From a bacterium (GTDB taxonomy: Bacteria; CAYTYR01; UBA6262): a stretch of DNA of 51,998 nt. The position numbers were made by a program, and so were the translations under genes. Below the pieces are notes generated by a model. That model did no database searches. It was given only the letters and a program-made list of their open reading frames with translations, and was not told the origin of the DNA. Location of the stretch: positions 1 to 51,998 of the forward strand of contig JAQTPL010000010.1 in the NCBI GenBank assembly GCA_028712895.1, read 5' to 3'. Of this stretch, positions 1-51,998 are shown piece by piece (the stretch's first letter is position 1; each line of letters opens with the position of its first letter).

Positions 1-1
1 T

Positions 2-658
2 TTCGACAGTCATAATAATCCTCATATATCATACGCGGATTACACCAAAGGATACTATAATTTAAAATACGCGCAATGGACCGGGACAGCTTGGAGTACC
101 TCAACAGTAGATACAGCAGCAGATGTTGGCTGGAGTACTTCATTGGTTTTAGATAGTAATAATAATCCCCATGTTGCCTATACAGACGATACAAATAATA
201 CGGTAAAATATGCGCACCGGACTGGTTCATTGTGGGCTATACAAACAGTTAGTGCAACAGAAATAATCGATGGGCATGTTTCCCTGGCCTTAGATTCTAA
301 TAATAATCCCCATATAGCCTATGCAGCGTACGGTGCATTTCTCCAGGATTTGCGCTACGCCCATTGGACTGGATCAGCCTGGGATATAACCTCTGTTGAT
401 GTAGATATATTCGGTTGGTACGTTTCCCTGAAATTGGACGGCAGTAACAGTCCTTATATTGCCTATTCGACTGATGTAAGTAATAATTATAGCCTGAAAT
501 ACGCTCACCAGACAGGCTCATCTTGGGAGATAACAACGGTAGATTCTACCCCGAATGCCGGAGTATCGATTTCTTTAGCTTTAGACTTTAGCAGTCATCC
601 CCGCATAGCCTATTGCAATGAAGCAGGGGACCTGAAATACGCGACTTGGAATCCATAA
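2..658 (+). CDS. Repeat protein, beta-propeller-like, C-terminal part (5' end outside window)
   Basis: The frame is open from the window edge to a TAA at 656-658, giving 218 residues of a longer protein. It consists of about five repeats of 47-49 residues. Each starts with an LDSNNNPHIAY-like block, continues through LKYAHxTGSxW and ends in a short TVDS-like strand. The DNA of the repeats is also similar, for example around 151-178 and 294-321, so they arose by recent duplication. Repeats of this kind form beta-propeller-like or adhesin-like surfaces in secreted proteins, but no specific function can be given. The last repeat stops after a short TWNP tail. The stop overlaps the next start (TAATG), so the two genes are translationally coupled. 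The signal peptide, if any, lies upstream of the window. Confidence 0.7.
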   Translation, partial: FDSHNNPHISYADYTKGYYNLKYAQWTGTAWSTSTVDTAADVGWSTSLVLDSNNNPHVAYTDDTNNTVKYAHRTGSLWAIQTVSATEIIDGHVSLALDSNNNPHIAYAAYGAFLQDLRYAHWTGSAWDITSVDVDIFGWYVSLKLDGSNSPYIAYSTDVSNNYSLKYAHQTGSSWEITTVDSTPNAGVSISLALDFSSHPRIAYCNEAGDLKYATWNP

Positions 659-1344
659 TGGCAAAAACGTTTTCCAGAATTACGATTACTGTGTTTTTAA
701 TGATTTTTCTTTGTCCTCTGGCGCTCCGGGCAGAGACCAGCCGTTTTGCTCTTGGGCTTGGATATCCATATTTTTTGGTCAGATACGACCCGGTAGAAAT
801 AAAATATGCCACGGGAGACGGGATAAATGTCTTTGCCGGACGGCTCTATCTGAATTTTTACAAGGGTAGCAGGATAAAAGCATTTACCGGAATTGAAGGC
901 GGATATATCAAATTCAATACCCTTGATATCAGGGGGACAGGATATGAAGGGGCGGTATTTATAGGTGGAGAGTATTTTATTACCGAACATATTACCTTGG
1001 CTATGGACCTCTCGCCTACCTATATCGGATTGAAATCAACGGATAATGATAAGGTTGATGGGTATGAACTCGTAGCTAATGCGGCGATATATTACTATTT
1101 TGCTCCAGTCATGGCCAGTAACGGCGCCAAAAAAGGAATGATCGACGCCGATACCTTAAGTAAATCTAACAAGCAAGATTTAATTGAAAAATATAGTGCC
1201 CAGGCAACCCAATACAACGAAGCAGGAGAATATGATAAAGCAATATCAGCCTGGCAACGAGTGCTGGAAATAGACTCGGACAACACAACGGCAAAAGAAG
1301 AAATTGAAAAGACTAAATTCATGATAGCAACAGAGGACGAATGA
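658..1344 (+). CDS. Secreted beta-barrel-like protein with C-terminal TPR
   Basis: This is a 228-residue protein. I chose the ATG at 658 rather than the in-frame TTG at 646 because it directly opens a clean signal peptide (MAKTFSRITITVFLMIFLC, then ALRAE) and overlaps the upstream stop. Residues of about 25-150 are alternating aromatic and glycine-rich strands typical of a small outer-membrane barrel (FALGLGYPYFLVRYD, IKAFTGIEGGYI). About 170-220 is one helix-turn-helix unit resembling a TPR (AGEYDKAISAWQRVLEID). Coupling to the repeat protein suggests both act at the cell envelope. The exact function is unknown. Confidence 0.65.
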   Translation: MAKTFSRITITVFLMIFLCPLALRAETSRFALGLGYPYFLVRYDPVEIKYATGDGINVFAGRLYLNFYKGSRIKAFTGIEGGYIKFNTLDIRGTGYEGAVFIGGEYFITEHITLAMDLSPTYIGLKSTDNDKVDGYELVANAAIYYYFAPVMASNGAKKGMIDADTLSKSNKQDLIEKYSAQATQYNEAGEYDKAISAWQRVLEIDSDNTTAKEEIEKTKFMIATEDE

Positions 1345-1400
1345 GAGGACGAGAAAGAATAGCTGGTAGAACCGGGATAGCAGAAATTGATTAAAAGTAA

Positions 1401-1429
1401 TTGACTTTAACTAATAATTATGATAATCT
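1401..1429 (+). promoter_or_regulatory. Sigma-70-type promoter for gap-pgk-secG
   Basis: TTGACT at 1401-1406 and TAATCT at 1424-1429 are separated by 17 bases. The site lies in the only spacer before gap that lacks a coding frame, about 40 bases before the ATG. The match is good but it was read by eye. Confidence 0.55.
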
Positions 1430-1441
1430 AAAAATTCTTAA

Positions 1442-2497
<1,056 letters not shown>

Positions 2498-2516
2498 AAA
2501 CGATTTCGCGGATTTT

Positions 2517-2589
2517 GGAGAACGGATTACGCGGATTAGTCAAGTTCTGATCTGCGTAATCTGTCTTTAGAATCAGCGTAATCTTCTCC
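2517..2589 (+). repeat. Word-built intergenic hairpin (GATTACGC type)
   Basis: This is an imperfect inverted repeat in the gap-pgk spacer. The left arm 2517-2539 contains GATTACGCGGATTA. The right arm 2548-2589 contains TAATCTG and AGCGTAATC and closes on GGAGAA/TTCTCC. The same GATTAC word recurs at 4928-4941 and, inside a coding region, at 17241 and 17262. It belongs to the family described under findings. Confidence 0.6.
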
Positions 2590-2604
2590 ATGGAGGGAAG
2601 GCAG

Positions 2605-3795
2605 ATGGCGAAATTAACGATAACCGATGTGGAATTAAGCAATAAAAAGGTACTCATGCGGGTTGATTTTAATGTGCCGCTGGATAAACAGCAGAACATT
2701 ACCGATGATACGAGGATCAAAGAAACATTACCTACGATCAAGTATCTCCTGGATAAAAAATGTTCCCTGGTCTTATGCGCTCATTTAGGACGGCCAAAAG
2801 GCAAGCCAGTCCCGGAGATGAGTCTTAAACCTTGTGCTGCTCATTTGTCAAAGCTGGCCGGGGTAAAAGTGCAAATGGCCCCGGATTGTATTGGCGCGGA
2901 AACCAAAAAAATGGCTGATGCGCTGACCCCCGGGGATATCTTATTGCTAGAAAACCTGCGTTTCCATCCTGAAGAAGAAAAGAATGACCCGAATTTTGCT
3001 AAAGAATTAGCCTCCATGGCGGAAGTGTTTGTGCAGGATGCATTCGGTACTGTCCATCGTGCCCATGCCTCCACTGAAGGGGTGACTAAATATTTGCCCG
3101 CTTATGCCGGGTTCCTGTTAAAGAAAGAGATCGATTATCTCGGTAAAGCTGTGGAAAATCCTGATAAACCTTTTGTCGCCATTCTCGGCGGAGCCAAGAT
3201 CAGCGGTAAGATCGATGTCATATCCAATTTATTGAATAAAGTAGATACCCTGATCGTTGGCGGGGCCATGACTTATACGTTCTTGAAAGCTCAGGGATTG
3301 AGTATCGGTAATTCCCTGGTAGAAAATGACCGCTTAGAGATGGCTAAAGAAGTGCTCGCTAAAGCAAAAGAAAAGAAAGTGACTTTCCTGTTACCTCTTG
3401 ATCACTTAATAGCGGATAAAGTCGAAGCCGGAGCCAGATCAGAGATGGTAGGTGAAAATATCCCTGCTGGTATGATCGGTGTTGATATCGGGCCAAAAAC
3501 GATCGCGCTTTTTATTGAAGCGATTAAAAGAGCCAAGACCATTGTCTGGAATGGGCCGATGGGTGTATTTGAAATCGATGATTTTGCCAAAGGGACGATC
3601 GCTATAGCTAATGCTTTAGCTGATGCGACCAAGGCCGGGGCTACCACAATAATCGGCGGCGGTGATTCAGTGGCAGCAGTGGCCAAAGCCGGCGTTACCA
3701 GCAAGATCTCACATATATCGACTGGCGGCGGCGCCAGTTTGGAATTCCTGGAAGGTAAGATATTGCCGGGAATAGCAGCGTTGAAAGATAAGTAA
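2605..3795 (+). CDS. pgk: Phosphoglycerate kinase
   Basis: This enzyme transfers phosphate from 1,3-bisphosphoglycerate to ADP, the first ATP-forming step of glycolysis. The N-terminal motif is [12 protein letters not shown], the nucleotide region contains [12 protein letters not shown], and the C-terminal [11 protein letters not shown] block is followed by [15 protein letters not shown]. The start at 2605 (MAKLTI) is preferred over 2590 because GGAGGGA at 2592-2598 is then correctly spaced as a ribosome binding site. The product is 396 residues, a standard length. It follows gap directly and probably shares its message. Confidence 0.97.
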
Positions 3796-3802
3796 AAACG
3801 AT

Positions 3803-3865
3803 TACCCGCCAAAGAGCGCCGGCGGGCGCGGCACAGATTTAAAGAGATCCGCCTGAGGCGGACCG
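3803..3865. repeat. GC-rich mini-palindromes upstream of secG
   Basis: The pgk-secG spacer holds two short palindromes. One is CCCGCC...GGCGGG near 3806-3827 and the other is TCCGCCTGAGGCGGA near 3849-3863. The same types recur in the tRNA patch at 4512-4533, 4776-4790 and 5191-5212, where one sits inside a disrupted tRNA. They look like a dispersed family of units of about 15-22 bases. Confidence 0.55.
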
Positions 3866-3889
3866 GGATTAAAAAGATAGGAGAAAAAA

Positions 3890-4339
3890 ATGTTTGTATT
3901 CTTGGTATCAATACACATCTTAGTGTGCATCTGGTTGATAGTCATTGTGCTTTTACAGGCAGGGAAAGGCGGGGGATTATCCGGTTTATTTGGCGGGGGC
4001 AGTTCTCCTGAGACTCTTTTTGGCGGCGGCGGGGACACTACCATGAAGAAGATCACTACGGTATCAGCTGTCCTCTTCCTGGTCACTTCAACATTGCTCT
4101 ATGTCTATGTTGCCAGGCAGGATTCCAACAGTGTAGTGAAACCAATGGCAGCTACTTCTACTCCGGTAGTCCCGGCAGCTGCACCAGCAGCATCACCGGC
4201 TGCGCCGCCTGCTCCGGCAGCTAAATCAGCGCCAGTTCCTGCTGCTAAACCAGCACCTGCGGCTCCAGCGGCTCAGACAGCACCGGCGCCGGCACCAGCT
4301 GCTGTTCCGACTCAACCAGCAGCTCCGGCGGGTAAATAA
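3890..4339 (+). CDS. secG: Preprotein translocase subunit SecG with Ala/Pro tail
   Basis: SecG is a small helper subunit of the SecYEG export channel in the inner membrane. The first membrane helix spans residues of about 1-22 and the second about 53-75 (ITTVSAVLFLVTSTLLYVYV). Between them is the glycine-rich cytoplasmic loop GKGGGLSGLFGGG with SPETLFGGGG, which is diagnostic. After residue 85 the protein ends in about 60 residues made almost wholly of Ala and Pro with scattered Lys, making it roughly twice the length of a minimal SecG. GGAG lies 8 bases before the ATG. Position after gap-pgk is a common arrangement. Confidence 0.92.
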   Translation: MFVFLVSIHILVCIWLIVIVLLQAGKGGGLSGLFGGGSSPETLFGGGGDTTMKKITTVSAVLFLVTSTLLYVYVARQDSNSVVKPMAATSTPVVPAAAPAASPAAPPAPAAKSAPVPAAKPAPAAPAAQTAPAPAPAAVPTQPAAPAGK

Positions 4340-4397
4340 AAAGTAAAATATTATCTTCGAAATGACAGATAATTATTTTTTAATAATGAATAAATTT

Positions 4398-4479
4398 GCG
4401 AGGATGGCGGAATTGGCAGACGCGTACGCTTGAGGTGCGTATGGTTAACACCGTGAGGGTTCAATTCCCTCTCCTCGCA
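4398..4479 (+). tRNA. tRNA-Leu(GAG)
   Basis: The acceptor arms GCGAGGA (4398-4404) and TCCTCGC (4472-4478) pair fully. The anticodon stem TACGC/GCGTA encloses the loop TTGAGGT, giving anticodon GAG. A variable arm and a T arm with GAGGG/CCCTC are present. The CCA end is not encoded. It decodes CUC and CUU. Confidence 0.95.
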
Positions 4480-4601
4480 AAAACTTCCCAAACCCTGCTC
4501 AAAGGGGCTCCCCCGCCAACGAACTTTGGCGGGTTCGGTCGGCGATTTTACTCCGTAAAATCTGAAGCATCGACCTCACTATTATCCCTTGGGAAGTTTT
4601 T
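4479..4601. repeat. 123-bp inverted-repeat element 3' of tRNA-Leu
   Basis: Perfect 13-bp terminal inverted repeats (AAAAACTTCCCAA at 4479-4491 and its complement at 4589-4601) enclose about 97 bases. Inside are the palindrome 4512-4533 with an 8-bp stem (CCCGCCAA/TTGGCGGG) and a second 8-bp stem at 4544-4562. The right arm ends in a T run. The element could be a MITE-like insertion, or a large terminator and processing structure for the tRNA transcript. Confidence 0.6.
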
Positions 4602-4618
4602 AAATAGAAATAAATTAC

Positions 4619-4647
4619 TTGAAAAACTGGTCCATTTATAGTATAAT
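4619..4647 (+). promoter_or_regulatory. Promoter for tRNA-Gly
   Basis: TTGAAA at 4619-4624 and TATAAT at 4642-4647 have 17-base spacing, and the mature tRNA begins 27 bases further on. The match to the sigma-70 consensus is strong. Confidence 0.65.
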
Positions 4648-4673
4648 AATTAAATACGAGATAGCGCATTAAT

Positions 4674-4746
<73 letters not shown>

Positions 4747-4914
4747 TTTTTCTTCATATGCATAAGTAAAGGGTTTCCGCCAGAGGCGGATAAACTCCGC
4801 AAGTGAGCGCGACCATAGGGAGTCCGCCGAAGTATTAGTGGCGGAAGACTGGCCGGCGACGAAGGAAGGCCGCGCATACGGCCTGGGTGAGGAGGAACCC
4901 CGTCTCCTGCTCCA
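4747..4914. mobile_element. Possible small insertion bounded by tRNA-Gly 3'-end direct repeats
   Basis: The tRNA-Gly 3' end at 4730-4746 is repeated with a single change at 4895-4911 and then runs into CCA and a T run, as a native tRNA end would. The 165-base interval between the copies contains GC-rich palindromes (for example 4776-4790) and no gene. This resembles an insertion at the 3' end of a tRNA that restored the gene on one side. A simple segmental duplication would give the same picture. Confidence 0.4.
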
Positions 4915-4997
4915 TTTTTTATGTAACGATTACACCGATTATTGAAAAAGAAACACAGATTAAAGCCACTGCGATTGGGTGCGCAATATATCAAGAT

Positions 4998-5100
4998 TGG
5001 CTAAAAAGTGTTTTTTAGCCAAAACAATCAAAGGAAAGGGTTCAGCGAACCCGTTCTGTGTGGTGAGCGACGATGAAACGGGGAAACCATTGGTTTCCCC
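4998..5100. repeat. Dispersed hairpin repeat, copy 1
   Basis: Three successive stems are visible: GGCTAAAAA/TTTTTAGCC (about 4999-5020), the palindrome GGGTTCAGCGAACCC (5038-5052), and a near-perfect 21-base palindrome at 5080-5100. The first two, with identical spacing, occur again at 24599-24652. Both copies lie upstream of tRNA sequences. Confidence 0.6.
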
Positions 5101-5153
5101 TTGTAGAGCGAACCCTGCGCTTTGATTTGCGAAGCAAACGGCAGGGGAGCGAT

Positions 5154-5247
5154 GGTGCGGTACCCAAGTGGCTAAGGGAGCAGTCTGCAACCCGCCAACG
5201 TTCTTTGGCGGGCAAATCCCTGCCTGACGGCAGGCAGGCGCCCCGCA
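5154..5247 (+). pseudogene. Broken tRNA-Cys copy with two palindromic inserts
   Basis: The 5' half, from the acceptor through the anticodon loop (5154-5190), is identical to the intact tRNA-Cys at 5512. The sequence then departs: the 22-base palindrome 5191-5212 (CCCGCCAA/TTGGCGGG stem) replaces the anticodon-stem 3' side, the variable region and the start of the T arm. CAAATCC of the T loop follows, then a second palindrome at 5220-5237 (CTGCCT...AGGCAG), then the tail GCCCCGCA. Such a molecule could not fold as a tRNA. Confidence 0.8.
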
Positions 5248-5263
5248 TAATGAATGAAAATAC

Positions 5264-5506
5264 ATGATATACTTTGTTTATATATTAAAGAGTTTGAAAG
5301 ATGGAAAACGTTATATTGGATCCACATCAACTTTAGATATAAGGATATTTGAGCATATTAATGGTGGCGTGAAAGCAACTAAAAATAGACGTCCCTTGCA
5401 GCTAATATATACAGAAGAATTTCCAACCAAGTCTGAAGCGCAAGGAAGAGAAAGATACTTCAAGACTGGAGCGGGGCGGGCATTTCTAAATAGAATATCA
5501 AAATAA
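5264..5506 (+). CDS. GIY-YIG nuclease superfamily protein (YhbQ/UPF0213-like)
   Basis: This is an 80-residue, single-domain GIY-YIG protein. The signature strands read FVYILKS and RYIGST, and the conserved Arg/His helix follows (RIFEHINGG). Near the C-terminus GRERYFKTGAGR matches the usual EARAREKKLKxG helix of stand-alone members. It has no strong ribosome binding site. It sits exactly between a broken and an intact tRNA-Cys and is relatively AT-rich, so it is probably an acquired or self-moving unit. Stand-alone GIY-YIG proteins vary between repair and mobile functions, and the cut site is unknown. Confidence 0.85.
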   Translation: MIYFVYILKSLKDGKRYIGSTSTLDIRIFEHINGGVKATKNRRPLQLIYTEEFPTKSEAQGRERYFKTGAGRAFLNRISK

Positions 5507-5511
5507 GTGAC

Positions 5512-5584
5512 GGTGCGGTACCCAAGTGGCTAAGGGAGCAGTCTGCAAAACTGTTATTCGGCGGTTCAAATCCGCCCCGCACCT
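5512..5584 (+). tRNA. tRNA-Cys(GCA)
   Basis: The acceptor arms GGTGCGG and CCGCACC pair. The anticodon stem GCAGT/ACTGT encloses CTGCAAA, giving anticodon GCA. The discriminator is T, as expected for tRNA-Cys. The T arm is GGCGG-TTCAAAT-CCGCC. It is the intact partner of the broken copy at 5154-5247. Confidence 0.95.
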
Positions 5585-5772
5585 CTTGAACTCTCTAAAA
5601 CGATCCTATTTCTACTACGGCGTCATCTTTTTGGCTGCGCCTGCTTCATTCGCTCCTAACTTATCCCGGTGTTGATAAGCTTCGTCGCTCATTCATTGGC
5701 TCGCTCAAAAATATAGCCTCGTAACGTAATAAGATCATTCCAGAAAGCTATTTTAAATTTTAAGGGCAATAA
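5585..5772. other. Spacer without a gene
   Basis: Between tRNA-Cys and the membrane protein gene I see only one weak hairpin (CTTATC/GATAAG near 5660-5680). There is no convincing promoter or coding frame. Confidence 0.5.
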
Positions 5773-6273
5773 ATGACTAAAAAAGACATACTAACATTAG
5801 CTTGTAAAATATTAGGATTATATTTATTAATTATATTATTATTTCAAATTGAAGGCCTTTTACTTAGTATAAGTAGTTTATTTCTGACAAAAGGACAAAG
5901 ATTAGAGATATATCAATCAATAATAATTCTTGTCCCGTTTATTATTTATACTTGCTTAGCCATATTTTTAATAAAAAAGTCAAACATAGTTGCAAATAAA
6001 TTAAATTTGCATGATGATAAAATTATTACAAATATAAATATAACTAAAGATGAATTACAGGAAAGCGCTTATAATATCATTGGCATTGTGTTAATAGCTA
6101 ATGCAATTATAGGAATTCCTAAGCAAGCCATTCGATTTGGAGATAGATTTACTACTGTAATATATACTGGCATTATCATTACTTTAATTCAAATAGTTAT
6201 AGGGATATACCTTGTATTAGGTTCTAAAGGATTAGTTAAACTTATTACAAAATTGAAAGATAGAAAACAATAA
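5773..6273 (+). CDS. Small AT-rich integral membrane protein, unknown function
   Basis: This 166-residue protein has four predicted membrane helices: about 10-38, 50-68, 98-115 and 130-155. A polar stretch between helices two and three contains NINITKDELQESAYNIIG, and the C-terminus is basic. I recognise no family. Its base composition is far more AT-rich than the flanking genes and it rewards A/T third positions. It lies alone between tRNA-Cys and tRNA-Val without an obvious ribosome binding site. This suggests recent acquisition at a tRNA hot spot. Confidence 0.65.
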   Translation: MTKKDILTLACKILGLYLLIILLFQIEGLLLSISSLFLTKGQRLEIYQSIIILVPFIIYTCLAIFLIKKSNIVANKLNLHDDKIITNINITKDELQESAYNIIGIVLIANAIIGIPKQAIRFGDRFTTVIYTGIIITLIQIVIGIYLVLGSKGLVKLITKLKDRKQ

Positions 6274-6299
6274 TTATTTTGAGAAGTAGATTACTTATC

Positions 6300-6373
6300 G
6301 GGCAGTTAGCTCAGTTGGTTAGAGTACTTCCTTGACATGGAAGGGGTCACAGGTTCGAGTCCTGTACTGCCCA
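6300..6373 (+). tRNA. tRNA-Val(GAC)
   Basis: The acceptor arms GGGCAGT and ACTGCCC pair. The anticodon stem CTTCC/GGAAG encloses TTGACAT, giving anticodon GAC. The T arm is ACAGG-TTCGAGT-CCTGT and the discriminator is A. CCA is not encoded. Confidence 0.95.
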
Positions 6374-6437
6374 TATTTTCGAGTAATTCGCGTATTTTCA
6401 TTCGGTCCTTATTCGCTAAAGAGGTGTTTTATATAAT

Positions 6438-8168
6438 ATGGAAAAGAATGAAGAGAACCTGCAAGCGTTAAGACACTCAGCTTCACATGTAATGGCTCAC
6501 GCAGTCAAAGAGCTGTATCCTGAGGTAAAACTGGCCATTGGCCCAGCTATTGCCGATGGTTTCTATTATGATTTTGACAAGAAAGAGCCATTCACCCCGG
6601 AAGACCTCGAAAAAATCTCCCAAAAAATGAAAGAGATCGTCAAACAAAACCTCAAATTCGAACATTATGAGAAACCCCGCGCCGAAGCTATCAAATATTT
6701 CCAGGATAAAGGCGAAAAATACAAGGTAGAACTTATTAATGACCTGCCTGACGCGAATATGTCTTTTTATAAACAGGGAGATTTCATTGACCTGTGCAAA
6801 GGGCCGCATACTAACTATACCGGCGGCTTGAAACATTTCAAGCTGTTGAGCGTAGCTGCAGCCTATTGGCGGGGAGATGAAAAAAGGGAAAGTTTACAGC
6901 GCATCTATGGCACGGTTTTCTTTACCAAGGAAGAGCTGGACGCTCACCTGAACCTGTTAGAAGAGGCCAAGGCTCGCGACCACCGCAAACTGGGCAAAGA
7001 ACTGGACCTGTTCAGTTTCCATGAAGAGGCAGGACCGGGATTGGTTTTCTGGCATCCCAAAGGGTCATTGGTCCGCAAGGTTATTGAAGACTTTTGGAAA
7101 AATGAACACCTGAAGAACGGGTACAATCTTCTTAATACACCGCATATAGCTAACCTGAATATCTGGAAAACCAGCGGGCACTGGAATTTCTACCGCGAGA
7201 GCATGTATTCCCCGATGGATATAGATGGCCAGGATTACATGATCAAGCCGATGAATTGTCCTTTTCATATCCTGATCTATAAAACGCAATTGCGCAGTTA
7301 CCGGGAGCTTCCTATCCGATATGCTGAATTGGGGACAGTGTACCGCTATGAGCGCAGCGGGGCTTTGCACGGATTGATGAGGGTGCGTGGCTTTACCCAG
7401 GATGATGCTCATATCTACTGTCGGCTGGACCAGCTGGAAAACGAGATCATTGATGTCATAAAATTCGTACTGTTCATCTTGCAGACATTCGGGTTTAAGG
7501 AATATGAAGTGTATGTCAGCACCAGGCCGGAAAAATATGCCGGTGAACTGGCACATTGGGAAAAAGCTACCGCGGCTTTAGAAAATGCCCTTAAAGCTGT
7601 AGGTTTATCCTATCAGCTAGATCCTGGAGAAGGGGTCTTTTATGGGCCAAAGATCGATATTAAAATAAAAGATTGCCTGAATCGTGCCTGGCAATGTTCT
7701 ACTATCCAGGTGGATTTCAATCTGCCTACTGCTTTTAAAGTAGAATATATCAACGAAGAAAGCAAGCCTATCCAGCCAGTGATGATCCACCGGGCATTGA
7801 TGGGCTCGCTGGAACGGTTCTTTGGCGTGCTGATCGAACATTATAAGGGGGCTTTTCCGGCTTGGCTTGCTCCGGTACAAGCCAAAGTGCTGAATATCAC
7901 TGATAGCCAGGAAGAATATGCCAGAAAAGTCTTTGTCCAGCTAAAAGAGCAGGGTATTCGCGCTGAGTTGGATATACGCAATGAAAAACTGGGGATGAAG
8001 ATCAGGGAAGCACAGCTGGCCAAGATCCCCTATATGCTGGTAGTAGGTGATAAAGAAAAAGAAAATGGCACAGTAGCCTTACGCCGGCGCAATAGCCAGG
8101 AACAAAAAGTGATGCCCTTGTCAGATTTTATCAGCCTGGCCCTGGATGAGATCAACAATAAAAAATAA
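6438..8168 (+). CDS. thrS: Threonyl-tRNA synthetase lacking the TGS domain
   Basis: This enzyme charges tRNA-Thr with threonine. The 576 residues begin directly in the editing domain, with its HSASHVMAHA and DLCKGPH metal and catalytic motifs intact. The class II core follows, with MNCPFH (zinc Cys), RYERSGALHG (zinc His) and MIHRALMGSLERF (third zinc ligand and motif 3). The C-terminal anticodon-binding domain ends at the stop. Compared with a typical ThrRS of about 640 residues, the N-terminal ubiquitin-like TGS domain is missing. No ATG or ribosome site that could add it is visible, because tRNA-Val lies just upstream. Confidence 0.95.
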   Translation: MEKNEENLQALRHSASHVMAHAVKELYPEVKLAIGPAIADGFYYDFDKKEPFTPEDLEKISQKMKEIVKQNLKFEHYEKPRAEAIKYFQDKGEKYKVELINDLPDANMSFYKQGDFIDLCKGPHTNYTGGLKHFKLLSVAAAYWRGDEKRESLQRIYGTVFFTKEELDAHLNLLEEAKARDHRKLGKELDLFSFHEEAGPGLVFWHPKGSLVRKVIEDFWKNEHLKNGYNLLNTPHIANLNIWKTSGHWNFYRESMYSPMDIDGQDYMIKPMNCPFHILIYKTQLRSYRELPIRYAELGTVYRYERSGALHGLMRVRGFTQDDAHIYCRLDQLENEIIDVIKFVLFILQTFGFKEYEVYVSTRPEKYAGELAHWEKATAALENALKAVGLSYQLDPGEGVFYGPKIDIKIKDCLNRAWQCSTIQVDFNLPTAFKVEYINEESKPIQPVMIHRALMGSLERFFGVLIEHYKGAFPAWLAPVQAKVLNITDSQEEYARKVFVQLKEQGIRAELDIRNEKLGMKIREAQLAKIPYMLVVGDKEKENGTVALRRRNSQEQKVMPLSDFISLALDEINNKK

Positions 8169-8180
8169 GCGGGGGTAGTT

Positions 8181-8846
8181 ATGAAAAAAGTGTTTTTATT
8201 GATTCTCTTAATACTGACATTGCCGGTTCCCCTCCTGGCGCAAAACCTCACTGAACTGGTAGATATCCCGACGGCAGATATATATGAATCAGGCACCTAT
8301 AATATAAATTTGCGGGTATACGGGGCAGGAAGCGTCCTGACCAGGCTGTTGTTCAGCGTTAAGTTTTTTGAATTAGGGGCCTATCTTGATGTAGATAATG
8401 CTACCGGCAATCTTGACCCGAAAGCCCATGATGTGCAACCACTGGTGAAAATACGCCTTTATCCCGGCGGCCAGATCCTGCCGGCCTTAGCCATCGGTTA
8501 TGAAGGGCAGGGTGAAAATTATTACTTTAAAGAGCCAAGAGGTTTTTATGTTGTTCTGTCCAAGGAGATGCTTATTCCCGGGCTGATGCTGCATCTTGGC
8601 GGTAATAATAAAGATTATACGTATGGATTCGCCGGTCTCAGCTACACCTTTGAAGAACAAGGCAGTGTTTTTGTAGAATATGAGCGTATCCGGAATATGA
8701 ATGACCTGACCAATAACAAGTGTAATGCAGGATTGAAGTTCCAGATAACCCAGGAATTAGGCATGGAATTTGATTTTAAGAATATCGGTAACCGCGGCAG
8801 TGAATATGAACGGGTATTACGTTTTGATTATTCCGGCGAATTTTAG
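8181..8846 (+). CDS. Outer-membrane beta-barrel protein (YjbH-like)
   Basis: A clear signal peptide (MKKVFLLILLILTLPVPLLAQ) is followed by about 200 residues of alternating strands. These begin LVDIPTADIYESGTYNINLR and end FDYSGEF, with an aromatic terminal residue as in barrel proteins. The opening block, describing a set of strands after a TADI turn, resembles YjbH/WbfB-type exopolysaccharide-associated barrels, but the match is only to general layout. The gene starts 12 bases after thrS with GGGGG upstream, so it is probably co-transcribed although functionally unrelated. Confidence 0.6.
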   Translation: MKKVFLLILLILTLPVPLLAQNLTELVDIPTADIYESGTYNINLRVYGAGSVLTRLLFSVKFFELGAYLDVDNATGNLDPKAHDVQPLVKIRLYPGGQILPALAIGYEGQGENYYFKEPRGFYVVLSKEMLIPGLMLHLGGNNKDYTYGFAGLSYTFEEQGSVFVEYERIRNMNDLTNNKCNAGLKFQITQELGMEFDFKNIGNRGSEYERVLRFDYSGEF

Positions 8847-8850
8847 TAGA

Positions 8851-8945
8851 GAACGAATAAAGGCCGAATGAGAGGATGCGAATAGGGACCGAATAATGCT
8901 AATTTATTTTATTCGAGTCATTCGCTGTCATTCGTGTAATTCGCA
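8851..8945 (+). repeat. Word-built intergenic hairpin (CGAAT type)
   Basis: The left arm carries CGAAT four times, at 8854, 8865, 8879 and 8890. The right arm carries its complement ATTCG four times, at 8911, 8920, 8930 and 8939. The spacing of the words allows a long imperfect stem. This is the clearest member of the family. Confidence 0.7.
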
Positions 8946-8959
8946 AAGAAAGGTTTCCC

Positions 8960-9922
8960 ATGGCACTGGAAAGCGTACTTGATTTTGAACGGCCCATATC
9001 GGAACTCGAACAGCAAATAGAAGAAGTAAAGAGCCTGGTAGCAGCCGGTGATATGAGCTTGTCCGCAAAAATGGGCAAACTGGAAGCAAAGCTTGATGTT
9101 TTAAAGAAAAAAGTTTATGGCAGTCTTTCACCCTGGCAGAAAGTGCAATTAGCCAGGCACCCGCAAAGGCCTTATACCCAGGATTATATTAAGTTATTAA
9201 TGACTGATTTCCTGGAACTGCATGGAGACCGGAAATTTGCCGATGATTTGGCGCTATTAAGCGGCCTGGCTTATTTCGAGGGGATCCCGGTCTTAGTGTT
9301 GGGCCAGCAAAAAGGCAGGAATGTTAAAGAGAACTTAGAGCAGAATTTCGGCATGATGCAGCCTGAAGGGTACCGTAAAGCTTTGCGTTTGATGCAAATG
9401 GCTGAAAAGTTTAATATTCCGGTCATAACTTTTGTCGATACGCCAGGTGCTTATCCTGGTATCGGGGCCGAAGAACGGGGCCAGGCAGAAGCCATTGCCC
9501 ATAACTTGTACAGCATGAGTGACCTGAAAACACCGATCATTGTGATTATTATAGGTGAAGGTGGCAGCGGCGGGGCTCTGGGTATTGGCGTAGGGGATAA
9601 AGTATATATGCTGGAAAACAGCATTTACAGCGTGATCTCACCTGAGGGATGCGCTTCCATACTCTGGCGGGATGCCAGTAAAGCCGCCCTGGCTGCTGAA
9701 ACCATGAAAATAACAGCGAAAGATTGCCTTAATTTTAAAGTCATTGATGATATTATCCCGGAGCCCCTGGGTGGTGCTCATCACAGTTATGAGGAAGCTG
9801 CAGAGAATATACGCAGGGTACTACGCCGGGATCTTAAGGAACTAGTGAAAATAGTGCCAGATGAACTGATCAAGAAACGATATGAGAAGATACGAGCCTG
9901 GGGTGCATATAAAGAGAGCTAA
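8960..9922 (+). CDS. accA: Acetyl-CoA carboxylase carboxyltransferase subunit alpha
   Basis: AccA is half of the carboxyltransferase that forms malonyl-CoA for fatty acid synthesis. The protein has 320 residues, a normal length. The N-terminal coiled region LDFERPISELEQQIEEVKSL is typical, followed by RPYTQDYI, ELHGDRKFADD, FVDTPGAYPG and IGEGGSGGALGIGVGD, which line the CoA and biotin site. AAAGG precedes the ATG at suitable distance. The partner accD and the biotin carboxylase genes are not in the window. Confidence 0.97.
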   Translation: MALESVLDFERPISELEQQIEEVKSLVAAGDMSLSAKMGKLEAKLDVLKKKVYGSLSPWQKVQLARHPQRPYTQDYIKLLMTDFLELHGDRKFADDLALLSGLAYFEGIPVLVLGQQKGRNVKENLEQNFGMMQPEGYRKALRLMQMAEKFNIPVITFVDTPGAYPGIGAEERGQAEAIAHNLYSMSDLKTPIIVIIIGEGGSGGALGIGVGDKVYMLENSIYSVISPEGCASILWRDASKAALAAETMKITAKDCLNFKVIDDIIPEPLGGAHHSYEEAAENIRRVLRRDLKELVKIVPDELIKKRYEKIRAWGAYKES

Positions 9923-9973
9923 ATACCGTTCGCAGATAGCGGACGGCGGATGGCAGATAAAGGAAAAAAATAA

Positions 9974-10948
9974 ATGACGGCAAAGAAAATAGCGATTGTA
10001 ACTAGCGGTGGTGATGCGCCGGGCATGAATGCAGCGATCAGGGCGGTGGTGCGCACCGCAATATTTAATGGCCTGGAGGTAGTGGGGATAGAAAGAGGGT
10101 ATGCCGGATTGATCGAAGGGCAGATCGTGAATCTTACCTTGCGCTCAGTTTCGGGAATTATTAACCGGGGCGGTACTATCCTGAAGACTGTCCGTTGCGA
10201 AGAGATACGGACCTATAAAGGCCTGGAAAAAGCTATTACCACAATTAAAAAATATAAAATAGATTATCTGGTGGTCATTGGCGGTAATGGCTCATTTCAT
10301 GGCGGCTGGGAAATTTTTAAGGCCACCGGACAGAAATTAGGAGTAGTCGGTATACCAGCCAGCATTGATAATGATGTGGCCGGGACTGATGAAACTATTG
10401 GTTTTGATACAGCTGCCAATACGGCAGTCGAAGCTATTGATAAGATAAGAGACACGGCGACCAGCCATGAACGGGTATTTGTAATTGATGTCATGGGGCG
10501 TGACCGGGGTTTCTTAGCCTTGCAAGTAGGACTGGCTAGCGGTGCAGAATTCATTTTGGTACCGGAATTGCGCTACGACTTAGTAAAGATGTGTGATTCT
10601 ATTAGCAGCGGCAAACGGCATGGCAAGACTAGCTACATTGTGGTGATGGCTGAAGGAGCCGGCAGCCCGGCGGCGATCTGCGAGCAGATCAAGGATTGTA
10701 CCGGCATGGAAGTACGTTATAGTACATTGGGCTATATCCAGCGCGGAGGATCACCAACTGCCCGCAGCAGGATATTAGCCGAGAAATTTGGTAAAAAAGC
10801 TATTGAGTTGGTCTTAAAAGGTGAAAAAACCAAAATCGTTGGCATCAAGAATGATAAAATCATTACGAGTCCTTTGGATTATGCCTGGAAAGGCACTAAA
10901 GAGCTGGATAGGAAAATGTATAAGTTAGCGGAAATACTTGCTATTTGA
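9974..10948 (+). CDS. pfkA: 6-phosphofructokinase (PfkA family)
   Basis: This enzyme phosphorylates fructose 6-phosphate to the 1,6-bisphosphate. The N-terminal GGDAPGMNAAIR motif, the substrate motif SIDNDVAGTDETIGFDTA and MGRDRG are all present, and the length of 324 residues is standard. The phosphoryl-donor motif reads GGNGS (Asn at residue 105) where ATP enzymes have GGDGS and pyrophosphate enzymes have GGDDS. The Gly after the Asn argues for ATP, but the usual Mg-binding Asp is replaced. SIDND replaces the common TIDND. The donor is therefore less certain than the family. Confidence 0.9.
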   Translation: MTAKKIAIVTSGGDAPGMNAAIRAVVRTAIFNGLEVVGIERGYAGLIEGQIVNLTLRSVSGIINRGGTILKTVRCEEIRTYKGLEKAITTIKKYKIDYLVVIGGNGSFHGGWEIFKATGQKLGVVGIPASIDNDVAGTDETIGFDTAANTAVEAIDKIRDTATSHERVFVIDVMGRDRGFLALQVGLASGAEFILVPELRYDLVKMCDSISSGKRHGKTSYIVVMAEGAGSPAAICEQIKDCTGMEVRYSTLGYIQRGGSPTARSRILAEKFGKKAIELVLKGEKTKIVGIKNDKIITSPLDYAWKGTKELDRKMYKLAEILAI

Positions 10949-10949
10949 T

Positions 10950-11019
10950 CGCTAATTAAGCGAATGAAAAGAAGCGAATTCCACGAAGGCTTTTACGGAT
11001 TTATTCGCGTTATTAGCTA
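10950..11019 (+). repeat. Word-built intergenic hairpin (GCGAAT/ATTCGC)
   Basis: GCTAATTAAGCGAAT at 10951-10965 pairs with ATTCGCGTTATTAGC downstream, with one bulge. Additional GCGAAT words lie between the arms. It stands between pfkA and the aldolase gene. Confidence 0.6.
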
Positions 11020-11061
11020 TAATTTGAGTAATTAGAAAATAAAAAAGGGGGAACAGTAAGC

Positions 11062-12387
11062 ATGGGAAGGAATATTGATGAAATTGTCAAAGAGTTAGTC
11101 ACCAGTGATGACCTGCATGTGAAAGAGAAATGTCTGGATGAAATTTGGTCGCAGGCCCGGGAAAAAGGTATTTATCCCGCCAGCATACAGGGTTTATACG
11201 AAGCCAGGGGCAAAGACCTTTATCAAGGGTTGAGTGTGCCGGCGATGAATTTGCGGGCGCTGGCTTATGATTCAGCTAGGGCTGTCTTTCGCGCAGCTAA
11301 GAAGATCAATGCTGGCGCGTTCATTATGGAAATAGCTAAAAGTGAAATGGGTTATACCAACCAGCGTCCCAGTGAATACGTGGGCGTATGCCTGGCTGCC
11401 GCGGTAAAAGAAGGCCATGAAGGCCCGGTGTTTATCCAAGGCGATCATTTCCAGGTAAATATGAAAAAGTTTAAAGAAGATCCCAAAAAAGAAGTCCAGG
11501 GAGTCAAAGACCTTATCCGCGAAGCTATTGCCAGCGGTTTTTACAATATTGATATTGATACCTCTACCCTGGTAGAGCTGGAAAAGCCAACAGTTAAAGA
11601 ACAACAGAAAAATAATTACGAAGTATGTGCGGAATTGACCAAATATATCCGTAGTGTCGAGCCGAAGGGCATCACGGTGTCTGTCGGCGGGGAGATCGGT
11701 GAAGTAGGGACCAAGAATTCTACGGTAGAAGATCTCGACGCTTTTATGGAAGGGTATCTGGCCTTATTGCCGAATGGAATGACGGGGATCAGCAAAATGA
11801 GCGTACAAACCGGGACTTCCCATGGCGGAGTGGTTTTGCCGGATGGAACAGTCGCCAAGGTTAAACTTGATTTTAATGTGCTCAAAGAGATCGGTATAGC
11901 CGGCCGCAAGAAATATGGGATCAGCGGAGCAGTACAGCACGGAGCGTCTACCTTGCCGGACGAAGCTTTTCATAATTTCCCGGCTGCGGAAACAGCTGAA
12001 GTACACTTAGCCACTGGTTTCCAGAATATGATCTATGAAAGCAAGAACCTGCCGGAAGACCTGCGGAAAAAGATGTATGCCTGGCTGCATGAAAATGCGA
12101 AGGAAGAAATGAAGTCTGGCATGACTGAAGAGCAATTTATTTATAAATCCCGCAAGAAAGCTATCGGTCCTTTCAAAAAGGAAATGTTCAGCATCCCCGG
12201 AAACCTGCGGGAAGCGATCGGCGGGGAACTGGAAGCTAAATTCAGCTTCTTGTTTGACCAGCTAAAGATCAAAGGATCCAAGGAATTAGTGAAAAAACAT
12301 ATTAGCAATACCAAAGATATTGCACGTGCCGCCAACTTGATGGATATCAAAAAAGGTGGCGAGATGTCTTCAGAGGGTGCCGATTAA
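11062..12387 (+). CDS. Class II (zinc) fructose-bisphosphate aldolase, long divergent form
   Basis: This is predicted to cleave fructose 1,6-bisphosphate reversibly. Positional correspondence with class II aldolases can be read off: QGDHF (Asp128 base, His129 zinc ligand), VGGEIGE (Glu211), TSHGG (His254 zinc ligand) and VQHGAST (His293 zinc ligand). At 441 residues it is about 100 longer than the common enzyme, because of an N-terminal helical extension (about 1-60) and a long C-terminal region after 300. It sits between pfkA and pyk, which strongly supports a glycolytic role. A tagatose-bisphosphate aldolase or another ketose-bisphosphate aldolase is the alternative. GGGGG lies upstream of the ATG. 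Confidence 0.85.
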   Translation: MGRNIDEIVKELVTSDDLHVKEKCLDEIWSQAREKGIYPASIQGLYEARGKDLYQGLSVPAMNLRALAYDSARAVFRAAKKINAGAFIMEIAKSEMGYTNQRPSEYVGVCLAAAVKEGHEGPVFIQGDHFQVNMKKFKEDPKKEVQGVKDLIREAIASGFYNIDIDTSTLVELEKPTVKEQQKNNYEVCAELTKYIRSVEPKGITVSVGGEIGEVGTKNSTVEDLDAFMEGYLALLPNGMTGISKMSVQTGTSHGGVVLPDGTVAKVKLDFNVLKEIGIAGRKKYGISGAVQHGASTLPDEAFHNFPAAETAEVHLATGFQNMIYESKNLPEDLRKKMYAWLHENAKEEMKSGMTEEQFIYKSRKKAIGPFKKEMFSIPGNLREAIGGELEAKFSFLFDQLKIKGSKELVKKHISNTKDIARAANLMDIKKGGEMSSEGAD

Positions 12388-12400
12388 TTTTCTGCAAGAA

Positions 12401-12482
12401 AATTAGCTCATAGCTCATAGCAAGGTAGCTCGTAGGAATTTACTAAATTGCTATGAACAAAGTTGCTAAACTGCTGCGAGCC
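12401..12482 (+). repeat. Word-built intergenic hairpin (AGCTCATAGC type)
   Basis: The left part repeats AGCTCATAGC and GTAGCTCGTAG. The right part contains the complement GCTATGAAC and GCTGCGAGCC. A stem closes near GGAATTTA/TAAATTGC. It occupies the whole aldolase-pyk spacer. Confidence 0.6.
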
Positions 12483-12495
12483 AAACGGAGTTTTT

Positions 12496-13917
12496 ATGAG
12501 GCGAAGCAAAATTATATGCACGATTGGTCCAGCCAGTAAGGACCTGCAAACTATTAAGGAGCTAATCCAGGCGGGTATGAATATTGCCCGCCTGAATGCT
12601 TCACATGGCGATTTCGAGACTTTGGAGAAAATAATTGCCAATATCAGGATCGCTGCTAAAAGTATGCAGAAAACCATAGGAATTTTATTGGACCTGGAAG
12701 GACCTCATGTCCGGGTAGGGGAAATTGCCGGCGGGCATGTAGAACTGCATGAAGCCCAGGAGTTGATCATTACCAACTCTCTCATTTTGGGCAACAGCAA
12801 GTATATTTCCATTAATTACAAGAATATCATTAAAGATGTAAAAGCCGGCAATAATATCCTGCTGGATGACGGTAATATTAAATTGCAGGTACTGAGAAAA
12901 TCGACTGATGGATTACACTGTACGGTACTTGACGGGGGAGTTCTCAAGAGCCATAAGAGCGTGAATGTCCCCGGGGTCTATTTAAATTTGCCATCCTTGA
13001 CTAGTAAGGACATGGCCTATATTAAATTTGGTGTCCGGCAGAACGTTGATTTTTTTGGTCTTTCATTCGTACGGCAGACCCAGGATGTAATACGGGTTAA
13101 AAATTATGTTAAAAAACTCAAAGCCAAGACCTGGGTCATAGCTAAGATAGAGCATCCACTGGCAGTGGCAAATATAGACGATATTATCAATGCCGCTGAC
13201 GGCATCATGATCGCCCGCGGTGATTTAGGCGTAGAACTGCCTACTGAAGATGTACCCATTGTACAAAAAACAATTATCCGCAAATGTAATGCTTTTGCTA
13301 AGCCGGTGATCACGGCGACGCAAATGTTGGAGTCGATGATCGACAATCAAATCCCGACCAGGGCGGAGGCTACTGATGTGGCTAATGCCATCATTGACGG
13401 CACTGACGCGGTCATGTTGTCCGGGGAAACAGCAGTCGGTAAGCACCCGGCGTTAGTGGTGCAGATCATGGAGAAGATCATCTTGAAAGCTGAGACTTCC
13501 ATGGATTATGATAAAATCTTTGAGTCTAAAAAAATGATCAGGTCAGTCAGTAATATTCCTCATGCGGTGAGCCATGCCACGATCCAGGCAGCGATCGACC
13601 TGAAAGCCAGTGCTATAATCACCGCTACTAAGAGCGGCCAGACAGCTCGTTTGATCTCCTGTCACCGTCCGAGCGCTTTTATTTATGCTATTACCACTGA
13701 TAAAGATAACGTCAGGAAGCTGAACCTGCTCTGGGGAGTGATACCGTACCATATTGCCAAATTCATCAGGAATACTGACCAAATGATCGAATATTCCATG
13801 AAGGTGGTCAAGCGGCACAAGAGAGTACAGTTTGGAGATACTGTAGTGATTACCAGCGGTGCTCCTGTCGGGATTGCCGGCAAGACCAATATGTTGGAGA
13901 TAAATGTTATTAAATAG
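12496..13917 (+). CDS. pyk: Pyruvate kinase
   Basis: This enzyme makes pyruvate and ATP from phosphoenolpyruvate. The N-terminus RRSKIICTIGPAS, the catalytic block ARGDLGVELP, and VITATQMLESM with PTRAEATDVANAI are all diagnostic. The C-terminal domain has TKSGQTARLISCHRP. The start at 12496 fits a CGGAG ribosome site and the family N-terminus. The longer frame from 12463 would read through the upstream hairpin. The length is 473 residues, normal for a bacterial enzyme without a C-terminal PEP-utiliser domain. Confidence 0.97.
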   Translation: MRRSKIICTIGPASKDLQTIKELIQAGMNIARLNASHGDFETLEKIIANIRIAAKSMQKTIGILLDLEGPHVRVGEIAGGHVELHEAQELIITNSLILGNSKYISINYKNIIKDVKAGNNILLDDGNIKLQVLRKSTDGLHCTVLDGGVLKSHKSVNVPGVYLNLPSLTSKDMAYIKFGVRQNVDFFGLSFVRQTQDVIRVKNYVKKLKAKTWVIAKIEHPLAVANIDDIINAADGIMIARGDLGVELPTEDVPIVQKTIIRKCNAFAKPVITATQMLESMIDNQIPTRAEATDVANAIIDGTDAVMLSGETAVGKHPALVVQIMEKIILKAETSMDYDKIFESKKMIRSVSNIPHAVSHATIQAAIDLKASAIITATKSGQTARLISCHRPSAFIYAITTDKDNVRKLNLLWGVIPYHIAKFIRNTDQMIEYSMKVVKRHKRVQFGDTVVITSGAPVGIAGKTNMLEINVIK

Positions 13918-13919
13918 TC

Positions 13920-13988
13920 TGCGAGTCACGAGTCCGCGAGTCATTGTTTTAACTTAAATCAAGACCCGAAGACCCGCGACCCGAGACT
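13920..13988 (+). repeat. Word-built intergenic hairpin (CGAGTC type)
   Basis: The left arm has three CGAGTC words (13922-13942). The right arm has GACCCG words (13962-13985), pairing with G-T wobbles. The exact 13-mer CGAGTCACGAGTC at 13922-13934 also has its perfect complement at 14401-14413 on the other side of the thioesterase gene. Confidence 0.65.
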
Positions 13989-14003
13989 TTTTTGGAGACA
14001 GAA

Positions 14004-14402
14004 ATGAAGGACCATAGCATAGAGATCAGGGTGAGTTATGCTGATACCGACCAGATGGATGTGGTCTATTATGCTAACTATTTCGTCTGGTTTGAACGGG
14101 GAAGAATAGAATATCTGCGCGCGCTTGGCCTATCCTATAAGGAAATGGAAAAGCAAAACCTGATCCTGCCGGTCATGGAAGCCAATTGCTCTTATAAAGC
14201 CCCGGCTCATTTCGATGACCTTGTGTTAGTGAAAACAAAGATCAAAGAAATGGGTAAAAGCAGCATCAGTTTTACTTATGAAGTATTAAATAAAGAATCA
14301 AACCAGCTATTAGCTACCGGCGAAACCAGGCACCCATTTATAAATAAGGAAAGAAAGATCGTACGTATACCGGAAGAAATAAGAACAAAACTTAGTACCT
14401 GA
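14004..14402 (+). CDS. Acyl-CoA thioesterase, YbgC/FadM hot-dog family
   Basis: This 132-residue single hot-dog domain protein is predicted to hydrolyse acyl-CoA or acyl-ACP thioesters in the cytoplasm. The catalytic signature YADTDQMDVVYYANYFVWF, followed by ERGRIEYL, contains the conserved Asp and the Tyr/Asn pair of 4-hydroxybenzoyl-CoA thioesterase relatives. The start at 14004 is preferred to the TTG at 13992 because GGAG at 13994-13997 serves it. The gene is bracketed by inverted copies of CGAGTC-type words. In many bacteria ybgC accompanies tol-pal, which is not the case here. Confidence 0.88.
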   Translation: MKDHSIEIRVSYADTDQMDVVYYANYFVWFERGRIEYLRALGLSYKEMEKQNLILPVMEANCSYKAPAHFDDLVLVKTKIKEMGKSSISFTYEVLNKESNQLLATGETRHPFINKERKIVRIPEEIRTKLST

Positions 14403-14432
14403 CTCGTGACTCGCAGACCCGCGACTCGCGAC
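14401..14432 (+). repeat. GACTCG word array before panD
   Basis: GACTCG or GACCCG occurs four times here, overlapping the last base of the thioesterase stop. The 13-mer 14401-14413 is the exact reverse complement of 13922-13934, so the two spacers could pair around the gene. Confidence 0.6.
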
Positions 14433-14448
14433 TATCTTGGAGGTTCAT

Positions 14449-14799
14449 ATGTTCCGCATCATGTGTAAGTCAAAAATTCACCGGGCAACAGTTACTGAAG
14501 CTAATTTAGCTTATGAAGGAAGTATCAGCATTGATAAGACTTTGCTTAAGGCCGCGGATATATTACCCTTTGAAAAAGTACAAGTATTGAATATTAATAA
14601 CGGTTCCCGTGTAGAAACTTATGTCATGGAAGCACCTGCCGGCTCAGGGGTCATTTGCCTGAATGGAGCTGCGGCTCGCTGGGGACAACCGGGGGACCTG
14701 GTGATCATCATCGCCTATGAAGTGGTAGAGGAAAAGAAAGCCAGGAAATACCAACCGAAGATCGTGCTCGTCAATGAAGGAAACAGGATCAAAAAGTGA
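14449..14799 (+). CDS. panD: Aspartate 1-decarboxylase (pyruvoyl enzyme)
   Basis: PanD converts aspartate to beta-alanine for pantothenate and CoA. With the ATG at 14449, residue numbering matches the E. coli enzyme exactly: Lys9, His11, Tyr22, the self-cleavage site Gly24-Ser25 (YEGS), Arg54, Thr57-Tyr58 and Asn72 (NGAAA). All catalytic residues are present, so it should process to alpha and beta chains with a pyruvoyl cofactor. TTGGAGG lies 7 bases before the start. Its last bases overlap the start of the ABC ATPase gene. A second, more divergent PanD is encoded at 41624. Confidence 0.96.
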
Positions 14800-15548
14800 T
14801 CAAGATCATTAATCTGACCAAGAGATACGGGAAACTGTTGGCTCTGGATAACTTGAATTTGGAAATCTCTCCTGGTGAGATTTTTGGTTTTTTAGGGCCT
14901 AATGGGGCCGGTAAAACCACTACAGTTAAATTATTGTGCGGTTTACTTAAACCTAGCCAAGGGCAGGCAATTGTTGGCGGAATTGATATTCAACAGCATC
15001 CCGAAGAGGCCAAGAAGATCATCGGTTTAGTGCCTGACTTCCCGTTTGTTTATAAAAAATTATCTGGCCAGGAATTTTTGCAGTTTATCGGGGACTTGTA
15101 TGGCGTTACTGGAGAGGATATGGCTAGTAAGATCCCTAATTACCTGGAAATGTTCGAATTAACGCCATGGGCCAATGAATTGATCGAAAATTATTCCCGG
15201 GGAATGCAACAAAAGCTGGTCATGGCCAGTGTCCTGTTGCATGAGCCAAAAGTAATTGTCCTGGATGAGCCTTTAGTGGGATTAGACCCAAAAGGGGCCA
15301 GGGTGATGAAAGAAATATTTGTGAATTTAAGCAAAAAAGGAACGACTATCTTTATGTGCACCCATACCCTGGAAATAGCTGAACGGATGTGTAACCGGAT
15401 CGGTATTATCCAGAATGGAAGGCTGACTAATATAGGGACGACAGATGAATTGCGCCAGCAGGTCAAAGAAGGGGGCAACCTGGAAGATATCTTCCTGCAG
15501 CTGACCGGCGGATCAGAATACGCTGACCTTTTGAAATACCTGGAATAA
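14796..15548 (+). CDS. ABC transporter ATP-binding protein
   Basis: This 250-residue ATPase has Walker [10 protein letters not shown], a signature read as YSRGMQQK, Walker [14 protein letters not shown] and the H-loop CTHTLE. It belongs to the ABC-2 exporter type. The start is GTG at 14796, overlapping the panD stop as GTGA, which implies translational coupling. The partner permease follows 15 bases later. The substrate is unknown. Neighbouring envelope genes suggest export of a lipid, polysaccharide or peptide. Confidence 0.9.
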
Positions 15549-15563
15549 ACAAAGTGAAAAATT

Positions 15564-17237
15564 ATGAATAATATCTGGTTATTGACTAAAATAAATCTCT
15601 TGTCCTTGCGCAATAGTGTCAGGATTACCTCTAAAGAAGATATTATTAAACGAGTTTTATTCCCGTTGATGGGGGTTCTTTTCCTCTGGGGTTTGTATAT
15701 GCTATGCTATAAGGGCATGGTCTACATGCGGGGGACACCGCTCTTAGGCCCGCTGTTGATCGCCAGGTTTTTTGCCATGATCTTTCTGGCTTTTATGGCC
15801 ATGCTTATTTTTTCCAATATAATCACCAGCTTTACTGCCATATATTTTTCCTATGACCTGCATCTTCTTCTAAGCAGTCCTATTTCTTTTAATGTTATTT
15901 TTATCCTTAAGTTTTTGGAAACCATGGTTTATTCTTCCTGGATGCTGCTCCTGGCCTTGTCTCCTCTCATTGTTTCGTATGCGCAGGTATATCTTTATCC
16001 TGTCAGCGGGTCTTTACTGTCAATACTGGCCTTGATCCCGTTCTTTGTGATCTGTTCCGGTTTCGGCGTATTACTTAGTCTTATCCTGATGTACTTCTTC
16101 CCCAGCAAGAAAACCCGGGATATTTTTATAGTTTTAGGTGTTATTCTGGGCAGTGGTATGTATCTTTTTTTCCGGTTCCTGCAGCCTGAACGTATCACTA
16201 ATCCTACAGAAATGATGAGTATTTTCCAGTATATGGCCGGCCTCCAGGCCCCGGTGGCCGGATATTCGCCTAGCTATTGGGTTTCCCAGGCCATAATTTA
16301 TTCAGTCCGGCATCCGCTTACTAATTATTATTATTATTTAAGCTTTTTATGCATCAGTGCCCTGGTCCTGCTGGTCATTAACCTGGTGGTAGCTAAATAC
16401 GTGTATTATGAAGGCTGGGTCTCCAGCCAGGATGCGGCCAAAAAAGTGTTTAAAAAATCCTTCTTGGCCAAATTGGATACTAGCAGGTTTATCGTCTTCT
16501 TACCCCGGGAGTTTAAAGCTTTATTATTCAAGGACATCAGGATTTTCTTCCGTGATACCAGCCAATGGTCGCAGATACTTTTGCTGCTGGTCCTGGTTAT
16601 AGTCTATGTGTTCAATATCTACAAATTGCCTTTGGATCTGCCGGTATTGCGGCTCCTGGTCTCCTTCCTTAATATCGGTATGGTCGGTTTCGTGATAGCA
16701 GCTGTGGCTTTGCGTTTTGTCTTCCCTCAGGTCAGCCTGGAAGGGAATAGCTTTTGGATTATCAGAAGCGCGCCGCTTTCTGTAAACCGTTTTATGTGGG
16801 AGAAATTCTGGTTATCCCTGATCCCCCTGTTGGTATTGTCAACCGCACTTATCTGGTTCTCAAATATCGTGCTGAAGGCCAGTCCCGCTATGATGGCTTT
16901 TACCACGGCGACGGTATTTTTCCAGACGATCGGCTTGACTGGTATGGGTATCGGCATGGGTGCCTATTTCCCGCGCTTTAAAGTAGAGAATATTGCCCAA
17001 ATAGAATCCAGTATGGGCGGAGTATTATATATGGTCTTCTCTTTGTTCTATATCGGCTTGACTATTGCCTTGGAGGCATTACCGATAAGAATGTATGTCA
17101 TGGGACAGATCGGGGCCAGATTCTGGTCATCCACATTATTGATCGGCACAATTGGCGCTATTCTGGTAATGAATGTCCTGGTGACCTACCTGCCGGTGAA
17201 AATGGGTATTAAGGCTATTGAGCGGATGGATTTATAA
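15564..17237 (+). CDS. ABC-2-type exporter permease, 12-TM-like
   Basis: This is a 557-residue membrane protein. The first half has about six hydrophobic segments (starting near residue 30, GVLFLWGLYMLCYKG), and the second half repeats the pattern from about residue 330. The middle loop, about 265-320, is basic and probably cytoplasmic. It follows the ATPase gene directly and is the obvious partner. The two-half layout resembles the large ABC-2 permeases annotated as putative exporters rather than the short 250-residue kind. No substrate can be inferred. Confidence 0.8.
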   Translation: MNNIWLLTKINLLSLRNSVRITSKEDIIKRVLFPLMGVLFLWGLYMLCYKGMVYMRGTPLLGPLLIARFFAMIFLAFMAMLIFSNIITSFTAIYFSYDLHLLLSSPISFNVIFILKFLETMVYSSWMLLLALSPLIVSYAQVYLYPVSGSLLSILALIPFFVICSGFGVLLSLILMYFFPSKKTRDIFIVLGVILGSGMYLFFRFLQPERITNPTEMMSIFQYMAGLQAPVAGYSPSYWVSQAIIYSVRHPLTNYYYYLSFLCISALVLLVINLVVAKYVYYEGWVSSQDAAKKVFKKSFLAKLDTSRFIVFLPREFKALLFKDIRIFFRDTSQWSQILLLLVLVIVYVFNIYKLPLDLPVLRLLVSFLNIGMVGFVIAAVALRFVFPQVSLEGNSFWIIRSAPLSVNRFMWEKFWLSLIPLLVLSTALIWFSNIVLKASPAMMAFTTATVFFQTIGLTGMGIGMGAYFPRFKVENIAQIESSMGGVLYMVFSLFYIGLTIALEALPIRMYVMGQIGARFWSSTLLIGTIGAILVMNVLVTYLPVKMGIKAIERMDL

Positions 17238-17238
17238 C

Positions 17239-17901
17239 ATGATTACACAGATTAAAAAGAAGATTACACAGATTATTTTATTGCTGACACTCTTATTGAT
17301 TTCTGGTTGTCAGCCGGGGCAAATACCCCAGGACCAATTATTGGTTGAGGATGCGGAAGAATGGATCAATGCCCAGGGTTATGATAAAGCCTTGGAACGC
17401 CTGCAGAAAGCTATTGCCCTTAATCCGCGGAATGTGAAAGCATATATGTTGCTGGGAGATGTTTATTATTTCCAGTCTAATGTCATCATGTTCCGTATGC
17501 AGGTATTAAACCTCGTCTTTAAATACGGCCGAAGATTGCGCTATGCTACCGCTAAGGAGCTGGATCTGGCTACGCCTACAGAAGAGCTATTGCTATCAGG
17601 GATGAATTCTTACCAGAAAGCCCTGGATTTATTAAAAAGAGGGCTGGCAGATCCAACAGTAGAAGATACATACCTTAATTACGAACTGGGCTGGGGATAT
17701 ATGGCCATGGATGATATAGCTAACGCCAAGAAATATTTTCAAGGCTCTATTAAAGGCGGTAAAGACCGCTGGGATGTTAAAAGCGCCGATAGATATATCT
17801 GGTATTTAGAGCAGAAAGCTATTGACCAAAAAAACCAGGAAATCCTGGAAAAGGCAAAAAAAGACCTGCAAGAAAAAAGGAACAAGCAGAATAAAAAATG
17901 A
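17239..17901 (+). CDS. TPR lipoprotein
   Basis: The 220-residue product has an N-terminal hydrophobic segment ending in the lipobox LLISGC, so it should be lipid-anchored. TPR-like helices follow (YDKALERLQKAIALNPRN with KAYMLLGDVYYF, then LNYELGWGYMAMDDIANAKK), and the tail is a charged Lys/Glu/Gln helix. I chose ATG 17239, one base after the permease stop. The TTG at 17218 would overlap the permease. The first codons consist of two copies of the 14-mer GATTACACAGATTA (17241 and 17262), the same word that builds intergenic hairpins nearby. The gene start may therefore have been created or remodelled by that repeat. Confidence 0.75.
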   Translation: MITQIKKKITQIILLLTLLLISGCQPGQIPQDQLLVEDAEEWINAQGYDKALERLQKAIALNPRNVKAYMLLGDVYYFQSNVIMFRMQVLNLVFKYGRRLRYATAKELDLATPTEELLLSGMNSYQKALDLLKRGLADPTVEDTYLNYELGWGYMAMDDIANAKKYFQGSIKGGKDRWDVKSADRYIWYLEQKAIDQKNQEILEKAKKDLQEKRNKQNKK

Positions 17902-18584
17902 AAAAACTGATCATTTCCATTATTTTTATAGTGACGCTGGCCAGTGCGGCTTATGCTCTTAATAAAAGTTATCTGGGCTGGGTTGTGGGGCAGGCTAAAA
18001 CCAGTGAAAAAGTGGTAGCTTTGACCTTTGATGATGGCCCGAACAAGACCTATACACCACAAGTACTGGAGGTATTAAAGAAATACAACGTTAAAGCAAC
18101 GTTTTTCATATGCGGGGCATATGCTCAATACTATCCTGAATTGGTAAAGCAGGCCTCAGCAGATGGCCACGAAATAGCAAATCATAGTTTCAGTCACCCT
18201 AATCTTTTTAAAAACAAAGCTAAACGTGGGGCGGTACTGGTTAATGAAGTAAAGCAAATGAACCAATTGATCGAAAAGCTGACCATGATCAAGCCAGCAT
18301 ATTTCCGGGCCCCGTATAACTATATGGGACCGGAGACGGTTAAGGCTATTAATAATATTGGCTTGATCTATGTGAGCTGGACTTTCAGTGTAAAAGACTG
18401 GGAAAAACCCGCCCCGGCAGTCATGGTGGATAGTTTTAATAAAAGACTGATACCGGGTTCTATTGTCTTACTACACGATGGCGGCGGGAACAGGGCTAAC
18501 ACGGTGGCGGCTTTACCCGGTATGATCGAAGCTGCCAGGAAAAAAGGATACCGGTTCGTAACCTTGGGAGAACTTTTAAAATAA
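17898..18584 (+). CDS. Polysaccharide deacetylase (NodB/CE4 family)
   Basis: This 228-residue secreted or membrane-anchored enzyme is predicted to remove N-acetyl groups from peptidoglycan or another amino sugar polymer. After a signal peptide (LIISIIFIVTLASAAYA), the NodB motifs appear in order: TFDDGP (metal Asp pair), HSFSHPNL (metal His pair), FRAPYNYMG (catalytic Arg) and LLHDGGG (catalytic His). The spacing is canonical and nothing is missing. Its ATG overlaps the lipoprotein stop as ATGA, so it is coupled to the upstream operon. It is a plausible functional companion of nagB, which handles the resulting amino sugars. Confidence 0.92.
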   Translation: MKKLIISIIFIVTLASAAYALNKSYLGWVVGQAKTSEKVVALTFDDGPNKTYTPQVLEVLKKYNVKATFFICGAYAQYYPELVKQASADGHEIANHSFSHPNLFKNKAKRGAVLVNEVKQMNQLIEKLTMIKPAYFRAPYNYMGPETVKAINNIGLIYVSWTFSVKDWEKPAPAVMVDSFNKRLIPGSIVLLHDGGGNRANTVAALPGMIEAARKKGYRFVTLGELLK

Positions 18585-18661
18585 AGGGTCAAAGTGTCAG
18601 AGCGTCAGAGTGTCAATGACCCTCTTTATTGACTCTCTTGTTTGACACTTCCTATTGACCC
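18585..18661 (+). repeat. Word-built intergenic hairpin (GTGTCA type)
   Basis: The left arm GGGTCAAAGTGTCAGAGCG continues with two more GTCA words. The right arm contains TTGACTC, TTTGACAC and TATTGACCC. The outer ends GGGTCAA/TTGACCC close the stem just before the clpB ribosome site. Confidence 0.65.
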
Positions 18662-18671
18662 GGAGTTTATC

Positions 18672-21239
18672 ATGGATATTAACAAATTTACCTATAAAAC
18701 CCAAGAGGCACTGCAGGAAGCGCAGAGAAGAACCGTGGAAGCCGGTCAGCAACAGATCGAAGTTGAGCATTTATTGGCTGCTTTAGTGTCCCAGGCAGAC
18801 GGCATAGTCCTGCTTATTCTGCAAGAAGCTGGATTAGATCCGGGAAAAATCTATCAAGAAGCAGAAAAAGTCATAAATAAACTTCCCAGGGTGTCAGGCT
18901 CAAGCCAAATTTATATTTCTCCTGCCCTGGACCGGGTGTTAGATCAAAGCCTGACCGAAGCGCAGAATTTAAAAGATGAATTTGTATCCACTGAACATAT
19001 CTTATTAAGTATCCTGGATAACCCGATTATAAAAACCAAGGGTTTGACCAGGGAAAAAGCCCTGCAAGCATTACAGCAGGTGAGAGGAGGCCAGCAAGTG
19101 ACAGACCAAAATCCAGAAGTAAAATATAAAGCTTTGGAGAAATATAGCCGTGACCTGACTGAACTGGCTAGAAAAGGAAAACTGGACCCGGTGATCGGGC
19201 GGGATGACGAAATTCGCCGGGTGATACAAGTATTATCTCGTCGCACCAAGAATAATCCCGTGCTGATCGGTGAAGCTGGGGTAGGAAAAACCGCGATCGT
19301 AGAAGGTTTGGCACAGCGCATTATCAGCGGCGACGTGCCTGATACCTTAAAAAACAAACAGTTAGTGGCGTTGGACCTGGGCGCAATGATCGCCGGGGCA
19401 AAATTCCGCGGGGAGTTCGAAGACCGCTTGAAAGCATTACTCAAGGAAGTGACTGACAGTGCCGGACAGATCATCCTGTTCATTGATGAGCTGCATACCC
19501 TGGTCGGGGCAGGCGCTGCTGAAGGCGCTATTGACGCCAGTAACATGCTGAAGCCTGCTTTAGCCCGCGGGGAACTCCGGGCTGTAGGTGCCACCACTAT
19601 TGATGAATACCGCAAACATATAGAAAAGGATGCAGCCCTGGAACGCCGGTTCCAACCGGTGTTGGCCGGCGAACCAACAGTAGAGCAGACGATAGCGATA
19701 TTACGGGGTTTGAAGGAACGCTATGAAGTACATCATGGCGTCAAAATAAAAGATGAAGCTTTGGTCGCTGCGGCTACCTTATCTTCCCGGTATATCACAG
19801 ACCGTTTTCTGCCGGATAAAGCTATAGATTTGATCGATGAAGCAGCTTCGCGCCTGCATATCGAAATAGACAGCATGCCCACTGAAATTGATGAAGAAGA
19901 ACGGAAGATCAGGCAATTGGAGATCGAGAAGCAGGCCCTGAAGAAAGAAAGCGATGAGGGTAGCAAAAAACGCCTGGCCAGCCTGGAAAAAGAGTTGGCT
20001 GACCTGAAAAATAAATCTGCTGTATTAAAGCTCCACTGGCAGAAGGAAAAAGAGCTGATCAGTAGGATCAGGCAGGCTAAAGAAAAGATCGAAAATATGA
20101 AGCTGGAAGAAAAGAAAGCAGAACGCAGCGGTGACCTGGGTAAAGCTGCGGAGATTAAGTATGGGACCTTGCCCGGTGTGCAGAAACAGCTTGATGCGGA
20201 TAATGCCAAGCTCGTAGAACTGCAAAAGAACCAGAAGATGCTTAAAGAAGAAGTGGATATGGAAGATATTGCGGAAGTAGTCAGCAAGTGGACCGGCGTA
20301 CCGGTTTCACGGATGATGGAGAGCGAACTGCAAAAGCTGGTCCATATGGAAGAGAAGATCAGGGAACGGGTGGTGGGTCAGGACGAATCTATAGCTGTTA
20401 TTGCCAATGCCGTGCGCCGGGGCCGGGCTGGCTTGCAGGATACTAATCGTCCCTTAGGTTCTTTTATTTTTCTGGGGCCTACCGGAGTAGGAAAAACAGA
20501 ATTGGCCAGGGCTTTGGCAGAGTTCCTTTTTAATGATGAAAAAGCCATGATCCGCATCGATATGAGCGAGTATATGGAAAAGCATAGTGTAGCCAGGTTG
20601 ATCGGTGCTCCCCCGGGATATATCGGCTATGAAGAAGGCGGACAATTGACGGAAACAGTACGCCGCAAGCCATATGCTGTGTTGTTGTTTGATGAGATCG
20701 AGAAAGCTCATCCTGAAGTGTTCAATATTTTCCTGCAAATACTGGAAGACGGGCGCTTGACAGACGGGCAGGGTAGGACAGTGGATTTTAAAAACACTGT
20801 CATTATTATGACCTCCAATATCGGCAGCCAGTTTATACAAGAATTAATGGGTACTAATGAGGAAGAGATGCGCAGGAGGGTCATGGATGCCTTGCGCCAG
20901 CAGTTCAAGCCTGAATTCCTGAACCGGCTGGATGAAATAATTATTTTCCATAACCTGTCCAAGCAGAATATCAAGAATATCACTGAAATACAGCTGAAGA
21001 AATTGGAACAAAAGCTCCAGGAAAAGAATATCAAGATATCCATTTCTGATAAAGCCAAGAACCTGATGATCGAACAGGGGTTTGATATGGTTTATGGGGC
21101 CAGGCCGTTAAAACGCACTATCCAGCGGTTGATCCAGGACCCGATAGCTACTAAAATATTATCCGGTGATATAAAAGAAAAGGACCATATTGATATCGAC
21201 GCCAAAGATGGCACATTGGTCTTCAAAAAGAACAAATAA
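18672..21239 (+). CDS. clpB: ATP-dependent disaggregase ClpB
   Basis: ClpB is a hexameric AAA+ machine that rescues aggregated proteins together with DnaK. The 855 residues contain the N domain with two Clp-N repeats (about 1-145), the first AAA module with GEAGVGKT at 200-207, a coiled-coil middle domain of about 410-525 that distinguishes ClpB from ClpA and ClpC, and the second AAA module with GPTGVGKT at 602-609. The arginine-rich C-terminus [12 protein letters not shown] is typical. ATG 18672 has GGAG 8 bases upstream. The longer frame from 18642 runs through the hairpin and is rejected. Confidence 0.97.
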
Positions 21240-21258
21240 AATCCAAAAGGAGTCGGCT

Positions 21259-22065
21259 ATGTTGAGACCGGAAGATTTATTTGATCTCGAGGGGCATAAG
21301 CTCAAAGGGCTATTTGATAACGCCGAGTATGCCTGGGAAGGGCTTAAAGATCTTAAGAATTATATAAAAGCTAATCTTCACCCGAATGTAGCTGAAGTTA
21401 GGAAAGGAAAATCATTTATTGACCAGGATGTAGTGATTTTTGAGGGTAAGGTGTTTAGCTCGGGATTTTCTATTGATACAGCTAAATCCAGTGTTACCAT
21501 GGACGGAAAGATTCTGTCAGGCGCCACTATCATCTATGCCGGGGTAAGTTTAATGGATGATGCAATATATATTGGCCCAGGCACAATAGTGGAACCAGGT
21601 GTATTGATCAAGGGCCCGACGATCATTGGTGATTATACTGAAGTGAGACAAGGGGCATATATCAGGGGTAATGTCCTGGTTGGTGATAAATGTGTGGTCG
21701 GTCATACTACGGAAATGAAATCAGCGGTAATGTTAGGTGAAAGCAAAGCCGGCCATTTCGCTTACATCGGGGACAGCATCCTGGGTAAAGTAAATTTAGG
21801 GGCTGGTACAAAATTGGCTAACTTAAAAATAATTGAATCGACAATAGTACTTAATATAAATAATAAAAAATATGAAACAGGACTGAGAAAATTTGGGGCT
21901 ATACTGGCAGATGGGGTGGAGACAGGGTGTAACAGCGTTACTACACCAGGTACTATATTAGGTAAGAATGCTTTGCTCTATCCTAATGGCACAGCCAGGG
22001 GATATTACCCTCCCAATTCGATCATTAAAATAAAACAGTCTCAGGAAATTGAGATCAGAAAATAA
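21259..22065 (+). CDS. Left-handed beta-helix (hexapeptide) acyl/nucleotidyl-transferase-like protein
   Basis: This 268-residue protein opens with a helical LRPEDLFDLEGHKLKGLFD segment and continues with hexapeptide repeats (IYIGPGTIVEPGVLIKGPTI, VRQGAYIRGNVLVG, HFAYIGDSILGKV), the hallmark of left-handed beta-helix acyltransferases. It looks like the C-terminal half of GlmU-type UDP-sugar enzymes without a nucleotidyltransferase domain. AAGGAG precedes ATG 21259. It converges with nagB, so an amino sugar or nucleotide sugar substrate is a reasonable guess but not shown. Confidence 0.75.
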   Translation: MLRPEDLFDLEGHKLKGLFDNAEYAWEGLKDLKNYIKANLHPNVAEVRKGKSFIDQDVVIFEGKVFSSGFSIDTAKSSVTMDGKILSGATIIYAGVSLMDDAIYIGPGTIVEPGVLIKGPTIIGDYTEVRQGAYIRGNVLVGDKCVVGHTTEMKSAVMLGESKAGHFAYIGDSILGKVNLGAGTKLANLKIIESTIVLNINNKKYETGLRKFGAILADGVETGCNSVTTPGTILGKNALLYPNGTARGYYPPNSIIKIKQSQEIEIRK

Positions 22066-22083
22066 GCTAGCTTTGGATTTTTT

Positions 22084-22848
22084 TTATTTTAATTGGGCAG
22101 CAGCGGCCAGGTCAAGAACCACGGTTACTTTACCCTTATGCATTTGTATCGCTGAAGCAGTAATTTCGCTGGTTACAGGACCCTGCAGGGCTTTCGCTAC
22201 AATAGTGGTCTTTTTTTCTCCATTTGCTAACATCAATGCATGTTTTGATTCCAGGATAGTCCCGATGCCCAAAGTAACGGCAAAATGCGGCATGGTTTCT
22301 TTGCTAACTCCGGCTTTTTTATAAAAGCTTTCATAATTATCATCGATAGTTTGTTGGGCGAGTTGTTGCACCCTGGTCCGTGAAGACAATGATGAACCAG
22401 GTTCGTTGAATGCCCAATGGCCATTAGCGCCAATACCCAATACCTGCAAGTCGATCCCGCCGGCTCTTACGATCTCTTCTTCATACCAGGCACAGAATTT
22501 GTTTATATCCTTGGCTAGTCCGTCCGGGAGGTGGATATTCACTTTTTGTAGGTTTATGTGCTTAAAAAACTCTTCCTGCATAAACCTGGCAGAACTGCGG
22601 TCCTGGTCATAGGACTTAGCCAGGTCCATCCCGATACCTAAGTATTCATCTAGATTAAAGGTCTTGACCTGAGAAAAATCCAAACCTTCTTCCTTGTGCA
22701 TCCTGATCAACTCCCGATACATGCCCAGGGGTGTGCTGCCCGTGGCCAGTCCCAGTACACAATCAGGTTTTGATCTGATAAGATCAGCTATTATGCTGGC
22801 TGCTGCCAAACTCATTTCTTGGTAGTTAGTCTTAATTATTATATCCAT
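22084..22848 (-). CDS. nagB: Glucosamine-6-phosphate deaminase
   Basis: NagB converts glucosamine 6-phosphate to fructose 6-phosphate and ammonia, feeding amino sugars into glycolysis. It is the only minus-strand gene in the window. The 254 residues contain GLATGSTPLGMY (phosphate loop), FNLDEY (catalytic Asp) and GIGANGHWAFNEPGSS (His and Glu of the active site). The Asn before Gly-His is the Bacillus-type variant. Relative to E. coli there is a short insertion after the NLDEY block (DLAKSYDQDRSSARF). No allosteric C-terminal extension is present. It converges with the hexapeptide gene, with only 18 bases between stops. Confidence 0.95.
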   Translation of the reverse strand: MDIIIKTNYQEMSLAAASIIADLIRSKPDCVLGLATGSTPLGMYRELIRMHKEEGLDFSQVKTFNLDEYLGIGMDLAKSYDQDRSSARFMQEEFFKHINLQKVNIHLPDGLAKDINKFCAWYEEEIVRAGGIDLQVLGIGANGHWAFNEPGSSLSSRTRVQQLAQQTIDDNYESFYKKAGVSKETMPHFAVTLGIGTILESKHALMLANGEKKTTIVAKALQGPVTSEITASAIQMHKGKVTVVLDLAAAAQLK

Positions 22849-22896
22849 GATTTAGCCGTATTATAGCATAAGCGCAGGGGGATGCACAATAAATCA

Positions 22897-22925
22897 TTGA
22901 CTGAGGTATGAAAATATGATATATT
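22897..22925 (+). promoter_or_regulatory. Promoter upstream of tRNA-Leu(CAA)
   Basis: TTGACT at 22897-22902 and TATATT at 22920-22925 are 17 bases apart. Transcription would start about 22932 and run through the hairpin at 22939 before reaching the tRNA. Confidence 0.55.
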
Positions 22926-22938
22926 TATATAGGCTGGA

Positions 22939-22975
22939 ACCGGACTTTTTTCATTGTAAAAGCTCCGGTTTTATC
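22939..22975 (+). terminator. Terminator-like hairpin between promoter and tRNA-Leu
   Basis: AACCGGA plus CTTTT pairs with AAAAG plus TCCGGTT around a short loop, and TTTT follows. It has the form of an intrinsic terminator yet lies between a promoter and the tRNA gene. It could be an attenuator, a processing signal or a terminator for something reading from the left. Confidence 0.5.
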
Positions 22976-22986
22976 TTTGAGTGATC

Positions 22987-23069
22987 GCCGGAGTGGCGGA
23001 ATGGCATACGCGTTGGTCTCAAAAACCAATGGTCTTAGGGCCTTGTGGGTTCAAGTCCCACCTCCGGCA
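22987..23069 (+). tRNA. tRNA-Leu(CAA)
   Basis: The acceptor arms GCCGGAG and CTCCGGC pair. The anticodon stem TTGGT/ACCAA encloses CTCAAAA, giving anticodon CAA (UUG codon). The variable arm and the T arm GTGGG-TTCAAGT-CCCAC are present. The discriminator is A and CCA is not encoded. Confidence 0.95.
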
Positions 23070-23103
23070 AAAAAACCTTAAATAGTAATTCGAAGATTAA
23101 GAC

Positions 23104-23132
23104 TTGACAGGGTCTGTAAAAGTGTGTTAAAA
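23104..23132 (+). promoter_or_regulatory. Promoter for the NlpC/P60 gene
   Basis: TTGACA at 23104-23109 is followed after 17 bases by TTAAAA at 23127-23132. Transcription would start near 23139, which excludes the GTG at 23124 as start codon and supports ATG 23142 or 23163. Confidence 0.5.
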
Positions 23133-23162
23133 ACAAAGAGAATGTTTAGAAAATGGTGGGTT

Positions 23163-24179
23163 ATGGAGTACAGAGGTATACAGAAAATATTATATGTAAT
23201 TATCTGCTTGTGTTTGTTGCCGGCGGGTAATCTCTGGGCGACATTTGAGTCAAATGACGGACTAAAAAACTTCGCTGATGTCTTGACGTCACGCAGTGAT
23301 ATTTTTCGGTTAGAAAATACCGGTAATATTACGTTATTGCCGGCAAAAGAAAATCTTATACAGAATTCCTTGAACCTGGTTAATTACCGTACGCAGCACC
23401 TAATGAGCGCACCCGGCAAAGCGTACCCGATGTTATCCATGAGTGCCGGCTCCTCGATGAATATACCAGGGAAGAGCTTTTCGGTCACCGGCCAGACTAA
23501 AATAATGAAAATAAATATTTATTATAAAGTGAAGGCTGGGGATAATTTGTATTTTATAGCTAGGAAATTCCGTACTTCAGAAAAAAGGCTGATGAAATTG
23601 AATAGATTGAAAAGTGACTTGATCAGAACCGGCCAAAGGCTCGTCGTAGGTATCAGGGAGAAGGTAATAGAAATCCCATATATCGATGAAAACCTGATCA
23701 AGGCAGAAATAGCCAGCCTTAAGGAAAACTTAATATCTGAAGTGGAATCTCCTGTAGAAACATCGCAAGCAGTGGAGCAAAAAGTAGTGGAGATAGCCTT
23801 AAAATATCTTGGCTTGCCCTATAAATATGGCGGAGAGACTTTATGGGGGATCGATTGTTCTGCTTTTGTCAGGAGAATCTGGGGCTTTTTTGGTTTGGAA
23901 CTGCCACGCACCAGCGGAGAACAATTCCGGGTGGGACAAAAAACCAGTAAGAGCGATCTCAAGCCAGGAGATTTGGTTTTTTTCCATAAGCAAGGTAGAA
24001 AATCAGTAGCGCACGTAGGAATATATATAGGGGACAGTAAGTTTGTTCATGCTTCTGGAATTGACAATAAAGTTACAATCGGTGACTTAACCCAGGATTA
24101 TTACCGGCGCTGCTATAAAGGTGCCAGGCGGGTGATTAATTTTATGTTTCCTGAGTTGATGACTTCGACAGAGCGATAG
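23163..24179 (+). CDS. LysM and NlpC/P60 cell-wall hydrolase
   Basis: This secreted peptidoglycan endopeptidase has 338 residues from ATG 23163, which opens a signal peptide (ILYVIICLCLLPAGNLWA). ATG 23142 is possible. A LysM domain of about 120-165 (YYKVKAGDNLYFIARKF) binds the wall. The C-terminal NlpC/P60 domain carries the catalytic Cys in GIDCSAFVRRIWG, the His in HVGIYIG and a second polar residue in FVHASG. The family cleaves gamma-D-glutamyl-diaminopimelate bonds. It has its own promoter and is followed by a small helical protein. Confidence 0.93.
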   Translation: MEYRGIQKILYVIICLCLLPAGNLWATFESNDGLKNFADVLTSRSDIFRLENTGNITLLPAKENLIQNSLNLVNYRTQHLMSAPGKAYPMLSMSAGSSMNIPGKSFSVTGQTKIMKINIYYKVKAGDNLYFIARKFRTSEKRLMKLNRLKSDLIRTGQRLVVGIREKVIEIPYIDENLIKAEIASLKENLISEVESPVETSQAVEQKVVEIALKYLGLPYKYGGETLWGIDCSAFVRRIWGFFGLELPRTSGEQFRVGQKTSKSDLKPGDLVFFHKQGRKSVAHVGIYIGDSKFVHASGIDNKVTIGDLTQDYYRRCYKGARRVINFMFPELMTSTER

Positions 24180-24214
24180 AAGAGGAGGGGGCAATCAATC
24201 AGGAGTTTGAAAAG

Positions 24215-24514
24215 ATGCTGGACAAGGTAATAAAAAAAGCCATGGAAATAGGTAAGGTAGTCAAGGCTGATGCTATTATTGGTACGCAGATGGGCAAGCA
24301 TAAGGTAAAAGAACTGGATATGGAAAGGCAAAAGCTGGCTAAGCTCTATGCGATAGGGAAAAAAGCTTTGGTTTTGTACAAGAGAGGGAAACTGGCCCAA
24401 GCTGACTTGAAAGGTCTCTGCGAACAGGTAGTAAAAATGGATAAAGAGATCTCCAAGCAGAAGACTGCTTTCACCTCCCAGAAGAAAAAGCTTCAGAAAC
24501 TACCAATTAAATAA
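24215..24514 (+). CDS. Small helical protein, unknown function
   Basis: This 99-residue, highly charged protein has no signal or membrane segment. The helix-forming pattern MERQKLAKLYAIGKKALVLYK, continuing as a Lys-rich amphipathic stretch to the end, suggests a coiled coil. AGGAG precedes the ATG by about 10 bases. It follows the NlpC/P60 gene by 35 bases and may be co-transcribed. I do not recognise a family. Confidence 0.65.
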   Translation: MLDKVIKKAMEIGKVVKADAIIGTQMGKHKVKELDMERQKLAKLYAIGKKALVLYKRGKLAQADLKGLCEQVVKMDKEISKQKTAFTSQKKKLQKLPIK

Positions 24515-24539
24515 TTAATAGATACGTAAGTAATCCTTG

Positions 24540-24823
24540 TTAACGTGAGCCGCGGTTATGCCAAAACCAAAGGTGTTAACCGGGAGGAATAATTAGTCTG
24601 GCAAAAAAGTGTTTTTTTGCCGGGTCAATAAGAGGAAGGGGTTCAGCGAACCTAATCCTTGTTTGCTTGTAAAAACGTGTTAAGATCTTTAAGTGGAAGA
24701 GGATGACTTGAGGTTGCCAAGGACCGTGGATAAAACTCTCAAGGTATCAACCGAAAATCAGAAGGAGAAACCACCTCGTGGTGTCTCCTATGAAATGCAA
24801 ACGAAACTTGTGTAGTGCAGCGT
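24540..24823 (+). ncRNA. Structured non-coding region upstream of tRNA-Ala (candidate RNA)
   Basis: No credible gene lies here, but the region folds repeatedly. Features are TGTTAAC...GTTAACC with an inner GGTT/AACC stem (24538-24581), GGCAAAAAA/TTTTTTTGCC (24600-24621), GGTTCAGCGAACC (24640-24652), a possible pseudoknot CTTGAG/CTCAAG with interleaved GTTG/CAAC (about 24708-24751), and GGAGA-ACCAC/GTGGT-TCTCC (24764-24788). The second and third elements also occur at 4998-5052. It does not match tmRNA, SRP RNA or RNase P RNA signatures that I can recall. Confidence 0.4.
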
Positions 24824-24896
24824 GGGGGTGTAGCTCAGTTGGGAGAGCGTCTCCTTGGCGTGGAGAAGGTCAGGGGTTCAACTCCCCTCACCTCCA
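24824..24896 (+). tRNA. tRNA-Ala(GGC)
   Basis: The acceptor arms GGGGGTG and CACCTCC pair with one G-T. The anticodon stem TCTCC/GGAGA encloses TTGGCGT, giving anticodon GGC. The T arm is AGGGG-TTCAACT-CCCCT and the discriminator is A. Confidence 0.95.
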
Positions 24897-24897
24897 A

Positions 24898-24977
24898 ATA
24901 AATTTCCTCCCAGGAAATTTATGGAGCATTAGAGATTTGAATATTTGAGCAGTTGATCAAGATAAAATCTCTAATGC
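24898..24977 (+). terminator. Two strong hairpins after tRNA-Ala
   Basis: The first is a perfect 11-bp stem (24898-24908 with 24912-24922, loop CCC) starting right after the tRNA discriminator. The second is a perfect 13-bp stem (GCATTAGAGATTT at 24926-24938 with its complement at 24965-24977). Neither ends in a long T run, so they may be processing or stability elements as much as terminators. Confidence 0.55.
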
Positions 24978-25005
24978 GGTCAAATTTCATAGAAAGGTTT
25001 GAACA

Positions 25006-25425
25006 ATGGCGGTTATTACCAAAGAATTGAGTTTTTGGACCAAAGGCGAGACAGATATTATTGATATTACTACTGAGATCCAGGGAGAATTATCCGATGC
25101 CAAGCCAAAAAATGGCATCGTTGTACTTTTTATTCCAGGATCAACCGGGTCCTTGATCACTATTGAACACGAACCGGGTTTGATCTCGGATTTTAAGGCT
25201 TCCATGGAAAAATTATTTCCGCAAGGTATAGAATATGCCCACAATATGCGTTGGCATGACGGCAACGGGCATTCTCATGTCCGTGCTTCTGTGGTCGGTT
25301 CATCAATGACTATCCCATTCCAAAACAGAAAACTGCTCTTAGGCACTTGGCAGCAAATTGCCTTAGTGGATTTTGACTTACATCCGCGTTCCCGCAAAGT
25401 GATTATGCAGATTATTGGGGAGTAA
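25006..25425 (+). CDS. yjbQ: YjbQ/UPF0047 family protein
   Basis: This 139-residue protein shows the complete UPF0047 pattern: FIPGSTGSLITIEHEPGL, the conserved NMRWHDGNGHSHVRAS block with its metal-like His cluster, and LGTWQQIALVDFD. E. coli YjbQ has weak thiamine-phosphate synthase activity, and the physiological role of the family is unsettled. AAAGG lies before the ATG. The rsmD gene starts 3 bases after its stop, so the two are co-transcribed. Confidence 0.93.
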   Translation: MAVITKELSFWTKGETDIIDITTEIQGELSDAKPKNGIVVLFIPGSTGSLITIEHEPGLISDFKASMEKLFPQGIEYAHNMRWHDGNGHSHVRASVVGSSMTIPFQNRKLLLGTWQQIALVDFDLHPRSRKVIMQIIGE

Positions 25426-25428
25426 GCA

Positions 25429-25995
25429 GTGCAAGTAATTGCCGGTATTGCTAAAGGCCGAAAACTCAAATCTCTCCCTGGGCTCGCTACTCGCCCGATT
25501 CTAGCCCGCATTAAAAAATCACTATTCGATATTATCCGTATACCTGTTATTGAGGCTGCTTTTTTGGACCTGTATGCCGGGACTGGCGCTGTTGGCGTAG
25601 AAGCGCTGAGCCGTGGCGCCAAGACAGTTGTTTTTATTGAAAAAGAGCCCGGGGCTATTAGAGTGATCCGGGAAAACTTGCAATTAACCCGTTTTTCAGA
25701 CCAGGGGCAAGTACTCCAGGGCAATGTCTTTGACCTGCTGCAGAGATTAGGAAAGTCTTATAATATTGTATTTGTCGGACCTCCCTACAAGCTTGGCGTT
25801 ACTAAAGATACTATTGCCACTATTGATAAATACCAGGTGCTGGCCAAAGATGGGCTAGTAGTAGCCCAGCATCATTTCAAAGAGCCTATGGAAATTAAAG
25901 TCGGCAATTTATTTATGTACCGGCAGGAACGCTACGGAGATACCCGTTTATCTTTTTACAGAAAAGAAAAAAGCGATGATACGATTATAAGATAA
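25429..25995 (+). CDS. rsmD: RsmD-like 16S rRNA (guanine-966-N2) methyltransferase with altered catalytic motif
   Basis: This is predicted to methylate G966 of 16S rRNA using SAM. The order of motifs fits RsmD: IAGIAKGRKLKSL at the N-terminus, RPILARIKKSLFDII, and the SAM loop FLDLYAGTGAVGVEALSRGA. The catalytic motif, normally DPPY or DPPF, reads GPPY because residue 117 is Gly (codon GGA at 25777). That Asp usually holds the target amino group, so activity is uncertain. The start is GTG with GGGGAG upstream. The last seven codons form the left arm of the hairpin at 25975, so the C-terminus appears to have been rewritten by that element. Confidence 0.85.
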   Translation: MQVIAGIAKGRKLKSLPGLATRPILARIKKSLFDIIRIPVIEAAFLDLYAGTGAVGVEALSRGAKTVVFIEKEPGAIRVIRENLQLTRFSDQGQVLQGNVFDLLQRLGKSYNIVFVGPPYKLGVTKDTIATIDKYQVLAKDGLVVAQHHFKEPMEIKVGNLFMYRQERYGDTRLSFYRKEKSDDTIIR

Positions 25996-26055
25996 TAAAT
26001 AAAAACTATTTATTTTCCGTGTCATTGTATAATCTTATCATCATATCATCGTTTT
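25975..26055 (+). repeat. Intergenic hairpin overlapping the rsmD 3' end
   Basis: GATGATACGATTATAAGATA at 25975-25994 (arm continuing to 26004) pairs imperfectly with 26010-26050, which contains TATAATCTTATCATCATATC. The left arm encodes the final residues of RsmD. Confidence 0.65.
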
Positions 26056-26074
26056 AATTCCAGGGAGTATCATT

Positions 26075-26893
26075 ATGAAAATCTGGTTGGCATTTAATCC
26101 AAATAAAGAAAAGGCCAAACTGGCGGTTAAAAAGCTTCAGAAATATTTTAGCCGAAAAAAAATCAAAGTAATAAACGGACAGCAGCCAAAAAATATTCTA
26201 GGTGAAGATGACCTGGTAGTAGCCTTAGGAGGCGATGGGACTTTATTGCGGGTGGCCCGGGCGATTGCCGGTTGTAATGTGCCGGTGCTAGGTGTTAACC
26301 TTGGCGGTTTAGGTTTTTTAACCGAAGTTACCTGGCAAGAAGTGTACAAAACGCTGGATCGGATATTGCAGGGTGATATTACGGTTGAAGAAAGAATGAT
26401 GTTGCAAGCAGAAGTCTGGCGCGGCAAAAAGAAACTTGGTTCGTATTTGGCTTTAAATGACGTGGTTGTTAATTCCAGCCGGGAGGCCAGAGTCGTTAGT
26501 TTAGACCTGGCTATCGATAATAAACCAGTGGCCAATTACATTGCTGACGGATTGATCGTGGCGACACCTACTGGATCCACAGCCTATACCTTGTCTGCCG
26601 GCGGACCAATAGTGTATCCGGATATGGATCTGATCATTGTCGCTCCGATTTGCCCGCATATGTTGACTTTGCGTCCATTGATAGTCGCCGCAGAAAAAAA
26701 TATTGCTATTACAATGAAAACTAATCACCAGATCGGCAATGTTACTATGGATGGACAGATAGCCGTGCCGGTTAAACTAAATGATGTGATAGTGGTAAAG
26801 AAAGCGGCCGAGAAATTCCTGTTGATCACCAGTCCGTATAAGAATTATTTTGAAGTGCTCAGGACCAAATTGAAGTGGTCGGAAAGAGCTTAA
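26075..26893 (+). CDS. nadK: NAD kinase
   Basis: NadK phosphorylates NAD to NADP. The 272 residues contain the two family motifs: ALGGDGTLLRVAR (the GGDG nucleotide motif) and the conserved LIVATPTGSTAYTLSAGGPI block, followed by ICPHMLTLRPLIV. The length is typical of the bacterial cytosolic enzyme. The start follows CCAGGGAG. It sits upstream of recN, an arrangement common to many bacteria. Confidence 0.96.
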   Translation: MKIWLAFNPNKEKAKLAVKKLQKYFSRKKIKVINGQQPKNILGEDDLVVALGGDGTLLRVARAIAGCNVPVLGVNLGGLGFLTEVTWQEVYKTLDRILQGDITVEERMMLQAEVWRGKKKLGSYLALNDVVVNSSREARVVSLDLAIDNKPVANYIADGLIVATPTGSTAYTLSAGGPIVYPDMDLIIVAPICPHMLTLRPLIVAAEKNIAITMKTNHQIGNVTMDGQIAVPVKLNDVIVVKKAAEKFLLITSPYKNYFEVLRTKLKWSERA

Positions 26894-26908
26894 GATAGTT
26901 GGCGGAAC

Positions 26909-26932
26909 GCTGTCCAATGGGTATTGGACAGC
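26909..26932 (+). repeat. Perfect hairpin in nadK-recN spacer
   Basis: GCTGTCCAAT at 26909-26918 pairs exactly with 26923-26932 across a 4-base loop. CAGACGGCAGATGGCAG words follow, like those in the accA-pfkA spacer (9930-9960). Confidence 0.6.
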
Positions 26933-26965
26933 TTGCAGACGGCAGATGGCAGTTTAAAGGACAGT

Positions 26966-28645
26966 ATGTTAGAGCAATTATCGATAAAAAATTATGCGCT
27001 GATCGAAGACCTTCATGTTATTTTTAATGAAGGTTTTAATGTTTTAACAGGTGAAACCGGCGCCGGGAAATCGATTATCGTCGGGGCTCTTGGTCTGATC
27101 CTGGGTGAACGTGCTGCGGCGAATATTATTCGCAAAGGCGCTGAATCATGCAGTGTCCGGGCTACTTTTGATATTGCCAGGAACAAGCCGCTGCTACATC
27201 TTTTAAAACAGCAGGGGATCGATCTTGATGATACAACTCTGCTTTTATGCCGGGAGATCAGTGCTGCCGGTAAAAATCGCTGCCTGGTCAATAACCAGGT
27301 CATTACCCTGGGTATGCTGGAGAGTATTGGTAATTGTTTGGTGGATCTGCATGGCCAGCATGAACATCAGTCGCTCTTGCAGGCGAAAGAACAGCTAAAT
27401 ATCCTGGATGATTTTGGCGGACTGATGGAGCAAAGGAAAGAAGCTGGACAGGAATATGCCAACCTGCGGCAACTGGAACTGGAATTGGCAGAATTGAGCC
27501 GTAATGAACAGGAGCGCCAGCATTTTCTTGATCTCTATGAGTTCCAGGTAAAGGAAATTAAGGATGCTCATTTGGAGTTAGGGGAAGAGGAGAGCCTGGC
27601 TAAGGATATTAACTTGTTGTCCAATGCTGAAAAAATAGCGACTCTGGTGAATGATGCGTACCAATGGCTCTATGAGGAGGAAGGTTCAACCTTATCCAGA
27701 CTGGCCAAAATTAAACAGAACCTGCTTTCTTTGCAAGCAATCGACCAAAATTTGCAAGCTACCTCGGCGCTGCTGGATGAAAGCATCATTGATCTGGAAG
27801 AAGTTAACTCTAAACTGCGTGAATATAAAGAGACAATAGTCTTTGATCCGGTGAAGCTGGATAGTCTGATCGAACGTAAAGATCAGATAAACAGGTTGAA
27901 AAGCAAATATGGGGCTACAGTCAAGGATATACTGGCGTATCAGGATAAAATCGCTAATGAGATAGTAAAACTGTCTACTGCTGAAGAAAGCCGGGTTGGT
28001 TTACACAAAGCGATCGACCAGGCCAAGGGCAAAGCTATGGAAAAGGCTAAAAAACTCTCACAGGCGCGCCGCAAAACCGCCTCTAAACTAGAGCAGGAAA
28101 CAGGACAAGAACTTAAGGACCTGGGCTTGCCGAAGATCAAGTTTAAGATAAACCTGGTACCGGAACAAGACGGCCAGGGACTACCGCAGCTGTCCAATAC
28201 GGGGCTTGAAAGAGCGGAATTCCTGATCAGTCCTAATGTCGGTGAAGACCTGCAGCCTCTGGCTAAGATCGCTTCCGGTGGGGAAATGTCCCGGATCATG
28301 CTGGGATTAAAATCCGTAGTAGCCCATACTGATCAAATACCAACCTTGATTTTTGATGAAATTGACACTGGCATCGGCGGCAGTATGGCGGAAATAGTGG
28401 GAAAAAAGATCAATACCCTGGCTAGCCGGCACCAGGTGGTCTGCATCACCCACTGGCCACAAATTGCCGGGTTTGCCGCTCATCACCTGCATGTTGCCAA
28501 GGAAGTAGTGCAGGATAGGACCTATACCAGGATTCAACACCTTGCAGCTGAGGAAAGAGTGAAAGAACTTGCCCGGATGCTGGGTGGAGAGACGCTCACT
28601 GATATTAGCTTAAAACATGCTAAAGAATTACTTCGTTATAAATAG
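26966..28645 (+). CDS. recN: DNA repair protein RecN
   Basis: RecN is an SMC-like ATPase that acts at double-strand breaks. The 559 residues begin MLEQLSIKNYALI and carry Walker A GETGAGKSIIVGAL, a long two-part coiled coil (about 150-380), the signature IASGGEMSRIMLGLK, Walker B PTLIFDEIDTGIGG and the final VCITHWPQIAGFA block, all diagnostic. The start at 26966 has AAAGGA 5 bases upstream. The longer frame from 26924 runs through the hairpin and is rejected. Confidence 0.96.
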   Translation: MLEQLSIKNYALIEDLHVIFNEGFNVLTGETGAGKSIIVGALGLILGERAAANIIRKGAESCSVRATFDIARNKPLLHLLKQQGIDLDDTTLLLCREISAAGKNRCLVNNQVITLGMLESIGNCLVDLHGQHEHQSLLQAKEQLNILDDFGGLMEQRKEAGQEYANLRQLELELAELSRNEQERQHFLDLYEFQVKEIKDAHLELGEEESLAKDINLLSNAEKIATLVNDAYQWLYEEEGSTLSRLAKIKQNLLSLQAIDQNLQATSALLDESIIDLEEVNSKLREYKETIVFDPVKLDSLIERKDQINRLKSKYGATVKDILAYQDKIANEIVKLSTAEESRVGLHKAIDQAKGKAMEKAKKLSQARRKTASKLEQETGQELKDLGLPKIKFKINLVPEQDGQGLPQLSNTGLERAEFLISPNVGEDLQPLAKIASGGEMSRIMLGLKSVVAHTDQIPTLIFDEIDTGIGGSMAEIVGKKINTLASRHQVVCITHWPQIAGFAAHHLHVAKEVVQDRTYTRIQHLAAEERVKELARMLGGETLTDISLKHAKELLRYK

Positions 28646-28658
28646 CATAAAATAGTAC

Positions 28659-28687
28659 TTGACAAGTTTAGATAGAAGTATTATAAT
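28659..28687 (+). promoter_or_regulatory. Consensus promoter for the Fur-family gene
   Basis: TTGACA at 28659-28664, 17 bases, then TATAAT at 28682-28687: an exact sigma-70-type consensus. The Fur-box-like site begins at the next base. Confidence 0.8.
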
Positions 28688-28706
28688 GAAAATGGTTGTC
28701 ATTAAC
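28688..28706. promoter_or_regulatory. Fur-box-like operator 1
   Basis: GAAAATGGTTGTCATTAAC matches the classical 19-base Fur box at 14 of 19 positions by my count. It overlaps the expected transcription start, so binding would block the promoter of the Fur-family gene (autoregulation). Confidence 0.65.
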
Positions 28707-28720
28707 AATAAGGATAATTT

Positions 28721-29194
28721 ATGAGAAACAAGGATTGCCGAGGCCACCTATGGTGGCACGGAAGATTCAGGGGCTGCGGTTATAGAATAACATTGGCCCG
28801 GGAAGCTATCTTAGAAGTATTATCAAGGGCAAACCAGCATCTTAGCGCAGAAGACATCTATATTAAAGTACACCCAATGTATCCCAATATCGGATTGACT
28901 ACAGTTTACCGAACCTTAGATGTATTAGTTGATTTAGGACTTGTTTTTAAGTTTGATTTTGGCGACAAAAGGGCACGCTATGAATTGGCTGAAGGGCCGA
29001 AAGGCGCACACCATCATCACCATTTAATTTGCACAAACTGCAAAAGAGTAATTGATTATACTGATTTTATAGATGAAGAGGTAGAGTTACTCAATCAAAC
29101 GGAGAAAGGACTTAGTAAAAAATACAATTTTATGATCACCAACCATTTGATCCAGTTTTATGGCTTGTGTGATAAATGTAATAATAAGAAGTAA
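28721..29194 (+). CDS. Fur-family metal-responsive repressor
   Basis: This 157-residue dimeric transcription regulator has a winged-helix DNA-binding half (YRITLAREAILEVLSRANQH, with recognition helix region PNIGLTTVYRTLDVLVDLGL) and a metal-sensing half with AHHHHHLICTNCKRVIDY and the C-terminal CDKC pair. CxxC pairs at both places suggest a structural zinc. A short His/Trp/Cys-rich N-terminal segment (CRGHLWWHGRFRGCGYR) is unusual. Fur, PerR and Zur cannot be separated from sequence alone. The Fur-box-like sites next to it and the Fe-S genes downstream favour iron. Confidence 0.9.
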   Translation: MRNKDCRGHLWWHGRFRGCGYRITLAREAILEVLSRANQHLSAEDIYIKVHPMYPNIGLTTVYRTLDVLVDLGLVFKFDFGDKRARYELAEGPKGAHHHHHLICTNCKRVIDYTDFIDEEVELLNQTEKGLSKKYNFMITNHLIQFYGLCDKCNNKK

Positions 29195-29220
29195 CCACTA
29201 TATTTTTTTTGTATTTAAAT

Positions 29221-29239
29221 GGAAATGATTATCAATAAC
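29221..29239. promoter_or_regulatory. Fur-box-like operator 2
   Basis: GGAAATGATTATCAATAAC also matches the classical Fur box at 14 of 19 positions, with the central ATGATTATCA core. It stands 18 bases before the first gene of the Fe-S island and would place the island under the Fur-family repressor. Confidence 0.65.
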
Positions 29240-29256
29240 AAAAAGGGAGGTGCGTT

Positions 29257-29784
29257 ATGCCAGGATTTAACGGAACAGGTCCCAGAGGACAAGGCCCGAT
29301 GACCGGAGGCGGTCGAGGATATTGCATAATAAAAATTAATACCAAAGATAATGAGAGTCAAAAATATAAAGGGAGGGAGGTGTTTGATATGCCTGGAGGA
29401 GATGGAACAGGACCTATGGGTTTAGGCCCAATGACTGGAAGAGGAGTAGGATATTGCGGTGGTTATGGCCGCCCTGGTTATGTGAATCAGTTTTACGGTA
29501 GAGGCAGAGGGTTTGGCTTGGGCCGTGGCTGGGGTCGTGGCCGTGGTTGGGGTAGAGGTCGCTGGCAGCGTTTTGGCTGGGTTGGTAATGGTGGGGGATA
29601 TCCATATGGGGAAGCGCCCTATTATGGGAGTCCTTACGAAGGTTTTGACGCACCAGAAGTTACCCCGCAACAAGAAGCAGAGATGCTTAAAAAAGAAGCT
29701 AAGTCTATACAGGAAGAACTTGAAACCATAAGCCAGCGCATCAAAGATCTTGAAGCTATGGCAGCAGCAGAAAGTAATAAGTAA
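29257..29784 (+). CDS. Glycine-rich DUF5320-like protein with duplicated N-terminal module
   Basis: This 175-residue protein has Gly, Arg, Tyr and Trp-rich low-complexity sequence with a C-terminal coiled coil (EAEMLKKEAKSIQEELETIS). The signature GTGPMGLGPMTGRGVGYC marks DUF5320, a family found in anaerobes beside NifX-like and Mrp-like genes, with no known function. The signature occurs twice: GTGPRGQGPMTGGGRGYC at residues 6-23 and again from residue 50. The second copy starts at Met45 (29389) with its own strong GGGAGG site at 29375-29380. Either two proteins are made from this frame or a tandem duplication fused the gene start to itself. Confidence 0.8.
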   Translation: MPGFNGTGPRGQGPMTGGGRGYCIIKINTKDNESQKYKGREVFDMPGGDGTGPMGLGPMTGRGVGYCGGYGRPGYVNQFYGRGRGFGLGRGWGRGRGWGRGRWQRFGWVGNGGGYPYGEAPYYGSPYEGFDAPEVTPQQEAEMLKKEAKSIQEELETISQRIKDLEAMAAAESNK

Positions 29785-29788
29785 AAGC

Positions 29789-29826
29789 AGGTGAGGATAC
29801 TGGTTTTTTGCTTAGTATCCTCACCT
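29789..29826 (+). terminator. Perfect 13-bp hairpin after the DUF5320 gene
   Basis: AGGTGAGGATACT (29789-29801) pairs exactly with 29814-29826 around a T-rich 12-base loop. No T run follows, so partial termination or mRNA stabilisation between the first gene and the rest of the island is more likely than full termination. Confidence 0.6.
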
Positions 29827-29851
29827 ATATTAACTAATTTGGAGGTTAATT

Positions 29852-30250
29852 TTGAAAATTGCTATTTCAACTGATGGTGAATTTGTGTCTGCTCATTTTG
29901 GCAGATGTCCATCCTTTACTCTTATTGATATTGAAGATGGCAAGGTAACTAAGAAAACGACAGTTGCTAATCCCGGTCATCAGCCAGGTGCTATTCCGCA
30001 GTTTTTACATCAACAAGGGGTTAATTGTATTGTCGCTGGCGGGATGGGGATGCGGGCAGTGTCATTTTTTGAAGAATATGGCATTAAGACAATTGTCGGG
30101 GTCAGCGGGAAAATTGATGAAGTAATTGAGCAACTGATCAAAGGAGTTTTAAAAGGCGGGGAGAGCCTGTGTAAGCCTGGTGGTGGTAAAGGTTATGGTT
30201 TGGACAAGACTGAGTGTGATCATCCAAACAAAGAAGAGTGCGATCATTAA
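29852..30250 (+). CDS. NifX/NifB-C-type cofactor-binding domain protein
   Basis: This 132-residue protein is of the dinitrogenase iron-molybdenum cofactor-binding fold. MKIAISTDGEFVSAHFGRCP is the characteristic start, with the His-Phe-Gly-Arg-Cys motif thought to hold metal clusters. VNCIVAGGMGMRAVSFFEE follows. The C-terminal tail is Cys/His-rich (CDHPNKEECDH), unusual for the family and possibly metal-binding. The start is TTG with GGAGG 7 bases upstream. Such stand-alone proteins occur in many non-diazotrophs and are thought to carry Fe-S or heterometal clusters. Confidence 0.88.
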   Translation: MKIAISTDGEFVSAHFGRCPSFTLIDIEDGKVTKKTTVANPGHQPGAIPQFLHQQGVNCIVAGGMGMRAVSFFEEYGIKTIVGVSGKIDEVIEQLIKGVLKGGESLCKPGGGKGYGLDKTECDHPNKEECDH

Positions 30251-30264
30251 GGAGGTTTTGGATA

Positions 30265-30642
30265 ATGAAAATATGTATAACGGCAGAAGGAAACAACCTG
30301 GATTCTAAGGTGGACCCGCGATTTGGACGTTGCCAATATTTTATTATTGCCGATACCGATACTTTAGAATTTGAAGCTGTTGGGAATCCAAATATAGAAT
30401 CTACAGGTGGCGCAGGTATTCAGTCGGCACAAATAGTCGCGGTTAAGCAGGTTAAAGCTGTGCTTACCGGCAATGTCGGGCCGAATGCTTTTCAAACGTT
30501 ACAGGCCGCTGGGATAGAAATATTCACGGGTGCATCTGGTACGGTCAAAGAGGCAGTTGAGAAATACAAAAAAGGCGAATATATGGCAGTTTCCGGCCCA
30601 AGCGTTAGTTCGAAAGCCGGGATGCCAGGGAAGGTCAAATAA
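30265..30642 (+). CDS. Second NifX/NifB-C-type protein
   Basis: A 125-residue paralogue of the preceding gene. It starts MKICITAEGNNLDSKVDPRF followed by GRCQYFIIAD, so the Asp-Pro-Arg-Phe-Gly-Arg-Cys version of the motif is present rather than the His version. VKAVLTGNVGPNAFQTLQAAG is the typical second half. I chose ATG 30265, which has AAGGAGG upstream. The longer frame from 30238 overlaps the previous gene. The two copies may act as a heteromeric cluster carrier. Confidence 0.88.
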   Translation: MKICITAEGNNLDSKVDPRFGRCQYFIIADTDTLEFEAVGNPNIESTGGAGIQSAQIVAVKQVKAVLTGNVGPNAFQTLQAAGIEIFTGASGTVKEAVEKYKKGEYMAVSGPSVSSKAGMPGKVK

Positions 30643-30654
30643 TAAGGAGAAATA

Positions 30655-30822
30655 ATGGCAGTTAAGGTCAATAAGAATAAATGCAATGGTTGTGGCAGGT
30701 GTGTGGAAATCTGCCCTGTTAACGCGATAAAAATAGAACAAAACATAGCTGTTATCAGTAATGATTGTATAGAATGTGGAGCTTGTTTAATCGTTTGTCC
30801 AGAAGATGCGATATCAGTTTAA
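30655..30822 (+). CDS. 2[4Fe-4S] ferredoxin
   Basis: A 55-residue gene read directly from the sequence. It encodes two complete clusters: CNGCGRCVEICP (Cys at 10, 13, 16 and 20) and CIECGACLIVCP in the second half. AAGGAG lies before the ATG. It is a low-potential electron carrier and, given its position between NifX-like and Mrp-like genes, a likely reductant for cluster assembly. Confidence 0.92.
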   Translation: MAVKVNKNKCNGCGRCVEICPVNAIKIEQNIAVISNDCIECGACLIVCPEDAISV

Positions 30823-30874
30823 CATATTTTAGGTAGAGGCTGTTTAGATAAGAGATGGAATAGAGGTGAGGAAG

Positions 30875-31081
30875 ATGCCTTTAAGAGATGGAACTGGTCC
30901 CTTCTGGGGGAAAGGCCCTAGGACAGGGAACAAAAAGGGAAAGTGTGGTTCGGCGACAGGGCCATCTTTGACTGGTGGTAATAAAACTAGCAGTTTTATC
31001 GCTATAGTAGGAGTTCTGGCAACTTTAATCGAGGCGATTGCAAAATTATTTTTATCAAAGGAAGAAAAAAGGGAAAAATGA
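30875..31081 (+). CDS. Small DUF5320-like protein with membrane helix
   Basis: This 68-residue protein opens MPLRDGTGPFWGKGPRTGNK, the same GTGPxGxGPxTG pattern as the DUF5320 protein at 29257, then has one hydrophobic helix (SFIAIVGVLATLIEAIAKLF) and a charged tail. ATG 30875 has GAGGTGAGG upstream. The pattern plus a membrane anchor suggests a membrane-tethered member of the family. Function is unknown. Confidence 0.75.
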   Translation: MPLRDGTGPFWGKGPRTGNKKGKCGSATGPSLTGGNKTSSFIAIVGVLATLIEAIAKLFLSKEEKREK

Positions 31082-31100
31082 ATAGAAGGAGGTGTTTAAT

Positions 31101-31325
31101 ATGCCCAGAGGAGATGGGACTGGACCTTTAGGCCAAGGTCCAGGCAGTGGTGGAGGTTTTGGCAGAGGAGGCGGCCGGGGCCGTATGGGTGGAAATCGTG
31201 CGGGAGCAGGGCCAGGAGGTAATTGTGTTTGCCCTTCTTGCGGTACCAAGGTTACACACTTGGCAGGCACACCTTGCGCATCTATGAATTGCCCTAAATG
31301 TGGGATTCGAATGGTTAGAGAGTAA
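31101..31325 (+). CDS. Small DUF5320-like zinc-ribbon protein
   Basis: This 74-residue protein starts MPRGDGTGPLGQGPGSGGGF and continues Gly/Arg-rich, then ends in a zinc ribbon, CPSCGTKVTHLAGTPC followed by CPKCG. The Gly-rich head matches the DUF5320 start, while the tail is a four- to five-Cys metal site. GGAGG lies 10 bases before ATG 31101. A third variant of the same head domain within 2 kb suggests the head has a specific partner in this island. Confidence 0.78.
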   Translation: MPRGDGTGPLGQGPGSGGGFGRGGGRGRMGGNRAGAGPGGNCVCPSCGTKVTHLAGTPCASMNCPKCGIRMVRE

Positions 31326-31422
31326 CTTAAGGAACAAAGGATAAGGGATTAAATTTAGAGGTTTAGAAGGAGTCATCCTGGATAAGAAAATTCTCGAAAA
31401 TCATAAAATATATTTAGAAAGA

Positions 31423-31983
31423 GTGAACTTTTATCGAAAGTTCGGTTACGATTTAGAAAAAGAAAGAGATTTTATCCTTGATAAATCCTTGCCTATTTCT
31501 GGGGAAATCCTGGAAATTGGAACCGGTAAGGGACATTTTGCTCTTGCCTTGGCCAAGCGCGGTTTTAGCTTTACTAGTATAGATATATCCGCAGAGGAGC
31601 AGCAAATTGCCAAGCTGAATGTACAGTATTTTGGTCTAGAAAAGCAGGTTGCTTTCAGAATTGAGAATGCGGAATGTTTGAGTTTGTCGGACCAAAGTAT
31701 TGATGCCATATTTTCTATTAATTTATTTCATCACCTTGAAAAGCCATTGGCGGTTTTAAATGAAATAATCCGTTTATTGCGGCCGGCCGGGAAGGTAGTC
31801 CTAAGTGATTTTAGCGCTAAAGGGTTTGAGATCATTAATAGGTGTCATACGCATGAAGGAAGAAAACACGATTATTTTAAAAACTATTTAAACGAGGCAA
31901 AGGATTACTTTGTTAATAAAGACTTTAATATTAAGGAATTTCAGAGTGAAGTTCAAGAAGTGATTATTGCTGAGCATATTTAA
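31423..31983 (+). CDS. Class I SAM-dependent methyltransferase
   Basis: A SAM-binding Rossmann domain is visible: motif I EILEIGTGKGHFALALAKRG, an acidic Asp at the end of strand 2 (TSIDIS) and IDAIFSINLFHHLEKP. The substrate is unknown. The coordinates give the first GTG, but the reading frame is open further upstream. AAGGAG at 31368-31373 is well placed for a CTG at 31378, which would add 15 sensible residues (LDKKILENHKIYLER). A CTG start is therefore likely. It lies between the zinc-ribbon gene and the first MinD-type ATPase. Confidence 0.78.
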   Translation: MNFYRKFGYDLEKERDFILDKSLPISGEILEIGTGKGHFALALAKRGFSFTSIDISAEEQQIAKLNVQYFGLEKQVAFRIENAECLSLSDQSIDAIFSINLFHHLEKPLAVLNEIIRLLRPAGKVVLSDFSAKGFEIINRCHTHEGRKHDYFKNYLNEAKDYFVNKDFNIKEFQSEVQEVIIAEHI

Positions 31984-32005
31984 CCTGGGGTTAAGGATAA
32001 CACAG

Positions 32006-32863
32006 ATGATTATTTCAGTAGCGAGTGGTAAGGGTGGGACAGGGAAAACAACGGTTGCGGTTAATCTGGCTATGTCTATTGAGCAGGCACAGCTTCTTGA
32101 TTGTGATGTGGAAGAACCAAACGCGCATATTTTTCTTAAACCGGAAATAACCAGGCAACATGAAGCGTATATTCCTGTCCCGGAAATTGACGCTGCTAAA
32201 TGCAATTATTGCGGCAAGTGCGCCACAGTTTGTGTTTATAATGCCATAGCTATACTTCCTGGGCAAGATGGGAAAAAAGGTACTACCTTGATTTTCCCGC
32301 ACCTATGCCATGGCTGTGGAGCCTGCAGTACTTTATGTCCTAAAAATGCGATAAAAGAAGTAAATAGGACGATTGGTATAGTGGAAATTGGCACCTGTGG
32401 CAAGATGGAATTTGTGCACGGGAAATTGAATATAGGCGAGGCGATGTCTCCACCACTAATCCGGCAGGTGAAAGAACACCTGAATTCTGATAAAACTGTA
32501 ATTATTGACGCTCCTCCAGGCACTTCTTGCCCGGTAATCTCCTCAATCCAGGGTAGTGATTATACCATCCTGGTTACTGAACCTACGCCGTTTGGTCTGA
32601 ACGACCTGGTATTAGCAGTAGAAGTATTAAAAAAACTAAAAATTCCTTTCGGGGTAGTGATTAATCGGTCAGACCTGGGTAATGACAAAACTGATAAATA
32701 TTGTCAAAAAGAAAACATTCCTGTATTAATGAAAATACCGTTCAAAAAAGAGATCGCCATGGCGTATTCACAGGGGAAACTTGTAATCGAGGCCTTTCCT
32801 GAATACAAGGAATTGTTTAAAATCCTTTACCAGACCATAAAATATGCAAAAAATGATAAGTAA
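32006..32863 (+). CDS. MinD-family ATPase with inserted 2[4Fe-4S] ferredoxin domain (copy 1)
   Basis: This 285-residue P-loop protein has the deviant Walker A SGKGGTGKTT, the Asp-rich switch LLDCDVEEPN and IIDAPPGTSCPV. A ferredoxin domain is inserted after residue 60, with Cys at 66, 69, 72, 76 and 101, 104, 107, 111. These nucleotide-binding proteins are relatives of Mrp/NBP35 and usually come in pairs next to NifX-like genes in anaerobes. They probably use ATP to load or move Fe-S or other clusters. The start at ATG 32006 fits the family N-terminus. A second copy is at 35758. Confidence 0.92.
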   Translation: MIISVASGKGGTGKTTVAVNLAMSIEQAQLLDCDVEEPNAHIFLKPEITRQHEAYIPVPEIDAAKCNYCGKCATVCVYNAIAILPGQDGKKGTTLIFPHLCHGCGACSTLCPKNAIKEVNRTIGIVEIGTCGKMEFVHGKLNIGEAMSPPLIRQVKEHLNSDKTVIIDAPPGTSCPVISSIQGSDYTILVTEPTPFGLNDLVLAVEVLKKLKIPFGVVINRSDLGNDKTDKYCQKENIPVLMKIPFKKEIAMAYSQGKLVIEAFPEYKELFKILYQTIKYAKNDK

Positions 32864-33275
32864 TTTTCTGAAAGAGCGGAATTTTGCTATAGTCGGTTCA
32901 TTTAAAAATGAAACCAAGGTGGCTTACAGGATTTTTAATAATTTAATAACCAGAGGCTACAAAGTATATCCTGTCAATCCAACAGCAAGGAAAGTAGCCG
33001 GGAAGCCTTGTTATAAGAATATCAGTGAAATTCCTTTTAAAATAGATGTTGTAAATATTGTTACTCCTCCTTCTGTTACCGCTAATATTGTAAAGGAATG
33101 CCGGCAAAAAGGTATAAACAAGGTATGGCTTCAGCCTGGAGCTGAAAACCAGGAGATAATAGAATATTGCCATAATAATAACATAACCGTTATCCATACG
33201 GTTTGCGTCATGTTAGAAACATTAAAAGAAGAAAAGCTATTCACAAGAAGTCATTTAAAAGAAACAAGAAAGTAA
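32844..33275 (+). CDS. CoA-binding domain protein
   Basis: This 143-residue protein has the CoA-binding Rossmann fold of the succinyl-CoA-synthetase-like YccU family. FAIVGSFKNETKVAYRIFNN is the nucleotide loop, YKVYPVNPTARKVAGKPCY the second strand, and KVWLQPGAENQEIIEYC the typical third block. It has no catalytic partner domain. Family members bind CoA and may sense or sequester it. It overlaps the end of the ATPase gene by 20 bases, so translation is coupled. ATG 32853 is an alternative start. Confidence 0.85.
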   Translation: MQKMISNFLKERNFAIVGSFKNETKVAYRIFNNLITRGYKVYPVNPTARKVAGKPCYKNISEIPFKIDVVNIVTPPSVTANIVKECRQKGINKVWLQPGAENQEIIEYCHNNNITVIHTVCVMLETLKEEKLFTRSHLKETRK

Positions 33276-33279
33276 TAAT

Positions 33280-33975
33280 ATGAAAATAAAGGGTTTTCTT
33301 GAAAGCTCAATGGTGGATTGGGAAGGCCGTATCAGCGCGGTTATATTTATTTCCGGCTGTAACTTTTCCTGCCCATTTTGCCATAACGCAGATCTGGTGA
33401 AAGAAAACAGCGCTTTGCCGGAAATACCGCGGGAACAAATCATATCCACTCTGCGTAAAAAGAGGAATTGGCTGGATGGAGTAGTAATAACCGGCGGGGA
33501 ACCATGCATGTTCCCTGACTTAATCGGCCTGATCAAGGAATTGAGAGAAATAGGTTACCCGATAAAATTGGATACAAACGGTTCTTATCCGCAATTGCTG
33601 GGAGAACTGCTGGCAAACAAGCTGGTTGATTATGTAGCTATGGATGTAAAAGCTCCATTGAATGATATTTATCAGAAGATCACAGCTAGTAGTATCAATA
33701 CGGAAACAATCCGTCAGAGCATTGGACTTATTTTGTCTTTAGCGCCGGCGTATGAATTTCGCACTACTTTTGTCCCGTCGTTTCTGAATAAGGAAGCGAT
33801 AATGGAAATAGCGGCTGTTTTAGAGGGCAGCCGCAAATATTGTATTCAGCAGTTTAATCCGAAAAATGCTATGGACCCGTTGCTCCGGGATATTAAACCT
33901 TATAATTCCGGATATCTTCGTGAAACCCTTGAAGTTTGTCAGAAGCTGATCCCGAACGCCAAACTGCGGGATTAA
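33280..33975 (+). CDS. NrdG/PflA-like radical-SAM activating enzyme
   Basis: This 231-residue radical-SAM protein has the cluster motif GCNFSCPFCHNADLV (Cys 27, 31 and 34), the SAM contact TGGEPCMFPDL and LDTNGSYPQLL. It aligns with anaerobic ribonucleotide reductase or glycyl-radical-enzyme activases of the short, single-cluster type. No glycyl radical enzyme gene is present in the window, so it either acts elsewhere on the chromosome or has a role in the island. The start follows the previous stop by 4 bases. Confidence 0.87.
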   Translation: MKIKGFLESSMVDWEGRISAVIFISGCNFSCPFCHNADLVKENSALPEIPREQIISTLRKKRNWLDGVVITGGEPCMFPDLIGLIKELREIGYPIKLDTNGSYPQLLGELLANKLVDYVAMDVKAPLNDIYQKITASSINTETIRQSIGLILSLAPAYEFRTTFVPSFLNKEAIMEIAAVLEGSRKYCIQQFNPKNAMDPLLRDIKPYNSGYLRETLEVCQKLIPNAKLRD

Positions 33976-34040
33976 AAGTAGGCATCTTGCTTTTAATTAT
34001 TGTGTTATGAAGAAATAAAACAATGAGAGGAGATAAAGCT

Positions 34041-35390
34041 ATGCGTAATAAAACTGAAATACTGGTTGTGGGTGCCGGTCCGGCAGGGATGGTTTGCGCC
34101 ATTACTGCCAGAAGATATTATCCGGATAAGAAAATATTGGTGCTCAAAAATATCGCTAACGGCTGTATACCCTGTGGTATCCCCTATATGTTTTCAAGCT
34201 TGCAGTCTCCTCAGGACAATATTTTGGGTATGGATGCCTTGATCAAGAATAATATTGAAGTAGTGCCGGGAGAAGCTGCTAAAATCGATCGCGGCAGCAA
34301 GCTGGTGACCACCACCAGCTCCGATGAATATCAGTATGAGAAATTAGTATTAGCTACAGGTTCTACCCCGGTTATCCCGAATATCCCGGGTATAGATATA
34401 AAAGGCGTTTATCCGGTTTATAAAGATTTAGATTACCTCAAATCCTGTATAGAAGAAATTAAAAGATCAAAAAATGTTTTAATAATCGGCGGCGGATTTA
34501 TCGGTATCGAATTTGCTGATGAGATCTCTAAAATCCCTGGATTGACGGTACACCTGGTAGAAGTTCTGCCGGCTTTATTGGCCAATTCTTTTGATCGGGA
34601 TTTTTCTTTATTGGTTGAGGGAAAGCTTAAGGCTGAAGGGGTTAATACTATTTTAAATACCAAAGTTACTGAAATTTTAGGAAAAGAAAAAGTTGAAGGG
34701 GTACGTTTTGATAATGGTAATGAATTAAAGGTAGACAGTATTATTTTAGGCATCGGGGCGGTTCCCAATACTGAACTGGCAAAAACCGCCGGCCTGGACT
34801 TGGGCAAAGGACGTGGAATCTGGGCAGATGAATATATGCGTACTTCTGATTTTGACATATTTGCCGTTGGTGATTGCGCTGGCAAGAGGGATTTCTATAC
34901 TCGCAGGGATACGGCAGTTATGCTTGCTTCTACGGCTACTGCTGAAGCCAGGGTGGCCGGGGCTAATTTGTATCAATTAAAAATAATTCGGGAAAACAAA
35001 GGGACAATAGCTATTTATTCCACGTATATTGATGGATTAGTATTAGGCTCTGCCGGTCTGACTGAAGCCAGCGCGAAAAAAGAAGGGTTTGAAATTATTG
35101 TGGGCACTACAGAAGGGGTGGATAAGCATCCTAAGGGATTACCAGGAGCTAATAAGATAAAAGTAAAGCTTATCTTTGCCCGGCAATCAGGCATATTAAT
35201 GGGTGGCCAGGTGCTTGGTGGCATGTCTGCCGGTGAGATGATCAATATTATCGGGATGGCTATACAACAACGGGTTTCAATCAATGAATTGGAAACCTTG
35301 CAGATGGCGACTCACCCTTATTTAACCAGTGCGCCAACCATGTATCCCCTGGTTCTGGCGGCACAGGATGCGATGGCGAAAATTGCTTAG
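34041..35390 (+). CDS. FAD-dependent pyridine nucleotide-disulfide oxidoreductase (NADH oxidase / CoA-disulfide reductase family)
   Basis: This 449-residue flavoenzyme has the FAD motif VVGAGPAG (10-16), a single redox Cys in the block NGCIPCGIPYMF (Cys45), the second Rossmann motif IIGGGFIGIEFADEI and the FAD-contact FAVGDCAGKRD. Members reduce CoA disulfide, polysulfide, oxygen or peroxide. The CoA-binding gene two positions upstream makes a CoA-disulfide or persulfide substrate attractive. ATG 34041 has GAGAGGAG upstream and fits the family start. The longer frame from 34023 is rejected. Confidence 0.88.
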   Translation: MRNKTEILVVGAGPAGMVCAITARRYYPDKKILVLKNIANGCIPCGIPYMFSSLQSPQDNILGMDALIKNNIEVVPGEAAKIDRGSKLVTTTSSDEYQYEKLVLATGSTPVIPNIPGIDIKGVYPVYKDLDYLKSCIEEIKRSKNVLIIGGGFIGIEFADEISKIPGLTVHLVEVLPALLANSFDRDFSLLVEGKLKAEGVNTILNTKVTEILGKEKVEGVRFDNGNELKVDSIILGIGAVPNTELAKTAGLDLGKGRGIWADEYMRTSDFDIFAVGDCAGKRDFYTRRDTAVMLASTATAEARVAGANLYQLKIIRENKGTIAIYSTYIDGLVLGSAGLTEASAKKEGFEIIVGTTEGVDKHPKGLPGANKIKVKLIFARQSGILMGGQVLGGMSAGEMINIIGMAIQQRVSINELETLQMATHPYLTSAPTMYPLVLAAQDAMAKIA

Positions 35391-35407
35391 GACAGGAGGA
35401 ATGATCA

Positions 35408-35740
35408 ATGCTGAAAGTTGGAATAATAAGATGCCAGCAAACTGAAGACATGTGCCCCGGCAATACCGATTTCAAGGTGGCGGCTGAAGGTAAAATGGCT
35501 TTTGAGAACAGTGGTCCGGTTGAGATCGTGGGCTTTGTTTCCTGTGGCGGTTGTCCTGGTAAAAGGGCCGTGGCCAGAGCTAAAATGATGGTCGAGCGGG
35601 GCGCAGAAGCTATTGTCATCGGTTCTTGTATCAGTAAGGGGAATCCCATCGGATATCCTTGTCCTTATTTGCAAAAAATGAAGGAATGTATCATTAAAAA
35701 AATAGGCCCGGATATTAAAATAATCGATTGGACGCATTAA
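35408..35740 (+). CDS. CGGC-domain protein
   Basis: This 110-residue protein has the block VGFVSCGGCPGKRAVARAK that defines the CGGC domain, plus Cys in RCQQTEDMCPG, SCISKG and PCPYLQKM. The conserved Cys and His pattern suggests metal or cluster binding, but no activity has been shown. GGAGG lies upstream. It is tucked between the flavoenzyme and the second MinD-type ATPase. Confidence 0.85.
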   Translation: MLKVGIIRCQQTEDMCPGNTDFKVAAEGKMAFENSGPVEIVGFVSCGGCPGKRAVARAKMMVERGAEAIVIGSCISKGNPIGYPCPYLQKMKECIIKKIGPDIKIIDWTH

Positions 35741-35757
35741 TTAGAGGATAAATAAGT

Positions 35758-36609
35758 ATGAAGCAAATAGTTGTTATTAGCGGAAAGGGTGGAACTGGCA
35801 AAACAGTAATGACCGGGGCTTTTGCCTCTTTAGCCCAGAATAAAGTGATGGCTGATTGCGATGTAGATGCTGCGGATTTACACTTGTTATTACAGCCGAA
35901 AATTGTCGAGCGGCATGAATTTAGAAGCGGGCTAAAAGCGGGTATTAATAAGAAAATCTGTCAAAAATGCGGAAAATGTATGATTGCCTGTCGTTTTCAA
36001 GCGATAAATCAAGATTTTATCGTTGATCCTGTTTCCTGCGAAGGGTGTGGGTTTTGCAGTCATATTTGCCCGGCAGGCGCTATTAAGATGGAGGAAAATA
36101 TCTCCGGAGAATGGTTTATCTCCACGACCAGGTTTGGCCCAATGGTGCATGCCAGGCTGGGGATTGCTGAAGAGAATTCCGGAAAACTGGTTTCCCTGGT
36201 CAGAAAACAGGCCAAAGCAGTAGCAGAGAAAAATAATTGCGATTGGGTTATTATTGATGGTGCCCCGGGCATAGGATGTCCGGTAATTGCCTCTCTTTCA
36301 GGTGTAGACCAGGCAGTGGTGGTTACGGAGCCTACTTTATCCGGTCTGCATGATGCCCTGCGGGTTATTGACGTAACTAAGCATTTTAAGATTCCAGCGC
36401 AAGTGATAATTAATAAATATGATTTAAATACAGATATGGCCAGGCAGATAGAAGAGCATTGCCTAAAAATCGGCATCCCTTTGCTGGGCAAGGTCAGGTT
36501 TGATAAAACAGTAGTAGAAGCCATGGTCGATGGTAAAACTATTATAGAATATAAAGATACGCCGGTTAAAGAAGAAATTCAGAGGATCTGGGAAAAACTG
36601 CGGGCATGA
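35758..36609 (+). CDS. MinD-family ATPase with inserted 2[4Fe-4S] ferredoxin domain (copy 2)
   Basis: A 283-residue paralogue of the ATPase at 32006. It shows SGKGGTGKTVMTGAFASLAQ, MADCDVDAADLHLLLQPK and VIIDGAPGIGCPVIASL, with Cys at 68, 71, 74, 78 and 94, 97, 100, 104. The two copies share architecture but differ in the second Walker residues (TTVAV against TVMTG), as in the usual heteromeric pairs of this family. It directly precedes the DUF2099 gene with 3 bases between. Confidence 0.92.
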   Translation: MKQIVVISGKGGTGKTVMTGAFASLAQNKVMADCDVDAADLHLLLQPKIVERHEFRSGLKAGINKKICQKCGKCMIACRFQAINQDFIVDPVSCEGCGFCSHICPAGAIKMEENISGEWFISTTRFGPMVHARLGIAEENSGKLVSLVRKQAKAVAEKNNCDWVIIDGAPGIGCPVIASLSGVDQAVVVTEPTLSGLHDALRVIDVTKHFKIPAQVIINKYDLNTDMARQIEEHCLKIGIPLLGKVRFDKTVVEAMVDGKTIIEYKDTPVKEEIQRIWEKLRA

Positions 36610-36612
36610 AAT

Positions 36613-37602
36613 ATGGCTGATAAAAATAAAAGGGATATTCATATAATCAGATATCATTCTTCTTATGTGACTATTTCTCATGGAAAAGTGATTAATATTA
36701 CAGACCCTGTACTGAGGTTTTGTCCTTTAGCTAATCATTTATATAAAGAATTTAAGAATATTAAAAATAACGATCTGGAAGCCGTGAGAAAAGCAATAAA
36801 AAGCGTAATTGAATCAAAAATAAGAGATTACGGTTTTTTTACTGAAAAAAGAAAAATTATTCATCGCGATATTTCCATACCATATGGCGCTTCCGAAATG
36901 CTGATGTTCGCGCTGAGAAAGAAGCATATTGAGGCCGCAGTTGTGGTTTGCGATGGGGCAGGCACGGTTATTACCTCCAACCCGGCGCTAGTTCAGGGAA
37001 TAGGCGCCCGCATGAACAGCCTGCTGCTGACTACACCTATCCCGGCGGTTATTAGGAAAATTGAAATTGCGGGGGGCCAGGTAATATTTAAAAATGCGCG
37101 TATTGATCAATGCCAGGGAGTGAAAAAGGCTATCGCCGCGGGATATAAAACTATTGCTGTGACGATCAATACGAATGACTGTCAAAAGCTGAAAAAACTA
37201 AGCTTGTTAAAAAAGAAGTATAACGTGAATATAATCTCCTTAGTAGTATGCACTACCGGAATAACCAAGGATAAAATTGCCATGATACGCAATTACGCTG
37301 ATTTAGTGTGGAGTTGCGCTTCTCTTGATGTTCGCCGGATGATCGGGCCCGTGGCAATGATGCAGCTTTCTCAGGTGATCCCGGTATTTGTTTTAACGTC
37401 TCGGGGAGTTGATTTTGTTTCCGCATATGCCGTAGAAAAAAGACTCATTAATAAGCTGGATTTTAACAAACAATATTTGGTTTCACATGAGTATGGCGGG
37501 CAAGGAATTAATTTAGGTGGATCTAAAGCCTATATCAGGGAATCCCGGTTGCCGGTTATTAACGGCAGAGCGCCGGGTTTTAAAGACTGGGAAAATGGAT
37601 AA
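36613..37602 (+). CDS. DUF2099 protein (methanogenesis marker 8 family)
   Basis: This 329-residue protein carries the family landmarks I associate with DUF2099: VLRFCPL near the N-terminus, PYGASEMLMFAL, VVVCDGAGTVITSNPALVQG followed by IGARMNSLLLTTPIP, and IEIAGGQVIFKNARIDQ. The family was named from its near-universal presence in methanogens and is also found in some anaerobic bacteria. Its biochemical role is not known to me. Here it sits between a cluster-carrying ATPase and a NifU-like scaffold, which suggests a part in metallocofactor or thiol chemistry. The assignment rests on recalled motifs. Confidence 0.7.
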   Translation: MADKNKRDIHIIRYHSSYVTISHGKVINITDPVLRFCPLANHLYKEFKNIKNNDLEAVRKAIKSVIESKIRDYGFFTEKRKIIHRDISIPYGASEMLMFALRKKHIEAAVVVCDGAGTVITSNPALVQGIGARMNSLLLTTPIPAVIRKIEIAGGQVIFKNARIDQCQGVKKAIAAGYKTIAVTINTNDCQKLKKLSLLKKKYNVNIISLVVCTTGITKDKIAMIRNYADLVWSCASLDVRRMIGPVAMMQLSQVIPVFVLTSRGVDFVSAYAVEKRLINKLDFNKQYLVSHEYGGQGINLGGSKAYIRESRLPVINGRAPGFKDWENG

Positions 37603-37957
37603 AAATAGACTACATAATGATGATTATTATTTTGGCAGAATGAATGATCCGACAGGCTCAGCCTTTTTAGAAGGGCCGTGCGGAGATTCAATGGAATTTC
37701 ACCTGATTATCGAAGATGACAGGATAATAGAAGTAAAGTTCTATACTGAAGGATGTGCGGCCACGAAATCGTGCGGAGCTATCACCGCGGCTCTGGTTAA
37801 AGGCAAGACCATTAAAAAAGCATTAAGTATTTCGCCAAGCGAAGTAATAGAACGCATTAAAGACCTGCCTGATGACCATCAGCATTGTTCAATTCTATCA
37901 GTCAGTACCCTTTATCGAGCTATTGCTGATTATCTGTTAAGAAAGGCATTAGGATGA
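37595..37957 (+). CDS. NifU/IscU-like Fe-S scaffold protein
   Basis: This 120-residue scaffold protein has three expected Cys sites: GPCGDSMEFHLII (Cys with the following Asp), FYTEGCAATKSCGAITAAL and DDHQHCSILSVSTLYRA. This matches the N-terminal domain of NifU/IscU, on which [2Fe-2S] and [4Fe-4S] clusters are built. The ATG at 37595 overlaps the DUF2099 stop. The longer frame inside DUF2099 is rejected. No cysteine desulfurase is encoded nearby, so sulfur must come from elsewhere. Confidence 0.88.
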   Translation: MDKNRLHNDDYYFGRMNDPTGSAFLEGPCGDSMEFHLIIEDDRIIEVKFYTEGCAATKSCGAITAALVKGKTIKKALSISPSEVIERIKDLPDDHQHCSILSVSTLYRAIADYLLRKALG

Positions 37958-38481
37958 AAGTCGATTTACATTTTTGGTTTATGACCATATTATTTATGTT
38001 GCGTGACTTGCTTTTCCCCCGCGAAAATATTCTCCAGGAGACGGGAATCAAGCCTGGCTACAATGTGCTTGACTACGGCTGCGGGCCGGGTAGCTACATT
38101 CTGCCTCTTGCAAACCTAGTTGGTGAAGCAGGAAAAGTTTACGCGCAAGACATTAATAGCAGAGCGGTACAAGCGGTCCAGAAGATAGTAGCAGATAATA
38201 AATTGACAAACGTCATAACGATCCAATCGGATTGTAAAACAGGTCTGCCAGATGCTGCCATAGATGCGGTTTTATTATACGATGTTTTTCACGGACTCTC
38301 TAATCCTGATAGCGTGTTGCCGGAACTATATCGGATCCTCAAGATAAACGGGATTCTGTCTTTCACTGATCACCATACAAAGGAAAAGGAAATACTTGAC
38401 ACCATGAAAAGGACAAAATTGTTTGGATTATTGCGTAAAGGCAAAAATACATATACATTCATAAAGCTAATAAATACCTAA
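37954..38481 (+). CDS. Class I SAM-dependent methyltransferase, short
   Basis: This 175-residue protein has motif I NVLDYGCGPGSYILPLAN and the downstream blocks VYAQDINSRAVQAV and AVLLYDVFHGLSNPDSVLPE. The N-terminal segment LHFWFMTILFMLRDLLFPR is hydrophobic and amphipathic, as in the arsenite- or UbiE-like small methyltransferases of anaerobes. Its ATG overlaps the NifU-like stop (ATGA). The substrate is unknown. Confidence 0.82.
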   Translation: MKVDLHFWFMTILFMLRDLLFPRENILQETGIKPGYNVLDYGCGPGSYILPLANLVGEAGKVYAQDINSRAVQAVQKIVADNKLTNVITIQSDCKTGLPDAAIDAVLLYDVFHGLSNPDSVLPELYRILKINGILSFTDHHTKEKEILDTMKRTKLFGLLRKGKNTYTFIKLINT

Positions 38482-38495
38482 AAGGAGCAATGGAG

Positions 38496-39314
38496 ATGGA
38501 ACATTCAGCAGAAGCGGGGCAGGTTTCGAATCAGGAAAAAAGCATTAAAGACAAAATGTCACGGATCAAACATACCTTTATTGTCATGAGCGGCAAAGGA
38601 GGCGTAGGCAAAACAACAGTTGCGGTAAACCTGGCCTTTGCGCTTTCTCTTTCCGGTAAAAAAGTGGGCATTCTAGATATTGATATCCATGGCCCTAATA
38701 TTGCCAAAATGCTGGGCATTGAAAAACAAACCATTTGTGATTCTGAATTTGGCATTCAGGCAGTCAGTGTGAACGAGAACCTTAAGGCTGTCAGCCTAGC
38801 TCTGGTCGGATATCATCCTGACCAACCGATTATTTGGCGTGGGCCAAGAAAAACAGCTGCCATCAGGCAGTTTTTAGGAGAAGTGAACTGGGGAGAGCTT
38901 GACTATCTGATCATAGATTCACCTCCCGGCACAGGAGACGAACCATTAAGCGTTTGCCAGCTTATTCCTAATGTAAAGGGTATTATTATAGTAACTACGC
39001 CGCAGGATGTGGCTATCCTTGATGCGCGGAAGAGCGTACTCTTTGCCAATGAAATAAAAATTCCGGTAGTTGGCCTAATTGAAAATATGAGCGGACTCAC
39101 ATGCCCTCACTGCCACGCACAGATCAATATTTTTAAAAAAGGCGGGGGAGAAAAAGCGTCTCAGGAATTAAAGATCCCGTTTTTAGGAAGCGTTCCCTTC
39201 CAGCCGGAATTTGTTGAATTCGCCGACCAGGGCACTCCTTTTATGTCTTTCCAGGAAAAATCAAAATCCGCTGAGATATTCATGGAGATAGTCAAAAAAA
39301 TTGAGGTTTTTTAA
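38496..39314 (+). CDS. Mrp/ApbC/NBP35 Fe-S cluster carrier ATPase
   Basis: A 272-residue Mrp-type P-loop ATPase that binds and transfers [4Fe-4S] clusters. It shows MSGKGGVGKTTVAVNLAFAL, LDIDIHGPNIAKMLG, the family motif IWRGPRKTAAIRQFL, LIIDSPPGTGDEPLSV and the bridging-cluster pair CPHCHAQI. I prefer ATG 38496, which is 9 bases from the AGGAG. The ATG at 38490 lies almost on it. This is the third MinD-superfamily ATPase within 7 kb, and the only one of the canonical Mrp kind. Confidence 0.93.
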   Translation: MEHSAEAGQVSNQEKSIKDKMSRIKHTFIVMSGKGGVGKTTVAVNLAFALSLSGKKVGILDIDIHGPNIAKMLGIEKQTICDSEFGIQAVSVNENLKAVSLALVGYHPDQPIIWRGPRKTAAIRQFLGEVNWGELDYLIIDSPPGTGDEPLSVCQLIPNVKGIIIVTTPQDVAILDARKSVLFANEIKIPVVGLIENMSGLTCPHCHAQINIFKKGGGEKASQELKIPFLGSVPFQPEFVEFADQGTPFMSFQEKSKSAEIFMEIVKKIEVF

Positions 39315-39315
39315 T

Positions 39316-40821
39316 ATGGGATTGCACATACCCCAGGATATTGATATTGATCTTTGGCGTGAGCGTCAGATCGTACCGAAAGAAAGAGATCATTATTTAA
39401 AAAACGGACGGGATTTTATCGAAAATGAATCTTTCCATAAAAAGTTGCAAAATAATCGCCCCATTGATAAGCAAGAGATTAGAGATATTTTGTCGAAGTC
39501 GTTAGCGATACAAACCCTTACCCTTGATGAGACTGCTGTTTTGCTCAATGTGGATGACCCGCAATTATGGCAGGAAATGAGAGAGGCTGGAGCTAAAGTA
39601 AAGCAAAAGGTCTATGATAACCGCATTGTCACTTTTGCTCCTTTCTATACAGGTAATTTGTGTGTGAATGATTGTCTTTATTGTGGGTTTCGGGCAGGGA
39701 ACTCTGGCGCCTTACGTCGTCTTCTGACGCTGGATGAAGTACGGCGCGAAGTAGAAGTATTAGCCGGTAAAATCGGGCATAAAAGACTTATCGCTGTATA
39801 CGGCGAACACCCGCTCTCAGATGCTCGCTATATTGTTGATACTCTACGTACCATATATGCGGTAAAAATAAAAACCCCGCACGGCTATGCTAATATACGC
39901 CGAGTCAATGTTAATGCTGCGCCGCAGCGGATCGCGGATTTGCAGCTTTTATATGCTGCCGGTATAGGCACATACCAGGTTTTTCAGGAAACATATCATC
40001 ATGCGACCTATGCCAAAGTGCATCCGCCTAAGACGATTAAAGCTGATTACCGCTGGCGGTTATATGCAATGCATAGAGCTTTTGAAGCGGGAATAGATGA
40101 TGTAGGGATTGGCGTGCTTTTTGGGTTATATGATTGGCGCTTTGAAGTACTGGGGCTGGTAGCGCACGCGCGGGAACTGGAAGAATATTTTGCCATAGGG
40201 CCGCATACTGTTTCTTTTCCTCGTCTTGAGCCAGCATTAAATGCTCCCTATGTTGAAGATACAGGCTATCGAGTACTGGACGCAGAATTGATAAAGATTA
40301 TCACTGTATTACGATTGGCAATACCATACACTGGGATGATCATAACTGCCAGGGAAAATGCGGCTATGCGCCGTACTGTAATTCCGCTTGGTTGTACCCA
40401 GACCGATGCTTCATCCCGTATTGGCATAGGAGCCTATGCAGATGATCAGGAAAGTCAAAAGTCGAAAAGGCAGCAATTTTTATTGGGGGACACGCGGAGT
40501 TTGGATGAAGTAGTCAGGGAATTTGCCCAACAGGGTTTAATAACTTCATTCTGTACCGCCGGCTACCGTTGCGGGCGCACTGGAAAGAAAATAATGGATT
40601 TATTAAAAAGCGGACAAGAAGGGCAATTTTGCAAGCTAAATGCGATCCTAACCTTTCGTGAATGGTTAAATGATTTTGCCAGTGCGGAAACGCGTGAAGC
40701 TGGTGAAAGAGTGATTAAACAGGAAATGAATGAGGTGTCAATACAATATCCCCAGTCGTATAATGCTCTGGTGAATTACTATGAGCGCATTAATACTGGA
40801 GAAAGGGATCTTTATTTTTAA
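39316..40821 (+). CDS. HydG-like radical-SAM tyrosine lyase, divergent auxiliary-cluster site
   Basis: HydG cleaves tyrosine and builds the Fe-CO-CN unit of [FeFe] hydrogenase. This 501-residue protein aligns along the whole HydG length: the radical-SAM motif NLCVNDCLYCGFRAGN (Cys 116, 120 and 123), the barrel with YGEHPLSDARYIVDT and IGIGAYADDQ, and the C-terminal domain FCTAGYRCGRTG. In true HydG that domain holds an auxiliary cluster through CX2CX22C. Here the positions are Cys413, Gly416 and Cys439, so the middle Cys is lost and a new Cys appears at 419. No hydrogenase, HydE or HydF is nearby. It may be a HydG paralogue with a changed product, or a degraded maturase. The start follows GAGG and the TAATATG junction. 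Confidence 0.85.
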   Translation: MGLHIPQDIDIDLWRERQIVPKERDHYLKNGRDFIENESFHKKLQNNRPIDKQEIRDILSKSLAIQTLTLDETAVLLNVDDPQLWQEMREAGAKVKQKVYDNRIVTFAPFYTGNLCVNDCLYCGFRAGNSGALRRLLTLDEVRREVEVLAGKIGHKRLIAVYGEHPLSDARYIVDTLRTIYAVKIKTPHGYANIRRVNVNAAPQRIADLQLLYAAGIGTYQVFQETYHHATYAKVHPPKTIKADYRWRLYAMHRAFEAGIDDVGIGVLFGLYDWRFEVLGLVAHARELEEYFAIGPHTVSFPRLEPALNAPYVEDTGYRVLDAELIKIITVLRLAIPYTGMIITARENAAMRRTVIPLGCTQTDASSRIGIGAYADDQESQKSKRQQFLLGDTRSLDEVVREFAQQGLITSFCTAGYRCGRTGKKIMDLLKSGQEGQFCKLNAILTFREWLNDFASAETREAGERVIKQEMNEVSIQYPQSYNALVNYYERINTGERDLYF

Positions 40822-40827
40822 ATTCTT

Positions 40828-41622
40828 ATGAATAAAAAGTATAAATACATTTATGGCCCGGTGGCTTCATGGAGGCTGGGCAGTTCGTTAGGCATAGATC
40901 TGCTTTCGCAGGAAGAAAAGATCTGCGATTTTAACTGCATATATTGCCAGTTGGGGCCAACGCTGTGCTACACAACAAAAAGGCAATATTTTATTCTGGT
41001 TAAAGAAATCATCAAGGAGATCGAATCACTACCCACGGTTCATATTGACTATATTACCTTTGCCGGAAGCGGAGAACCGACTTTGGCCAAAAATCTGGGG
41101 CAGGCGATAAGAGCGGTAAAAGCGCTTTCTAAAACACCGGTGGCAGTTCTAACTAACTCCAGCTTATTACATCTTAATAAGGTCAGGCAAGAATTATTAC
41201 CAGCGGATTATGTGTCAGTCAAACTGGACGCCGGTTCGCCTGATTCCTTGCAAGCGATTAATGATCCGGCTAAAGATGTCTGTTTTGAAAAATTGTTATC
41301 CGGCATAATTAAATTCAGAAAGCAATATCAAGGGTGGCTGGCGTTGCAAATAATGTTTGTCAATAAAAACATGCAAGATGTTGATAAAATGATCAACCTG
41401 ATCAAGCAGATCAATCCTGACGAAGTCCAGATAAATACGCCATTAAGAGTTTGCGCAGTAAAGCCGTTATCTAAAGAAAGTATCAGGAAAATAAGAAATA
41501 CGATTGCCGCCGCATGTAAAAAAGTTGCTATAGTCTCGGTATATGACAAAAATAAATCTCAGGCTATTTATTCAATAAGCGACGCGGAAACATTAAAAAG
41601 AAGGGGAAAGGTCATTAAATAA
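40828..41622 (+). CDS. COG0731-type radical-SAM protein
   Basis: This 264-residue protein begins YIYGPVASWRLGSSLGIDLL and has the cluster motif KICDFNCIYCQLG (Cys 33, 37 and 40), then FAGSGEPTLAKNLGQAI. This is the COG0731 group, distantly related to the archaeal wyosine enzyme TYW1 but lacking its tRNA context. Bacterial members are common in anaerobes and uncharacterised. It starts 6 bases after the HydG-like gene. Two adjacent radical-SAM genes suggest consecutive steps. Confidence 0.88.
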   Translation: MNKKYKYIYGPVASWRLGSSLGIDLLSQEEKICDFNCIYCQLGPTLCYTTKRQYFILVKEIIKEIESLPTVHIDYITFAGSGEPTLAKNLGQAIRAVKALSKTPVAVLTNSSLLHLNKVRQELLPADYVSVKLDAGSPDSLQAINDPAKDVCFEKLLSGIIKFRKQYQGWLALQIMFVNKNMQDVDKMINLIKQINPDEVQINTPLRVCAVKPLSKESIRKIRNTIAAACKKVAIVSVYDKNKSQAIYSISDAETLKRRGKVIK

Positions 41623-41623
41623 A

Positions 41624-41974
41624 ATGATGATAGAAATTATAAGAGCTAAAATTCATAATGCGACAATTACCAAGAAAGAGTTAAATTATGCCGGGAGTAT
41701 TGGGATAGATAAAGTACTTTTGTCAAAAAGCGGTATTTTGGAAAATGAAAAAGTTCAGGTTGTCAATGCTAATAATGGCAGCCGCTTAGAGACATATGTC
41801 ATCGCGGAAAAGGGAAATAGCGGAACAATTGCTCTGTACGGCCCGGCTGCGCGGCAGGCAGAAGTAGGTGATAAGATTTGCATTATGTCCTATGCTCTGG
41901 CGCAGGAAAATGAAGCAAAGCCAATCAAGCCGCAGATTATTATCGTGGATAATAGTAATAAGGTGAATAAATAA
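41624..41974 (+). CDS. panD: PanD paralogue (aspartate 1-decarboxylase-like)
   Basis: A second pyruvoyl decarboxylase-like protein of 116 residues. Numbered from ATG 41624 it keeps Lys9, His11, Tyr22, the cleavage site Gly24-Ser25 (YAGS), Arg54, Thr57 and Tyr58. Asn72 of the active site is Tyr and Ala74 is Pro (LYGPAAR). It should therefore still self-process, while substrate handling may differ from the copy at 14449. It lies between a radical-SAM gene and a DUF89 phosphatase gene, whose start follows its stop without any gap. A decarboxylase for another amino acid is possible. Confidence 0.88.
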   Translation: MMIEIIRAKIHNATITKKELNYAGSIGIDKVLLSKSGILENEKVQVVNANNGSRLETYVIAEKGNSGTIALYGPAARQAEVGDKICIMSYALAQENEAKPIKPQIIIVDNSNKVNK

Positions 41975-42874
41975 ATGAATACTTATATAGATTGTATACC
42001 TTGCTTTTTCAGGCAATTGATTGAAGGCGCGCGGATAATAGGGGTAAAGCCTAAAAGGCAAAAGCAGATCATAGATGAATTTGCCCGGATCATCCAAAAA
42101 TCTACGTTAAGATCAAGCCCGACAGAAATCATCAGCCACGGCTATCATTTATTAACCAAAGCAAGCACTACCGGTGATCCCTATAAAGAAATAAAACAAA
42201 AAAGCAACAATCTGGCTTTAGGCCTTTTTGCTGAGATAAAACACCGGGTAAAGCGGGCCAATGACCGACTGTTGACTGCTGTAGAATTAGCCATTGCCGG
42301 TAATATTATTGATTTTGGCATTAAAAACAATCTAAATGTTCATGAGGAATTAAAAAAAATCATGGCCGCAGAGAATAAAAGTATTCACAATAAATCCATA
42401 TTCCACTATGCCCAATTCAAGCAAGACCTAAAAAAAGCAAAAAGGATACTATATTTGGGTGATAATGCGGGAGAAATAGTATTTGACCGGGTATTAATAG
42501 AAGAAATAAAGAGAATGTATCCGCAAAAGAGTATTTATTATGCAGTAAAAGAAAAGCCTATTATAAACGATGCGCTACTTGCAGATGCTAGGGTTTGCGG
42601 GATTGATAAAATGGTGAGTGTGATTTCTAATGGTACATCTGCACCTGGGACCGTGCTTTCTTTATGTTCAAAAGGATTTAAGAGGATTTACAAGAACGCG
42701 GATATAATAATCAGTAAGGGTCAGGGAAATTTTGAGTCTTTATCGCAGGAAAAAAGGCCTATCTTTTTTTTATTTATGGTTAAATGCCCGGTCGTCGCCA
42801 AGGAGACAGGCTGTAAAATAGGGGATACGATATTATTCTATAATCAGCGTTACATGAAGGGATCTGGGAAATGA
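41975..42874 (+). CDS. DUF89 damage-control phosphatase-like protein
   Basis: This 299-residue protein opens with the Cys pair CIPCFFRQL typical of stand-alone bacterial and archaeal DUF89 members and has the metal site YLGDNAGEIVFDRVLIEEI and ISKGQGNFESL. DUF89 enzymes are metal-dependent phosphatases. Some are fused to or sit beside CoA biosynthesis enzymes and remove damaged phosphopantetheine. The direct abutment to a PanD paralogue fits a role near pantothenate or CoA metabolism, but this is inference. Confidence 0.88.
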   Translation: MNTYIDCIPCFFRQLIEGARIIGVKPKRQKQIIDEFARIIQKSTLRSSPTEIISHGYHLLTKASTTGDPYKEIKQKSNNLALGLFAEIKHRVKRANDRLLTAVELAIAGNIIDFGIKNNLNVHEELKKIMAAENKSIHNKSIFHYAQFKQDLKKAKRILYLGDNAGEIVFDRVLIEEIKRMYPQKSIYYAVKEKPIINDALLADARVCGIDKMVSVISNGTSAPGTVLSLCSKGFKRIYKNADIIISKGQGNFESLSQEKRPIFFLFMVKCPVVAKETGCKIGDTILFYNQRYMKGSGK

Positions 42875-43584
42875 AGATATTAAACCTGTTTGATAAAGAC
42901 AAGGTCGATAAAAAGCTCCATATAGGATGGGGTCTTTCGATATTAGTTAATGACAAAATATTATTTGATACCGGAGAAAAAGGGAGTTGGCTCTTGGCCA
43001 ATATGCAAAGGCTCAAAATTGATATCGCTGCTATAGAAACCGTAGTAATTTCACATGATCATTGGGATCACACGGGAGGGCTAGGAGCTATCTTAAAGTC
43101 AAAGAAGGGAATAAAGGTATATGGCTGTCCAAACTTCAGCAAAGAATTCAAAGTGCAAGTCAATAAATTGCATGGCCAGTTGGTCGAGGCGGACAGGTTT
43201 GTAACTGTGGCTAAAGACATTTTTATTACCGGAGAAATACCCGGGGCCTATAAAGGTAAATATATGCCAGAACAAGCCTTGGTGTTGAAAACAAAAAAAG
43301 GGATTACTATCATTACCGGGTGTGCCCATCCCGGGATCTTAAAAATAGTAGAGAAAGTGCGGGCGAAATATCCGGCAGAACCGATTTATCTTGTGCTGGG
43401 TGGATTCCATTTAATGGAATCAGATGAGCGGGCAATTGAAATTGTAGTGGCAAAATTTAAAAAGATGGGCATAATAAAAGCCGGCCCTACGCATTGTTCA
43501 GGAGAAACAGCAGAAAGTATCTTCAAAAAACAATATGGCCGTAAATTTGTCAGGATCAAAACCGGCCAAACCATAGAGGTGTAG
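42871..43584 (+). CDS. Metallo-beta-lactamase-fold hydrolase (MptE/DHPS-like)
   Basis: This 237-residue protein has the metal motif SHDHWDHTGGLGA, TGCAHPGI and PTHCSGE, in the order seen in the group annotated as 7,8-dihydropterin-6-methyl-4-aminobenzene-phosphate synthase-related hydrolases. Both metal sites appear complete. This subgroup is frequent in anaerobes next to Mrp and NifX genes, so the pterin-synthase name should be read as a family label, not a function. The ATG overlaps the DUF89 stop (ATGA). Confidence 0.87.
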   Translation: MKILNLFDKDKVDKKLHIGWGLSILVNDKILFDTGEKGSWLLANMQRLKIDIAAIETVVISHDHWDHTGGLGAILKSKKGIKVYGCPNFSKEFKVQVNKLHGQLVEADRFVTVAKDIFITGEIPGAYKGKYMPEQALVLKTKKGITIITGCAHPGILKIVEKVRAKYPAEPIYLVLGGFHLMESDERAIEIVVAKFKKMGIIKAGPTHCSGETAESIFKKQYGRKFVRIKTGQTIEV

Positions 43585-43585
43585 C

Positions 43586-44221
43586 TTGCCCAGGCTTATT
43601 TTTAAAGAATTGAAGAAACATATTCCTTTCACGATATTCGGTACTATTACTGGCATGGGGATTATGGCTTTTTCCTTAAAGATTACAGCTGATAGGGCCT
43701 ATAATATTTTTTACATACTACATCCCTTGCATGTGTTTTTAAGCGCGTTAGTCACGGCTTCGATGTATAAACTCCATACCTGTTCCCAGGTAGGACTTAA
43801 TTGTCTCCGGGGTAAATGTAATTTCTGGTTTTTGACTATAATCGGTTACGTGGGTTCGGTAGGGATAGCTACGATCAGTGATTCCCTGATCCCATACATA
43901 GCTGAATATTTATTAAATATGCCTAACCGGGGTGTCCATCTAGGCTTTATTGAAAAATGGTGGCTGGTCAATCCTTTAGCCATAGCCGGGATACTGGTAG
44001 CTTATTATAAACCGGCTACGAAATTTCCCCACAGTCTCCATGTACTATTCAGCACCTGGGCGTCTTTATTTCATATTATTATGGCCCAGGCAGTGGGATT
44101 TGGTTGGTTTTCTTATATTATTGTCTTTGTATTCTTATTCCTGGCAGTCTGGCTGCCTTGCTGTGTCAGTGACATAGTTTTCCCCTTGTTATTTGTAAAA
44201 AATAGGCAGCAGCATTATTAA
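43586..44221 (+). CDS. Integral membrane protein with His/Cys motifs, unknown function
   Basis: This 211-residue protein has about five to six membrane helices. Polar residues inside or near helices are striking: IFYILHPLHVFLSALVTASM (two His), KLHTCSQVGLNCLRGKC (three Cys in the loop) and the C-terminal LPCCVSDIVFPLLF. A His- and Cys-lined membrane protein at the end of a metal-cofactor island suggests metal transport or sensing. I do not recognise a family. The start is TTG with GAGGTG upstream, and the gene is the last of the unbroken run. Confidence 0.7.
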   Translation: MPRLIFKELKKHIPFTIFGTITGMGIMAFSLKITADRAYNIFYILHPLHVFLSALVTASMYKLHTCSQVGLNCLRGKCNFWFLTIIGYVGSVGIATISDSLIPYIAEYLLNMPNRGVHLGFIEKWWLVNPLAIAGILVAYYKPATKFPHSLHVLFSTWASLFHIIMAQAVGFGWFSYIIVFVFLFLAVWLPCCVSDIVFPLLFVKNRQQHY

Positions 44222-44230
44222 TTATTTCAA

Positions 44231-44247
44231 TTAGCTATGGTAGCTAA
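44231..44247. promoter_or_regulatory. Palindrome before the OsmC-like gene
   Basis: TTAGCTA-TGG-TAGCTAA is a perfect 7-3-7 inverted repeat 64 bases upstream of the start codon, just after the membrane protein gene. It could be an operator or a weak terminator. Confidence 0.45.
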
Positions 44248-44310
44248 CTAAAAATAAACTTTGGCTTAAAATATATTAATAATGTCAGCAATTTTCAAAG
44301 GAGGCAACAA

Positions 44311-44763
44311 ATGAATAGAATAACAAAGGACAATAAAAAAGTCACTTATAATACAGTTATAACTTGTAATGCTAAGAAGAAATTGTTCCTAAGTTCTCCC
44401 GGTAAGCAAACAATTGAAATAACCGCATACCCATTATCAAAAAAGAATAAGAATATGTGGACTCCTGAAGAGCTTTTCGTGGCCTCTGTAGAAGGTTCCG
44501 TCAAGGATGCTTTTATAGATTATGCCAAAAGAAACAGCTTTGTTTTTTTAAATTATGAAAGTGAGGGTGAAGGAATTTTGGCAGATACTGGGGAGGGTCT
44601 TAGATTCATTGAAATTAAGATATGCCCGGTGATAATGGTCTCTTCAAGAGGCCAGATCAGGAAAGCGAAAAAACTTATAAAACTTGCAGAGAAGAATTCC
44701 TTTATTTCGAAATTTATCAAATGTAGAGTCATTGTTTATCCGGTAATAACAACAGGAGTATGA
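44311..44763 (+). CDS. OsmC-like protein without the redox cysteines
   Basis: This 150-residue protein has the OsmC/Ohr fold pattern: a WTPEELFVASVEGS block followed by the long helix, and later AEKNSFISKFIK. OsmC and Ohr reduce organic peroxides with two Cys, one in each of these blocks. Here both positions are Ser (63 and 130). The remaining Cys at 19, 105 and 136 are elsewhere. It is unlikely to be a peroxidase of the usual kind. AAAGGAGG lies upstream of the ATG, and the J-domain gene follows after one base. Confidence 0.8.
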   Translation: MNRITKDNKKVTYNTVITCNAKKKLFLSSPGKQTIEITAYPLSKKNKNMWTPEELFVASVEGSVKDAFIDYAKRNSFVFLNYESEGEGILADTGEGLRFIEIKICPVIMVSSRGQIRKAKKLIKLAEKNSFISKFIKCRVIVYPVITTGV

Positions 44764-44764
44764 G

Positions 44765-45079
44765 ATGATAAGCTTTAAGCAGATTGATGAAGCAAGAAAG
44801 ATATTAGAGTTAGCCGAAGAGGCAAGTTTGCTGGAAATTAGAGAGGCTTTTAGAAAATTAGCCCTTAAATATCATCCTGATAAATGTAAAGACAAACATA
44901 AAAAACACTGTGAAAAGATGTTTAAGAAGATAAATCAGGCTAAGGAAATAATCGATAATTATTGCGCCAATTACCGTTTTTCTTTTAAAGAAAAAGACCT
45001 AATAAGCAGCAGTACAAAAGCAGAACAAGAGCATTATGAAAGATTTTACGACGATTGGTTCGGAGGAGTAGACTGGTGA
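44765..45079 (+). CDS. Orphan J-domain protein
   Basis: This 104-residue protein is mostly a J domain: LRKLALKYHPDK-type helices II and III around the essential HPD tripeptide at about residues 38-40, with a Lys/His/Cys-rich stretch (DKCKDKHKKHCEKMFKK) after it. There is no G/F region or zinc-finger domain, so it would act as a DnaK co-factor for a specific client. The C-terminus is acidic and aromatic (HYERFYDDWFGGVDW). The next gene overlaps its stop (GTGA). Confidence 0.88.
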   Translation: MISFKQIDEARKILELAEEASLLEIREAFRKLALKYHPDKCKDKHKKHCEKMFKKINQAKEIIDNYCANYRFSFKEKDLISSSTKAEQEHYERFYDDWFGGVDW

Positions 45080-45702
45080 GCAGCGTTTTTAATAAATATT
45101 ACAAAAAATACGATTTCTGGTATGATACACATCAATTTGCTTTCATGTCCGAGTTGCAGGCGATTAAAAATGTTTTTCCAAAAAACCGCCGAAGCCTGGA
45201 AATTGGTGTGGGGACAGGTCGGTTTGCCGCAGCTTTAAAAATAACTATAGGGATAGACCCTTCGCTTAAGATGCTTAGGTTAGCTGAAAAGAGAGGCTTG
45301 AATGTATATCAGGGTTTTGGCGAAAATATCCCCTTTTTACATGATGCCTTTGACTGTGTACTGATTATTATTACTTTATGTTTTGTTGATGATCCAAAAA
45401 AAGTAATTGCAGAAGCAGCCAGGGTTTTAAAGAAAAACGGCAGAATAATAATTGGCATAGTAGATAAAAATAGCTTCCTTGGTAAGTATTATCAAAGAAA
45501 AAAAAGTATTTTTTATAAACAGGCAAAATTCATTAGCGTAAAAGAAGTGACGGATTTGCTTAAAAACACCGGTTTCGGTTCTATTAATTATCAGCAGACA
45601 ATATCAGTCAGGCCTGAAAAGATGGAGCGTGTCGAAAAACCTAAAAAAGGCTACGGTCAAGGTGGATTTGTGATAATAGCTGCCAGGAAAGGTTTTAGAT
45701 GA
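45076..45702 (+). CDS. Class I SAM-dependent methyltransferase
   Basis: This 208-residue protein has motif I RSLEIGVGTGRFAAAL, then GIDPSLKMLRLAEKRG and IPFLHDAFDCVLIIITL, as in UbiE/BioC-like enzymes. Start GTG 45076 is served by GGAGGAG at 45061-45067 and overlaps the J-domain stop. The TTG at 45055 is rejected because it lies within that ribosome site. The substrate is unknown. The next gene, a tRNA methyltransferase, overlaps its end. Confidence 0.83.
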   Translation: MSSVFNKYYKKYDFWYDTHQFAFMSELQAIKNVFPKNRRSLEIGVGTGRFAAALKITIGIDPSLKMLRLAEKRGLNVYQGFGENIPFLHDAFDCVLIIITLCFVDDPKKVIAEAARVLKKNGRIIIGIVDKNSFLGKYYQRKKSIFYKQAKFISVKEVTDLLKNTGFGSINYQQTISVRPEKMERVEKPKKGYGQGGFVIIAARKGFR

Positions 45703-46181
45703 CAGGGGTAATCACACTTAAGCCAATAGGGGTAATCCATACGCCATATAAAAAGCCTGCAGGTATTCCTATCCAGGGCAAATTTGACCAAGGTGTCAGA
45801 GGCAAGATCCGGCTTATCCCGAAATATACAGCTGGATTAAAGGATATTGCTGGCTTTTCACATCTGATTCTGATCTATTATTTTAACCGTTCAAAAGAAG
45901 AGCAGCTTGTGGGGACGCCATTCCTCGAAAATAATAAGCACGGTATTTTTGCGATACGCAGCCCACACCGGCCAAACCACCTTGGGTTTTCAATTGTAAA
46001 ACTGGAAAAAGTCCAAGGCAGCAATATTATTTTTTCTGAAGTGGATATCCTTGACGGAACGCCGCTTTTAGATATTAAGCCGTATGTGCAGTATTTTGAT
46101 TCTAGAAATCATGTCAAAAGCGGTTGGATTAAAAAGCATTTCAAGGATAACAAAATCCCGGTGAAGACTAGATTAAGATGA
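45699..46181 (+). CDS. trmO: TrmO family tRNA m6t6A37 methyltransferase (TsaA/YaeB)
   Basis: TrmO methylates threonylcarbamoyladenosine at position 37 of tRNA-Thr using SAM. The 160 residues contain the family start LKPIGVIHTPYKKPAGIPIQ, the catalytic block RSPHRPNHLGFSIVKL and DILDGTPLLDIKPYVQYFD. It is a single-domain version without the C-terminal extension found in E. coli. The ATG overlaps the upstream stop. Confidence 0.93.
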   Translation: MTGVITLKPIGVIHTPYKKPAGIPIQGKFDQGVRGKIRLIPKYTAGLKDIAGFSHLILIYYFNRSKEEQLVGTPFLENNKHGIFAIRSPHRPNHLGFSIVKLEKVQGSNIIFSEVDILDGTPLLDIKPYVQYFDSRNHVKSGWIKKHFKDNKIPVKTRLR

Positions 46182-46230
46182 AGCGGGGGGAATCTAAGAG
46201 CTGGCACTCTAAGGAGTACATTACATTAGT

Positions 46231-46259
46231 TTGACAAATAAATTAAGAAGTGATATCAT
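46231..46259 (+). promoter_or_regulatory. Promoter of the zinc module with operator-like core
   Basis: TTGACA at 46231-46236 and TATCAT at 46254-46259 have 17-base spacing. The -10 box is embedded in the palindrome TGATATCA (46251-46258), as expected for a repressor site. Transcription would start near 46266, leaving almost no leader before the first gene. Confidence 0.6.
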
Positions 46260-46533
46260 GTCTACCATGAAGAAAAAGATAAGACCGATTATACTGTTAC
46301 TACAATTCATAGCCATACTTTTCATTGTTTCCTTCCATCATCATAACGATGCGGATAGCCATCATGATTGCTCTATCTGTATCGTTGTAGACATGTTGCA
46401 CGTTGCCACGCTTCCTGATGCAGCCCTGCACGTCATCCAATTAGCTTTATTATGGATCATTGCTGTTTCTTCTATCCTGATAATAGAGCAAAGAAAATAT
46501 TCCTTTTCCGGCCTCAGTCCTCCTATCCTGTAA
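46258..46533 (+). CDS. His-rich small membrane or secreted protein
   Basis: This 91-residue protein has one N-terminal hydrophobic helix (IILLLQFIAILFIVSF) followed immediately by a metal-binding-like segment HHHNDADSHHDCSIC, then a second hydrophobic helix (VIQLALLWIIAVSSILII). Metal-binding side chains at the membrane surface and the position at the head of a ZnuABC module indicate zinc handling, perhaps as a periplasmic zinc buffer. The start could be ATG 46258 or 46267, and the latter would be nearly leaderless given the promoter. I do not recognise a named family. Confidence 0.65.
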   Translation: MSTMKKKIRPIILLLQFIAILFIVSFHHHNDADSHHDCSICIVVDMLHVATLPDAALHVIQLALLWIIAVSSILIIEQRKYSFSGLSPPIL

Positions 46534-46567
46534 CCTTTTTCCCCAAAATCAATACTTTAAATCACGA

Positions 46568-46586
46568 CATATCATTACATGATATG
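46568..46586. promoter_or_regulatory. Operator-like palindrome before the His-rich barrel gene
   Basis: CATATCAT-TAC-ATGATATG is a perfect 8-3-8 inverted repeat 24 bases before the start codon. It shares the TGATAT half-site with the palindrome over the -10 box at 46251. Both could be bound by a zinc-sensing repressor. Confidence 0.55.
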
Positions 46587-46610
46587 CATATCTATTTATG
46601 GGAGTGTATT

Positions 46611-47792
46611 ATGCGTAAACTACTCTTAATCTTATCACTTTTTATATCTTCTTTTGCCTACGCCCAGGAGGTTGTGGAAGCACCGGCTAAGCCAGCGGGT
46701 ATGAGGGGGATTTCCGGCGATTTTCCGGACATCAGCATAGTCGGGGATATAGTTGGAAAAACGACGAACAATGCGCTTGACAGTGAAAAAGATACAATAA
46801 ACCTGCGCGGGACCGAACTTGCTTTACAGGGGTATATATATCCCCAGATAAAAGCAAATGTGATCATTGCCTTTCATAAACACGAAGGCAGCATAGAAGC
46901 CGATGTCGAGGAGGCCTATGCGAACTTTACCAGGGTGGCGAAAGCTTTGAGTGTAAAAGCCGGTAAAATGCTGGTAAGTTTTGGCAAAGTAAATAATATT
47001 CACCCGCATCATTTGCCGTTTGTAGAACAACCCCTGGCCATACAGAATTTCTTTGGAGAACATGGGCTTTCCTTGGAAGGTGCGTCATTTGGCTATCTTT
47101 TGCCTTTACCGTTCTTTGCCCAGATAGAAGCTGGTTGGGGCCATGCGCCGCAAGGGCACTCTCATGCCAGTACCGATGCTGAAACAGCTGATGTCAACGA
47201 TGTAAATGGTGATATCATAACTGTAGCTAAATATGAGGAACATGAGCACACTGATTTTTCGTTAGCTGATAAAGCCGGTACCGGGAGGCTTTGGCTTTCT
47301 TTCCCGTTGTCTGAAAAGAGTGAACTAGAAACCGGTTTTAGCGGGGTCATCGCCAAAGGAGCGCATTTTGAAGAACACCAGGATGATGTCCGGATGTATG
47401 GTTTAGACCTCACGTTCAAGCTTTGGCCTTCTACCTTTAACCGTTTCATTCTCCAGAATGAAATATTCTACTTAACGAGGAAAGTACCTATCGGAGATAT
47501 AAAACGGCTGGGTCTTTACAGTTATTTTGGTTATAAAATCGATCAGTATTGGTCAATAGGCTTGCTTTATGACTATGCTGAAGATGCCTGGCCTCACGCT
47601 GACGAAACAGGCAATAGCAGCGTAGAAATATCATCAACCGCGAAGGCTGGTTCTTGTGTGCTCACCAGGAATTTAACCGAAACTACTTATCTCCGGGGAC
47701 AATACAAATATAATTTTGAACCAGAGGAAAACTATGAAGCCTGGCTGCAATTATGTTTTGGCCTTGGGCCGCACAGCCATCCGCTTGAATAA
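46611..47792 (+). CDS. His-rich outer-membrane beta-barrel protein (probable zinc porin)
   Basis: This 393-residue protein with signal peptide MRKLLLILSLFISSFAYA has the strand-rich body of a porin-like barrel. His-rich loops are prominent: NNIHPHHLPFVEQP, GHAPQGHSHASTD and KYEEHEHTDF, with a C-terminal GLGPHSHPLE. Such loops capture zinc in outer-membrane zinc channels. Position between a His-rich peptide gene and znuA supports that role. No TonB box or plug domain is visible, so it looks like a passive or facilitated channel. GGGAGTG precedes the ATG. The longer frame from 46452 overlaps the previous gene and lacks a signal peptide. Confidence 0.8.
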   Translation: MRKLLLILSLFISSFAYAQEVVEAPAKPAGMRGISGDFPDISIVGDIVGKTTNNALDSEKDTINLRGTELALQGYIYPQIKANVIIAFHKHEGSIEADVEEAYANFTRVAKALSVKAGKMLVSFGKVNNIHPHHLPFVEQPLAIQNFFGEHGLSLEGASFGYLLPLPFFAQIEAGWGHAPQGHSHASTDAETADVNDVNGDIITVAKYEEHEHTDFSLADKAGTGRLWLSFPLSEKSELETGFSGVIAKGAHFEEHQDDVRMYGLDLTFKLWPSTFNRFILQNEIFYLTRKVPIGDIKRLGLYSYFGYKIDQYWSIGLLYDYAEDAWPHADETGNSSVEISSTAKAGSCVLTRNLTETTYLRGQYKYNFEPEENYEAWLQLCFGLGPHSHPLE

Positions 47793-47831
47793 TTAGAATA
47801 GAATACACTTAAAAAGAGAGAGGATTAGACT

Positions 47832-48749
47832 ATGAATGTGTTTAAACTAATATTACTTTTATTTATAGCACCGGTTTTTACGTGGCAGGTTTGTTTTGCC
47901 TCGCCACAACCGATACAGGTAGTTACTACTACTACTGACCTAGCTGATCTCGCCGGGATTATCGGTGGAGACAAAGTCCGGGTAGTGAGCCTGTCCCGTG
48001 GGAATCAGATGGGCTGCCATTCGGTTGAACCGCGGCCTAGCATGGTTGTAAACCTGAGTCGAGCCGACATATTGATTAAAATAGGATTAGATTATGATTC
48101 TTGGGTAGATGCCTTGGTTGATTCATCGCGCAACGCGAAAATAGTTTTTGACGCGGCAGGATATATAGATGCTTCGACCAATATAGCACGTCTTGAGGTT
48201 CCCACCGGCAAAGTTGACGCCAGCATGGGACATATTCATTTATATGGAAATCCGCATTACTGGCTTGATCCGGAAAATGGCCGGATTATCGCGGAAAACA
48301 TTTGTGCCGGGCTAGTGCGTATCGTGCCTCTTTATAGCGACTATTTCATAGCGAATAAAGAAGCATTCATAAGACTCCTGGCAGTTAAGATCCAGGACTG
48401 GAAAGCGAAACTCTTGCCATATAAGAGCAAGAAAATAGTCTCGTACCATAAATCCTGGGAATATTTTGCCAAGTCGTTCGGCTTTGACATAATTACTGCT
48501 ATTGAGCCGAAACCTGGCATTCCTCCTTCACCGGCCTATCTTAAGGAACTCGTTGCTAAATTGAAAAAAGAAAACAACCTTATGATCCTGCATGAGAATG
48601 TATACCCTGATACTACCTCCCGGATGATCGCCCGCGAAACCGGGGCAAAACTTTTACAACTTCCTGTTTCAGTAGGAGGGGTAAAGGATACAGCCAGGGA
48701 CTATATCGGACTTTTTGACCATATCATAGGGGAGATAGCAAAGGACTGA
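47832..48749 (+). CDS. znuA: Zinc/manganese ABC transporter substrate-binding protein (ZnuA-like)
   Basis: This 305-residue periplasmic binding protein belongs to cluster 9. A signal peptide ends at VCFAS. Metal ligands are visible in the usual places: GCHSVEPRPS, GNPHYWLDPENG, SYHKSWEYFAKSFG and HENVYPDT. The HYHxHxH-like His loop of typical ZnuA is short here (MGHIHLYG). Zinc is the likely ion because of the His-rich neighbours, but manganese cannot be excluded. GAGAGAGG precedes the ATG. Confidence 0.92.
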   Translation: MNVFKLILLLFIAPVFTWQVCFASPQPIQVVTTTTDLADLAGIIGGDKVRVVSLSRGNQMGCHSVEPRPSMVVNLSRADILIKIGLDYDSWVDALVDSSRNAKIVFDAAGYIDASTNIARLEVPTGKVDASMGHIHLYGNPHYWLDPENGRIIAENICAGLVRIVPLYSDYFIANKEAFIRLLAVKIQDWKAKLLPYKSKKIVSYHKSWEYFAKSFGFDIITAIEPKPGIPPSPAYLKELVAKLKKENNLMILHENVYPDTTSRMIARETGAKLLQLPVSVGGVKDTARDYIGLFDHIIGEIAKD

Positions 48750-48751
48750 TC

Positions 48752-49495
48752 ATGAGAAAAGACATTATTCGTTTTGCTAATGTAAGCTTTGGATATGGCC
48801 GAAAGACAATACTTTCCAGCCTAAAGTTTGATATTGATGAAAATGACTTTATCGGGATAATCGGGGCCAATGGTTCGGGAAAAACAACTTTATTAAAAGG
48901 TATACTGGGCCTTTTAAAGCCAGCAGCTGGCTTGCTCTTGAAAAGAAGCGGATTGAAGTTTGGCTATGTCCCGCAGCAAAATGCCATAGATGATATCTTT
49001 CCTCTTTCTGCCACAGATATAGTAGTAATGGGATTATATCCTGATCTGCCTTTTTTTAAACGGCCGAATTGCCTGCACCGCGGGCAAGCGCTTAAAGCAT
49101 TGGAAATTACCGGCCTGAGCGATCACGCGTTCACTCTATACCGTGATCTCTCAGGCGGTTTAAAACAGCGGGTGCTCATTGCCCGCGCTATTGTCTCTAA
49201 CCCCGGAGTATTAGTACTTGACGAGCCTACAAACAACCTGGATATTGCCAGCGAAAAAGCGATCATGGAAACAATAAAGGATTTGCATCAAGAACGCGGC
49301 ATAGCAGTGATCATGGTGAGCCATTTATTAAATGTCGTAGTGAACTATGTCCATAGAATCGCTTTCCTTGATTCGTCAAAAATCACTGTCTTTTCATCGG
49401 CGGATGCGCTGACCCAAGAAAGTTTGTGGCAGATGTACCATGCGAATTTAAGCATTAATGAAGTAAAAGGCAGGAAAATAGTGCTAGCAGACTAA
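48752..49495 (+). CDS. znuC: Zinc ABC transporter ATP-binding protein (ZnuC-like)
   Basis: This 247-residue ATPase has Walker A GANGSGKTTLLKGILG, signature LSGGLKQRVLIARAI, Walker B VLVLDEPTNNLDI and H-loop VSHLLN. It starts 2 bases after the znuA stop and precedes the permease, so the three proteins form one importer. The VPQQNAIDDIFPLSATD block resembles metal-importer ATPases. Confidence 0.93.
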   Translation: MRKDIIRFANVSFGYGRKTILSSLKFDIDENDFIGIIGANGSGKTTLLKGILGLLKPAAGLLLKRSGLKFGYVPQQNAIDDIFPLSATDIVVMGLYPDLPFFKRPNCLHRGQALKALEITGLSDHAFTLYRDLSGGLKQRVLIARAIVSNPGVLVLDEPTNNLDIASEKAIMETIKDLHQERGIAVIMVSHLLNVVVNYVHRIAFLDSSKITVFSSADALTQESLWQMYHANLSINEVKGRKIVLAD

Positions 49496-49517
49496 TTCAA
49501 GAGAACAGGATGTTTTT

Positions 49518-50324
49518 ATGGAAGAAATGTTCAAGATCGCTTTTATGCATAAAGCACTAATAGTAAGTACTGTTATCGGAGCCTTGTTTTCTTATATCGG
49601 GGTATATATTGTATTGAGAAGGACAGTTTTTGTCGGTATCGCTTTATCGCAATTGGCTGCCTGTGGATTTGCTTTTGGTTTACTGGTCGGGATTGCTCCC
49701 TTCATTTGGTCGCTTATTTTTACTTTAGCCGGGGTAATACTCTTTTCCCTGCAGCTGAAAGAGCACAAGATCACTCGTGAATCGATAATTGGGTTTACCT
49801 ATGCTTTTACCTCTTCTCTGGCTATTATTTTTATAGCTAAAGCGGAGCATGGGGAAGCAAACATCCTTGAAGTCCTATCAGGGAATATCTTTACCATCAC
49901 AGACGGACAGTTATTTTTTACGACCGCAGTATTCTTTGGGGCGGGCATTTTACATGCGCTTTTTTATCAGCGCTTTATACTCTTAGCTTTTGATGCCGAA
50001 ACTGCTTCAGCCGGCGGCATTAAAACAGGAATATGGAACTTTGTTTTTTATCTTATCCTGGGTATCACTATTTCCCTGGGCATACAAACGGCGGGAGTAT
50101 TACTCGTTTTTAGTTATCTGGTTATCCCGGCGATGACTGCTCTGCTTATTGCCAGAAATATGTCTAAAACGTTCATTACTTCTGTTTTAGTTGGGGTGAT
50201 AGCCACAGTAGCCGGGGTATACTTATCGTTCGCTCTTGACTTGCCTGGAGGAACGACCATAGTAACGGTATCAGGCTTATTTTTCATGGCTGCCTATTTG
50301 ACCAGGGCGGTTCTTGGCAAATAG
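49518..50324 (+). CDS. znuB: Zinc ABC transporter permease (ZnuB-like)
   Basis: This 268-residue membrane protein has about eight to nine helices and the family features GVYIVLRRTVFVGIALSQLA and TAGVLLVFSYLVIPAMTALL, matching the ABC-3 permease family. It is the last gene of the zinc module. The next gene is separated by a spacer with its own strong promoter. Confidence 0.93.
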   Translation: MEEMFKIAFMHKALIVSTVIGALFSYIGVYIVLRRTVFVGIALSQLAACGFAFGLLVGIAPFIWSLIFTLAGVILFSLQLKEHKITRESIIGFTYAFTSSLAIIFIAKAEHGEANILEVLSGNIFTITDGQLFFTTAVFFGAGILHALFYQRFILLAFDAETASAGGIKTGIWNFVFYLILGITISLGIQTAGVLLVFSYLVIPAMTALLIARNMSKTFITSVLVGVIATVAGVYLSFALDLPGGTTIVTVSGLFFMAAYLTRAVLGK

Positions 50325-50355
50325 GGAATATCTTTTATAGCTGGTTTTTATTTAT

Positions 50356-50384
50356 TTGACACCGACTAAAAAAACCGCTATAAT
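50356..50384 (+). promoter_or_regulatory. Consensus promoter for the kor operon
   Basis: TTGACA at 50356-50361, 17 bases, then TATAAT at 50379-50384: a perfect sigma-70-type promoter. The leader of about 100 bases that follows contains the hairpin at 50391. Confidence 0.8.
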
Positions 50385-50390
50385 ATAAGA

Positions 50391-50476
50391 ACTGTTTCTA
50401 GTCGCTAGTCTCTAGTCGCTAGTTAATTAATTGCAAATCAAAAACTAGAAACCAGATACTAGCAACCAGCGACTGC
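50391..50476 (+). repeat. Word-built hairpin in the kor leader (CTAGTCGCTAGT type)
   Basis: The left arm repeats CTAGTCGCTAGT around a CTAGTCTCTAG variant. The right arm has AACTAGAAACCAGATACTAG and then CAACCAGCGAC, giving a long imperfect stem. It lies downstream of a consensus promoter, so it must be transcribed as part of the 5' leader. Confidence 0.65.
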
Positions 50477-50492
50477 TTTTATGGGAGTGCCT

Positions 50493-50696
50493 ATGTCTAA
50501 AATCATCATTGCCCAAAACAAATGCAAGGGTTGCGAACTATGTATTTTAGCCTGCCCTAAGAAGAATATTCGCTTGAGCCAAAAGATGAATAAAAAAGGT
50601 TTTCATTATGTCGAAATAATTGACCCTGACAAATGTAACGCTTGTGGTTTGTGCTTCCAGGTCTGTCCTGATGTAGCGATTGAAATATGGAAATAA
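50493..50696 (+). CDS. korD: 2-oxoacid:ferredoxin oxidoreductase delta (ferredoxin) subunit
   Basis: This 67-residue ferredoxin-type subunit carries two [4Fe-4S] sites: CKGCELCILACPKKN and CNACGLCFQVCPD. It transfers electrons within a KorABCD or VorABC-type complex. ATG 50493 has GGGAG upstream. It is followed by the alpha subunit, and the same order (D, A, B) is typical of the 2-oxoglutarate and branched-chain enzymes of anaerobes. Confidence 0.9.
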   Translation: MSKIIIAQNKCKGCELCILACPKKNIRLSQKMNKKGFHYVEIIDPDKCNACGLCFQVCPDVAIEIWK

Positions 50697-50710
50697 AGCG
50701 GGGATGCAGG

Positions 50711-51754
50711 ATGACAACGAAAAAATTAATAAAAGGTAATGAAGCTCTGGGAGAGGGTGCTATTCAGGCTGGCTGCGATACCTATTTTGGCTATCCCATT
50801 ACACCGCAAAATGAGCTGACAGAATATATGTCCCGCCGGATGCTGGAAGAAAAACGTATTTTTATCCAATCGGAAAGCGAGCTGGCAGCCATTAATATGG
50901 TCTTTGGCTCCAGTGCTGCCGGGGCCAGGGCTATGACCTCATCTTCATCTCCGGGGATCAGCCTGAAACAAGAGGGGCTATCCTACATGGCTGGCTGTGA
51001 ATTACCCGGGCTCGTTGTTAATGTGCAGCGGGGAGGCCCGGGATTAGGTAATATTTCCGGTTCCCAGGGAGATTATTTCCAGGCTGTGAAGGGTGGAGGG
51101 CATGGGGATTATCATCTGCTCGTATTCACTCCTGGGTCGGTGCAGGAAATGTACGAAATGCCGGCTTTAGCCTTTTCTTTGAGCGAAAAATACCGCACCC
51201 CGGCTATGATCTTGACTGACGGGATCCTGGCGCAAATGCAGGAACCGATGGAGCAAGTAAAAATTGATGCTTCCAGGATAGGTGACAGGAACTGGATATT
51301 AGATGGGTGCAAAGGCCGGCAGCCGCGAAAAATCAGGTCTTTATTGATGGAAGAAGGAGCTTTAGAAGCTCATAACCAGCATTTGCAGAAAAAATATGAG
51401 GAAATAAAGAAAAAGGAACAACGGTACCAACTGATTAATGAGCAGGCTGAGATCATGCTGGTCGCTTTTGGTATTAGCGCGCGTATATGTTATACAGCTT
51501 TGGAGGAAGCCAATCAAAAAGGATTCAAAGTTGGCTTACTAAGGCCGCAAATGGTCTGGCCGTTCCCGGAAAAGATATTACAGGAACTGGCGTCAAAAGT
51601 AAAAGCCTTTCTGGTAATAGAATTGAATGCTGGCCAGATGGTAGAGGATGTCAAGTTGGCTGTCAATGGGAAAACCCCGGTTCATTTTTATGGCCGGGCT
51701 GGCGGCGGCTGTGTCACCCCTGAAGAAGTGATAAAGGAAATTGAAAAAATATGA
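50711..51754 (+). CDS. korA: 2-oxoacid:ferredoxin oxidoreductase alpha subunit (VorB/KorA-like)
   Basis: This 347-residue subunit shows [56 protein letters not shown] and the [15 protein letters not shown] loop, typical of the pyruvate-family alpha chain that helps bind the 2-oxoacid. The VorB/KorA subgroup uses 2-oxoisovalerate or 2-oxoglutarate, and the exact substrate cannot be read from this sequence. The enzyme makes acyl-CoA and reduced ferredoxin. ATG 50711 is preferred over 50687, which overlaps korD. Confidence 0.88.
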
Positions 51755-51998
51755 AAAAAATATTTTCTAAACCTGAAAGCCTGACTGATATTGACCATAA
51801 ATACTGTCCCGGTTGCGGACACGGTATCGTGCATCGCCTGGTAGCAGAAGTTATTGATGAATTAGGCGTCAGGGAAAAAACCATCGGTATAGCGCCGGTA
51901 GGTTGCGCCGTGTTTGCCTATGATTATTGGAATTTTGATGTCACTGAAGCTGCGCATGGCCGCCCGCCGGCAGTAGCCACCGGCATCAAGAGATTCTT
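51751..51998 (+). CDS. korB: 2-oxoacid:ferredoxin oxidoreductase beta subunit, N-terminal part
   Basis: The frame starts ATG 51751, overlapping the korA stop (ATGA), and runs open to the window end, giving about 82 residues. It shows [19 protein letters not shown], the thiamine-diphosphate entrance motif, then [17 protein letters not shown] and [13 protein letters not shown], exactly as in KorB/VorA beta chains. The thiamine-binding and Mg-binding core lies beyond the window. Confidence 0.9.

Follow-up and report, generated by a model that had tools for sequence, protein, structure and literature searches.

Positions 28659–44221 of the window, the 51,998-nucleotide stretch of bacterial DNA analysed here, form an island of 24 genes, all on one strand, which comparison of related loci shows to be a single conserved transcription unit with fur at its head. 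The island is best explained as a Fur-regulated system that would store iron and sulfur and deliver iron-sulfur (Fe-S) clusters in strict anaerobes. The probability of this reading is put at about 0.5. The storage and movement of iron and sulfur in strict anaerobes are poorly known.

The first-pass annotation had described about 23 tightly packed genes on one strand. The packing was borne out, with intergenic gaps mostly shorter than 20 bp or negative, and the count rises by one. Every gene family that it listed lies where it had been placed; however, the list omitted five genes, which encode two methyltransferases, a CoA-binding protein, a flavoprotein resembling CoA-disulfide reductase (CoADR), and a protein with 5–6 transmembrane segments. 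The ferredoxin, the two MinD-ferredoxin ATPases, Mrp, the NifU-like scaffold, and the CGGC protein are all matched by Pfam, both NifX-like proteins carry PF02579, and the three radical-SAM enzymes (including the divergent HydG), PanD, DUF89, the MBL-fold protein, DUF2099, and the Fur-family regulator with two predicted Fur boxes were likewise recovered. Three DUF5320 proteins had been claimed, of which one matches its family strongly and one lies just above the Pfam cut-off, whereas the third falls just below it.

Table 1 Features of the island and its downstream tail, in window coordinates.
Feature	Position	Strand	Evidence
Sigma-70-type promoter, perfect TTGACA-17-TATAAT	28659–28687	+	12/12 matches to -35 and -10
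Predicted Fur box 1, GAAAATGGTTGTCATTAAC, before fur	28688–28706	.	15/19 matches to GATAATGATAATCATTATC
Fur-family regulator	28721–29194	+	PF01475 109 bits; best PDB match Fur 9ire, E 1e-27
Predicted Fur box 2, GGAAATGATTATCAATAAC, before DUF5320	29221–29239	.	15/19 matches
DUF5320 protein a: basic Gly/Arg/aromatic-rich centre, C-terminal coiled-coil-like helix	29257–29784	+	PF17253 113 bits
13-bp perfect hairpin between DUF5320a and nifXa	29788–29825	+	sequence not conserved in relatives
NifXa, stand-alone Di-Nase domain, AHFGRC and CDH motifs	29852–30250	+	PF02579; MrpORP NF041136 residues 265–363, 102 bits
NifXb, orange-protein-like	30265–30642	+	PF02579; best PDB match ORP 2wfb, E 5.8e-23
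2x[4Fe-4S] ferredoxin	30655–30822	+	PF00037, two stretches
DUF5320 protein b, short	30875–31081	+	PF17253 28.8 bits, cut-off 27
DUF5320 protein c, C-terminal CxxC zinc-ribbon-like part	31101–31325	+	PF17253 21 bits, below cut-off
Class I SAM methyltransferase 1, core gene	31423–31983	+	PF08241; possible upstream start near 31379
MinD-type ATPase no. 1, inserted 2x[4Fe-4S] ferredoxin domain, Orp3/Orp4 type	31997–32863	+	PF10609, PF00037
CoA-binding protein	32844–33275	+	PF13380
Radical-SAM activase-like protein, NrdG2 type	33280–33975	+	TIGR02495 197 bits, cut-off 131
CoA-disulfide-reductase/NADH-oxidase-like flavoprotein	34023–35390	+	PF07992; PDB CoADR and NoxA
CGGC-domain protein	35408–35740	+	PF08821
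MinD-type ATPase no. 2, inserted 2x[4Fe-4S] ferredoxin domain	35758–36609	+	PF01656, PF00037
DUF2099/methanogenesis marker 8, predicted FrhB fold	36613–37602	+	TIGR03275 234.8 bits, cut-off 232.7
NifU/IscU-type scaffold	37592–37957	+	PF01592 78 bits; below NifU/IscU equivalog cut-offs
Class I SAM methyltransferase 2	37954–38481	+	window-specific
Mrp/NBP35 Fe-S carrier ATPase, P-loop half of MrpORP only	38490–39314	+	PF10609 318 bits; NF041136 residues 1–248
HydG paralogue, displaced auxiliary-cluster cysteine; optional passenger	39316–40821	+	TIGR03955 432 bits, cut-off 312
Radical-SAM protein, COG0731-like	40828–41622	+	PF04055
Aspartate decarboxylase PanD2	41624–41974	+	TIGR00223 126 bits, cut-off 106; Gly-Ser cleavage site present
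DUF89/ARMT1-type damage-control phosphatase	41975–42874	+	PF01937 238 bits
MBL-fold hydrolase, TM1679-like	42871–43584	+	PDB 7dck, E 1e-37, and 3h3e
Membrane protein, His/Cys invariant in membrane helices	43586–44221	+	no Pfam match
Tail of unit: OsmC, DnaJ, methyltransferase, TrmO	44311–46181	+	recur in related islands

The gene set recurs as a unit in the Omnitrophota, in the UBA6262-type genus of the host, and in one further lineage. Within the recurring loci, 524 of the 530 island genes point the same way, and the core order Fur-DUF5320-NifXa-NifXb-(methyltransferase)-MinD1-MinD2 persists in most of them. Neither promoter-like sites (53 inside the island, 49 ± 7.8 in shuffled sequences) nor terminator-like sites (13 and 15.9 ± 4.4) are in excess, which speaks against a division of the island into separate transcripts. 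The conserved unit probably extends to about 46181, because the OsmC, DnaJ, methyltransferase, and TrmO genes of the tail recur in related islands. The hairpin after DUF5320a is a possible RNA processing or attenuation element; some other loci have one there, with no conservation across relatives.

Control by iron is indicated by the predicted Fur boxes, which precede fur in 75% of 40 loci (7% expected) and DUF5320 in 50% of 36 loci (6% expected). Conserved boxes are absent before every other island gene tested, and no sigma-54 promoter with up to two mismatches to the -24/-12 elements is present at 28600–28720. The regulator does not reach the equivalog cut-offs, and its best PDB matches are Fur proteins. 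The genes that recur beside the islands, named by eye from their sequences, encode ferritin-like protein, peroxiredoxin, thioredoxin, FeoB, ZIP, and Rrf2. The recurrence and the conserved boxes together bear out a single iron-controlled unit of Fe-S handling genes.

The proposal of a store is based on the resemblance of DUF5320 and the NifX proteins to IssA of Pyrococcus furiosus. One region of DUF5320a contains, on average, 28% Gly, 17% aromatic, 14% Arg plus Lys, and 2% acidic residues, with a pI of 10.8; the IssA tail contains 21% Gly, 20% aromatic, and 10% cationic residues, with a pI of 10.7 (PMC5524996). A composition like that of the IssA tail is found in 37 of 38 DUF5320a proteins, compared with 10 of 967 other proteins. 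At the level of sequence, DUF5320 is composed like the IssA tail that binds thioferrate. Basic compositions rich in Gly and aromatic residues are generic, and binding of RNA or another polyanion could be an alternative. No island protein combines a NifX domain with such a tail in one chain, as IssA does; in one relative (locus L132), a single protein continues after NifXb with a Gly/Arg-rich stretch and ends in a coiled-coil-like region. DUF5320c is found in 25 of 45 loci.

The proteins that would handle the clusters resemble those of the Desulfovibrio ORP complex. NifXa-type proteins have HFG(R/Q)C and CDH motifs resembling those in the Di-Nase domain of MrpORP (PMC6345978). Judged by sequence, MrpORP is here divided between two genes, with its Di-Nase half in NifXa and its P-loop half in Mrp. 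The two-domain MrpORP is absent from the island, as Mrp scores 348 bits against NF041136 (cut-off 450) and covers only its N-terminal part. The motifs of MinD-type ATPase no. 1 are intact in 38 of 38 relatives, and the ferredoxin motifs of no. 2 are kept in 42 of 42. Alignment of 13 sequences of the membrane protein at the island end identified invariant H46, H49, H149, H152, H163, C66, C78, C192, and C193; it is a possible metal transporter, and a PDB fold search with its model (pLDDT 75) gave no match. The sister genome has only a fragment of the CGGC-domain protein.

In the storage and delivery mechanism, DUF5320, NifXa, and NifXb would hold an iron-sulfide or thioferrate-like store, equivalent to IssA split over several genes. 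By analogy with the biochemistry of ORP and Mrp, this store would be drawn on, in an ATP- and electron-dependent manner, by the two MinD-ferredoxin ATPases together with Mrp, NifU, and ferredoxin, which would then pass clusters to client proteins. The CoADR-like flavoprotein, thioredoxin, OsmC, and DUF2099 with its predicted FrhB-type fold may supply reducing power or protect thiols, and HydG, PanD, and DUF89 would be optional riders rather than an essential cofactor pathway. Classical Fur represses when iron-loaded, whereas a store is expected at plentiful iron, and IssA increases along with iron and sulfide. If this Fur acts in the classical way, that would count against storage, and a role in delivery under iron scarcity is equally compatible with the same data. 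Two further points weigh against the mechanism: the island contains no cysteine desulfurase, and the ORP complex of D. vulgaris has been connected with cell division instead of storage (PMC6345978).

DUF2099 corresponds to methanogenesis marker protein 8; among the 26 Omnitrophota genomes with a match, just 9 exceed the TIGR03275 cut-off. The fold predicted for DUF2099 (pLDDT 89.8) is that of FrhB, the beta subunit of F420-hydrogenase: the top 12 structural matches belong to the FrhB family (Z 9.9–7.8), and the next has a Z of 5.2. PF04422 is listed for 18 of 28 DUF2099 members at E-values up to 10, the best being 1.3e-4, and the window protein is not among them. A PDB sequence search with the DUF2099 profile gave no match. 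In a profile alignment (E 0.0023), cysteines 104, 134, 192, and 195 of FrhB do not pair with C37, C113, C213, and C235 of DUF2099. A literature search on DUF5320 and DUF2099 returned nothing relevant, and no paper assigning a function to marker 8 was found in the literature searched. It is a doubtful extension of the storage mechanism that, in some uncultured anaerobic bacteria, DUF2099 with an FrhB-type flavin/Fe-S fold reduces and mobilises a split IssA-like store of DUF5320 and NifX under Fur control for the MinD-ferredoxin ATPases, Mrp, and NifU. If this were true, marker 8 would have a function for the first time, and that function would lie in Fe-S supply and not in methanogenesis as such. 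The occurrence of the protein in bacteria not known as methanogens, together with its predicted fold, makes its function directly testable.

The first-pass annotation had proposed assembly or delivery of an unusual Fe-S or Fe-CO/CN-type cofactor for an enzyme encoded elsewhere, and had offered protection of clusters under changing iron as its second option; the second fits the data much better, and the first is now unlikely. The island does have HydG, NifX-type carriers, and ATPases, as nitrogenase and hydrogenase maturation systems do, and the entry of HydG into islands at least two separate times hints at some functional link. However, HydG is missing from all but 3 of the 27 other DUF2099 islands, and members of its clade elsewhere sit in hydF-hydG-hydE operons. 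All island HydG proteins and 21 related Omnitrophota HydG have the C-terminal auxiliary-cluster motif CX5CX19C (FCTAGYRCGRTG..FC) rather than CX2CX22C. In the host genome, the [FeFe] hydrogenases (two group-A6 genes) have a HydG and a HydE of their own, and several island genomes lack HydG. A factory for the H-cluster or another Fe-CO/CN cofactor is rejected because island HydG is optional and polyphyletic. A nitrogenase-like end product is likewise rejected, since no DUF2099-bearing genome has a PF00148 match above the cut-off; no NifB-type enzyme was seen. Nor is [FeFe] hydrogenase a DUF2099-specific client, since HydG passes its cut-off more often in genomes with NifX only (17 of 20) than in those with DUF2099 (13 of 24).

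It is also improbable that the island is the general Fe-S assembly machinery of bacteria without SUF, rather than a store. The SUF core family (SufBD) is absent from the host genome, its three closest relatives, and 20 of 24 DUF2099-bearing Omnitrophota, and is present in 14 of 14 control genomes, and the island includes NifU, Mrp, and ferredoxin. The lack of SufBD in the host genome and its three closest relatives also speaks for storage and delivery. By contrast, the island contains no cysteine desulfurase, some islands lack NifU or Mrp, and in genome G325 the island (locus L124) is preceded, at a distance of a few genes, by genes for a full-length NifU-NifS-like pair. A function in cell division or polarity is very unlikely: the ORP complex of D. 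vulgaris, which shares the paired ATPases, the ORP-like NifX, and the MrpORP halves, has been linked to cell division, with a polar location for MrpORP (PMC6345978), but the islands lack division genes, have iron, sulfur, and redox neighbours, and are controlled by Fur instead of sigma-54. A loose iron and oxidative-stress regulon, one Fur-controlled transcript with no common pathway, would account for the variation of PanD, DUF89, PDF, MetK, and TrmO between loci, but has little probability in view of the conserved core order.

No report was found that links a conserved, iron-controlled gene unit in bacteria with IssA or with the ORP-type MinD/NifX/Mrp set. The island provides such a link for the ORP-type set and for IssA-like features, and it points to two sets of partners, DUF5320 with NifXa and NifXb, and the MinD pair with Mrp. 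In one data set from Desulfovibrio alaskensis, Dde_3197-3199 moved with feoA and flavodoxin (PMC10533852), which speaks for the storage and delivery reading.

Among known systems, [FeFe] hydrogenase maturation shares one HydG-family gene with the window island, which lacks HydE, HydF, and HydA; the HydG motif is altered and most islands have no HydG. DUF2099 scores as archaeal marker protein 8 and is bacterial here. It resembles the FrhB/FdhB family (F420-hydrogenase beta subunit, HCAR, and the N-terminal half of Fsr) in predicted fold and, in most members, a weak PF04422 match; however, the four cluster cysteines of FrhB are out of register with its four invariant cysteines in the profile alignment. 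IssA has a NifX-type globular domain and a basic Gly/aromatic-rich region in a single chain, whereas here the comparable basic region is on the neighbouring DUF5320. We think that the island is related to the Desulfovibrio ORP operon (Orp3, Orp4, Orp5, Orp8, and Orp9/MrpORP). Both have paired MinD-type ATPases with two [4Fe-4S] ferredoxin motifs each, an ORP-like NifX-family protein (NifXb resembling Orp8), an Mrp/NBP35 carrier, and a Di-Nase domain. Unlike those operons, the island has MrpORP split into Mrp and NifXa, carries Fur boxes and a sigma-70-type promoter in place of sigma-54 control, and adds DUF5320, DUF2099, NifU, MBL, methyltransferase, and other genes.

The island is a real unit, because its gene set and order recur across loci. 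In the source genome (metagenome-assembled, 1.93 Mb, 94% complete, with the window as its contig C7) it consists of 24 genes, all on the plus strand with none on the opposite strand. The intergenic gaps are mostly shorter than 20 bp, and overlap is seen for several genes. The single-strand, tightly packed block described in the first-pass annotation is borne out, and every protein family named there was found. Promoter-like and terminator-like sites, which could split the block internally, are no more frequent within the island than in dinucleotide shuffles. The first strong promoter beyond the island, which is near-perfect, belongs to a separate downstream unit encoding a predicted 446-residue exported protein without a Pfam match and ZnuA and ABC zinc uptake genes (ZnuABC).

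Coordinates of the island and neighboring features in the window
Feature	Position	Strand
Perfect sigma-70-type promoter	28659-28687	
Island genes	28721-44221	+
Fur	28721-29194	+
DUF5320a	29257-29784	+
13-bp perfect hairpin	29788-29825	
NifXa	29852-30250	+
NifXb	30265-30642	+
DUF5320c	31101-31325	+
MinD1	31997-32863	+
MinD2	35758-36609	+
DUF2099	36613-37602	+
Mrp	38490-39314	+
HydG	39316-40821	+
Radical-SAM 3	40828-41622	+
MBL	42871-43584	+
Membrane protein	43586-44221	+
First strong promoter beyond the island	46231	
Downstream unit	46231-50324	

The island core is Fur-DUF5320-NifX-NifX-(MTase)-MinD-MinD-(MBL); DUF2099, NifU, Mrp, CoADR, DUF89, radical-SAM 3, and HydG are variable members. In the sister genome G001, from the same genus, the core occupies the same site in the genome, following NADK and RecN, and includes Fur, DUF5320, NifXa, NifXb, DUF5320c, a methyltransferase, both MinD-ferredoxin ATPases, DUF2099, Mrp, radical-SAM 3, MBL, and the membrane protein. 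Compared with the window island, it lacks CoA-binding, NrdG2, CoADR, NifU, MTase2, HydG, PanD, and DUF89; the stand-alone ferredoxin is missing from its window position, and CGGC is only a fragment. DUF2099 matches occur in 26 of 384 Omnitrophota genomes (full length in 24), where the surrounding gene order is that of the window; the DUF2099-less version of the island is likewise common. A NifX-family gene is present in 25 of the 26 DUF2099-matching Omnitrophota versus 145 of the 358 others (Fisher p = 8e-9). For the DUF2099-less version, 18 loci selected by a strong NifX match, whose counts are not an unbiased frequency, contain Fur (16), DUF5320 (16), MinD1 (15), MinD2 (16), and MBL (13). 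Island genes are co-directional in 524 of 530 cases. The set thus recurs as a unit in the sister genome and in Omnitrophota, and in reshuffled form in one further lineage (genome G456, locus L114). In genome G538, DUF2099 lies at the edge of a 4.9-kb contig (L115) with no island genes beside it. Genome G185 carries two differing DUF2099 islands (L059 and L062), one of them with HydG.

A hairpin separates DUF5320a from nifXa in the window, and the corresponding gaps of five other loci (L062, L072, L074, L116, and L118) also contain long hairpins of unrelated sequence. The terminal membrane protein is kept in 12 other islands and has many invariant histidines and cysteines in its helices; it has no match in Pfam or the PDB and is a candidate metal transporter.

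The conserved island is linked to Fur. Upstream regions were scored against the Fur-box consensus GATAATGATAATCATTATC with a threshold of 13 matches out of 19, which was reached by 75% of 40 regions preceding fur (7% expected) and 50% of 36 preceding DUF5320a (6% expected). Seven other island genes tested had no excess of Fur boxes. The nearest PDB relatives of the regulator are Fur, not PerR or Zur, and its scores do not reach the NCBIfam equivalog cut-offs. In Desulfovibrio, Fur is predicted to target FeoAB and flavodoxin (PMC545781). In one data set from Desulfovibrio alaskensis, the NifX genes Dde_3197-3199 move with feoA and flavodoxin (PMC10533852), which agrees with an iron link of the ORP-type set outside this lineage.

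The first-pass proposal of a cofactor island without its end product is not supported, since HydG is variable and no protein of the nitrogenase family reaches the cut-off in DUF2099-bearing genomes. Separately from the island, the source genome encodes another HydG, a canonical one scoring 511 bits, which lies next to HydE and a group-A6 [FeFe] hydrogenase; a further A6 hydrogenase is found on contig C29. The clade that includes the island HydG has the auxiliary-cluster motif SFCTAGYRCGRTG...FC, a displaced CX5CX19C replacing CX2C, which should affect the [5Fe-5S] auxiliary cluster. This clade is common in Omnitrophota, in hydF-hydG-hydE operons (L101, L105, and L111), and is apparently the commonest HydG among those sampled. 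In the tree, the window HydG and three Omnitrophota island HydGs do not form one group; therefore, HydG entered islands at least twice. Its position also differs between islands, and it cannot serve to define them. Repeated recruitment hints at some benefit, such as cluster supply to HydG. A same-genus genome without DUF2099 contains a nitrogenase-family gene cluster (G002:C5:3538-9004), and the Omnitrophota genome G139 encodes a natural HydE-HydG fusion of 915 residues in one frame (L099:172-2916), with both models over their cut-offs.

DUF2099 has so far the functional standing of a methanogenesis marker only (TIGR03275), and this protein (Mmp8) is not mentioned among the named subunits of the MCR activation complex (PMC12176620). 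Its AlphaFold model is confident (pLDDT 89.8, pTM 0.89). The top 12 rows of a structure search are all FrhB-family proteins or domains (Z 9.9 to 7.8; next row 5.2), namely the F420-reducing hydrogenase beta subunit, HCAR, formate dehydrogenase, and Fsr. Foldseek alone gave modest E-values, with HCAR and an FrhB-type chain still ranked first. Of 28 DUF2099 members, 18 have a listed match to Pfam FrhB_FdhB_N (best E 1.3e-4), and the DUF2099 profile matches a small FrhB set with an E of 0.0023 at low probability. The predicted FrhB fold is well supported. In the profile alignment, the invariant cysteines 37, 113, 213, and 235 are out of register with the four residues that ligate the cluster in FrhB (PMC3591093).

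The SufBD family, found in 14 of 14 control genomes, is absent from the source genome, three close relatives, G456, G538, and 20 of 24 DUF2099-bearing Omnitrophota. Two of these relatives, G002 and G003, also lack DUF2099; therefore, the absence of SufBD is a lineage trait and does not mark the DUF2099 island. Genome G325 encodes a full-length NifU-NifS-like pair close to its NifX island (L124), which indicates that a separate assembly system can exist beside such an island.

The island is a strict member of neither the ORP nor the IssA class: the two-domain MrpORP and the sigma-54 promoter of the ORP system and the one-chain layout of IssA were looked for and not found. On the MrpORP model NF041136, NifXa matches residues 265-363, the Di-Nase half, and Mrp matches residues 1-248, the P-loop half. 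Both score below the MrpORP cut-off; therefore, the two-domain protein is represented here by two genes. NifXa-type proteins retain two motifs, AHFG(R/Q)C and, at the C-terminus, one of the Cys-Asp-His type; similar motifs in MrpORP have been proposed to bind a [3Fe-4S] cluster (PMC6345978). The closest PDB entry to NifXb is orange protein 2wfb. Both MinD proteins and every relative contain two [4Fe-4S] motifs, as do Orp3 and Orp4 (PMC6345978). The center of DUF5320a is basic and rich in glycine and aromatic residues (means of 28% Gly, 17% aromatic, 14% Arg+Lys, 2% acidic, pI 10.8), a composition found in 37 of 38 DUF5320a proteins versus 10 of the 967 remaining proteins encoded at these loci. 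It resembles the tail of IssA, the Pyrococcus thioferrate store, in which a NifX-type domain is joined to a tail with 21% Gly, 20% aromatic residues, and a pI of 10.7 (PMC5524996). In a single fused example (L132), NifXb is extended by a Gly/Arg-rich segment and a terminus that resembles a coiled coil. Composition, gene order, and this fusion suggest that DUF5320 and NifX may form a split IssA-like store. By analogy, the best-supported function of the island would be Fe-S storage and delivery of an ORP-plus-IssA-like kind.
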